The notes under the pieces are model-generated. The model ran no database searches and was not told where the DNA came from. It saw nothing but the letters and a program-made list of their open reading frames with translations. A stretch of DNA of 35,207 bases, taken from a virus. Both the position numbers and the translations under genes were made by a program. The stretch lies in IMG/VR virus record IMGVR_UViG_3300030106_006427, positions 1 through 35,207 of that record. One strand, 5' to 3'. Shown in pieces: positions 1 through 35,207 of this stretch; position 1 is the stretch's first letter; every line of letters starts with the position of its first letter.

Positions 1-559
1 GAATAGTTCCGATATCCTTGTTACTGTCAACAACAAGAGCCTTAGAGGCAAGTGCCGTACCAGCAGTGATACCATCGATAGTCTCTAGCTCTGCTTCGTT
101 GATAACAGCGTTACCAATGGTAAGGCCACCAGCAGTGACAACGCCACTAAAGGTAGCCGAAACACCAGAACTAATCACACCAGCGTCATAGGTGGCCACT
201 CCATCGTTGAGTGAACCAGCAGTGACAAGGCCACTAAAGGTAGCTGAAACACCAGAGCTAATCACACCAGCGTCATAAGTGGCCGTTCCATCGTTGAACG
301 AACCAGCAGTGACAAGGCCAGAAGCATTAATGGTAGTTGCACCAGCGACAGCGCCTGCTGTGCTAACCGTGAGAGTGTCATTGACATTGATACCACCGTC
401 AAGCGAAGCAAGGCCGGTAGCAGTAATTGCAGTAAACCCGGCAGAGCCGGTTGTGGAAAGGTCGCCGTTGAGTGTCAACGTGCCTTCCGTGCCGAATTCA
501 AGAACCTTAGTTGTACTGTTACCAGTACGGACTCCTGATCCGGAAATTATAATAGACAT
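1..559 (-). CDS. Repeat-containing phage fibre/structural protein (C-terminus beyond window)
   Basis: An open frame begins with ATG at 559 and runs off the left edge after about 186 codons, so the C-terminus is missing. The protein starts MSIIISGSGVRTGNSTTK and is rich in Gly, Ala, Ser, Thr and Val. It contains near-identical 29-residue units (each with TYDAGVISSGVSATFSG), encoded by an 87-bp tandem DNA repeat. The segment ALASKALVVDSNKDIG is of a kind common in tail-fibre and other virion proteins of environmental phages (recalled family knowledge). It has its own upstream region with a GGGGGA ribosome-binding site, a hairpin and a promoter-like AACTAATAA. The preceding S74 fibre gene supports a role in host adsorption or virion decoration. 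That role is inferred; no enzymatic motif is visible. Confidence 0.7.
   Translation of the reverse strand, partial: MSIIISGSGVRTGNSTTKVLEFGTEGTLTLNGDLSTTGSAGFTAITATGLASLDGGINVNDTLTVSTAGAVAGATTINASGLVTAGSFNDGTATYDAGVISSGVSATFSGLVTAGSLNDGVATYDAGVISSGVSATFSGVVTAGGLTIGNAVINEAELETIDGITAGTALASKALVVDSNKDIGTI
129..330 (-). repeat. 87-bp tandem repeat, about 2.3 copies, inside fibre gene
   Basis: Units begin at 129, 216 and 303, each with CCAGCAGTGACAA on the plus strand, exactly 87 bp apart. The first two units are almost identical; the third decays after about 28 bp. The period is a multiple of three, so the array encodes a 29-residue protein repeat and can change copy number without shifting frame. 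Confidence 0.85.
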
Positions 560-586
560 AAATATATCCCCCTATATTTTAATATT

Positions 587-595
587 TTATTAGTT
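587..595 (-). promoter_or_regulatory. Candidate phage promoter motif (variant AACTAATAA)
   Basis: The coding strand reads AACTAATAA 28 nt before the ATG of the repeat-containing fibre gene and just after the hairpin. The same nonamer precedes the gp26-like gene (27362-27370), and both resemble the ACTATTTA motif found before six other genes. The promoter role is inferred from position and recurrence only. Confidence 0.35.
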
Positions 596-599
596 ATAA

Positions 600-621
600 G
601 CCCCAAGGTCTCCCCTGGGGC
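600..621 (-). terminator. Hairpin / probable transcription terminator after S74 fibre gene
   Basis: GCCCCA pairs with TGGGGC, followed by one A-C mismatch and two more G-C pairs around a four-base loop. On the coding strand the stem is followed by TTATAACTAATAAAAT, AT-rich but without a clean U run. It lies between the S74 fibre gene and the next gene, the right place for a terminator. Confidence 0.55.
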
Positions 622-701
622 ATTCTTAAGTAGTACCAATAAAGGGCTTATTAAACATTAAAATAGTGCTCCTTACAGCGATTTCGCCCAACTGGGTGCA
701 A

Positions 702-1853
702 TTACTCACTATCTTTGTTTAACTTTTTTTTCGCCCATAGAAAAAGCTTCTTCCACCAAGGTAATTTATAGTATTCAAAGTCGTCTCTCAGAGACACCAA
801 AGCCAGGTCAAGTCCCTTGATCATCTTTTGTTGCTCTTTGACAACTTCAACCAACAATGGGCCTACTTTAGAGTACTCCATGCTCTCAGCGTCGACACCA
901 TTTGCTTCGTATTCTACAATAGCCGGGAGGATGGCTCCAACCTCTTCAGCGATAAATCCTATATCATTCACGTCACCATTCTTCCACCGGAAGGTAACGC
1001 CTCTCAACTTCATTACAGTTTTAATTGGGCTCGATATAGTTTCAATATCTTTCTTATATCTTCTGGAACTGTAGGTTCTCCAACTACCCGCTTTGCCCGA
1101 ACCCGAGACGTTTGGAATATTTGGCAGTGTCAACATATTTGTTACTTCACTACCAGAAACTCCAACTCCAACAAATCCACCTTGACCCTCACCCGTAACA
1201 TGTATTCTTTGTTTATTGTTTGTTAGGACACCAAGAGTATAGTTTGTTATATTTCCAATAGTCCTATTTCCAACGTGCTCGTCACCGTTGTTAGTGAAGT
1301 CATCGGTGCCGTCGCCCACTGCCGCCCATTCGAGGCTTCCATTGCCATCAGTAGTAAGCACTTGATTGGCGTCACCCGATGCGCTTGGCCAAACATAAGT
1401 ATAGTTGCCGAGCGTTGTAGAACCAGTGACCTTCAAATAGGAAGCGGTCAAGGCATTGGCGCTAAGTGCGAGGGCGCCAGACACATTTTGAGCGACATAT
1501 AGGTGTTGACTTACGTACATAGAGCCCGTGAATTGGTGGGTGTCAGTATAGTCATCGCCAAAGGTACTCGCTCCAGAGGAACTTAGCTGGGTTTTATGTT
1601 TGATAACAGTGTTTTGCAAGTATGCAGTGCCAGTAACATATATGTCGCCGAGCGTCCTTAAGGCCCCAGTAATATGAAAGTCACCTCTTTGGGCTGCTTT
1701 ACCCGGCGTGCCAGTCCATATACCCGCATTTCCATCGTAGCGCAGGATGCCACAATCGTAACAATTGAGGACGTCAATGTCTTTTATGTCTCCGAACTTA
1801 GCCGATTTTAGGCCGGACTTAACACCAGCGTTAAACTTGCCGAAACTACCCAT
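702..1853 (-). CDS. Tail fibre/spike-type protein with C-terminal peptidase S74 chaperone domain
   Basis: A 383-residue protein. The N-terminal two thirds carry short Gly/Ser/Thr beta-type repeats (VTGTAYLQ, VSGALALSANALTASYL, VTGSTTLG) typical of trimeric fibres. Residues about 262-345 form an S74 intramolecular chaperone: SSRRYKKDI (262-270) with the Ser/Lys self-cleavage site, GVTFRWK (285-291) and DIGFIAEEV (297-305). In this family the C-terminal domain guides trimer folding and then cuts itself off before the Ser. The end (364-383) is strongly basic and aromatic, LPWWKKLFLWAKKKLNK. The ATG at 1853 is preceded by an AGAGAG ribosome-binding site and an ACTATTTA motif, consistent with late expression. 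The S74 call is firm; which fibre it forms is unknown. Confidence 0.85.
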   Translation of the reverse strand: MGSFGKFNAGVKSGLKSAKFGDIKDIDVLNCYDCGILRYDGNAGIWTGTPGKAAQRGDFHITGALRTLGDIYVTGTAYLQNTVIKHKTQLSSSGASTFGDDYTDTHQFTGSMYVSQHLYVAQNVSGALALSANALTASYLKVTGSTTLGNYTYVWPSASGDANQVLTTDGNGSLEWAAVGDGTDDFTNNGDEHVGNRTIGNITNYTLGVLTNNKQRIHVTGEGQGGFVGVGVSGSEVTNMLTLPNIPNVSGSGKAGSWRTYSSRRYKKDIETISSPIKTVMKLRGVTFRWKNGDVNDIGFIAEEVGAILPAIVEYEANGVDAESMEYSKVGPLLVEVVKEQQKMIKGLDLALVSLRDDFEYYKLPWWKKLFLWAKKKLNKDSE

Positions 1854-1883
1854 GTAACACTCTCTTGGTATTCTCTTTCATTT

Positions 1884-1891
1884 TAAATAGT
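1884..1891 (-). promoter_or_regulatory. Candidate phage promoter motif ACTATTTA before S74 fibre gene
   Basis: The coding strand reads AACTATTTAAAATG 38 nt before the ATG. It overlaps a perfect 7-bp inverted repeat AATAGTT-GT-AACTATT (1886-1901), in the 56-nt gap between dnaE and the fibre gene. The octamer recurs before five other genes here. The inverted repeat could also bind a regulator. Confidence 0.45.
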
Positions 1892-1909
1892 TGTAACTAT
1901 TGTAAAGCA

Positions 1910-4900
1910 CTATCCTAGCAATTTAAAGTTATGTCTGATAGATCTTGTAGAAAACCCCCACTGCTCATCGTAGTCTAGCTTAGCCATATAAGGCCTATTA
2001 ATGTGTAATTCATCATCCTTTTTAACTCCCCAGCACTTGATACTAGTGATGGTAGACGTTGGATCTAAAGCTCTTACTACCCAATAGTCCTTGCCGTTTT
2101 TGGTCTTCTTTCTAACTATTTCTCTAGGAATGAACCATGCAATCCCTAGGTCGTCGTCCCACTCTCCAAGAGCAGGAACACAATATTCTTCTAACTTTCT
2201 TTGTACATCTCTATTAACAACAATGTCAAAAGGAAATACTCCGGTTAGATCAGAAATATGTCTAATTTTTTCTTCATCGCTAAAATTACCTTGCTCCGCA
2301 AATGCTTCAATATTATTTAAGAATTTTTTCTTATTCTTAGGCCTCTCGCAGGCTACTGCGCCCCAGAAGTGCTTATCGCCACTAAATCTTTCATCTATGA
2401 GGTTATCAAGAGCGCCGCATCTACAAAGAACGTCTAGGGCCTTTTTATTTAATTTGGAATAAGATATCTCTTCATTAAATAATAATTCTTCCGCAGAATT
2501 AAAAGGTCTATTGTCTATAATCTGCTTAATTGCAGCTTCCCCGAGCCCTTTTATAGAATTGAACGGCTGGATTAAAACCTTGTCGTCTTCTCCAATCGAC
2601 CACTTAGTTGTAGAAATGTTGATATCAATCGGCTGCACTTCATATCCCATCTTTTTAACAATATTAATTGCCTGTTCCTTCCTGCCTTCCGGCTCTCTGT
2701 CTAGAAACGCAGCGACCCACTCAGAAGGATAATAATTCAATAGCCAAGCACACTGATAACTTAGCACCGAATATGAGACCGCGTGACTCTTATTGAAGCC
2801 ATAGCCGGAGAAATACTCAAAATTAGCCCATAGCTTCTCGGCACTCGTTTTATCTATGCCCTTCTCCATACAGCCTTCAACAAACTTATTTTGAATTCTA
2901 TCCTTCGCCGATGCGCCTTTCCCTGTGCCCTTCTTTGTCAATAACTTTCTCAAAGCATTCCCTTCGTCGAGGGTTACATTCTTGCCCAGCTTGTGTGCCA
3001 ATAGCGCGATTTGCTCCTGGAATATTAAGAACCCGTATGTCTCTTGGGTTACCTCTCTTAGCAATGGGTGCATATAATGGATGCTGCCAGGATTTTCTTT
3101 TGCATCGACATAAGACTTATCGACATTTGCTCCTAGCGGTCCCGGTCTGTAGATGGACGTAATCGCGGAGATGTCAATAATGTTTTTTGGCTTTGCTCTC
3201 ATACAAAACTCTTGTGCACCTTCTTGCGTGAATTGGAATACTCCGGCGAAGTTGCCTTTATGGAATATATTTTCATACACGTTTTTATCATTTAGATCTA
3301 TTACATCAGGGTGTAAATTTTTGTCGTAGTACTCCCTGATATCGTTATACGTAACCTCTTCCATGCCATGGTGTCTTTCTAAAATATGCTCGATTGCAAC
3401 CTCAATCATCCTAAGTGTGCTCAAGCCTAAGAAGTCGAACTTAATGAACCCAAGAGGCTCTAAGTGCCTAACATTCTGGCCTTCCGACCATGGTGTTTGT
3501 GTGACTCCCTTGTTTGTAATAAGAGGCATGTACTTATCTAGCTGCTCTCCTATAACGACACCTCCTGCGTGCCGACTAATCGAGCGGACTGACCCGTAAA
3601 TTGCTTCAATGTGGGTCTTGATGAATGGATATTTTTCTAGATATTTCTGCAACGTCGTAGAGAACTCCATTGTCTCCTCAAAAGTAGGAACGTACACACC
3701 AGACTTAATGCCGTGCTTTTTCTTGGCTGCTGGCGTGGCTTCTTGGATCATCTTGGACGTAACAGGGTTCACTTCAGTGAAAGGCACATTATAAAACTTT
3801 GAAACATCCTTGATAAGCGAGCGCAGTTGTAGAGTATTGTAGTTAGAGATTGGCACAACCGTGTTTGCTCCCCATTCGTCAATTAGCAAATTTGTTAGCT
3901 TCATTCGGTCGCTGACATCATAATCGATATCCGGGTAGTCAGTGGCGTCTCTTCTCATGAACCGGGAGAAAAGCAAATCATATTTGATTGGATCAATTTG
4001 TGTAATGCCCAACACGTAAGACAAAAGAGAACCAGCCGCGCTCCCTCGGCCCGGTCCCGAAAGCATGACGTCATTAGCTCGGTCAGCAATCGCTTTCATT
4101 GTTAGAAAGTATTTACTAAAGCCTCTTTCGTCAATAATCTTTATTTCCTCTTTTAGTCTGTCAACATAGTTGCCCTTCTTGTGGAGTTCCATGGATTTTA
4201 ATCCCTCTATCGCTAGCTTAGTAAGTGCTCCCGTTGCCGTGTGATCCGGTGGCACCACAAACTCCGGCAGTCTCACCGTGCTATCCGGCATAAACGACTC
4301 GATTCTTTCAAAAGCGATTTTATGCGTGTTAGTAATAGATTTCATTACAAGATCATCGTCATACTCTACTTCACACATGGAAGAATACTTCTTATAAGCT
4401 TCCCACATCTGGTCTCCGTTTTTAGGATATAGTTCCATCCCTAGATCATCCACATCGATAGGCAATTCGTCTGTCAACCACTCCGGCTTTTGTGCTCTGC
4501 CAAGAAATCCGAGTCTTTTATATAGTTCTCGATCCTTCCATGCAGTCGGAGTTGGATAGTGACTGTCCGCCGTGGATATCAATTCCATATTATACTCTTT
4601 AGAGACTTCTATAATATATTTGTTTAACTCATGTTGCTCTGGTGCAGAGAACCACTGTAGTTCGCCGTACCATCGATCTCCAAAGATTGATTGCATTCTC
4701 TCTGTCGTCTCTCTCATGGCAGCTAGAACAGCGCCTGCGCCATCATCACGATTATCCCAATAGTTACCTGCGTACACGCCACCAAGGCAAGCAGACGAAG
4801 CAATAATACCGTCATTGTGTTCCTCCAATAGTTTATAGTCAACACGCGGATATCGATAACGATTATCCCCCTCATATGATTTAGATATGAGAGAGAATAT

Positions 4901-5344
4901 GTTGTTAAGGCCCGTTTGATTTTGCGCAATTAATATAAGATGATTCTTTTTCTTAATTATATTGGCTTTCGCCTTTGAATCTCGCTCGTTCTCAATCGCC
5001 ATGTTGTCTGAGTTTTTTAGTTTCCTGGCTTCCTTCTTATCTTCTTTTGCTTTTTCATATGCTTCTCTCCAATCATCAATAGACGGTAAGAAATAGGCTT
5101 CAACACCAAAAATAGGCTTAAAATTTTTACCCTGCTCTTTCATTTTTCTGGCGTGGAGGATCTGATACGACATACCGTTGGCATTTCCGTGGTCCGTTAG
5201 AGCCAGCGCGTCACATCCGTTTTGGTAAGCAAAGTCCATGTGTTCTTGTGGATAGCCAAGGCCATCAAACGGAGAGCCCACTACACTGTGGGCGTGCAAT
5301 CCTACGAACGGGATCGATGATTTTTTTCTTTCTGTATCAGACAT
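1910..5344 (-). CDS. dnaE: DNA polymerase III alpha subunit-like, family C polymerase with intact PHP domain
   Basis: A 1144-residue replicative polymerase, near the length of bacterial DnaE (about 1160). The N-terminal PHP domain (about 11-290) keeps all expected metal ligands: H17/H19 (LHAHS), D27, H52 (LTDHGN), E82 (GVEAYF), H135 (NHLILIA), C186 (SSACLGG) and D260/H262 (TADSHY). The catalytic aspartates are D472 and D474 (YPDIDYD) and D637 (FIKFDFLGL). Other DnaE signatures are GPGRGSAAGSLLSYVLGI (430-447), SIYRPGPLG, GFLIFQEQ and GFNKSHAVSYS. A helix-hairpin-helix lies near 931-947 and an OB-like segment near 1085-1135. I saw no obvious QxxLF-type clamp-binding motif. The start has a strong AAGGAGGAT ribosome-binding site and overlaps the end of the small membrane-protein gene by 8 bp. 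By family knowledge an intact PHP domain can proofread. Confidence 0.95.
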   Translation of the reverse strand: MSDTERKKSSIPFVGLHAHSVVGSPFDGLGYPQEHMDFAYQNGCDALALTDHGNANGMSYQILHARKMKEQGKNFKPIFGVEAYFLPSIDDWREAYEKAKEDKKEARKLKNSDNMAIENERDSKAKANIIKKKNHLILIAQNQTGLNNIFSLISKSYEGDNRYRYPRVDYKLLEEHNDGIIASSACLGGVYAGNYWDNRDDGAGAVLAAMRETTERMQSIFGDRWYGELQWFSAPEQHELNKYIIEVSKEYNMELISTADSHYPTPTAWKDRELYKRLGFLGRAQKPEWLTDELPIDVDDLGMELYPKNGDQMWEAYKKYSSMCEVEYDDDLVMKSITNTHKIAFERIESFMPDSTVRLPEFVVPPDHTATGALTKLAIEGLKSMELHKKGNYVDRLKEEIKIIDERGFSKYFLTMKAIADRANDVMLSGPGRGSAAGSLLSYVLGITQIDPIKYDLLFSRFMRRDATDYPDIDYDVSDRMKLTNLLIDEWGANTVVPISNYNTLQLRSLIKDVSKFYNVPFTEVNPVTSKMIQEATPAAKKKHGIKSGVYVPTFEETMEFSTTLQKYLEKYPFIKTHIEAIYGSVRSISRHAGGVVIGEQLDKYMPLITNKGVTQTPWSEGQNVRHLEPLGFIKFDFLGLSTLRMIEVAIEHILERHHGMEEVTYNDIREYYDKNLHPDVIDLNDKNVYENIFHKGNFAGVFQFTQEGAQEFCMRAKPKNIIDISAITSIYRPGPLGANVDKSYVDAKENPGSIHYMHPLLREVTQETYGFLIFQEQIALLAHKLGKNVTLDEGNALRKLLTKKGTGKGASAKDRIQNKFVEGCMEKGIDKTSAEKLWANFEYFSGYGFNKSHAVSYSVLSYQCAWLLNYYPSEWVAAFLDREPEGRKEQAINIVKKMGYEVQPIDINISTTKWSIGEDDKVLIQPFNSIKGLGEAAIKQIIDNRPFNSAEELLFNEEISYSKLNKKALDVLCRCGALDNLIDERFSGDKHFWGAVACERPKNKKKFLNNIEAFAEQGNFSDEEKIRHISDLTGVFPFDIVVNRDVQRKLEEYCVPALGEWDDDLGIAWFIPREIVRKKTKNGKDYWVVRALDPTSTITSIKCWGVKKDDELHINRPYMAKLDYDEQWGFSTRSIRHNFKLLG

Positions 5345-5555
5345 TTACCCTATCCTCCTTAATTATTTGTTTAATTCTTATTAATGATAAAAGGACCGCC
5401 GCGACAATAAACGCTGTGTATAATACCACAAAGAATAACGCATAATCGTAAGCCAAGAAGATCGCCAAAGTAGCGGGTACAAAATGTATTTTCCCAAGAA
5501 CAAGGCAAATCAAAGCTACCTTAGTTAGAATATGTAAGCGATTCCACCATTCCAT
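5337..5555 (-). CDS. Small predicted membrane protein, unknown function
   Basis: A 72-residue protein with two hydrophobic segments, about residues 11-33 (VALICLVLGKIHFVPATLAIFL) and 38-60 (ALFFVVLYTAFIVAAVLLSL), and a charged end IRIKQIIKEDRVNV. This suggests two membrane passes. The ATG at 5555 is preceded by AGGA at good spacing. The 3' end overlaps the dnaE start by 8 bp, suggesting translational coupling; the ribosome-binding site of dnaE lies inside this gene. No family is recognised. Small phage membrane proteins can act in lysis or superinfection exclusion, but nothing here shows which. Confidence 0.6.
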   Translation of the reverse strand: MEWWNRLHILTKVALICLVLGKIHFVPATLAIFLAYDYALFFVVLYTAFIVAAVLLSLIRIKQIIKEDRVNV

Positions 5556-5582
5556 ATATTGTATCCTATTATAGAGTTATCG

Positions 5583-6452
5583 TCAATCAAAAATGCTCAA
5601 GTATCTCTCACCACGGTCACATAGAAATGTAACTACACAGCCATCGTGCTCGTTGTCCTGCATCCATCTCTCGGCTGCGAGTATGTTAGCTCCCGCGCTA
5701 ATTCCCACAAAGAGACCGTGCTCTCTCGCCAATTTTTTTGCTCTTTCAATAGCGTCTTCAGTTGCAATATCAATCGTCTCGTCGATCTCTTCGCGATCAA
5801 CAAGGTAATCGCCGCCGTCTCCGATCCCCTGTATGCCGTGAACCTTGCCCTCGGCAGGCATCACCATAATAAACTTGGGCAAAGGAGAATCCACAAACGA
5901 CTCCATAGCTCTTTTTGTACCCATTATCGTCCCGCCAGTTCCACCACCAGACACAATCGCGGCAATTTTTCCCTCTCCGCGTCTTATCAATTCTTGCTTT
6001 ATTTCCATTCCAGTGGTCCACTTGTGGCAATCGATATTGTCAGGATTGGCAAATTGGTTAGGAGAGAAATAGTTTTCATTTTCTTCTACCATTTTGTCCC
6101 TTAACTCAATCGCGCCTTTAAAGTCACTCTCTCCTACCTCTATTATCGTCGCTCCAAATAATCTTATCATTTGTTTTCTCTCCTCGCTCATATTGCAAGG
6201 CAAAATTATGATGACCTTGTAGCCCTTGACAGAGCCTAGCATAGAGAAGGAGATCCCTGTGTTGCCCGATGAAGCCTCGACAATAGTATCCCCCGGCTTT
6301 AGTTCTCCTCTCTCCTCTGCCTTCGTTAAAACATAATAAGCCATCCTATCTTTAATAGACCCGGTTGGATTATAGGTTTCAAGCTTTGCAAATAGCTTTG
6401 GAGCAATCTCTATAAGAGGAGTTTTTCCGATGTAGTTTAAAATATCACTCAT
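5583..6452 (-). CDS. Cysteine synthase (O-acetylserine sulfhydrylase family, PLP-dependent)
   Basis: A 289-residue enzyme of the CysK/CysM family (bacterial members are about 290-320). PLP lysine K34 sits in NPTGSIKDR. The substrate loop is ASSGNTG (60-66), the phosphate-binding loop SGGGTGGT (168-175), and other family marks are VHGIQGIG (204-211), VGISAGAN (249-256) and CDRGERYLS (278-286). The family makes cysteine from O-acetylserine and sulfide in the cytoplasm; some members use O-phosphoserine, thiosulfate or homocysteine, and I cannot decide the substrate. The motifs are complete, so the protein is probably active. The start overlaps the end of the upstream gene by 8 bp, so the two are probably coexpressed. 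This is an auxiliary metabolic gene. Confidence 0.9.
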   Translation of the reverse strand: MSDILNYIGKTPLIEIAPKLFAKLETYNPTGSIKDRMAYYVLTKAEERGELKPGDTIVEASSGNTGISFSMLGSVKGYKVIIILPCNMSEERKQMIRLFGATIIEVGESDFKGAIELRDKMVEENENYFSPNQFANPDNIDCHKWTTGMEIKQELIRRGEGKIAAIVSGGGTGGTIMGTKRAMESFVDSPLPKFIMVMPAEGKVHGIQGIGDGGDYLVDREEIDETIDIATEDAIERAKKLAREHGLFVGISAGANILAAERWMQDNEHDGCVVTFLCDRGERYLSIFD

Positions 6453-7314
6453 TTTCTACTCCAATTCCTTTTAATGAACGGGGATTTAATATTCTCTTAG
6501 CAGGGCGATTTATATCATCCGGCTTATTCCCCATATAGTTTTGGTATCCATCCCAACTGCTTATATTAAAGTAGTAAGGGGTCTCCTCAATCTGCTCAAG
6601 CACCAAATCATAGAATACATCACTTAAAGAGAAAAAGCGAGCAGAATATTGTTCCTCTTTAGGAAGTTCTGTTTTCCTATCTCCCCAATCTTGGTTTAGA
6701 TATCTAGCAGTGCCATTCTCTTTAACCATATCTATGAAGTACAAACACTCTTCGTAATTGAACGTAAACGGCAAATACTCGTTATCAATAACAGTTTTGC
6801 CCTGCCAAGAGAGAGAAAAATTTTTCGGACTGGAAATCGTCCTCCGATGCGCTCTTAAAACCTCCGGATCGTGGACGCCGTATGGGAAAGAAACAAAAAA
6901 CTTATTCGGCACCAACCAACTGCTGAGCCTGCCTATCATCTCGTTCGCCATCTTTGCGCCGTAAAGCGCGCTCCAAGCAAGACTATCTCTCTTATCCCTG
7001 TCGTGTGGGTGAATAGCAACATAATATATTGGTATCCTCACTCTAACCTCGTGGGAGTATGTCTCAAAGCTTCTATAGGCATACACCGGATCTTCTATGT
7101 AATCACCTAGTCGAGCTTTTATCAGAGGCATCATATCGTTATGGCAGATAACAAATATTGTCTCACACCCTGCATAACCGCAGTCTAAAACAGACCTCTC
7201 AACTGCGAGGTAGTCCTGTGCTACCGGCATCAGACAGTCATGCCAAGGCATATTAAAGTCTAATTTCTGTCCCGCAACTGGCACGATCCCAGCGAGGTGA
7301 TACCCCGGTTCCAT
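6445..7314 (-). CDS. Uncharacterised phage protein with nucleotidyltransferase-like N-terminus
   Basis: The frame extends to a TTG at 7317, but ATG at 7314 overlaps the upstream stop (TGATG) and is the better start, giving 289 residues. The N-terminus HLAGIVPVAGQKLDF, then a conserved-looking CLMPV...YLAVERSVLDC and GCETIFVICHNDMMPLI, resembles the start of sugar-nucleotide transferases: a beta strand, a loop replacing the usual GxGxRL, then a strand ending at a predicted nucleotide pocket. Later come RIPIYYVAIHPHDRDKRDSLAWSAL and a region rich in Trp and Tyr. I recall similar proteins in T4-like marine phages, without a known role. Transferase activity is a hypothesis only. It sits between an unknown gene and cysteine synthase, with overlaps on both sides. 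Confidence 0.7.
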   Translation of the reverse strand: MEPGYHLAGIVPVAGQKLDFNMPWHDCLMPVAQDYLAVERSVLDCGYAGCETIFVICHNDMMPLIKARLGDYIEDPVYAYRSFETYSHEVRVRIPIYYVAIHPHDRDKRDSLAWSALYGAKMANEMIGRLSSWLVPNKFFVSFPYGVHDPEVLRAHRRTISSPKNFSLSWQGKTVIDNEYLPFTFNYEECLYFIDMVKENGTARYLNQDWGDRKTELPKEEQYSARFFSLSDVFYDLVLEQIEETPYYFNISSWDGYQNYMGNKPDDINRPAKRILNPRSLKGIGVENE

Positions 7315-8117
7315 CAAAGCACCTCATTATCAAAAGTTATGTTTCCAAACTTGACAAACTCTTTTGTCTTTTGAGGGTGGACCTCTCTTTTAATAAAATC
7401 TAACTTTATCGGTCTATACCTGGCCACAGTCGGCTTGTTTCTATAAAAACCATTTTTTGGCCCCTTTATATTATTCTGCTTTAGTATCTTCTCTAATCGA
7501 AATCTAGTCATTGTGTCCGAAAAATCAAACTTTTTAAGTTGTTTGTCGCTTAGAAAAGATTGCGCTATTACAAGATTTCGAGGCTTTTTTCTAATAATAG
7601 TCCTTTTAGCCAGGACAGATTCCTCGTCATATAATTCAAGAAAATGCACATCTTTATTTATGTTAGATGAGAACCAGTCGTACACAATGTTTGTATCGGT
7701 TCTCTGCCTTATTTCAAACGGGAGTCCTGATACAAGGTTATCATCAAAAATTCTTAAGCTTTCATAGTCTATCTTTATTTTAGTGGTATCCGCAACTATT
7801 ACTCTTAAACTATTATTCTCAGGCTCAATTCTAATCGCCTGGACCTTTCGGTTAATGGGCGCGTTACCGCTTAAACACATATCGAACAAAAGTTGATCCA
7901 TTAAAGTTTTCTTATTTGCTATCATTACATCGTGGTTAAGGGCTCGAAGCGTCTCTTTGTCTTTAAAAAGCTCAAACTGGAAGGTGTCCTGCAACCCGTT
8001 TACGATAAGCTTGCAGTCATTTATTTTTGCATACACCAAAGATGCTAGGCTATTACCTATCACGACCTCTTTCCAGCGATACCTGTGGTTGTCTAATTCA
8101 ACACCCAATTGTTTCAC
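7314..8117 (-). CDS. Uncharacterised phage protein
   Basis: A 267-residue protein starting with GTG at 8117, within the last 20 bp of the transglycosylase gene; its TGA shares a base with the next ATG. The N-terminus RWKEVVIGNSLASLVYA resembles the first strand-loop-helix of a Rossmann-type nucleotide-binding fold (GxSLAS), followed by KLIVNG. The C-terminal half is basic (RKKPRNLVIAQSFL, RYRPIKLDFIKREV). No catalytic signature is visible. I recall similar proteins in marine T4-like phages. Overlaps on both sides suggest cotranslation with the nucleotidyltransferase-like protein and perhaps a shared pathway. No function is assigned. Confidence 0.65.
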   Translation of the reverse strand: MKQLGVELDNHRYRWKEVVIGNSLASLVYAKINDCKLIVNGLQDTFQFELFKDKETLRALNHDVMIANKKTLMDQLLFDMCLSGNAPINRKVQAIRIEPENNSLRVIVADTTKIKIDYESLRIFDDNLVSGLPFEIRQRTDTNIVYDWFSSNINKDVHFLELYDEESVLAKRTIIRKKPRNLVIAQSFLSDKQLKKFDFSDTMTRFRLEKILKQNNIKGPKNGFYRNKPTVARYRPIKLDFIKREVHPQKTKEFVKFGNITFDNEVL

Positions 8118-8691
8118 TACAAATTCTTCTGGCGGCTCGGTGCCATCGATCTAATAATTTTAGATGCTTCGGTCTTTCTCTACATCTGCCGCCTTTTTTA
8201 GGATATCTTATACCCGTTACCCATGCTGCAATCCATTTTCTTCTAACGCTCTTGTACTTGCATTGCCTTTCGACCTTTTTTAGCTTTCTCACTATATGCT
8301 TGAGCCAACTATCCGCAGCAGAAAGTGGATCCCTTCTGTCAGTACCATATGATTTTTCATACATCGGCCATTGCTGTAGTATACCTACTGCCATGGGGCG
8401 TTTTCCGCTTTTGCTAAACTTTCTATCGCCCAAAGCATTAGGGTTATACCCGGATTCCATGCAAGCAGCCGCTAGAACCATGCCTCTCATCTCTTGTGGC
8501 ACATTATATTTCTTTTCTATTTCAACTAGATCCCACAATAATTCAATATTTACATTCTCCGGGCGCGCATACTTGCAATCAGTAGAGGCAAGATCTACAA
8601 TGTTGGAATAGTTGTAGGCCGCTCCTGAACAATCATCATACTGCTGTAGGCCCATAAGAGTTAGAGCCCATGTTAAAATCAATGTTGCCAT
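8098..8691 (-). CDS. Secreted lytic transglycosylase / lysozyme-like endolysin candidate
   Basis: A 197-residue protein with a hydrophobic N-terminus (MATLILTWALTLMGL) that looks like a signal peptide or signal-anchor, with a Cys at 21. The central domain matches the SLT/lysozyme fold: catalytic Glu E79 in AACMESGYNPNALG (76-88), then AVGILQQWP (101-109) in the place of the family's GLMQ-type motif, and RRDPLSAADSWLKHI (119-133). The C-terminus is very basic, and seven Cys residues suggest disulfides in an exported protein. The family cuts the peptidoglycan glycan strand. With a signal sequence and no virion gene beside it, a host-lysis role is likely; a virion-associated or cell-wall remodelling role is possible. 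The ATG lies 2 nt after the upstream stop and lacks a clear ribosome-binding site, suggesting coupling. Confidence 0.8.
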   Translation of the reverse strand: MATLILTWALTLMGLQQYDDCSGAAYNYSNIVDLASTDCKYARPENVNIELLWDLVEIEKKYNVPQEMRGMVLAAACMESGYNPNALGDRKFSKSGKRPMAVGILQQWPMYEKSYGTDRRDPLSAADSWLKHIVRKLKKVERQCKYKSVRRKWIAAWVTGIRYPKKGGRCRERPKHLKLLDRWHRAARRICSETIGC

Positions 8692-8693
8692 TT

Positions 8694-8966
8694 TTATTCA
8701 CTCGTTACAGCAAGGACATAGTTTTCTAGAACCATGTTGAGTTCGTCGTCTCCGATTGGAACTGTCTGCAACATAGCGCTCTCGAAAATAATCTCATCAC
8801 CCTCAGAAACATTAATATTGCAATCGTTGGCTATGGATTTCACAATTCCAATTCCATATCTCTCCGGAGGCTTGACGCCTTCAGGCAAAAGAACCATAGA
8901 TTGTTCTTGCTCCTCTTCCTCGCCGAGATCTACTACAATCATTCTATTTACTGGTTTATAGCTCAC
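8694..8966 (-). CDS. GroES-like co-chaperonin (functional analogue of T4 gp31)
   Basis: A 90-residue protein with the GroES pattern: PVNRMIVVDLGEEEEQEQ near the start, a mobile-loop region with VLLPEG (26-31), RYGIGIVKSIA, a SEGDEIIFE turn, and the ending MVLENYVLAV. Its length matches GroES (about 97) and phage co-chaperonins (T4 gp31 is 111). By family knowledge such proteins cap host GroEL and often widen its chamber so the capsid protein can fold. No GroEL gene is in the window, so it should act with the host chaperonin. The ATG has a good GGAGGA ribosome-binding site, and the gene follows the ribonucleotide reductase after 9 nt. Confidence 0.8.
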   Translation of the reverse strand: MSYKPVNRMIVVDLGEEEEQEQSMVLLPEGVKPPERYGIGIVKSIANDCNINVSEGDEIIFESAMLQTVPIGDDELNMVLENYVLAVTSE

Positions 8967-8975
8967 AGATTCCTC

Positions 8976-11393
8976 CTATCCACACTTAGCATAACCACAC
9001 GATGTGCATGTAACACATCCCTCAACATATATTAAGTCCTCAGAACCGCATTCAGTACATTTTTTATCAGAGGCCTTGCTGCCGTCTTGAATATATTTCT
9101 TTAGCACTCTCGCTGTAACCTTTGAAAAACTAAACATATCACTGTCTCTATCTTTATTTAACTGTTCGACGACATATTGTACACCGGATCCATGCCTCAA
9201 GGCAAGAGAAATCATTCTGGTAAAAACAGAGTGGTTTGGATTATCAAACACTTTTACCACGTTTTTAATAATAACCTCACCGCCATTTTCTCCAAATTTC
9301 AAGTCATAGATACTATTGGTGCTTTTTCTTGGATGCTTTAATATTGTACCATGAGTATATTTCTTTGGTATTTCAACAAAAGTAGAAAGACCTCCCATAA
9401 TCTCATATGGTTTTCCGTCCATTAGACCTACCAAAATAGTCCACTCTTCCCCCTGGATGGTCGGCCTGTGTATCTCGCATTCAAGCTCTATAGGTCTTTT
9501 TGGCGAGTTGTTCTGTGGGAAAGGCTCTTGTGATTTCTCACTAGAGTCCTCTGATAACAAAACACCCGTTCTTGAGCCGTCTACATAAACAGTAACTCCT
9601 TTCAATCCCTTCCGCCACGCGTCAAAATATAGCTCTCCGACCACCTCAGAAGGGGTTCCCTTCGGCAAATTAATAGTAGAACTAATCGAGTGGTCGATGT
9701 GCCTTTGGATAGCTGCTTGAATCTCAATTCGCCTCATCCAATCGATCTCGTGACTTTCAGTAAAAAAGTTCGGTAGGTCGGCTCCTTCATGGCTGTCTAG
9801 ATACTGCCGTACATTGTGATGATAAACTTTAAATTCTTTCCACCTATCGCCAAGATCATCTATAAAGTCAGCATCGGTTTTTTCGCTGTGGTCAAGCTTT
9901 CTTCTCCTCACATAGGAGTTTCTAAAGACCGGCTCTAAACCTGAGCTTGTTTGGCTCATTATGGAAACAGAGCCGGTTGGCGCATTTGTAAGGATAGAAA
10001 TATTTCTTCTTCCATGTTTTTCAATTCTTTCTCGTAGCGCCTTTGGTAGAGATTTTATAAAGGCGTTGTCTTTCTCAGTCTCCCAAGAGAACGCCGGGAA
10101 AGCGCCCCGCTCAATTGCAAGCTCTACGCTCTCTTCATACGAAGAGGTTTTCAAGGTCTTATAAATTTTATCAATAACTGCCAGAGACTCGTCAGAGTCG
10201 TAAGCCAGATTGAGGCATGCCAAAACATCAGCTAGCCCATGAGTTCCAAGACCTGTTCTTCTTCCATTTGCGCAAGTTTCATAAAGCTTTTTCCAAAGCT
10301 CTTTCTCGTCGGGCATATCCGCAACCGAGCGAATATTCTCTAGCTTTTCTAGTTCTAGTTCCACCAAATCATCAGAAAGGCGCATCGACGCCGCAACTAT
10401 TTGTGAGAATTTTTTAAAATTAAATCTCGCGTTTTCTGTGAACGGGTCAGTAACAAAATTCTTAAGATTAATAGAAATCAATCTACAGCTATCATAAGCA
10501 GATAAGGGTAGTTCCGCACAAGGATTGACGCATTCCGTCTTAAATTGCTCGTACTCATTCGCAGGGAGATATTTCAAAATATTATCCCACATGAGAAGTC
10601 CCGGCTCCGCTGTCTTGGTAGCCGAATCTACCACTCGCTCCCACAATTCAGTGGCGTTAATCTCTTTGGTTACAGTTGGTTCTTCGGAGTCTATAGGAAA
10701 CTTTAATGTGAAAGTTTCGTTGTTCTCCACAGCCTTCATGAACTCATCGCTTATCTTGACAGAAACGTTGGCACCAGTAACCTTTGTCAAGTCGTGCTTC
10801 ATTGTAACAAATTGTTCTATATCGGGGTGCCTAATATCCATGCTAAGCATGAGAGCACCACGCCTACCATTTTGACCTATCATTCGACACACATAAGAGT
10901 AAAGATCCGCAAAACTCCAGGCACCGCTAGTCGTTCCAGCCGAGTTGTTAACAGAGGCGTTTTCGGGGCGTAAATGAGATAAATCAAGACCGACACCGCA
11001 CCTTCTCTTAAAGAGGTTAGCTAGGTCTTTTCCAGAGTCCATGATGGAAGATATATTATCTCCGGGAGGGCCAACAACTACACAATTTGATAAAGAAACA
11101 TTAACGTGATTGTTTCCGATTCCCATCATTGGGGACCCCTGGGGCACAACATAGTCGAAGTTTTTCAAAATGTCAAAGATTTGCTCCTCCGACATTGTTC
11201 GCAAACCATTAAACTTCTTTTCTACTCTAGCAAATTCTCTTGCTAGTCTTCTATGCATGTCTTCGGGAGTTTTTTCTAATAAATTGCCCTCTTTATCCTT
11301 TAGGCAATACTTGGTCATCCAGACATTAGTTGCCAATTCATCATTGCCAAAGTAATTTAGCGTCTCTTTCTCTACTTCTTCTCTATTGTGCAT
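8976..11393 (-). CDS. nrdJ: Class II (adenosylcobalamin-dependent) ribonucleoside reductase
   Basis: An 805-residue enzyme that reduces ribonucleotides to deoxyribonucleotides. The active-site cysteines are C104 (SLSNCVVVG), the thiyl-radical Cys C292 in NPCAELPL (290-297) and C303 (DSCRLISINL). RRCGVGLDLSHLRP (130-143) and GRRGALMLSMDIRHPDIE are typical of class II NrdJ, and LTNAPTGSVSIMSQTSSGLEP is the substrate-binding finger region. The last 30 residues form a zinc-ribbon-like tail with CTECG and CTSCGYAKCG, which in this class carries the shuttle cysteines. No NrdB partner is needed; the enzyme uses vitamin B12 coenzyme and works with or without oxygen. The start is set by AAGGAA 8 nt upstream and lies 1 nt after the helicase stop, so it is cotranscribed with replication genes. 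Confidence 0.95.
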   Translation of the reverse strand: MHNREEVEKETLNYFGNDELATNVWMTKYCLKDKEGNLLEKTPEDMHRRLAREFARVEKKFNGLRTMSEEQIFDILKNFDYVVPQGSPMMGIGNNHVNVSLSNCVVVGPPGDNISSIMDSGKDLANLFKRRCGVGLDLSHLRPENASVNNSAGTTSGAWSFADLYSYVCRMIGQNGRRGALMLSMDIRHPDIEQFVTMKHDLTKVTGANVSVKISDEFMKAVENNETFTLKFPIDSEEPTVTKEINATELWERVVDSATKTAEPGLLMWDNILKYLPANEYEQFKTECVNPCAELPLSAYDSCRLISINLKNFVTDPFTENARFNFKKFSQIVAASMRLSDDLVELELEKLENIRSVADMPDEKELWKKLYETCANGRRTGLGTHGLADVLACLNLAYDSDESLAVIDKIYKTLKTSSYEESVELAIERGAFPAFSWETEKDNAFIKSLPKALRERIEKHGRRNISILTNAPTGSVSIMSQTSSGLEPVFRNSYVRRRKLDHSEKTDADFIDDLGDRWKEFKVYHHNVRQYLDSHEGADLPNFFTESHEIDWMRRIEIQAAIQRHIDHSISSTINLPKGTPSEVVGELYFDAWRKGLKGVTVYVDGSRTGVLLSEDSSEKSQEPFPQNNSPKRPIELECEIHRPTIQGEEWTILVGLMDGKPYEIMGGLSTFVEIPKKYTHGTILKHPRKSTNSIYDLKFGENGGEVIIKNVVKVFDNPNHSVFTRMISLALRHGSGVQYVVEQLNKDRDSDMFSFSKVTARVLKKYIQDGSKASDKKCTECGSEDLIYVEGCVTCTSCGYAKCG

Positions 11394-11394
11394 A

Positions 11395-12750
11395 TTATTT
11401 GTTCCTTTCTTCCCACTGGGTATAAACTTTCTTCATCTCTCTTTGTTGTCGTTTTACTTCGCTTACTTCCATCTCATCAATTGTTTCGTCTGTAGGCTCC
11501 AGAACCTCTATTTTAACGTTTGAGGTGTCAAAAAGCAAAGGGAACACCATTCCATCCGGCCCATTGCGATTTTTCGCAACATACATTTTTCCAGTGTTTG
11601 CTGTCTTATCTTCCTTTGTTCTTGAAATTGTACAAATAAAATCAGATACGAAGCACTTGTTAAATGCCTCCGAGATAGCTTCCATTGTAATCACTGCTTG
11701 ATTCAACCCGGTCCTGTTAGTTTGAGATGCTGTCCAAATAGGACACTCGTACTCTTTTGCGATACCTCGCAACTCTTCATAAATAGACTCTAGTTGGTTC
11801 CTTTTCTCTTTATAATTTGTAGTTGGTTTGAGAATGTCAGCGTAATCTATGATGATCAGATCGACTTTTTTCTCTCTTTTCAATAACTTATCTAAAGAAG
11901 CCCTAATGGTATTTGTTGATGCAGATTTTGTTGGATATTCTTTAATAAAGAGTTCTCCCTTTACTTCTAGGCAGGTTTCTTTAATTTTGTCCTTAAACGC
12001 ATTTAATCCCGAAAGGGGGTATCTGGTGATGCAGCTATCGTACCTTTGTCCTACAACTTCTTCAGAAAGTTCTAGAGTGTAGTGTGCCACGGTCTTGCCC
12101 TGCCTTACAGCCGTAGCACCTAAGTGAACAAGAGCGTGAGACTTACCCGCTCCCGTGGGTGCTACAACCACCCCAAGTTCCCCTTTGCCAAGGCCGCCTT
12201 TTGTTATCTTATCTATTCGATCCCACCCTGTAGAGACAGGATTCCTAGCCTTGAATATATAACGCAACTCAAAATCTTTCTTATAGTCATGGCCATGATC
12301 ATTGTCAACCCCCAGTTTGACCGCTTCATCAATCACCTTTTTGATTTCTTCAAAAGAGCAGTTGTCCAGCAGTCCCACCGAAATCATCATCGCCTCTTTT
12401 AGCTTTTGCTTCTTACAAAAGTCTAAGGATGTGTCCTTTACATATTGGCTGTCTTCTATGTCCTTCGTTCGAATCCGGGTAAAGAAATCTCTAACTTGCT
12501 TTTTTATAAGATCCGGCTCGTCCTCCATCTCGGTTCTCAGGATAGAATCAAGAATCTCATCGCTGGGATGTACGTTATATTTTTCTCTATAATCGAATAT
12601 GAGCCCGGAGAAGACTTGCAGATACTTTGATTCGAAGAACTTAATATCTAGGACTTCTTGCATCTGCTCAGAGAACGGCCTGTCCTCCAACATTAGTTGG
12701 ACAAGTTTCTCCTGAAAGTTTTTTCCATACAAAGAAAAGTCTTGTTGCAA
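11395..12750 (-). CDS. Replicative DNA helicase, DnaB / T4 gp41 type
   Basis: A 451-residue hexameric helicase. The start is TTG at 12750 with a very strong GGAGG just upstream. Residues 1-150 form an alpha-helical N-terminal domain, followed by a RecA-type motor: Walker A APTGAGKS (197-204), the LELSEE motif (226-231), Walker B LIIIDYADIL (298-307) and IWTASQTNR (338-346), close to the ALSQLNR motif of DnaB. SRTKEDKTANTGKMYVAKNR fits the arginine-finger and DNA-loop region. It unwinds duplex DNA at the replication fork. A sigma70-like promoter precedes it, overlapping the end of the exonuclease gene. No separate primase is visible in the window. Confidence 0.9.
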   Translation of the reverse strand: MQQDFSLYGKNFQEKLVQLMLEDRPFSEQMQEVLDIKFFESKYLQVFSGLIFDYREKYNVHPSDEILDSILRTEMEDEPDLIKKQVRDFFTRIRTKDIEDSQYVKDTSLDFCKKQKLKEAMMISVGLLDNCSFEEIKKVIDEAVKLGVDNDHGHDYKKDFELRYIFKARNPVSTGWDRIDKITKGGLGKGELGVVVAPTGAGKSHALVHLGATAVRQGKTVAHYTLELSEEVVGQRYDSCITRYPLSGLNAFKDKIKETCLEVKGELFIKEYPTKSASTNTIRASLDKLLKREKKVDLIIIDYADILKPTTNYKEKRNQLESIYEELRGIAKEYECPIWTASQTNRTGLNQAVITMEAISEAFNKCFVSDFICTISRTKEDKTANTGKMYVAKNRNGPDGMVFPLLFDTSNVKIEVLEPTDETIDEMEVSEVKRQQREMKKVYTQWEERNK

Positions 12751-12772
12751 CTTCCCCTCCTAATTTTGTATC

Positions 12773-12801
12773 AATGTACTATAATAAGAGCTATTTGTCA
12801 A
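12773..12801 (-). promoter_or_regulatory. Candidate sigma70-type promoter before helicase gene
   Basis: The coding strand has TTGACA (12796-12801), a perfect -35 box, a 17-nt spacer, then TACATT (12773-12778). Transcription would begin near 12766, about 16 nt before the TTG start. The -35 box lies across the end of the exonuclease gene. It could serve the helicase, nrdJ, groES-like and following genes with host polymerase early in infection. Confidence 0.45.
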
Positions 12802-13768
12802 TCAGTATCTTGTTGAATCGCTGGAAAAGATCCATCCAGCTAGTTTCACCGAATCCGTCTTGACTCATCATCTTGATGATCTCCGTTTTATTAAAAAACA
12901 AGTCATCACTCGCTATCATTGCTCGTATCTTCATCTTCGTTGTCGCGCTTATATTGGGGGAACTTAGCTGCATCAACTTGTAGTTTTGCCTAATCAATGC
13001 AGATTCACTCAATATGCTTCCATACGCTTTCACGCCGTCAATGTTGTCCCTACAATGCTCGAAGATATCACTAATCATGTATTCTTCTTCGTCTTCAAGG
13101 AAAGGAAACCTCTTTTTGACCGTAGCTAGGCCAACGCCTTTGGCTCCGGGCAAATTATCGTTTTTATCCCCTGCTATCGCCCTAGCTAGTGCGAAGTTAT
13201 TTGGATGAATTCCATATTGATCAACTACTCGGTTAACATTAAGCACCTGCTCTTGTGTGGGTCGAAATAGTACCGTCTCGTTGTCCAATATCTGGATAAA
13301 GTCCTTATCGCTAGAAACTATCACTTTTTGCCATCCAGCGTACTCATCTAACTTAGTTGCAAAAGCTATAAGATCGTCTGCCTCGATGTGCTCAAACATT
13401 AGCTGAACCACAGGCATATAGCTTAAGTACTCTACAAGGCGCGTCTGTTGCCATACCTTATTTTGTACCTCTTCATTCTCGGTTAAATTCCTTACCTGTC
13501 TGTTCAGTCGGATAGGATTTCGACCTTCTTTGTAGTTTTTATTAATACTCTTGCGGCGCTTAGATCCTCCGGCTCCGTCCCAGCAAATGACGATTCTATC
13601 AGGCCGGATCTCTCTCGCAAGCTTTTGTAGTATCTTTAAAAATCCTTTCATGCCACCAATAGGATCTCCATTTGTGGACAAAGAAGGATCTACAATATAA
13701 GCTCGATAATAAGAATTAAGCGCGTCTACAAATAGAACTCTTCTAGTTTTTATCTTGGATTTTTTCAA
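12791..13768 (-). CDS. 5'-3' exonuclease / flap endonuclease (T4 RNase H-like)
   Basis: A 325-residue PIN-domain nuclease. Acidic metal ligands are in place: D15 (FVDALNSYYRAY), D64 (CWDGAGGSKRRK), E129, D131 and D132 (HIEADDLIA), and D154/D156 (VSSDKDF). The helix-hairpin-helix DNA-binding motif GDKNDNLPGAKGVG covers 200-213. Such enzymes remove RNA primers and 5' flaps from lagging strands. This fills the 5'-nuclease activity missing from the short PolA-type polymerase nearby. The start overlaps the preceding small gene by 26 bp. Confidence 0.9.
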   Translation of the reverse strand: MKKSKIKTRRVLFVDALNSYYRAYIVDPSLSTNGDPIGGMKGFLKILQKLAREIRPDRIVICWDGAGGSKRRKSINKNYKEGRNPIRLNRQVRNLTENEEVQNKVWQQTRLVEYLSYMPVVQLMFEHIEADDLIAFATKLDEYAGWQKVIVSSDKDFIQILDNETVLFRPTQEQVLNVNRVVDQYGIHPNNFALARAIAGDKNDNLPGAKGVGLATVKKRFPFLEDEEEYMISDIFEHCRDNIDGVKAYGSILSESALIRQNYKLMQLSSPNISATTKMKIRAMIASDDLFFNKTEIIKMMSQDGFGETSWMDLFQRFNKILIDK

Positions 13769-14078
13769 CTCTTAAAACCCTGAACGCCGCCACACCTTCT
13801 ATCTTTTTTGCAGACAATGCTAGCTTGTTCATATGTAGCTTTAAGCTTGGATTTGTTAAGAAAAATTTGAGGGAACATATGGTTATCTCCGTTTTTTCGC
13901 TAAGACTCTTCGATGGCACTGCGATATTAACAATAGTGACACCGCATAGTGCTCTCATCTCATCTAAAATTTCCGTAATATTACGATCTTTAGTAGATTT
14001 TATTGATACTTCTGCCTTGTAGACATCGTATTTTAGCGCTTCTGAAATAACTTCTCTTACTTTATCCTTTAAAAACAT
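13743..14078 (-). CDS. Conserved-looking small phage protein, unknown function
   Basis: A 111-residue protein beginning MFLKDKVREVISEALKYDVY. The middle (ITEILDEMRALCGVTIVNI) followed by EKTEITICSLKFFLT and the C-terminal AFRVLRVEKI suggest a small alpha/beta fold with a ferredoxin-like order of elements. No catalytic residues are recognised. It sits between uvsX and the exonuclease, overlaps the latter by 26 bp, and has its own AGAGG ribosome-binding site and an ACTATTTA motif upstream. A replication or recombination accessory role is inferred only from its neighbours. Confidence 0.65.
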   Translation of the reverse strand: MFLKDKVREVISEALKYDVYKAEVSIKSTKDRNITEILDEMRALCGVTIVNIAVPSKSLSEKTEITICSLKFFLTNPSLKLHMNKLALSAKKIEGVAAFRVLRVEKIQDKN

Positions 14079-14096
14079 ACGTTTAACCTCTAAGCA

Positions 14097-14104
14097 TAAA
14101 TAGT
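14097..14104 (-). promoter_or_regulatory. Candidate phage promoter motif ACTATTTA before the exonuclease operon
   Basis: The coding strand reads TATACTATTTATGCTTAGAG, 26 nt before the ATG, in the gap after uvsX. It is the only ACTATTTA site in the window attached to a replication-region gene; the others precede virion genes. Confidence 0.4.
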
Positions 14105-14130
14105 ATAGAGTTCAATTAGAAGCTTACTTA

Positions 14131-15252
14131 CTAAGCGTCCACGTCATAAAAGTCCGAGGCGTCTCCCGTCCTATTGTGAAATTTAAAAATGATCTCTTCC
14201 TCCATTATCTCTAGAATGCGAGTTTTGAACTTTTCATTTTTCAACTTCTCGCTCCAGCTAGAGCCTTGAAACTTTTCCTCAGTACCGTCTTTGTAGGCTA
14301 TGGAATGCCAAGGGCCTCTTGTATTAAAGTGTTCTGAAGACTTAATCGCCTCAAGCCAACTCTCCTCGTCCTGCACTCTAACCTCATCTCCCCAAAGGAT
14401 CTTGAAGGTGCATTCCCTGGCTTGTGTTCCGAACTTGGACTTTTCTAGCTTTGCTTTAACCTCGGATCCCACCCTGAAGCCGTTTTCATCTTTAACAAAA
14501 GACGCCTTGGACTTGCGTCCAGTCAGCCATATGCGCAAGTCATATGCATAATGCATAGCTTTCCCGCCAGGTGTGAAGTAAGGAGTCGTCATAGCCTCTG
14601 CCACATTGGATGTAATATTAGTTTTAAGCTGGTTTAGTACAAGCAGCGTGGCTTCGGCGTTAGCAAGAGGTATCGTTAGCTTTGCCATGCCCTTGGATAG
14701 AATCCTCGGCTTAACTGCCATAGAAGAAAGAGGGTTAAAGTCTCCCTCGATATCAGTAACCGCAGGAGTCAATGCTAGACTATCCCAAATAAACAGCATC
14801 TTATTTTGATTGCCGCCCAAAAGCTCTTCAATAGTCTCTAGAACAAACTCTACGCTCTCAGCCTGGATGTATAATACCTTATCTAGGTCACAGCCAGCTT
14901 TTGCCAAGAAATCTGGATCGATCGCAGATTCCGAATCAAAATAAATCACATCGATATCTTGTTTTTGTGCGTTCGCAGCAATTTGTGCAGCGACATAAGA
15001 CTTACCAGTGGATTCTAATCCAGCAATCTCAGTTATCTTACCAACCGGAATGCCAGCGAGCTTCCCCTTACAAATAATTGAGTCCAGCCACCGTGAACCA
15101 GTCGGGATCCATCCCTTTACCTGGGTCGGATTATCTTGCGTTAGATTATAGGCAAGGTCATAGCCTGCCTTTCTATTAATAATCTTCCGCATTTCGTCCA
15201 TGCTAAGTCTTCCTAAGTTCGAATTTGTTTCTTTTTTGCTACGTCTTGCCAT
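14131..15252 (-). CDS. uvsX: UvsX/RecA-type strand-exchange recombinase
   Basis: A 373-residue RecA-fold protein. Walker A is GLESTGKS (78-85), a catalytic-Glu region follows in YFDSESAID, Walker B is KMLFIWDSLA (151-160), and VLNQLKTNI matches the loop carrying the conserved Gln at the end of a core strand. Disordered DNA-binding loops follow DIEGDFNPLSS and near TTPYFTPGGKAMHYAYDLRIWL. Length and pattern are nearer phage UvsX (T4: 391) than bacterial RecA. It forms filaments on single-stranded DNA and drives recombination-dependent replication and repair with SSB. The start has AGGA upstream. The gene follows ssb, separated by an exceptional hairpin. Confidence 0.9.
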   Translation of the reverse strand: MARRSKKETNSNLGRLSMDEMRKIINRKAGYDLAYNLTQDNPTQVKGWIPTGSRWLDSIICKGKLAGIPVGKITEIAGLESTGKSYVAAQIAANAQKQDIDVIYFDSESAIDPDFLAKAGCDLDKVLYIQAESVEFVLETIEELLGGNQNKMLFIWDSLALTPAVTDIEGDFNPLSSMAVKPRILSKGMAKLTIPLANAEATLLVLNQLKTNITSNVAEAMTTPYFTPGGKAMHYAYDLRIWLTGRKSKASFVKDENGFRVGSEVKAKLEKSKFGTQARECTFKILWGDEVRVQDEESWLEAIKSSEHFNTRGPWHSIAYKDGTEEKFQGSSWSEKLKNEKFKTRILEIMEEEIIFKFHNRTGDASDFYDVDA

Positions 15253-15277
15253 TATAAAATCCTAATTATAGTAAATT

Positions 15278-15328
15278 GGCAACGCGAGGTGTAGCGCGGA
15301 GGGGGCCGACAAAACACCTCGCGTTGCC
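15278..15328 (-). other. Long GC-rich hairpin between ssb and uvsX
   Basis: GGCAACGCGAGGTGT (15278-15292) is perfectly complementary to ACACCTCGCGTTGCC (15314-15328): a 15-bp stem with a 21-nt, very GC-rich loop. On the coding strand it is followed by AATTTACTATAATT, so no clear U run. It could be a terminator or attenuator, an RNase processing or mRNA-stabilising element, or a DNA-level element such as an origin hairpin. Confidence 0.9.
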
Positions 15329-15336
15329 GGGAGCGC

Positions 15337-16089
15337 TTAAGAGTTAACCAACTCATTAAAAGCGCTGTCGACAGAGTTGTCTTCGCTAGTAAGAGTAGCC
15401 TCTGTTGTGCTATCTCCCTCGCTTGCAGACACCTCTTCATCGATGCTAGTCATGTAATCATGCAACATCTTACCAACATCGTCCGAACTCGGACGCTCAA
15501 ATAGCGTCGTCACATCGGGAATCGCATCTAGAAGACGCGAAGCCTCGTCACTATCCTCAACCAGGGGCGAAGTACGTCGGCGAGGCGTAATGCTCGTCTG
15601 GGGGAACTGCGCTCCTGCTGGCTTTCCGTAGGTAATTACCAAATCGGTGCCATTATCAACATCAGTGATGTCGCCGTAATCAGGATTGAGGACTAAATTC
15701 AACAACTCTTGGTACGCCATTCTACCAAAACCCCAAATTCGCACTCCCTGCTCTTCTTCCCCACGTACAATCACGGGAGCAAAAAATCGCTGTCGTGCGC
15801 TAAGGTTCTTTGCCATTTTAACGCTATCAGGGTCGCCCTGCTTATACAAAGTGCGAACAAAATCATCAAGCGGACACTCATCTCCAAAGTTCTTTTTGGG
15901 ACTCAAGAAAGGCGTATTGTTTCCAAGATTGTAATGGAACCAAAACTCTTTAAATGGATCTCCGTCAGCGGTCGGAACAATACGAATTGTTTGCTCTCCA
16001 TCCTTCGGACGCCAAAAGTTATTCTTTTCAGCACCCTTGCGATTCAAAGATGCCAGCTTCTCTTTCATTTTAGACATATCAATACCCAT
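15337..16089 (-). CDS. Single-stranded DNA-binding protein, T4 gp32-like
   Basis: A 250-residue protein. The basic start (MSKMKEKLASLNRKGAEKNNFW) is followed by an OB-type core (QTIRIVPTADGDPFKEFWFHY, RQRFFAPVIVRGEEEQGVRIWGF, GTDLVITYGKPAG) and a long acidic, Ser/Thr-rich tail from about 200 onward (SIDEEVSASEGDS), as gp32-type SSBs use to contact other replication proteins. Unlike T4 gp32, only one cysteine is present, so the zinc site is apparently absent. It coats single-stranded DNA at the fork and cooperates with UvsX next door. The ATG at 16089 has AAGGAG and its own sigma70-like promoter, fitting a highly expressed early gene. A leader hairpin may allow self-regulation. Confidence 0.85.
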   Translation of the reverse strand: MGIDMSKMKEKLASLNRKGAEKNNFWRPKDGEQTIRIVPTADGDPFKEFWFHYNLGNNTPFLSPKKNFGDECPLDDFVRTLYKQGDPDSVKMAKNLSARQRFFAPVIVRGEEEQGVRIWGFGRMAYQELLNLVLNPDYGDITDVDNGTDLVITYGKPAGAQFPQTSITPRRRTSPLVEDSDEASRLLDAIPDVTTLFERPSSDDVGKMLHDYMTSIDEEVSASEGDSTTEATLTSEDNSVDSAFNELVNS

Positions 16090-16120
16090 GATAAACTCCT
16101 TTTAATCAACGGGATAGAGT

Positions 16121-16144
16121 ATGGTTAGCAAATTTTCCAACCAT
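16121..16144 (-). other. Inverted repeat in the ssb mRNA leader
   Basis: ATGGTT (16121-16126) pairs with AACCAT (16139-16144) across 12 nt. It falls within the expected 60-70 nt leader between the promoter and the ribosome-binding site. In T4 the gp32 mRNA leader carries structure used for autogenous repression; a similar role here is only a suggestion. Confidence 0.35.
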
Positions 16145-16159
16145 CTCGATTATGGATAT

Positions 16160-16188
16160 ACTATACTCTAGCAAAAATCATTTGTAAA
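16160..16188 (-). promoter_or_regulatory. Sigma70-type promoter for ssb
   Basis: The coding strand has TTTACA (16183-16188), a spacer of exactly 17 nt, and TATAGT (16160-16165). Each box differs from consensus by one base. It lies in the 100-bp gap before ssb and would give a leader of about 65 nt. This suggests host-polymerase (early) expression. Confidence 0.65.
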
Positions 16189-16189
16189 G

Positions 16190-17035
16190 CTATAAATCAA
16201 TTTTTTGGCCCTGGATATAGGAAGCGTGGAGGACGCAGTAGGCGTAATCCTGTTCATATTCAGTGGGATAGACCGCGAATGAAACTCGTAACTTTTCTTC
16301 ACTTTTTTCTTTTACTAAGGAAGTTAATTTACGCAACAATGTTCCATCCGTCTTTAATCGTTCGTTATTGATAGCATAGTAAAAAGTCATCTGCCTAGGA
16401 TGCTCAATATCAGTAAACGGCTTCATTTCTCCCGTGTTAACGTCAACAAGGCCAATAGAAGAGATTCTACACACGTCTAGCGGGCTTGTCGATGTATCTA
16501 TTACTGCTTCCGTATTGTCACAAACGTTGAGCATGTGGATGGTGGAAACAAGAAGGCGATTAATATTTTCATGATATCCAACAACAGGCACCTCGCCGAT
16601 CGCCTCTTCTATTTTAGAATTTTCAACAATGTATAATCTCTCTAGCATGGCAGATCTCGCATACTGCTGTAATACATTAAAGACTAGGTTATGTTGCCTC
16701 TCTTTAACTTCTGGCAATAAGGAAGTGTCCGGCTTGATATAAAGGACGTAGGTTGGATGTGCCTTAAGGCGCTCCAGTATACGCAAAGACGCGCCGGAAA
16801 TATCCCCTGAGCCTCCGATTACAAACAAGACCGGCCCACTTATCTTTTCAAAAAAAGCCTTTTTTAATCTAGTTTTAGATTCGTATTCTTCATGTGTCTT
16901 TTGGGGAGTTATATAAAGATAATTGTCCTCATTGCTTTTTTTAGAATTTACCTTATAAATATCGTATTGCGGATATTGTGAGAACTCTTCAGCAATTGCA
17001 CACCCCGCGTCACCTAATCCAATAATAGTTTCCAT
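16190..17035 (-). CDS. Divergent tubulin/FtsZ-like protein
   Basis: A 281-residue protein. It opens with IIGLGDAGCAIAEEF (4-18), like the first nucleotide-binding loop of FtsZ (GVGGGGxN). Residues 68-85, PVLFVIGGSGDISGASL, sit where tubulins carry the GGGTGTG signature loop. Then follow a strand with VLYIKPDTSLLPEV, a segment like the FtsZ helix-strand LQQYARSAMLERLYIVENS (122-140) with a candidate guanine-contacting Asn139, YHENINRLLVSTIHML (154-169), and DTSTSPLDVCR (180-190) near the expected catalytic T7 loop, which is degenerate. The order matches the tubulin fold, but the glycine loop is altered and the usual C-terminal polymer-contact region is short. It may bind a nucleotide without filament-driven hydrolysis. 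ATG overlaps the polA stop (TAATG). I recall relatives in marine myoviruses, without a known role. Confidence 0.6.
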   Translation of the reverse strand: METIIGLGDAGCAIAEEFSQYPQYDIYKVNSKKSNEDNYLYITPQKTHEEYESKTRLKKAFFEKISGPVLFVIGGSGDISGASLRILERLKAHPTYVLYIKPDTSLLPEVKERQHNLVFNVLQQYARSAMLERLYIVENSKIEEAIGEVPVVGYHENINRLLVSTIHMLNVCDNTEAVIDTSTSPLDVCRISSIGLVDVNTGEMKPFTDIEHPRQMTFYYAINNERLKTDGTLLRKLTSLVKEKSEEKLRVSFAVYPTEYEQDYAYCVLHASYIQGQKIDL

Positions 17036-18219
17036 TATAACCTCTTAGTCTTCATGGAGCCGTAGTTGTTGCCTACACTCATATTTATTTTAAATCTTGC
17101 CAGATCAGTCTCCGAGAATACTTCGACAATCTCCGAAAGCATTGGTCTGTCCTCCACGCTAAAATCTATAACCAGAGAGTCGTGGACTGAAAATGCCACG
17201 TAAGACTTTCTTCCTTTTAGCATCTTCGAAACCTTTATCATGCAGCGTAAAAATAGATCACTAGTAGTGCTTTGCACGATATAATTAAATGCTCTTCTTT
17301 CATCTACCTCTATATCTCGATCGAATGGAGTTAGTACCCTTTCGCCATCGAAATACTTGTCTGTTATCTCCTTTCTACGAAAAACTTGCTCTAGTTTTTC
17401 GTTTTTAGCCAGGGGATTGTAGAGCCACGCAAAAACCTTCTTCTTTATGTCTTCTCTCGATTCTGTAGAAAGAAATACGTCTTTAGCTATCCACTCATGT
17501 ATATCTTGCTGCGGCTGCTCCACCCCTGAGAGTGCGAGGATGGTTCTTAGCTCTGCGGCGTTGAAGTCTAGTTCAACAAATAGGTCGTTATTTGGCTTTA
17601 TTAAAGATCTAAAATCCTTGTCAAGCGTCAGTATAGGGAAAGAGTTTCTTTTTGTAGTAAGCCTGCCGGTTCTCGTACCAGCGATATCGTATTCAATATT
17701 TGGGGATAGCAGATTTACCTTTTTAAGAAAAGCACGAGTTTTGGGTATGGCAAAAATATCTTTCAATCCATTAATATCGATATTTAGCCTTCTATATCGT
17801 ATATCATGTATCACTTCAGATAAGCCAAGTAAAAAATCATAATTCTTTGGTCTTTCATATGTATCAAAAACATATTGAGAGATTTGATTCTTTATATCAC
17901 AATATTCCATGAGAAAGCGATCTTGTACCAAATCGAAAAAGCATAGCTCGTTCATATCAATAAGAGATATCTCAAAAGAACGGCGAAAAGAGAGTAGTTT
18001 CTTGTTTATGTTGTCCCACTTCTCTTTTAAATGCGGAGGGCACGCGTCATCCAAAGAACAGCCGATACAATACAGCGATGCACACTCTAGATCTCCAGGA
18101 ACATACGGTACGTAATTCCAGGTCTTTGTAAGCCCCCGTGGTACGTTCTCAAAGTCTAAATTCCCATCAGTGTATATCGCCACACATTCGTTTTTGTCAT
18201 CAAGCGTTTGAAACAACAT
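17035..18219 (-). CDS. Family A DNA polymerase, palm/fingers domain only
   Basis: A 394-residue PolA-type polymerase, much shorter than E. coli Pol I (928) or T7 gp5 (704). Motif A is LDFNAAELR (217-225; D218, E223). The fingers O-helix keeps R255, K259, F263 and Y267 at exact family spacing (REDIKKKVFAWLYN). ERRAFNYIVQSTTSDL (307-322) and motif C VHDSLV (345-350; D347) follow. TGRLTTKRNSFP (184-195) is the upstream conserved region. No 3'-5' or 5'-3' exonuclease domain is visible; the N-terminal 120 residues are unlike either and hold C46, C51, C54 and C60. Catalytic residues are intact, so activity is likely. The ATG directly follows the upstream stop, and the gene is coupled to the FtsZ-like gene. 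Together with DnaE in this window it makes two different polymerase families. Confidence 0.88.
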   Translation of the reverse strand: MLFQTLDDKNECVAIYTDGNLDFENVPRGLTKTWNYVPYVPGDLECASLYCIGCSLDDACPPHLKEKWDNINKKLLSFRRSFEISLIDMNELCFFDLVQDRFLMEYCDIKNQISQYVFDTYERPKNYDFLLGLSEVIHDIRYRRLNIDINGLKDIFAIPKTRAFLKKVNLLSPNIEYDIAGTRTGRLTTKRNSFPILTLDKDFRSLIKPNNDLFVELDFNAAELRTILALSGVEQPQQDIHEWIAKDVFLSTESREDIKKKVFAWLYNPLAKNEKLEQVFRRKEITDKYFDGERVLTPFDRDIEVDERRAFNYIVQSTTSDLFLRCMIKVSKMLKGRKSYVAFSVHDSLVIDFSVEDRPMLSEIVEVFSETDLARFKINMSVGNNYGSMKTKRL

Positions 18220-19473
18220 TTATATCTCTACGGTAATTCTTCTCTTTATCTCCAAATCACTATAAAATACGCCGAGCGCTAAGTCAATAGAATTATTTTT
18301 TATACTTCTAGAGTAAATTGATTGCAACAGAGAGTTGGCTTGTGCCGTAGAGATATCTATCTTTTCCTCCGCCAGTCTCAGCCTGAAGTACAGCTTTATC
18401 CAATGCTTCACGCCGTAGTCTACTATGGCCCGTTGCTTGCTGACTGTCGTTCTAGCTAATTTTTTAATTTTTAAAGTTCCGGTAGATATAGAGCCGAGAT
18501 AGGAACCTTTTGTTGGACAATTTTGATTAAAAACCAATTCAGGGCGTGTGGTCTCAGGCTCTCTCGCCACGTATGTGTTATAAAATGTTGCCGCGTGTTT
18601 TATTAAAATATCAACATCTAGTGTGGAAGTTTTAACATAATACTGGTCAAACAGTCCTACTTTTGTCACTTCGTGTTGTTGCATAAAAAGTTGCATTCTC
18701 GGTGAAGATATGTTTGCAAGGAGTCTCCAAGGAACATCTCGGTCAACGACAAAGCCAAAATGATTTGCTATTTTTGAATAATTATCAAAATTTGGATTTT
18801 CATAAAAATCAGTAACCTTTAGATTCTCTCTAGACTTACTAATGTTCTCTATTTCAATGGCCAAGCCACCATTCAAAATATTAGAATAAATGCTTCTTGT
18901 GAATCCGGTTCTAGTAACCGGGTTCTCTGTGACGACTTGATAAATAAAATTCTCGAAATGATGCATAAACTCTTTAAAGTTCCTAATCTTTTCCACCAGC
19001 CCTCTAGAGTTTAGATAATCTGTGAAAGTTTGGAAATAAGTCTGCATATATGCCTCGTGAGAGTTATTAATGCTCTCATATCCTCTCTTGATTTTCATAT
19101 CAACAAGAAAGCCTGCATTTGCTCTTATTTTATTGTGTTGTTTGGCAACATTATAATAAGTTGCCATGGCGTCAAAAGCATCGTGAACAAAATTAGTGAC
19201 AAAGATTGGGCTCGCGCTGGTGTTTGCTATAATAAGCCGACCGCTGTCTACACCGTCTTGATAGGTTCCCGCCATATTGACCGTATTAAACTGCATATCT
19301 ACAAGTCCGTAAAGACCGATCACCCCCCTAGTAGACCCAACATTAGTGATGTTGCGATTAAAAAGATATTCTAACTCTTCATTCTGTCTAGAGAAAAACG
19401 CTGTCCCTGCTTTCATTCCCCCTCTGTAAAGTTTCGATGTTATGTCAACCAATTTAGTGTGCCCCCGCTTCAT
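18220..19473 (-). CDS. Uncharacterised phage protein (probable virion/baseplate protein)
   Basis: A 417-residue protein whose start overlaps the putative hub gene by 20 bp. The N-terminus (LYRGGMKAGTAFFSRQNEELEYLFNRN) is basic; the middle has many aromatic residues and helices (EAYMQTYFQTFTDYLNSRG, FKEFMHHFENFIYQVV). SPRMQLFMQQHEVTKVGLFDQYYVKT and the C-terminal YGVKHWIKLYFRLRLAEEKI look conserved in style. No known domain, signal peptide or catalytic motif is recognised. It is the last gene of the tail block before the polymerase, and tight coupling to the hub gene suggests a structural or assembly role; this is inference only. Confidence 0.65.
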   Translation of the reverse strand: MKRGHTKLVDITSKLYRGGMKAGTAFFSRQNEELEYLFNRNITNVGSTRGVIGLYGLVDMQFNTVNMAGTYQDGVDSGRLIIANTSASPIFVTNFVHDAFDAMATYYNVAKQHNKIRANAGFLVDMKIKRGYESINNSHEAYMQTYFQTFTDYLNSRGLVEKIRNFKEFMHHFENFIYQVVTENPVTRTGFTRSIYSNILNGGLAIEIENISKSRENLKVTDFYENPNFDNYSKIANHFGFVVDRDVPWRLLANISSPRMQLFMQQHEVTKVGLFDQYYVKTSTLDVDILIKHAATFYNTYVAREPETTRPELVFNQNCPTKGSYLGSISTGTLKIKKLARTTVSKQRAIVDYGVKHWIKLYFRLRLAEEKIDISTAQANSLLQSIYSRSIKNNSIDLALGVFYSDLEIKRRITVEI

Positions 19474-22400
19474 AATTAGCTTCTAAACTAGTTTGGAACC
19501 CACCGGATGAGTCTATACTGCTTCTAACTTTCGTAATTACGTAATAACCGCCGATTCCAAGACTGTTGGCGATATTGGTAGCCGTGACTACCGGCCTTAC
19601 AGGGTTCCCAAATGGCGTTCGAATTCCAGGGAAATTAGGAGCGATATAAACAACCATGCCGGGGTAAAAAATAGTATTTCCAAATAAATCAATATCGGTG
19701 TTGTGGAACTTTAACATCCTTCTCGCATTGTTATTGCCAGATTTGTCCCTAAGCGCTGCATCTGCGGCCTCTTGGAAGTATCGTATATCGTTCCCTTTAA
19801 ACTTAATGCTTCTTGTCAAGCCCTTGTTGTAGCCTGTGCCTAGAGTCATAATTCTTCCGTCCTCTTTTTGTTGTTCAAATTTCTTAAAGCCTTTCAGCGC
19901 TGTCCTTGAATCCATGTAGATGTAGTAGTAAGAATTAATGTTTTTTAGAGTATAAGAACGTGTGTTCTTTGCAAAAATGTCGGTTCCGTCGAGCCTGTCT
20001 CCTCTCTCTAAAGCCCTACCTTCTGCTTTATTCATAATTTTGCCAGTACTGTTGTAAACCTGTCCCTTTACAGTATAAAGGTCCGAAACCTCCGTGTCCT
20101 CTTGACAATCAGCGCCGAGGGCCGGAAGAATCAATTTATCAAGCATATTTTGTACAAACTTACCGATATCATAAGTAACATTTCCGCTTTCCATAATTTC
20201 AGTAAGATACCAATAGGTAAAAAGATCTAAAGAAACCGGAATATCAGCGATCGATGCTTCGTCTCCAGAGAACGGACCCGTTTCCGTGCTAGCAGAACCA
20301 ACAATCATATTAAATTTCTTTATATACGCATTCTTGTCTTTGTTTCTTGGGCTGTACACTCTCTTCATTATCGTGTTTAGAATATTTCCAAAAGTTACAA
20401 AATATATTTTATATCCACCACCCCCTGAGAAGCGACCGTTAGGGCCTCCTGCTGCCGGGAAGTCTCTAGCGTCATTCGTCCTCGCGGCTCTGTTTCTAAA
20501 CGAACGATTTGTGGCGGATATTAAGTTTTCGCCAATATTATTTTGAATGTTGGCATCTAGCGTTTCAACAGTAAAGACATCCTTTTTTTCCATAATTTGT
20601 GATGTTTTTCTTATCGAAGGAGACAGTCTCTTATTTAAATCTTTAGTTTGGTAATCAGAGAGAGAGTCCTCTGGAATATCAACTCTGTAAACAAGACCTT
20701 CTTCAAACACCTCTTCTAAAAGACCATCGTGGTTTATGAGTAGTCCCTCTTCTTGTATTTTTTTTACGTTTCTTCTCGATTCATCCAGAAATTTCTGTAG
20801 TGTTTCTTGTCTTCTAGCAGGGTTTGCATCTCTATCTGGGCTAGGGGATGTGTTAATCGCGTATTGTGAAAAAGTTATATTCTTGTCAATCCCAGTGCCT
20901 TGGTCAACATATTTTAATAACGTGCTTTGTACATCTTGTTTAGAACCAATGCTCTGCGCGACTCTGCCGATATCATTAACAAAAACTCTCCTTGGGTCAT
21001 CACCAACGCTAACACCAAGATCTATATCTGTCGCTACGTTATCTATAATGTCAGATAATTTTCTATCACGTTCAAATGGATCCTTTAAGATAGAAACCAA
21101 GTGCTCTGCCGTAGCGAGCTTTAGATCATCAACCTCGCCGCCGGTATCAGGACTTAAAAATATATCAAATTTAAGGCCAGACAGCATATCGTTTATCCAA
21201 CCCCTGTATTCTGCAAATACCTTTAAAGAGCCGTCCTCATTAATCTCGTAATTAAAGCTAGTCACCTTCAAGAAGATAGCTAATTTTGCGGACGCAGCCG
21301 CCTTTTTTATCTTATCTGCCCGATTAGAGCCAACGAGCGTAGACAAGTCGTCCGGAGTTTGCCATCCAACTTCTGCTTTAATAGCAAACTCTTCTCTTCC
21401 GGCAGGGTATGCCGCTAAATCCGAATAACTAAAAGTTCTTTCTCCATGCTTAAAATCAGATATAAAATCAGACATAGATTTGAAAAAATATGTCGCATTG
21501 CAAACTATTATTTTGTCCGCTGTTGCGTAATCCTGCCCTTCGAAAGAAAAAGAAAACGACTCTATGCCTGCATCGTCTCCCCTGGCTCTCCTGCTCATAG
21601 TCAGCATCGAGGGGTCCTTGAAGTCATTAAAAGTACCAAACTTAAAGGGAACTGATGCTAAAGTTTGAAATTTCCCGTCTTTTTTTGTATAGAAAACTTT
21701 AGAAAGCTTGATCTTGGGAAAGAGCATAGACATTTCTAACGATGTAAGATCTGCGAAAGCCTTTTGTCCTTTGTGAAAAGTCATGTTGTTGGTCGCTACA
21801 AAAGGCTCTCCCTGAAGAGATATAAAATGCTCATAATTTGTCGTGCCCGTGCTTTCAAATATTTTATTAAAATTACTAGTCAAAAAACATTGATCTTGGA
21901 ATCTTCTTTCTCTCTCCACAACCTCGGTAATTGGCTGCTCTTCAGATTCTGCTTCCTTAAGCTCTAGACCGCTGGTAGTGCCGCCCTTTATTCCTATGAT
22001 TGATTCTACGTCTTCTTTGATTGAATCTTGTTTTTTGTTTTCTCCCTCTACCCATCGAAGAAAGTTTAAAACTACAGATCGATAGGTTTTGGCACCGCCG
22101 CTGTTTTGTCCTACTAAAAGTTCTCTGTCTAATATTTTAAGATATTCTACTTTTCCAAAGTCTGGATTCTTTCTACTATCGACAAACTTGTCGCCCATTT
22201 TGTGGACCTTGCCCAAGGCGTCTACCATTTCATCATAAGTTGTAGCTAGATCAATGCCGACCCAGCCATCAGGATTTGAGTTCTTATTATAAACTGGGTT
22301 AAAGCCGCCTAGTTCAATAAGTTCCTGTCTATATTGATCCTCATTAATAAGCTTTTCAAAAAAATATTCGACGCTAGTACCGCGATCTCCGGGGCGGACA

Positions 22401-22741
22401 GTCGGCCTAGCATCATCAAGATGGTTTACAGCATCTTCATCTTCAGAAGTGGTATATCGTAGAGCAATTTTTTTGAACCAAAGCCCTTGTCCTGGCGCAC
22501 TTTGGGTTATCCCATGGTATCTAATATCTGAATAGTTCTTGATAAATGCCCTCAATCGAGCAGCATCTCTATTGAGACTTCTTTCTAATATTTCTTTTAT
22601 CCTTTTATAGCTTTTTACCTTGTCAAGGATCTCGTTTCTCTGGTCTTGGGTCAGCCCAGGTACATTGCTGGTTTGATACTTTACTCCAACCTGAGCCAAA
22701 GCATCGAGAACTTGCTGATCTTCTACAAAAGGCTTTGTCAT
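19454..22741 (-). CDS. Large putative baseplate hub / tail protein
   Basis: A 1095-residue protein downstream of tape measure, tube-junction and LysM/gp53-like genes, the usual place of the baseplate hub. The C-terminal 120 residues, with FYPGMVVYIAPNFPG and then LGIGGYYVITKVRSSI before GFQTSLEANYE, resemble the last beta segments of hub proteins of the gp27/gpD type, where a similar GGYYxVTKV stretch closes the ring domain. The N-terminal 250 residues are helical and charged. I see no lysozyme or peptidase motif. It probably forms the central ring that joins tube and spike, but the sequence alone does not prove it. The stop overlaps the next gene by 20 bp. Confidence 0.65.
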   Translation of the reverse strand: MTKPFVEDQQVLDALAQVGVKYQTSNVPGLTQDQRNEILDKVKSYKRIKEILERSLNRDAARLRAFIKNYSDIRYHGITQSAPGQGLWFKKIALRYTTSEDEDAVNHLDDARPTVRPGDRGTSVEYFFEKLINEDQYRQELIELGGFNPVYNKNSNPDGWVGIDLATTYDEMVDALGKVHKMGDKFVDSRKNPDFGKVEYLKILDRELLVGQNSGGAKTYRSVVLNFLRWVEGENKKQDSIKEDVESIIGIKGGTTSGLELKEAESEEQPITEVVERERRFQDQCFLTSNFNKIFESTGTTNYEHFISLQGEPFVATNNMTFHKGQKAFADLTSLEMSMLFPKIKLSKVFYTKKDGKFQTLASVPFKFGTFNDFKDPSMLTMSRRARGDDAGIESFSFSFEGQDYATADKIIVCNATYFFKSMSDFISDFKHGERTFSYSDLAAYPAGREEFAIKAEVGWQTPDDLSTLVGSNRADKIKKAAASAKLAIFLKVTSFNYEINEDGSLKVFAEYRGWINDMLSGLKFDIFLSPDTGGEVDDLKLATAEHLVSILKDPFERDRKLSDIIDNVATDIDLGVSVGDDPRRVFVNDIGRVAQSIGSKQDVQSTLLKYVDQGTGIDKNITFSQYAINTSPSPDRDANPARRQETLQKFLDESRRNVKKIQEEGLLINHDGLLEEVFEEGLVYRVDIPEDSLSDYQTKDLNKRLSPSIRKTSQIMEKKDVFTVETLDANIQNNIGENLISATNRSFRNRAARTNDARDFPAAGGPNGRFSGGGGYKIYFVTFGNILNTIMKRVYSPRNKDKNAYIKKFNMIVGSASTETGPFSGDEASIADIPVSLDLFTYWYLTEIMESGNVTYDIGKFVQNMLDKLILPALGADCQEDTEVSDLYTVKGQVYNSTGKIMNKAEGRALERGDRLDGTDIFAKNTRSYTLKNINSYYYIYMDSRTALKGFKKFEQQKEDGRIMTLGTGYNKGLTRSIKFKGNDIRYFQEAADAALRDKSGNNNARRMLKFHNTDIDLFGNTIFYPGMVVYIAPNFPGIRTPFGNPVRPVVTATNIANSLGIGGYYVITKVRSSIDSSGGFQTSLEANYEAGAH

Positions 22742-22742
22742 G

Positions 22743-23081
22743 TTATACTCCCAAAATTTCTAGCATTAGTTCTAAGTTAAGAGGCACCAAAACAGTGTCT
22801 CCCAAGCTTAAATGCGACTCGGTAGGCTTTTGATTAAAAAACGCAATTACCCACCAAAGTTCTTGGTCGCCATAGTGTTTGTAGGCCAGTTTATAAAACC
22901 TGTCTCCAGTTGACCAAGTGTGCCTTATCAAGTTTAAATGGTCGGCCTGCTCAGCAGTTGGATAATTTAATACAGGCGTCTTAAAGATTGTTAAATCTTT
23001 AAGATTTCTCCTTTGCAAAGCAGACTTATAGTAATCTTTTAATATTTTTATAGTTGCTCTATTATCGTATCTTACGCCCAT
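22743..23081 (-). CDS. LysM-like / gp53-type baseplate protein
   Basis: A 112-residue protein. The C-terminal half HTWSTGDRFYKLAYKHYGDQ, then LWWVIAFFNQKP and LSLGDTVLVPL, matches the LysM-like fold of small baseplate proteins: T4 gp53 wedge protein and the tail protein X family share the pattern GDxxxxLAxxxYGdxxLWWxIaxxN and end in an LxxGxxLxxP strand. The N-terminus (NRATIKILKDYYKSALQRRNL) is basic and helical. It lies 1 nt before the hub gene, as such genes often do. It probably helps assemble wedge or hub; peptidoglycan binding is less likely because the domain is a structural adaptation in these phages. Confidence 0.7.
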   Translation of the reverse strand: MGVRYDNRATIKILKDYYKSALQRRNLKDLTIFKTPVLNYPTAEQADHLNLIRHTWSTGDRFYKLAYKHYGDQELWWVIAFFNQKPTESHLSLGDTVLVPLNLELMLEILGV

Positions 23082-23094
23082 TTTTTAACACACC

Positions 23095-23946
23095 TTATTT
23101 CTTCTGTTTAGACGGACTAAAATCACTAACCGGCACCTCTGCCGGTAATCCTTGCATCTCTTCCCATGCTGATGGTTTTAAGAACCGATTATTAGTTCCT
23201 TGTCCTCTTCTAATCGATTTTGGCAAAGATGTTATTTTCGCTTCAAAAGTGCCGTCCTCGTTACGTACAATCTGGTCTCCAATTCCCACCGTAGCATCTG
23301 CTAAAGCTCTATCATCGGAGCCATATGGGAAATTTGTTTCTTCAAAGTCTCCTGCTCCATTCCATCCAAGCTCATGAGTATGTAGGACATGCATGCTGCA
23401 TTGTAGTTGGAAATTTTTTGGAAACAAGCCACCATTTGATACAAAGTGTCCGCTCTCCATTACGGGGGAGTGTCTAAAGCCATCAATCGTACATACAAGG
23501 CCACTTGTCTCTGCCATAGATGATTCCGAGGATACCGAAGAGTCAGTTATCAAGTTCATAAACTTTACTTTAAATATAGGGGCTGTTTTTACTCTTTTCC
23601 CCCCGTTCTCTGAGCCCTCATATGATGGGTATAACATTTGTACGAGCATAGACAGTTTTCTCTGGTTCTCTACTGCCTCTTCAAGGGAACCCGCAAGTAC
23701 CTCCCACGAAAGGTTTATCACCCTCTGTGTGTGCTGAAACGTATGTATTGGGTCCATCTTGCCAAAGACAGGAGTCCTCTGCCAGGTGCTGTTATATGCA
23801 TCTTCATATTGGGTTACAAAGGCCTTAAAGCGTACAGCCTCCATACTAGGAACTTGATAAAACTCTATAAATTGTCCTTTGTTACCTAAATTGTCACTAG
23901 CATCGGCTCCCTTATCGAACCATTGTAGGCTGTCTCCTGCTGCCAT
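23095..23946 (-). CDS. Baseplate/tail-tube junction protein (gp48/gp54-like)
   Basis: A 283-residue protein. FKAFVTQYEDAYNSTWQR...VFGKMDPI (41-67), then RVINLSWEVLAGSLEEAVENQ and LSMLVQMLYPSYE, is the pattern of proteins that start tail-tube polymerisation on the baseplate: strand-rich, with an EA..N..KL helix before an LYPxY strand. A central region, APIFKVKFMNLI and LVCTIDGFRHSP, fits a tube-like beta barrel. A Lys/Ser-rich tail ends the protein. Position between tape measure and gp53-like gene agrees. The exact T4 equivalent (gp48 or gp54) cannot be decided by eye. Confidence 0.7.
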   Translation of the reverse strand: MAAGDSLQWFDKGADASDNLGNKGQFIEFYQVPSMEAVRFKAFVTQYEDAYNSTWQRTPVFGKMDPIHTFQHTQRVINLSWEVLAGSLEEAVENQRKLSMLVQMLYPSYEGSENGGKRVKTAPIFKVKFMNLITDSSVSSESSMAETSGLVCTIDGFRHSPVMESGHFVSNGGLFPKNFQLQCSMHVLHTHELGWNGAGDFEETNFPYGSDDRALADATVGIGDQIVRNEDGTFEAKITSLPKSIRRGQGTNNRFLKPSAWEEMQGLPAEVPVSDFSPSKQKK

Positions 23947-23956
23947 TTGTTGTCCC

Positions 23957-25954
23957 CTATGTCATCCCGTTGGCTTTTAATCCAACGCTTGTAAGTGTCT
24001 TTGATATTTTCACTGTTTCTTCTGCGCTAAAAGTGAGGTTCAGGGTTGCATTGTCTATTACAAAATCTCCCTGAGATGCTCGCTGGGCTTGGGCTGGTGC
24101 TGGTGTTGCTCTATCGTTACCCTCAAAGAGCTTATAGCCCGCATAGCCAAGTGCCGCTACTCCAGCAAGAACCGCTAGTACCTTGCCAGCAACCAACAAT
24201 CCTGCTCCCCCCGCAGCAGCGCCAGCGCCAGCAGCGGCTGTGGCTGTGGCGGTGCCGCCCGCGAGGCCCATACCAGCAGCTAGAGGCGCGACAGCCGCGC
24301 CCAAGCCTGCGAGTATAGGTTTTAATGGAAGAGCGACTGCTGCTAATTTAACAACCATTGCGACAAAGAGCCCCAGAGCGGCTGTTACCGAACCAAGGAT
24401 GCCTACAACTGCGGCCCCCCAGGGTGAGAGCCACTCCCCTGACTTCTTCCATTCCATAAAGCTCTTTGCTAAATCCAAAGTACCTCTTAATAAGGCTTCG
24501 ATATCATCACCATATGCCACTACGAAATCCATCACAAGCTGCTGTAGTTGTTGGATTATTGGCGTCGCTTTTAGAACCGCGTCAGCCAGCGCTTGTTGTG
24601 ACTTTTCTGCTGCATCTACTTGATTTCTATATTCGTCATATTCTGACATGCTCATTCCAAATAGTTTGTTTGCCTCTGCCATGTCAGTGATACCCACTGC
24701 GCCAGCAATATACTTTTTCTCATATCGATCCAATTCTTTAAAGGCACCCTTCTGTGCCTGGACCGTACTTACGATTGTTTTTAATCTCTCTTCCTCGCTC
24801 ATTCTCACAAGCTCTGTAGAATTGAGCAGCGCTCCTCCCATAATGCTGTTTAAAGCTGCCGCTGCCTCCGCACCTGTTCGGAATTCATCAAATTTGCCAG
24901 CCACATTCAGAAGAGTCTGCATAGATGCCCCAGAGGCTCTCGATTGAATCGCTAATCCCTCGAACACCTTCATCATGTCGTCTCCATGAGCCGCTAGCGT
25001 AGGCATCGCTGTATTTAATTGATCGAACGCCTCTCCAAGATTCGTTTTTAGACCCTGGGAAAGTTGGAAGACTTCCATTGTCATAGCCTTCGCGGCTGTT
25101 GCATTTAATTTAAGGCCTCTTTGGAAGAATGATAAGGCCTGGGTGGTTTGCTTGGCGTCCGCGCCTAAAATGTGCATCTTGGAAACAGTGAGTGTTAACT
25201 CCTGGGCGAACATCTTGTTTCTATCGCTTGCTAAATCTAGGTTTTGAGCGATAGCAGACACACTTTCGGCTGCAACTTCTGCTGTAACTCCGAGGTAGAG
25301 ATTGGCTGCTGATGTTTCTTTAGCTATTTGAGCGTATTCTTGCCCAGATAAAATGTTTTTGTTAACAGAAGCCCTCATTTCATCGAAGGCGATCACAACG
25401 TCTTTTAAGCTCTTAAATAAGAACATTGCGGCATCCATCGCAGCGGTTAATACAAGCCCTGTAGCTGCCAACAAGATATTGGCCTTGCTAAAAGTGCCCT
25501 CAAAGCCTTTTTTAAAGCCTTGCATCGCCTTTTGACCTTCCTCTGTTTTGCTGTTCATCATACCCAGCTTTATGATAGAGCCAACAAGCCCTTTTTCAAA
25601 ATTCTTAGGTATTCCGAAAGCTCTTCCGAGGTCTTTTATATTATCCGCAGCAGTTTTACCGACATCTTGTAGTTCTTTTAGTTTATTAGTGACTTCCTGG
25701 TATTTCTCGCTGGCCTTGTCAAGCTCCGCACGAGTCTTTAACATGACCTCTATATTATCTTTTCTTAACTGTAAAAGCCTTTCTAGAGTGGCCTGCTCGT
25801 CAGGGAGGAGTTCTTTCTTTTTCTGGAGCGCGGCTATCTCCTTAGTGTACTCAGACTGCTCCTCCCGAAGCACATCGAGACGGGCCTTTCGAGCCTCTGT
25901 TTCTTCTTTGATCCTACTTATATTTTCAATTTTTATCTCATCTTCTTCTGCCAC
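23957..25954 (-). CDS. Tail tape measure protein
   Basis: A 665-residue protein starting with GTG at 25954, set by GGAGG 7 nt upstream. Residues 1-105 are a highly charged predicted coiled coil (ETEARKARLDVLREEQSEYT). Then come helical segments with small hydrophobics. Residues about 505-610 are an Ala/Gly/Val-rich hydrophobic stretch with several possible membrane segments, for example LGLFVAMVVKLAAVALPL and LLVAGKVLAVLAGVAALGYA. The end FVIDNATLNLTFSAEETVKI is beta-like. This architecture, and the place between tail chaperones and baseplate proteins, is typical of tape measures, which fix tail length and may enter the host membrane. It is shorter than many myovirus tape measures. Confidence 0.85.
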   Translation of the reverse strand: MAEEDEIKIENISRIKEETEARKARLDVLREEQSEYTKEIAALQKKKELLPDEQATLERLLQLRKDNIEVMLKTRAELDKASEKYQEVTNKLKELQDVGKTAADNIKDLGRAFGIPKNFEKGLVGSIIKLGMMNSKTEEGQKAMQGFKKGFEGTFSKANILLAATGLVLTAAMDAAMFLFKSLKDVVIAFDEMRASVNKNILSGQEYAQIAKETSAANLYLGVTAEVAAESVSAIAQNLDLASDRNKMFAQELTLTVSKMHILGADAKQTTQALSFFQRGLKLNATAAKAMTMEVFQLSQGLKTNLGEAFDQLNTAMPTLAAHGDDMMKVFEGLAIQSRASGASMQTLLNVAGKFDEFRTGAEAAAALNSIMGGALLNSTELVRMSEEERLKTIVSTVQAQKGAFKELDRYEKKYIAGAVGITDMAEANKLFGMSMSEYDEYRNQVDAAEKSQQALADAVLKATPIIQQLQQLVMDFVVAYGDDIEALLRGTLDLAKSFMEWKKSGEWLSPWGAAVVGILGSVTAALGLFVAMVVKLAAVALPLKPILAGLGAAVAPLAAGMGLAGGTATATAAAGAGAAAGGAGLLVAGKVLAVLAGVAALGYAGYKLFEGNDRATPAPAQAQRASQGDFVIDNATLNLTFSAEETVKISKTLTSVGLKANGMT

Positions 25955-25965
25955 GAGCTAGCCTC

Positions 25966-26286
25966 CTATTTAAAAGGCCACTTCAGGCCGGTGGCTTTCT
26001 GGAATTTAGCCACAGCTTTATCAAGAAGAGTCTTATTGTTTAATGTTCTAGAATCAGTGAGGCCATGATTTTTATAGGCCTCCATATATTTCTTTTCGCT
26101 GTTTAGAGCGCTGCTGAAGGCTTTAATCTCCGATGGAGTACCTTTTACTTTTAAAGGTATACCAAGATCGTATCCGAACAGTCTCTTTAGACCCATTTCA
26201 GCAAAATAGCCAAAAGTCTCCAAGAAGCCTTCATTTAGCTCCGAAGTCCTTTTTGCCGCGCCTAGATCGAATACCTTTTCTTCCAT
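25966..26286 (-). CDS. Small unknown tail-region protein
   Basis: A 106-residue, mostly helical, Lys-rich protein (ETFGYFAEMGLKRLFGYDLG, SEIKAFSSALNSEKKYMEAYKNHG, LLDKAVAKFQKATGLKWPFK). The start has AAGGAG and an ACTATTTA motif close upstream. It lies between the tail chaperone frames and the tape measure, so a tail-assembly or minor virion role is likely by position. No family is recognised. Confidence 0.65.
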   Translation of the reverse strand: MEEKVFDLGAAKRTSELNEGFLETFGYFAEMGLKRLFGYDLGIPLKVKGTPSEIKAFSSALNSEKKYMEAYKNHGLTDSRTLNNKTLLDKAVAKFQKATGLKWPFK

Positions 26287-26304
26287 TACAAAGCTCCTTC
26301 TAAG

Positions 26305-26312
26305 TAAATAGT
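26305..26312 (-). promoter_or_regulatory. Candidate phage promoter motif ACTATTTA before tape-measure group
   Basis: The coding strand reads TATAAACTATTTACTTAGAA, 26 nt before an ATG with AAGGAG, in the 36-nt gap after the tail chaperone frames. Confidence 0.45.
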
Positions 26313-26322
26313 TTATAACAGA

Positions 26323-26550
26323 TTATTTACCCTTTGTAGCTTTTTCCATTGCTTGATTCTCTTTATCTATCTGCTGCGAGAGTCTATGCAGGAACCAAGC
26401 GCGAATCTTGATGGGGAGGTTGTACGCCTCCATAAAAGACCAATGGCCGTGGTATTTTAAGAAAAATATCTGCTCGTATACGTTTTCTATGTATATATTA
26501 TCGAGGCCAAAAGAAGTCCGCTGTGAGCGGCACCTCCATAATTTGCTCAT
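26323..26550 (-). CDS. Tail/hub assembly protein (gp51-like), overlapping the gp26-like frame
   Basis: This frame is open from 26601 to the stop at 26323; the first ATG is at 26550, giving 75 residues. The recognisable part begins only where the upstream gene ends: NIYIENVYEQIFFLKYHGHW, SFMEAYNLPIKIRAWFLHRL, then SQQIDKENQAMEKATKGK. I recall similar sequences (a WSFMEAYNLPVxIRRW-type core) for small gp51-like baseplate hub assembly proteins of T4-like marine phages. No ATG, GTG or TTG falls at the natural boundary, and the ATG at 26550 has no clear ribosome-binding site. The segment is therefore made either from that ATG or as a C-terminal extension of the gp26-like protein by +1 frameshift at the TTTT run 26509-26512. 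Real coding content is likely; the start is uncertain. Confidence 0.65.
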   Translation of the reverse strand: MSKLWRCRSQRTSFGLDNIYIENVYEQIFFLKYHGHWSFMEAYNLPIKIRAWFLHRLSQQIDKENQAMEKATKGK

Positions 26551-27346
26551 GGCCACATTCAGAGCAAGTAAATTCCTGTTGCATGTCAATATCAGGAACA
26601 ATTTTCGTGTAAGCGCCTCTTAGATGTCTAGAATCAAAAGCAGGCATGCTATCAACGAATTTATTAATAGTTACAGAATCTGCATTACCATTAACTGCTA
26701 CTATCATTCGCTTTAGCTGTGTAGTTAGAGCATTGTCTGCTAGCTTATTCTTCTTTCTTTTTTCTGCCTGCTGGGCGATAAATCTTTCATCTGCACCAGT
26801 CATAGGGCGAACTTCAACGGCGGCTCCAGTCTTTGGCAGTTGTATACTAAAAGTATTCGCGTCCGTAAAGCTGATTCCTAGATCGTCGTCCGAGAAGATC
26901 TCTTTTACTTCAACTTCGTCAAGATCAAAAGAGTACTCGACAGTGGAGCCGCAAGAAGGACAAGGCACTTTTGTCTCGTACTCATTGCCATAGCCGCTCG
27001 CTCTAGCAGCAATCACTAAAGCGTTTTTGTCTCCTACCAAAAGGGTATCAAGTGTAATTCTTTTATCGATCAAAAGACTCTGTAGGAGTCTGTCGATAAC
27101 AACGCCTTTCTTGATTAACGATTGAGAAGTAAGAATATCTTCTTCCTTCGCCGTCATGAAGCGCATCTCCACCGTCTCAATATTATGCAGCGGGTGGCCC
27201 TCTGGATAAAACTTACCCTTAGATGGGATCTCCACTAACTCGGTAGGAACAGCAAAAGAGAGAGAATCTCCTTGCTGAGTCTGAGGCTGTGGCTGCGGGG
27301 TGTCCTCTGGGACTCCCATGCGGGCCTCATTCCTGCTTGAACTCAT
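26498..27346 (-). CDS. gp26-like baseplate hub assembly chaperone with C4 zinc finger
   Basis: A 282-residue protein. The family pattern is VEIPSKGKFYPEGHPLHN (38-55), RFMTAKEEDILTSQSLIKKG (62-81), VIDRLLQSLL, GDKNALVIAARASGYG (105-120), then a split zinc finger with C129/C132 (VPCPSCG) and C261/C264 (FTCSECG), and the ending ADFFWPR. Proteins of this type act in building the baseplate hub or as tail-assembly chaperones in T4-like and related phages. A Gln/Pro-rich linker opens the protein (TPQPQPQTQQ). The start has GTGAGG. The last codons overlap the gp51-like frame and include a possible slippery site. Confidence 0.75.
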   Translation of the reverse strand: MSSSRNEARMGVPEDTPQPQPQTQQGDSLSFAVPTELVEIPSKGKFYPEGHPLHNIETVEMRFMTAKEEDILTSQSLIKKGVVIDRLLQSLLIDKRITLDTLLVGDKNALVIAARASGYGNEYETKVPCPSCGSTVEYSFDLDEVEVKEIFSDDDLGISFTDANTFSIQLPKTGAAVEVRPMTGADERFIAQQAEKRKKNKLADNALTTQLKRMIVAVNGNADSVTINKFVDSMPAFDSRHLRGAYTKIVPDIDMQQEFTCSECGHEQIMEVPLTADFFWPR

Positions 27347-27361
27347 ATTTACCTCACTATG

Positions 27362-27370
27362 TTATTAGTT
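27362..27370 (-). promoter_or_regulatory. Candidate phage promoter motif (variant AACTAATAA) before gp26-like gene
   Basis: The coding strand reads AAGAACTAATAACATAGTGA about 16-24 nt before the ATG, partly overlapping the end of the tube gene region. It is identical to the nonamer before the left-most fibre gene and related to ACTATTTA. Confidence 0.3.
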
Positions 27371-27372
27371 CT

Positions 27373-27915
27373 TTATAAAATACCACTTGAAGGGGTACTT
27401 GTTGTCTCGTATGTAGCGAAATCATACCTTAACCCAACAGTAATGTCAACAAGACTGTCGTCTTCGTAGCTTAAGTCGCCCCAGTTAACCCTAGAGACAA
27501 ATGTGTTCTTTAATGTCCAAGTGTCTAGAATATCGTCTACTCCACCCGGCCCAACGTGTGAAATGGTTACCTCGTTCATAGCGGCTGTTGAATTCTTCTT
27601 AGACACTGTGCCCGATTCTGCCTCTCCTTGGCTCGTAGGGGGGATATAACCTGACGCAAGTAGAACCTGATACATAGTTGCTGTTGAGTCAGGGCGGAGA
27701 GGATCAACGAGAGTAACTTCGATTTCGTTCCAAGTAACGGTTCCGGGGTAGTAGAACTTATGATTAAGATAAGTATGCTCCGTTACATTGATATCGAAGC
27801 TAGGCTTTGCGCCTGACTTTACAATCCAATGCTCGATCCCCCCTAGTGATAAAATAAATCTTGATTTTCTCTTTGGCTCAATACTTTGATCAGACCAGAA
27901 TGAAGTTGACCCCAT
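27373..27915 (-). CDS. Tail tube protein (gp19-like)
   Basis: A 180-residue protein directly after the sheath gene. It opens with RKSRFILSLGGIEHWIVKS and has FDINVTEHTYLNHKFYYPG and VTWNEIEVTLVDPLRPD, the barrel pattern of myovirus tube proteins, which stack as hexamers to form the inner DNA conduit. The C-terminal LSYEDDSLVDITVGLRYDFA fits the last strands. T4 gp19 is 163 residues, so length agrees. Its ACTATTTA-like motif and GAGGAG ribosome-binding site suggest strong late expression. Confidence 0.85.
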   Translation of the reverse strand: MGSTSFWSDQSIEPKRKSRFILSLGGIEHWIVKSGAKPSFDINVTEHTYLNHKFYYPGTVTWNEIEVTLVDPLRPDSTATMYQVLLASGYIPPTSQGEAESGTVSKKNSTAAMNEVTISHVGPGGVDDILDTWTLKNTFVSRVNWGDLSYEDDSLVDITVGLRYDFATYETTSTPSSGIL

Positions 27916-27938
27916 GTTTTTAGTTCTCCTCTATAATT

Positions 27939-27946
27939 TAAATAGA
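27939..27946 (-). promoter_or_regulatory. Candidate phage promoter motif TCTATTTA before tube gene
   Basis: The coding strand reads ATATCTATTTAAATTATAGA, 31 nt before the tube ATG, in the 45-nt gap after the sheath gene. It differs from the other five sites by T for A at the first base. Confidence 0.4.
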
Positions 27947-27960
27947 TATTTGTTTTATTT

Positions 27961-30900
27961 TTAGTCCTCGAAAGACGCTCCACTATTAGTAATTGTGAAG
28001 TCAATAGCGATATATTCTACAGCCTTTGTTGGCTTTAAGAAGATCTTCGCATAGATGATATTTCTATCAATTAGGTCAGGAGTCGTAGTGGTACTGTCTA
28101 ACACCACCTTGAAATCATCCAGACCAAATCTAGACTTAATGCTAGCCAAGAACGGATTAACCTTTCCGGTGAACCTGTTCCATGTTGTGATCGTATTCTG
28201 ATCGAATAAGACCTGATTCGCCATTGCTGAAATGCTCTTCTTAACAAAGATCATCAATCTTCTAACATTGATTCTATCAAGAGCCGATGGCGTTACTTGA
28301 AGAGTCTTCTGCCCGAAGATTACAATCCCTTCGTTTGGGAATGATGCAATTGGATTGATATTTGCGTCGTAAAGAGTGTCGCGATCATCAGAAGTGAGCT
28401 TCTCAGAAACTCCTACTACAGGAATTCCAGCGTCACCCTTAGATAAGCCACCTCTGCTAAATCCTGCTGGAGCGAACCACAAGTCCTGCTTTCTCTCAGA
28501 ATTAGACATAGCGCCTAGGGCGGCAACAGAAGACGGCATCCATACATTAGCGTTGTTTAGAGTGTCTCTGATCTGGACCCATGGATAGTATGCGCATCCA
28601 TAGCTTGAGTTGATACCACGATTGTTCAGGCTGTCTACCGTTGATTTTACGCTACCCAGGCGGCTAGCCTGTGCCGAAGTGTTCTCTGTGTTAGGGACAT
28701 AGCCGCCCGCAAGATCGACAATCGCAAGCGCATCGCCACGGTCTTCACAGATGTTAATCATATGGTCGGTTAGGCCACTAGTAGTAATTCCAGGAGCCAA
28801 GGCCAGATTGTAATCGACAACTTCAGGATCCTTGGCACTGTCAATAGCTCTCTTGACAGAATTATAGGCATAGTTGTTTAGTTCGGTGCCATCACTAGTG
28901 AATGTATTTCTAAATGGCTCAGACTCGGTAATTCTTAATCCGTCAAACCCTCCGTAAAGAATGGTCGTAAACTTGTTGTATCCGGCAGAGAGCACATCTT
29001 GCCATGATCCAGAGCCTGCTGTAATTGAACGGCCAGTAGCGCGGCTGCCAGAAACATAATCAACAGAGTTGCCAGCAGAAGAGCTTAAATCGTCCAAGGA
29101 GAAAACCCAAGACCATCCAATCTCATTGGCTACGACCTCACTATCCTTATGACTCTCAGGTAACGATCTTATAATATCTCTGTTTGATTTGTCAAACTCG
29201 TTATAAAAGACGCCACCCTGCTTTCTAAGTAAATCTGCTCCGAAATATGCCTGTCTTGGACTTTGGATGTTGCCGTCTAGGGCACCCGATCTCAATGCGA
29301 CAGAAGGGAAGTCGAACGGAGCGTGAGAACCCGATGTTTGTGACATTTTCGAGTGGGTGGCGTCGGCTGTAAGACTTCCCGATGGTGTAAGACCGATCCA
29401 GCTTTTATCGCCCGATGCAATTGGACTATACTGTCCGCCTGGAACGAAAGACGTTACTCCGCCGACAAATGAAGAAACGTAAGTGTTAACATAGTCTACC
29501 GTTCCGGAAGACCGAACACCATTATCCACTTTGATCGGGCCATTGGTGCCAGAGATAAATCTCCACGATAAAAACTTAGGATGCCCATACACGCCGTAAG
29601 GCAAGTAAGATGGATCTGTTATAGCATCGTCTACATCCGTATTAATTTCAACTCTAATAAAGTTAGAGTTGTTGTCGTAACTGCCATAGTTTATATATCT
29701 TTTAGTATCCTCGTCCCATTCGACGTATTTATCACCAATTTTTCTACCGATGTAGTTTTCAGAGTTAGGATTGAGAGAACAGTTGTCGAAAAGTTCTATA
29801 GTCTTAAGGGCACCGTCGTTATCTTCTATTTTTCTAACTCTTACCGAGAATAATCCATAAGGGTTAGAGGTGTTGGTTGGCGCTGTGATTCCCTCAATAG
29901 AAATTTTTATATTATTTTGGTTCCACTCTCCCCATCCTAGAGAATGAATTCGGAATAGTTTTTGCATATTCTCTGGGCTGTACACAGGGCTCAACACATT
30001 GTTAGCTTCAACCGCGCTTCCCGCCGTGGCTCGAAGATCCTGGCCAATAAACCAGCCAGTTTTAGACCTTCTCATTGAATAGTAGTGCTCTTGCCACTGG
30101 TTGGCCGCAGTTCCGTTCTGCGCCATCGGTAAAATAGCGGCAAACTGAGTAGTGCCGGAACATTTAGTGTAAACCTCTCTCTCGAAGGTCTCCCCTACCC
30201 AATAATTCTCTGTTTTTGACGAAATGGCTGTGTTCGTCAAAATAGGATTAGTGTTCAATACTTTTCTGATGTACTTATTCGAGTTTCTATCAAAATTAAA
30301 TACAACATCCGTAGACGCGGTAGCAGCCGCGTCACTGGCACCTTCCATCATTATCAAGCGGAATGTCTTATCCGCGAGGGATTTCACCCAAACAGAAGAC
30401 CCGGTAACATCTGGAAAAGCCAGACCTCCACTAACCGCTGGAGTCGAGCCGCTTAGCTGTGGGCATCCATCTCTTGTGTAGATAATGGCCCCCAAGGTTC
30501 CAGTGACACCGGGACCAAAAACGAAAGGCGACGATGAATTTGCCGTAGCATTTGCATTCGAGCCGCTATCAATCAGCCAAATACCATACGCTCCGCCGCC
30601 GCCGATGACGTTCGATGCGCCCGCTGCTTTGATTTCATTATCAGTTGCCCAGCCTGCTAGAGCGGCACCTGTGCCGGTGCCCTTTGTATTTTCTGCTCCT
30701 AACAGTCTAACGACCGTAACAGGGGAGTTGTTTGTCAACCAAGCTTGGGCCGCATATGCTGCATATGTAGGTGCCGAATAATTTCCGTCTCTCCAGACAT
30801 CAGTGTTTGTCTGCCCTGGAATTGGATTTCCGAACACGGTAACAAATTCTGCAAAAGAATTTACTTGGTGGGGCACCATCGCTGGGCCTCTCTCGGTTCT

Positions 30901-31008
30901 ACCGATGAGGAGTGGGCCTCGGCCTGTTGGCTCATTAGGTCTTTGGGAGTTATCAATCTCGTTGATAAAAACTCCAGGTGAAACAAATTTAAACTTCTTA
31001 ACTGACAT
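27961..31008 (-). CDS. Tail sheath protein (gp18-like), unusually large
   Basis: A 1015-residue contractile sheath protein. The start FVSPGVFINEIDNSQRP (7-23), then GPLLIGRTERGPA and VNSFAEFVTVFG, is the classic sheath N-terminus. The C-terminal 130 residues carry INVRRLMIFVKKSISAMANQ, LFDQNTITTWNRF, VNPFLASIKSRFGL and IIYAKIFLKPTKAVEYIAIDF, the conserved core that binds the tube and links neighbours. T4 gp18 is 659 residues; the extra length lies in the middle, roughly residues 150-650, rich in Ser, Asn and Gly as in surface-exposed inserted domains. It forms the contractile outer tail. An ACTATTTA motif lies 48 nt upstream. Confidence 0.92.
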   Translation of the reverse strand: MSVKKFKFVSPGVFINEIDNSQRPNEPTGRGPLLIGRTERGPAMVPHQVNSFAEFVTVFGNPIPGQTNTDVWRDGNYSAPTYAAYAAQAWLTNNSPVTVVRLLGAENTKGTGTGAALAGWATDNEIKAAGASNVIGGGGAYGIWLIDSGSNANATANSSSPFVFGPGVTGTLGAIIYTRDGCPQLSGSTPAVSGGLAFPDVTGSSVWVKSLADKTFRLIMMEGASDAAATASTDVVFNFDRNSNKYIRKVLNTNPILTNTAISSKTENYWVGETFEREVYTKCSGTTQFAAILPMAQNGTAANQWQEHYYSMRRSKTGWFIGQDLRATAGSAVEANNVLSPVYSPENMQKLFRIHSLGWGEWNQNNIKISIEGITAPTNTSNPYGLFSVRVRKIEDNDGALKTIELFDNCSLNPNSENYIGRKIGDKYVEWDEDTKRYINYGSYDNNSNFIRVEINTDVDDAITDPSYLPYGVYGHPKFLSWRFISGTNGPIKVDNGVRSSGTVDYVNTYVSSFVGGVTSFVPGGQYSPIASGDKSWIGLTPSGSLTADATHSKMSQTSGSHAPFDFPSVALRSGALDGNIQSPRQAYFGADLLRKQGGVFYNEFDKSNRDIIRSLPESHKDSEVVANEIGWSWVFSLDDLSSSAGNSVDYVSGSRATGRSITAGSGSWQDVLSAGYNKFTTILYGGFDGLRITESEPFRNTFTSDGTELNNYAYNSVKRAIDSAKDPEVVDYNLALAPGITTSGLTDHMINICEDRGDALAIVDLAGGYVPNTENTSAQASRLGSVKSTVDSLNNRGINSSYGCAYYPWVQIRDTLNNANVWMPSSVAALGAMSNSERKQDLWFAPAGFSRGGLSKGDAGIPVVGVSEKLTSDDRDTLYDANINPIASFPNEGIVIFGQKTLQVTPSALDRINVRRLMIFVKKSISAMANQVLFDQNTITTWNRFTGKVNPFLASIKSRFGLDDFKVVLDSTTTTPDLIDRNIIYAKIFLKPTKAVEYIAIDFTITNSGASFED

Positions 31009-31048
31009 GTTAATGCTCTCCCATGAAACAAAAATGGTTATTCTCTAT

Positions 31049-31056
31049 TAAATAGT
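31049..31056 (-). promoter_or_regulatory. Candidate phage promoter motif ACTATTTA before tail sheath gene
   Basis: The coding strand reads ATTCACTATTTAATAGAGAA in the 79-nt gap before the sheath, 48 nt before its ATG and ahead of a GGGAGAG ribosome-binding site. The match to the octamer is exact. Confidence 0.5.
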
Positions 31057-31087
31057 GAATTGAGCAGCGAAAAGAATAAAATAGAAT

Positions 31088-31990
31088 CTATTTCGTTTCC
31101 AGGGACTGTGCCCTGTAAAAGGCTTTATCAGATGTTTCAGGAATGTCTCCCAAGATCACATGTTCTTTCGGCAGACGAACTTCCACAGCATTTTGTGTTT
31201 TAACAAGCTTAGGAGGCCCTTGATTCTTATCGTTGCCGACCAAATAACCTCTCACCCTGACGTTTATTGTGGTTAAAAACGTCTTTTCTTGATCTGTTGC
31301 ATCAATAGCGTTGGTCTCAAAACTATGAGTCGGGTCCATAAATCCTTCAAAGCGATGACCATTGGCGCCCAAACTAAAATAATTCAAGCCTCTTCCTACG
31401 TTCAAGAATGGAGAGGTTATTTCATTCATTTGCTGTTGATATTCGGTTCTGACGTAGATAGTATACTCTACATCCACATAGACAGGAAGGGGCATCGTAA
31501 TTGTTTCGTATACAACTTTACTATTCTTTGTTTTAAATGTTTTTTGTCCGTATGTTCTCTTAGCATCAGCATTAGCAAAGTTAGATGTCTTATCCTGCTT
31601 TATTCTCCTAGCTATCGTTATCGTACCGCCTTCTTCGTTCTGAGGGAGTGCGTTCGCGTAGATACCACCACGGTTTGCAGGATCTTTAGTGATGTTTCCT
31701 CGCACTATAGAGATAACCGGCAATATAATATTGCCATTAAGGTCATGCAGTTCTGGAGAGTTTTTTATATGAAACGCTCTTTCCGCAGAAGTCCATACAA
31801 TGGGCACTCTTTTCCAGCCAGCGTTAGTTGTAGAAAAAATATCCAATTCATTGATAAAATCATACATTGACTCATCGATTGTTTCTAGCGTTGAAGGCTC
31901 TAAAATCTTTTCTTGGATCTTAGAAGTGTCCTCAAGTCCCGAGAAGCCGTAGTCCATCTTTTGTTTGTGTTCGTTTTTCTCGTCAGACAT
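31088..31990 (-). CDS. Neck/tail-completion region virion protein
   Basis: The frame is open from 32056, but the ATG at 31990 is the better start: it overlaps the upstream TGA by 8 bp and has GAGAGG 9 nt upstream. The protein is then 300 residues. Its middle, YETITMPLPVYVDVEYTIYV, then GHRFEGFMDPTHSF and FLTTINVRVRGYLVGN, is beta-rich, and the end has VEVRLPKEHVILGD. Position between the neck protein and the sheath is where T4-like phages encode tail terminator or sheath stabiliser (gp3, gp15). I suspect that role but see no decisive motif. Confidence 0.65.
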   Translation of the reverse strand: MSDEKNEHKQKMDYGFSGLEDTSKIQEKILEPSTLETIDESMYDFINELDIFSTTNAGWKRVPIVWTSAERAFHIKNSPELHDLNGNIILPVISIVRGNITKDPANRGGIYANALPQNEEGGTITIARRIKQDKTSNFANADAKRTYGQKTFKTKNSKVVYETITMPLPVYVDVEYTIYVRTEYQQQMNEITSPFLNVGRGLNYFSLGANGHRFEGFMDPTHSFETNAIDATDQEKTFLTTINVRVRGYLVGNDKNQGPPKLVKTQNAVEVRLPKEHVILGDIPETSDKAFYRAQSLETK

Positions 31991-32462
31991 TGAATAGGCC
32001 CTCTCTTGCTCTAGTACAGCTAGCAATAATTTCAAATCTATGGTCAATTTGTCCAAATAGCTGTCTTTGCCAGGTTATCATGGTGATTTCGTAGTATTGT
32101 TCTCCATATAAAACAAAATCTCCTTCTCTTACGTATAAATCTTGGTCTTCTAGGAGCCTTCTCTTGTGGAATTTAACAGTAATAGTAGCAGTTTTGTCAA
32201 CTCCAAAGACATCTGCGTTGCTCTGGCTCCCTCCGTACTCGACCAGAGCATATACTCTTACAGGCGGCAGAAAAGATTTCTTTATCGCCTCCCCATAAAT
32301 GGGATGAAAGTCTGTTCTTTCAAGGCTTATTGGATAATAAGCTATCTGCTGCCCTATTACTCTCTCGACAAGTTCATCATTGACCTGCTTTACAAGGTCT
32401 CTCTCCTTCTGTCCAGCGAACAGAGGGGGAGGTGGGCTATCCGGTTGTTTCCATTTAGACAT
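31983..32462 (-). CDS. Neck / head-tail connector protein
   Basis: A 159-residue protein. After a Pro-rich start (SPPPPLF) come VNDELVERVIGQQIAYYPIS, HPIYGEAIKKSFLPPVRVYA, LVEYGG, and a beta-barrel-like DLYVREGDFVLYGEQYYEIT followed by IDHRFEIIASCTRAREGLF. Phage neck proteins of the gp14 kind use a similar plan: an N-terminal helix, a YLPxE-like strand, then a barrel. The gene follows the gp13-like gene after 9 nt and overlaps the next start by 8 bp. The assignment rests on position and general pattern. Confidence 0.65.
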   Translation of the reverse strand: MSKWKQPDSPPPPLFAGQKERDLVKQVNDELVERVIGQQIAYYPISLERTDFHPIYGEAIKKSFLPPVRVYALVEYGGSQSNADVFGVDKTATITVKFHKRRLLEDQDLYVREGDFVLYGEQYYEITMITWQRQLFGQIDHRFEIIASCTRAREGLFNV

Positions 32463-32471
32463 CTACCCCTC

Positions 32472-33803
32472 CTACCCTGTGTATATGCCCGATGGCACCA
32501 CCTTCATTGTGTTGTTTACATTCGCCTGTATTGCTGCGTCTTTTTCCGCGAGCTTTGCGTAAGTTAATTCGTCAAGAACTGTCTTTAGCTCTTCTCTTAG
32601 AGCCTGCTGCTCGTCTTTCGCCTGTGAGAGAAGTTCTGTGGCATTGAGATTAACGTTATCACCCGGTATTGGTATTGTATTGCCAAATTTTCCTCTAACT
32701 TGGGCCAACATCTCTTTTGCCGTAGATAAGGCGAACCTTCTAATCCACTGTTTACCGATACTATTGATGCTAGCATACGGTATGTTAGCGAAGGGCAGTG
32801 TGTTCATGTTATTAACACCATCTGCTCCGCCTTCTTTGTCTGACTCTTCCACCCAGGCGTCTGTTTTTACTGTAAACCTGACCCAGAACTTAGATGGCGA
32901 CATTCTAGTCGGCGACGGGTAGATTCTTAACTTATTATTCTTTAATTCATAAGAATAATGTGAATTTCGTGTGTAAATTGCGTCTTCATAAGCCATTGCC
33001 TGGGCTTTATTCTGCCAAGCCGGTATAACCTCAAAGGTAGAGTCATCAGAATACATACCATATGTTGACATGTTTCCTACAGCGTTTAAGCCGCCGTAAT
33101 ACCCATAGAATCTCCACATTGCATGTGGCGTCTTATAAAAAACTTTCTTAATTGTTACCCTATTTTTACCAACAGACCCGGTAAAGAGTGACCCTCCCAC
33201 ACCTCCGTCTATTGACGCGGAATGAATTATTGTTTGTAGATCGTAGTCCTGTACGTCCGTAGTAATGTCGAAAGAAGCGGAGTACTCCGGTAAAGAGCCA
33301 CCAATTCCTACCGCTTCCGAAATGCCGCCCGCAACTCTTTTAGAATATTCAAAAGTGAACCTTGGCATTTTCAACTCTGCTCTTGCTCCGTCAAGACTTG
33401 AAGAAAGCTCACCTGCCTTCATCTCACCATCTTGGTCAAAACTTCCGGTAGTGTTGCCCATTAAATCACCCAAAACATTCTTTGCTTGATGAATGTTAAC
33501 AATGTATGAGTATTCTAAAACTGCTTCTTCATAGGCAGTATAAACGTTTGCAACTGTTATCTCGATGTCTAATACATCACCACCTAATTTTTTATATGTG
33601 TATGCTACTTGATCAGAGGCTCCTGAAATAAAGTCCTGGTTCAGATTGCCGTATTGATCAGCAAGATAGACCCCAAAAGGATAATTAGAAGAGTTAGCGG
33701 CAGAGTTTGTATATTCGTTACTGCTAGATTCCGCAGTACTCCCTGTTGAGGTTAGAACTACAGGACTTGGGTTTTGATTTGGTGATAGAGTGGGCATCGC
33801 CAT
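32472..33803 (-). CDS. gp13-like neck / head-completion protein
   Basis: A 443-residue protein after the capsid gene. The C-terminal third has IGKQWIRRFALSTAKEMLAQ, VRGKFGNTIPIPGDNVNLNA and ELLSQAKDEQQALREELKTV, closely resembling the end of gp13-type neck proteins, which join the portal to the tail. LRIYPSP and FWVRFTVKTDAWVEE lie just before. The N-terminal 50 residues are Ser/Thr/Asn-rich and low in complexity. The middle holds a Gly-rich region that may be an inserted domain. The ATG is preceded by AGGAG and an ACTATTTA motif downstream of the capsid terminator, so it begins a new transcription unit. Confidence 0.72.
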   Translation of the reverse strand: MAMPTLSPNQNPSPVVLTSTGSTAESSSNEYTNSAANSSNYPFGVYLADQYGNLNQDFISGASDQVAYTYKKLGGDVLDIEITVANVYTAYEEAVLEYSYIVNIHQAKNVLGDLMGNTTGSFDQDGEMKAGELSSSLDGARAELKMPRFTFEYSKRVAGGISEAVGIGGSLPEYSASFDITTDVQDYDLQTIIHSASIDGGVGGSLFTGSVGKNRVTIKKVFYKTPHAMWRFYGYYGGLNAVGNMSTYGMYSDDSTFEVIPAWQNKAQAMAYEDAIYTRNSHYSYELKNNKLRIYPSPTRMSPSKFWVRFTVKTDAWVEESDKEGGADGVNNMNTLPFANIPYASINSIGKQWIRRFALSTAKEMLAQVRGKFGNTIPIPGDNVNLNATELLSQAKDEQQALREELKTVLDELTYAKLAEKDAAIQANVNNTMKVVPSGIYTG

Positions 33804-33827
33804 ACATGTTATCTCCTACGCTATGAG

Positions 33828-33835
33828 TAAATAGT
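33828..33835 (-). promoter_or_regulatory. Candidate phage promoter motif ACTATTTA before neck gene block
   Basis: The coding strand reads GCGGACTATTTACTCATAGC just after the capsid-gene terminator and 32 nt before the gp13-like ATG. A terminator followed at once by this motif is the best support that the motif is a promoter. Confidence 0.5.
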
Positions 33836-33864
33836 CCGCATTAACACATTTCGGACTTAGAAAC

Positions 33865-33897
33865 AAAAAAGGCCCCCACTTTCGTGAGGACCTTTTT
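33865..33897 (-). terminator. Strong rho-independent terminator after major capsid gene
   Basis: On the coding strand AAAAAGGTCCTCAC and GTGGGGGCCTTTTTT pair around a GAAA tetraloop, with two G-U pairs, and end in a run of six T. It lies 22 bp after the capsid stop codon. Its A tract and T tract would let it work in both directions. Confidence 0.92.
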
Positions 33898-33919
33898 CTA
33901 AGCTATAGTAGCTCTAAAA

Positions 33920-35207
33920 TTACCCGAGTAGGTCTTCTACAATGACAAGACCGTACATATCAGGACGTACCATCTTCTTCGCGTAACGGGTCATAACACC
34001 CTTACGTGGTACGAAATCTTCCGTACCAAAGATGGTCGGCGTGACCTGTAGAGGTACATACGGGGCATATACGAAGCCACTTTCAAGGAAGCTTGATCCC
34101 TTGCGACCTACTAGAACCACATTACGTGGGAAGTAAGGATCGACATAGACATCGAACTTCTTGCTAAGGCTACCTACCTTTACTGCACCTGCGGTTCCTC
34201 TGTCCTCGTCATGAGTAACAGAAGCGCGGAATCCAGAAGTAAACTCCATGAGGTTGGCAACTTCAGGTGATACCACCACGAAGTTAGCGCCACCACGGAG
34301 AGTCTTTCTGTGGATTCTAGCGGAGACGTCATTGATAGTTTCAATGAGTGTCTCGTACCACTCAGATACAGTACCCGTGAAGTCTGCGCCGAGAAGACTC
34401 TCGTTTGAGAGCCCAGCACCGATTGGGGTGCCATCCTCACGATTCACAAACTTACCAGGACGACGTGACCAGTAGAGTGTACCAGCAGTTCCGCCCTTTA
34501 CGAGGTCCTCAAGAATCTCACGATCGATCTCTAGAGCAATGTGCTCGGAGAGTACCGAAGTAAGTTCCACCTCTGCATCAAGATTGTGATAAGCATTGAG
34601 GTCTTGACCTAGCTCTGGGGTCCACTTGGCCTTGAGCTTCTTGGTCATCGCCGTGACGCTTACCGAATCGACCTTGATGTCGATCTCAGGGATACCAACG
34701 TTATTCTCTAGTCCCCACGTATCGGTACCTACAACAGCGCCGAGGGCGAGACCGCCAGCAGCGGCTGTCCCAGCGAAACTATCGTTAATTGGGAAACTGG
34801 CTGCATCGCCCGTAGAAGCCGTGACAGACATAAGTCCTCCCGAACCAATAGGGCTAGTACCGCCGCCATCAAGCTGACTGAAGAGCGTCATGGTTCCGGT
34901 GGTCTCAACAACAATAGTTGTCTTCCAGGCTGCGTTCGCTGGAGCATAGTTTCCTACAGACCCAGACGAAAGCTTCGTTACACGACGGACTAGACGTCCC
35001 TGAGACGGCGCAATCTGAAGGGCTATAAGGTCCTCCGTGTTAAGCTGCGAAAGAGCCGCTCCACCCGTAACCTCAAGAACGACCACCACAGAACCACTTA
35101 GGTCCGGATCGAAGTTGGCAAGACTATCTAGTGTGCTCTGATCTTTCTGCGTCAACGGGTGAGGAGCAGTGCCCGCTTCGTTGCCAACAGTTCCAGAAGC
35201 TACTAAG
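33920..35207 (-). CDS. Major capsid protein, gp23-like (N-terminus beyond window)
   Basis: The reading frame stays open to the right edge, so the 5' end is missing; a TTG at 35155 is only an internal codon, since LVASGTVGNEAGTAPHP precedes it in frame. About 428 residues are visible. WTPELGQDLNAYHNLDAEVELT, SEHIALEIDREILEDL, then FVVVSPEVANLMEF, KFDVYVDPYFPRNVVLVG and FVYAPYVPLQVTPT are the hallmark order of gp23-type HK97-fold capsid proteins. The central Gly/Ser-rich part (about 90-160) probably forms an exposed loop. T4 gp23 is cut by the prohead protease; the visible part does not show such a site. It builds the head lattice and may need the phage GroES-like protein to fold. A strong terminator follows. 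Confidence 0.9.
   Translation of the reverse strand, partial: LVASGTVGNEAGTAPHPLTQKDQSTLDSLANFDPDLSGSVVVVLEVTGGAALSQLNTEDLIALQIAPSQGRLVRRVTKLSSGSVGNYAPANAAWKTTIVVETTGTMTLFSQLDGGGTSPIGSGGLMSVTASTGDAASFPINDSFAGTAAAGGLALGAVVGTDTWGLENNVGIPEIDIKVDSVSVTAMTKKLKAKWTPELGQDLNAYHNLDAEVELTSVLSEHIALEIDREILEDLVKGGTAGTLYWSRRPGKFVNREDGTPIGAGLSNESLLGADFTGTVSEWYETLIETINDVSARIHRKTLRGGANFVVVSPEVANLMEFTSGFRASVTHDEDRGTAGAVKVGSLSKKFDVYVDPYFPRNVVLVGRKGSSFLESGFVYAPYVPLQVTPTIFGTEDFVPRKGVMTRYAKKMVRPDMYGLVIVEDLLG

Follow-up and report, generated by a model that had tools for sequence, protein, structure and literature searches.

Gene content of the locus

The window, by which we mean the whole stretch of 35,207 nucleotides that was analysed, comprises bases 1-35207 of the 49,934-base IMG/VR record IMGVR_UViG_3300030106_006427. 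Window and record carry genes for a T4-type tail, capsid, portal and terminase together with genes for a gp32-like SSB, UvsX, a 5' nuclease, DnaB, RNR and GroES. Two DNA polymerase genes of different families are present, and the features considered here all lie on the same strand:

1910..5344, minus strand: family C DNA polymerase of the DnaE type (1144 aa); Pfam finds PHP, Pol3 alpha, finger and HhH domains, and the tail looks OB-like by eye
6445..7317, minus strand: conserved protein upstream of dnaE, in 8/8 genomes, no Pfam match
7314..8117, minus strand: second conserved protein of the pair upstream of dnaE, in 8/8 genomes, neither Pfam nor PDB match
8694..8966, minus strand: GroES-like co-chaperonin of the sort that marks the surroundings of a 'regular DNAP' (see below); phrog_3188, PF00166
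8976..11393, minus strand: RNR large subunit; phrog_84, 1.6e-118
11395..12750, minus strand: DnaB-like replicative helicase; phrog_19, 7.1e-75; PF03796
12791..13768, minus strand: 5'-3' nuclease (flap/primer nuclease) of the Pol I N-terminal-domain type, 325 aa; PF02739, 93 bits
14131..15252, minus strand: UvsX/RecA-like recombinase; phrog_97, 2.1e-51; PF00154
15337..16089, minus strand: gp32-like SSB; phrog_1192, 6.4e-23; PF08804, 45 bits
16190..17035, minus strand: conserved protein overlapping the end of polA, earlier called FtsZ-like, in 8/8 compared genomes
17035..18219, minus strand: family A polymerase domain (PolA) assigned to divPolA1, 394 aa, apparently without a working 3'-5' exonuclease domain; PF00476

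The initial annotation described a full DnaE together with an exonuclease-less PolA, and the pair was borne out, as both open reading frames are intact and their Pfam domains score above the cut-offs. PolB was correctly reported as missing; PF00136 was absent from the window, from the entire record and from all of 35 distinct records. The label FtsZ-like for the 16190-17035 protein received no support, with no Pfam match to E 0.05 and no PDB profile match to E 1. DnaE had also been described as a unit of its own. Instead, dnaE closes a run of closely spaced genes on one strand (RNR, GroES, two ORFs, a PALP enzyme and DnaE) and is not clearly separate. The GroES gene of the window lies 3.4 kb from dnaE, and in the 163 kb syntenic relative G007 a GroEL gene is located 3.8 kb after dnaE. 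The two ORFs of the run (6445-7317 and 7314-8117) were considered as clamp, clamp loader or exonuclease genes, a proposal that Pfam and PDB searches did not support; the PDB profile match of the former is at chance level at most (E 0.08).

T4-type capsid, portal, terminase and sheath proteins were identified from PHROG matches and, via G007, from matches to the Far-T4 isolate Rhodothermus phage RM378 (best 1e-71). Judged from its genes, the virus belongs to the Far-T4-like phages that carry divPolA1. A GTDB scan gave two relatives, one of them within a WOR-3 MAG chromosome, and was uninformative on the host. The host of the published relative immuto_3-5A is Flavobacterium (PMC11348598), and one Far-T4-like genome has been linked to Bacteroidetes (PMC7198788).

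The DnaE-type polymerase

The PHP, Pol3 alpha, finger and HhH domains of DnaE occur in this order, each above its Pfam cut-off, and the best PDB match is the bacterial Pol III alpha subunit 2hpi from Taq (E 2.7e-93). In an alignment of the window sequence with 80 relatives (n = 81) the three catalytic aspartates were invariant (81/81). Ten PHP residues were aligned by eye to the metal site of the Taq enzyme, using what we take to be the PHP metal ligands and the Pol III alpha residue numbering. These ten residues were invariant in the 81 sequences with the exception of one gap, at a locus start. An intact PHP site has been tied to proofreading activity in some DnaE enzymes, while the site is extensively substituted in alpha, beta and gamma Proteobacteria (PMC3919608).

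None of 11 large records gave a match to a separate epsilon exonuclease of the RNase_T type, a search that was positive in 10 of 14 control genomes. Because the PHP metal site is intact and a separate epsilon exonuclease was not detected, the likeliest arrangement, by inference, is that DnaE proofreads with its own PHP domain.

The C-terminus of DnaE has an OB-like appearance by eye, with no Pfam domain match there. A tau-binding C-terminal domain was not seen, nor was a conserved Q-type motif, which we take to be the clamp-binding motif, on inspection of the 81 aligned sequences by eye. Our searches found neither a sliding clamp nor a clamp loader. The clamp family PF00712 was absent from all 11 large records with positive controls; the T4-type clamp PF02916 was likewise found in 0/11, but here the controls were also negative, so that its absence proves little.

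The DnaE clade is represented by hundreds of IMG/VR contigs. Among the matches listed from the annotated phage collection (40 of 1350) none is close, identities being 28-31%.

The small PolA

PF00476 matched PolA with 61 bits, the cut-off being 34.3. The family alignment comprised the window sequence and the 64 of 83 sequences that remained once near-copies had been taken out (n = 65). Both catalytic aspartates (D218 and D347), the steric-gate glutamate E223 and the O-helix residues R255, K259 and Y267 were conserved in 65/65 sequences, as was the histidine of motif C; the O-helix phenylalanine was found in 62 of the 65. The position after the second catalytic aspartate is Ser in 54 sequences, including that of the window, and Glu in 11. 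In Pol I, motif C reads HDE, so that the Ser of the window motif (HDS) stands in place of Glu. The claim that all catalytic residues are present in both enzymes thus holds for the three aspartates of DnaE and the two of PolA but not for this glutamate.

An AlphaFold2 model of PolA built from the 65-member alignment had a pLDDT of 91.9 and a pTM of 0.90, and replaced an earlier model from 6 sequences only (pLDDT 63.9). Foldseek matched the model to Pol I large fragments (best E 7.9e-13), and VIA-align superposed its residues 1-390 on Bst Pol I with Z 25.3 and rmsd 4.0 over 349 aligned residues. The Bst large-fragment chains (580 residues) are about 190 residues longer than PolA, and the model has only about 60 residues before the thumb-like helices. 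We therefore infer that the 3'-5' exonuclease domain is reduced to a short N-terminal remnant. By eye, the first exonuclease motif in this remnant reads QTL vs DTE in Pol I; neither of the remaining motifs was located.

The distance between polA and the upstream tail-side gene was -1 to 22 nt in seven of eight genomes and 117 nt in one, while a gap of 58-369 nt lies on the polA side of ssb. Since polA abuts the tail-side gene and a gap precedes ssb, polA may be expressed with the late genes instead of the replication genes. A promoter scan near polA gave 15 sites vs 12.3 in shuffled sequences, which is about equal.

Occurrence of the pair

A single-sequence search returned seven PolA loci, and DnaE was present on two of these records. 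The other five were 13-22 kb fragments ending 5.5-9.7 kb after PolA. A wider IMG/VR search found 120 PolA relatives, of which 80 were kept, and at least 596 confirmed DnaE relatives, of which 80 with 65-94% identity were kept.

The following record counts rest on contigs picked for their length. Small PolA was present in 15 of 19 large records picked mainly for DnaE. A set of 28 records, 14 of them common to the former set, contained DnaE in 24, PolA in 27 and PolB in none; 27 of the 28 had a single PolA frame of 391-416 aa without a second PolA. Altogether, 33 distinct large IMG/VR records carried both genes in 25 cases, PolA only in four and DnaE only in four.

The spacing between dnaE and polA was 11.5-19.5 kb in the 23 records where it was determined. 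Upstream of DnaE, 3.3-11.1 kb is left in the DnaE-only records; downstream of PolA, 1.8-12.2 kb is left in the PolA-only ones. With 1.8-12.2 kb remaining vs a spacing of 11.5-19.5 kb, the eight single-gene records are explained as contigs that end before or close to the second gene. One of them (G038, with 12.16 kb left) is the sole single-gene record that the spacing does not strictly exclude as a true exception.

Three genomes (G8, G12 and G14) are probably complete, because their last 60 bases are repeated near the start, and each contains exactly the DnaE and small PolA pair. The pair is fixed in this virus group, being present wherever both gene positions are covered. The initial annotation had named two findings that would speak against it, namely that one enzyme is inactive or that DnaE is not fixed in related phages. 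Neither was encountered; both enzymes look active, and DnaE is fixed.

Co-inheritance and selection

For eight genomes the DnaE, PolA and DnaB trees agreed in a single topology with all five internal splits in common, and pairwise identity in DnaE correlated with that in PolA (0.96). The 5' nuclease tree departed from these by a single split, and departures were also seen for UvsX, SSB, MCP, portal and sheath. Co-inheritance is consequently demonstrated for the core replication genes only, and other parts of these genomes appear to be either reassorted or poorly resolved.

Mean identity over 28 pairs was 0.70 for DnaE vs 0.48 for PolA, i.e., DnaE is the slower-evolving of the two. Between the window and its near relatives the synonymous differences were 0.77-0.87, which is saturated so that dN/dS could not be computed, and the nonsynonymous differences were 0.03-0.18. 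These values indicate strong purifying selection on both dnaE and polA. Homology scores and purifying selection together exclude chance for both genes.

Relation to divPolA1 phages

divPolA1, described in 14 phages (Yutin et al., 2024, PMC11348598), is a divergent phage PolA that accompanies a 'regular' DNAP from family A, B or C. In these phages divPolA1, not the regular DNAP, has the replication-like gene context, and the regular DNAPs lie among diverse genes and differ in family between relatives (PMC11348598). Traits that mark divPolA1 are replacement of the three 3'-5' exonuclease catalytic acids, a truncated thumb, retained palm residues and replication genes downstream.

The family profile of the window PolA matched the divPolA1 of Flavobacterium phage immuto_3-5A with E 9.2e-18 (reverse phmmer 7.6e-10), and did not match the regular 777-aa PolA of the same phage to E 10. 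Homology, occurrence in addition to a regular DNAP, palm catalytic residues and downstream replication genes were all found for the window PolA, and its assignment to divPolA1 is well supported by these sequence comparisons. Given the profile match, the same downstream gene order and GroES near the regular DNAP, the window represents the published divPolA1 kind of phage, itself described in 2024 (PMC11348598), with DnaE in the regular slot. Apart from PMC11348598, none of the entries listed in the literature searches reported this pairing with DnaE, and in the literature covered the name divPolA1 was confined to that article and its preprint.

Roles of the two polymerases

The initial annotation offered divided labour or replacement as explanations for the two polymerases. 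We consider divided labour the best reading, and think it reasonably probable that DnaE is a self-proofreading fork replicase, while PolA and the 5' nuclease make up a split Pol I for processing of Okazaki fragments and gaps. DnaE would replicate at the fork and proofread via its PHP domain. PolA and the separate 5' nuclease would correspond to DNA polymerase I in two pieces, with the nuclease removing RNA primers and flaps, and PolA filling short gaps on the lagging strand and in recombination and repair intermediates. Adding only short patches, PolA would need no proofreading, and it could work beside any replicase, whether of family A, B or C, in a swappable regular slot. The 5' nuclease gene lies 3.3 kb from polA in the same cassette, and its product was closest to the Taq Pol I N-terminal domain in PDB (E 2.6e-18), with a weaker match to T4 RNase H (7.5e-5). 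This suggests that the two useful halves of Pol I are kept as separate genes of one cassette. A replicase with a split Pol I is the most economical reading, since DnaE is complete and PHP-intact and PolA is apparently free of proofreading.

Some observations run counter to the split Pol I reading. It is divPolA1 and not DnaE that lies in the replication cassette, an argument for assigning the roles the other way round; a clamp was not detected; and polA may be expressed late. In that reversed assignment, divPolA1 would be the main replicase together with SSB, recombinase, 5' nuclease and DnaB, and DnaE would have an accessory part in repair, in translesion synthesis or at some special stage. 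The conserved replication cassette has divPolA1 as its constant partner, while regular DNAPs of varied families lie among diverse genes (PMC11348598). Such a replicase would, however, apparently be without a working proofreading domain and would be about 190 residues shorter than the Pol I large fragment, whereas DnaE is better conserved and complete with an intact PHP site; we find this assignment unlikely. Both enzymes being fixed and active-looking would also fit an asymmetric fork, with DnaE copying one strand and much of the other being copied or extended by PolA. Firmicutes, with two essential polymerases, offer an analogy. As PolA apparently has no proofreading and no processivity factor was detected for it, this arrangement is rather improbable. 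We regard with similar doubt a minimal fork machine, an asymmetric replisome in which DnaE would work without a clamp and proofread for itself beside a Klenow-like PolA served by a 5' nuclease acting in trans, PolA performing substantial lagging-strand synthesis and tolerating any replicase family.

Family A enzymes have in some cases been co-opted as RNA polymerases, and a primase or RNA polymerase role was considered for the different family divPolA2 (PMC11348598), so PolA might not be a DNA polymerase at all. Against this, the steric-gate Glu is present in 65/65 sequences and a DnaG-like primase orthologue was found in the four full-length relatives listed (G7, G8, G12 and G14), making such a role very improbable. 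That one polymerase is in the course of displacing the other would agree with the regular DNAP being of family A, B or C across divPolA1 phages (PMC11348598), and with polymerase swapping having been described as common in tailed phages. Replacement is nevertheless scarcely tenable for a pair that is fixed, with both genes in every record covering both positions, matching trees, purifying selection and no decay.

The fixed pairing suggests that the small PolA does a job that the replicase cannot. If PolA and the nuclease are indeed a split Pol I, lagging-strand maturation of these phages would be independent of the host. The divPolA1 phages are a natural setting in which to ask what a phage gains from retaining two polymerases, as divPolA1 and the nuclease are constant while the replicase slot is filled by family A, B or C.

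Comparison with known systems

Compared to bacterial DnaE such as Taq Pol III alpha (2hpi), the phage DnaE agrees in its domains (PHP, Pol3, finger, HhH) and in its catalytic residues but is very divergent. PolA residues 1-390 adopt the polymerase fold of bacterial Pol I (Bst, Taq; Z 24-25), and in PDB the separate nuclease of the phage is matched best by the 5' nuclease domain of Pol I. The phage differs in using two separate genes, apparently without a 3'-5' exonuclease, and identity in the structural alignments is 14-21%.

Phage RM378 has terminase, portal, capsid, sheath and a separate 5' nuclease in common with G007. It differs in having no DnaE match to E 1, and its 522-aa polymerase has family B motifs by eye. 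RM378 was considered as a carrier of the same small PolA and rejected, as the search to E 10 was empty.

Phage immuto_3-5A shares with the window the gene order tail, PolA, SSB, RecA, 5' nuclease, DnaB and RNR, a second, regular DNAP near GroES/GroEL, and, as far as the window PolA model indicates, loss of the 3'-5' exonuclease from divPolA1. Its divPolA1 is 441 aa long with YDA in motif C, compared to 394 aa and HDS in the window, and its regular DNAP is the 777-aa PolA, whereas that of the window is DnaE.

Gene neighborhoods of polA and dnaE

Three features lie near the two polymerase genes in the window:

16190-17035, minus strand: P0003, a conserved protein, FtsZ-like by eye; overlaps the end of polA
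6445-8117, minus strand: two unknown genes, mutually overlapping; upstream of dnaE
5583-6452: PALP family pyridoxal-phosphate enzyme (205.9 bits); placed between the unknown pair and dnaE

P0003 was found in all eight genomes of the gene comparison. Its N-terminal motif is G-rich and by eye resembles tubulin/FtsZ; profile searches against Pfam and PDB gave no match to the protein. The same order of upstream gene, PolA, FtsZ-like gene, SSB, and UvsX as in the window was carried by a contig of chromosome length in a WOR-3 MAG (L264), where the phage genes may represent a provirus or a misassembly.

The overlapping unknown pair was likewise located upstream of dnaE in 8 of 8 compared genomes, immediately before it in three (G7, G12, and G17), and in the window the pair and dnaE are separated by the PALP gene, possibly a metabolic gene, and a short ORF.

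Terminase and reductase genes

In the part of the record outside the window, the terminase large subunit appears to be split into two overlapping frames of 414 and 145 aa (L003:8028-9609). In the syntenic relative G007 the terminase is one 526-aa protein, to which each of the two frames has a match; the apparent split may reflect a frameshift or an assembly error.

The reductase following dnaB seems to have been exchanged in place: it has 805 aa in the window (8976-11393) and 621 aa in G007 (63286-65151), the G007 protein matching the Far-T4 isolate RM378, a Rhodothermus phage, and not the reductase of the window.

Follow-up and report, generated by a model that had tools for sequence, protein, structure and literature searches.

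A predicted tubulin-fold protein without canonical catalytic elements, conserved beside a DNA polymerase gene in uncultured phages

Introduction

Phage tubulins are known from jumbo and plasmid-like phages, and they form GTP-driven filaments. PhuZ, from nucleus-forming jumbo phages, has a GGGSGS T4 loop, a T7 aspartate, a helix H8 and a C-terminal tail, and builds dynamic filaments. In phiKZ TubZ, as in FtsZ and tubulin, three elements form the longitudinal contact, namely loop T7, S9 and the base of H8; the aspartate in T7 is catalytic (PMC3678025). Guanine is held in Escherichia coli FtsZ by N165 and N186. A branch departing from the FtsZ polymerisation elements is FtsZl1 (Tubulin_2, PF13809), a divergent FtsZ-like family described by Makarova and Koonin in 2010 (PMC2875224). 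FtsZl1 is cellular, retains the GGGTG(S/T)G loop and is linked with membrane-remodelling operons.

Here we analyse TUB, a protein encoded in a stretch of 35,207 nucleotides (the window), which belongs to a virus record of 49,934 bases, IMG/VR IMGVR_UViG_3300030106_006427. Like PhuZ and phiKZ TubZ, its best sequence-profile match, TUB is phage-encoded, has a predicted tubulin fold and is of similar size (281 aa, compared with ~315 aa). Unlike PhuZ, it is without the GGGSGS loop, the T7 aspartate, H8 and the tail, is not expected to form dynamic filaments, and belongs to a polymerase-ssb operon in phages whose long contigs measure ~95-203 kb and may be incomplete. The best structural matches are FtsZ and plasmid TubZ, with the T1 loop and the guanine-contact asparagines at aligned positions, but the identity to them is only ~10-15%, and GGGTGTG, NxDxxD and H8/H9 are all missing. 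TUB resembles FtsZl1 in its departure from the FtsZ polymerisation elements; it differs in having lost the GGGTG(S/T)G loop while keeping T6-H7 elements, and in its link to DNA replication.

Results

The TUB gene is coding and under purifying selection. Between the window and the related locus L001 the nucleotide change is mostly synonymous (dN 0.10, dS ~2.2; pN 0.095, pS 0.71), and TUB is therefore a real, constrained protein. A sequence-only reading of the window had singled out this open reading frame and placed four motifs in it. The frame was confirmed at exactly the same coordinates (Table 1), and so were the motifs: GLGDAGC from residue 6, GGSGDISG from residue 74, VENS at 137-140 and ENINRLL at 156-162, all falling in stretches conserved among 102 relatives. 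In-frame stops were flagged in two relatives and dismissed, as the positions lie outside the gene.

Table 1. Positions of the genes and sequence elements discussed (window coordinates, except for P0004)
Feature	Coordinates	Strand	Evidence
TUB, degenerate tubulin/FtsZ-superfamily protein, 281 aa	16190..17035	-	ORF list, predicted fold, relatives
Short family-A DNA polymerase (PolA), 394 aa, constant upstream partner	17035..18219	-	Pfam DNA_pol_A 1.3e-16
TAATG overlap, PolA stop/TUB start	17033..17037	-	ORF coordinates
gp32-like single-strand DNA-binding protein (SSB), constant downstream neighbour	15337..16089	-	Pfam gp32 1.4e-11
UvsX/RecA recombinase	14131..15252	-	Pfam RecA 8e-35, phrog_97
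5'-3' exonuclease, same block	12791..13768	-	Pfam 5_3_exonuc_N 2e-26
DnaB-like replicative helicase, same block	11395..12750	-	phrog_19 7e-75
T1-type loop GLGDAGC, residues 6-12	17000..17020	-	G6, G8, G11 invariant in 102
Altered T4 loop GGSGDISGA, residues 74-82	16790..16816	-	canonical GGGTG[ST]G in 0/102
Family signature Q123-x-Y-x-R127-S128, end of H5	16652..16669	-	Q123, R127, S128 invariant in 102
N139 (S6-H6), aligned to N165 of E. coli FtsZ	16619..16621	-	invariant in 102; weak profile-alignment register
N159 (start of H7), aligned to N186 of E. coli FtsZ	16559..16561	-	invariant in 102; weak profile-alignment register
Segment at the place of T7 loop/helix H8, residues 174-190	16466..16516	-	no NxDxx[D/E] and no helix in either model
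P0004, second FtsZ-like protein, 364 aa	L258:1890-2981	-	in IMGVR_UViG_3300025131_009739 (G005)

Structure prediction gives strong grounds for a tubulin fold in TUB, although this remains a prediction. The AlphaFold2 model of the window protein, built with 55 relatives, reached a pLDDT of 95.1 and a pTM of 0.92, and its top 50 Foldseek matches in the PDB were exclusively FtsZ, TubZ and tubulin. The best of these was Staphylococcus aureus FtsZ (7ojd; E 4.4e-13, probability 1.00, TM 0.72 by query and 0.67 by target), and Bacillus cereus TubZ (E 1.1e-12) and microtubule tubulin (E 3.9e-11) also matched. In a comparison with predicted viral structures, the best matches that bear a name were FtsZ, cell division protein and tubulin. 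A second model, of the distant relative L072 (20-sequence alignment; pLDDT 91.1, pTM 0.90), matched TubZ 4ei7 best (E 2.4e-13, probability 1.00, TM ~0.7), its top 50 being again all FtsZ, TubZ or tubulin, and the two-domain tubulin fold with the core helix H7 is present in both predicted models. The fold is thus supported by two AlphaFold models matching FtsZ, TubZ and tubulin structures at E values of ~1e-13.

Sequence profiles add less. The TUB profile matched PhuZ with a score of 43.2 (E 3e-5 for one comparison), whereas 100 column shuffles reached at most 22.1 and the reversed profile 18. This match may lean on the generic GxGxxG, and structure is therefore the main support. The FtsZ match was weak (score 23.5, equalled by two of 100 shuffles), so that the relation to FtsZ rests on structure. 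A beta-tubulin sequence, checked against PDB 5n5n, gave no significant match to the TUB profile; by eye, the order IDN..L and Y.DLN.LVS looks similar in beta-tubulin and TUB.

The sequence-only reading had interpreted TUB as a divergent tubulin/FtsZ relative, to be refuted by a predicted structure of another fold or by a confident match to another Rossmann-like family, and had proposed a profile-profile search against tubulin families. The predicted fold was that of tubulin, no other Rossmann family appeared in the top 50 structures, and PhuZ proteins were matched at a score that none of the 100 shuffles reached. The interpretation held at the level of the fold. That reading had also described the GGGTGTG and NxDxxD loops as altered, which was borne out, and the C-terminal half as short, which needs correction: the C-terminal domain is present but trimmed, with the T7 motif, H8 and H9 missing.

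Conservation was assessed in 102 TUB sequences with mutual identities below ~85%. Ten residues are invariant (G6, G8, G11, Y24, Q123, R127, S128, N139, N159 and M168), and every sequence has a GxGxxG T1 loop after strand 1. The T4 loop usually reads GGSGxISGA or SCGxIS[GA]A; neither GGGTG[ST]G nor a close PROSITE form was found in any of the 102, nor was the T7 catalytic motif NxDxx[D/E] after H7. Residues 174-214 are free of helix in the window model, as is the same stretch in the L072 model. After H7 both models run through this helix-free stretch, S7, a short strand at the place of H9, S8, H10, S9 and S10; the absence of H8 and H9 was assigned by this order of elements, not by superposition. 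Lengths concentrate at 271-299 aa, leaving no room for a long C-terminal tail.

From sequence and model we infer that TUB likely binds guanine nucleotide, although no binding data exist. The T7 motif, H8 and H9 are gone, T7 and the base of H8 being parts of the longitudinal contact, and canonical self-activating filaments are therefore unlikely, again by inference from sequence and model. TUB is probably best placed, on its predicted fold, inside the tubulin/FtsZ superfamily and, because the defining features were tested and found missing, outside its canonical GTPase families.

The family is large. A single-sequence search of IMG/VR with TUB returned 13 relatives, whereas profile searches returned at least 598 and at least 594 confirmed relatives. 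Those examined span about 40% to 99% identity, and TUB is single-copy in all 12 long contigs inspected (95-188 kb). Searches of Pfam, PHROG, NCBIfam and PDB sequences with TUB or its profile pointed to no real family, and tblastn with TUB against isolate phages (INPHARED copy) gave chance matches or none, with no PhuZ among them. Pfam PF00091 (Tubulin) had no match in the window record, the gathering cut-off not being reached, and its matches to TUB in two relatives were weak and confined to the T1 region (E about 0.008). No account of the family was found in the open-licence literature searched. TUB thus represents a large, unannotated family of uncultured phages, undescribed in the databases searched. 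A search of a genome collection returned one TUB match, in the WOR-3 MAG CP070664. A bacterial origin of this gene was rejected, as it lies, within CP070664.1, 2246237-2257046, on a ~6 kb phage fragment flanked by unrelated bacterial genes, most likely an assembly chimera.

TUB occupies a constant place in a replication block. PolA lies directly upstream in the 77 loci with both genes, with a gap of at most 30 nt in 65 and an overlap in 49; in some loci the spacing is 250-1,100 nt, rarely about 2-2.6 kb. Downstream, a gp32-type ssb follows in 84/84 loci that show this side, then UvsX, the 5'-3' exonuclease and DnaB. To avoid choosing loci by TUB itself, a search was run with PolA first: TUB was present in 76 of the 80 loci, the other four end too early to judge, and none was without it. 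The sequence-only reading had claimed an adjacent ssb and translational coupling to the DNA polymerase. The context held, and coupling is likely, as inferred from the TAATG overlap.

Outside the lineage the slot is filled differently. Three more distant relatives, Flavobacterium phage immuto, Microcystis phage Mel-JY01 and the 484-kb LR756508, keep the replication block, with TUB absent and other genes between PolA and SSB. Sister phages in IMG/VR with a divergent PolA (E 1e-9 to 1e-19) have a ~180-aa protein in the TUB slot (L358-L363), and these slot proteins may offer a clue to what TUB replaces. As the slot genes differ where PolA diverges, TUB fills a polymerase-neighbour slot that varies with the polymerase. 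In several sister phages the ~180-aa protein is followed by a putative DEDD-type 3'-5' exonuclease, as read from its sequence.

Partial correlation of protein distance matrices in 31 non-redundant loci gave 0.51 for TUB-PolA and 0.53 for SSB-RecA, compared with 0.24 for TUB-SSB, although these two are also adjacent, and 0.22 for TUB-RecA. These values hint that TUB has diverged more closely in step with PolA than with SSB or RecA, but linkage could contribute. Indeed, physical linkage together with shared exchange could by itself produce both the correlated divergence and the synteny.

Some further genes of the window were noted. Besides the short PolA, it encodes a DnaE-like DNA polymerase III alpha of 1144 aa, named from its sequence (1910-5344, minus strand), which occurs in 11 of 12 lineage records at 61-100% identity; no T4-type gp45 clamp was found in the same 12 records. 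Between UvsX and the 5'-3' exonuclease, and overlapping the exonuclease gene, lies a gene for a 111-aa protein (13743-14078, minus strand), the only Pfam match of which is a sub-threshold one to YjcQ (E 0.013). A small protein (8694-8966, minus strand) resembles, from sequence alone, a GroES/gp31-type co-chaperone. The product of a further gene (5583-6452, minus strand) resembles, in sequence, cysteine synthase (CysK), with a homologue of 54% identity directly downstream of the exonuclease in the related locus L080.

A second, canonical FtsZ-like family, P0004, was found by a Pfam Tubulin search of related genomes (E 3e-7 in G005, below the Pfam cut-off). Its gene adjoins a putative late sigma factor gene and is not beside the polymerase. 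P0004 matches FtsZ along most of the protein (hhalign E 8e-13), and its relatives carry GGGTG[ST] (81/81), DNE (77/81) and a T7-like D..DL (70/81). At least 107 relatives exist in IMG/VR (L261-L340 among them), on contigs of up to 281 kb, and no match was found in isolate phages. Five contigs carry both P0004 and TUB, and eleven have P0004 but no TUB; a constant pairing of the two was rejected, P0004 being present in only one of 13 records chosen for TUB. From T1 as far as the T7 region, TUB and P0004 align in register and show the same order of elements, but the match is modest (score 30, reversed control 26). Descent of TUB from a P0004-like protein is conceivable; the similarity in sequence is too weak to decide this.

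Discussion

The reading we favour, which in our judgement is slightly more likely to be wrong than right, is that TUB is a replication accessory that binds guanine nucleotide, probably does not hydrolyse it, and contacts PolA. It is an inference, without data on binding, oligomeric state, activity, partners or localisation. TUB would be co-produced with the phage PolA through translational coupling, and the retained T1 loop together with N139 and N159 would bind guanine nucleotide. The usual filament-coupled GTP hydrolysis would be lost, because the T7 motif and H8/H9, which complete the active site of the neighbouring subunit, are gone. TUB may then contact PolA, for example by serving as a nucleotide-locked structural subunit to hold or place the polymerase or the nascent DNA, and would not be a dynamic PhuZ-like spindle. 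Contact with PolA is proposed because of the linkage, the strict co-conservation and the correlated divergence. Among contigs with the second tubulin, the five with the TUB-type PolA subfamily carry TUB and the six with a divergent PolA do not. A bolder reading, which we raise only as a possibility, is that TUB is a constitutive PolA subunit, a nucleotide-locked anchor or clamp-like part.

Next in standing is a positioning filament. TUB subunits could polymerise through contacts unlike the canonical ones, giving a filament or ring that is stable, does not hydrolyse nucleotide and keeps phage DNA or the replication site in position; the task would be that of PhuZ and the mechanism another. The tubulin fold of both models, the PhuZ proteins as strongest profile match and the operon shared with replication genes speak for this possibility. 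Against it stand the T7 motif missing in 102/102, the absent H8 and H9, and protein lengths that allow no long C-terminal tail. A search for 201phi2-1 gp105 (chimallin) in 12 related phage records, run without a positive control, gave no match, and any positioning role may therefore lie outside a phage nucleus. Less likely, TUB may be a monomeric GTP or dGTP sensor that works as a switch to regulate the polymerase or the nucleotide supply. The guanine-pocket asparagines are invariant and the hydrolysis elements lost, as such a sensor would have it, and a ribonucleotide reductase gene lies within the same gene run; however, TUB is without a regulatory domain, and its altered phosphate loop may not distinguish GTP from GDP.

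Lower still we place a decoy that poisons or caps host FtsZ filaments and so blocks division. The topology is that expected of a cap, with the upper, nucleotide-type face kept and the lower T7/H8 face missing, and TUB could therefore join a filament end and block its growth. Yet TUB is kept with the polymerase in 76/76 loci and tracks PolA, and its profile is not specially similar to FtsZ over PhuZ. Host-takeover genes are usually variable accessory genes. The remaining rival, another Rossmann protein such as a dinucleotide-binding one with GxGxxG and an acidic residue ending strand 2, is very unlikely. GLGxAG and D30 (94/102) fit the generic dinucleotide fingerprint, and there are weak Pfam TrkA_N matches (best E 0.031), but for both models every one of the top 50 PDB matches is a tubulin-superfamily protein, matched over the whole length, and in these structural matches no other Rossmann family scores in the tubulin range. 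The functions proposed in the sequence-only reading (DNA positioning, interference with host division, nucleotide sensing) remain unproven. The strict conservation alongside the polymerase makes a host-division factor less plausible, and without the catalytic motif a PhuZ-like dynamic filament is less plausible too.

The lineage carrying TUB has no isolate in the INPHARED copy searched. What emerges is a tubulin relative, without the catalytic and signature loops, that a large lineage of uncultured phages carries as a core gene locked to the DNA polymerase. If TUB binds the polymerase, the tubulin fold would have been recruited for replication itself, and if it were a constitutive PolA subunit, it would be the first member of the tubulin superfamily inside a replisome. 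If instead it assembles without hydrolysis, TUB would represent a new way of building tubulin polymers.
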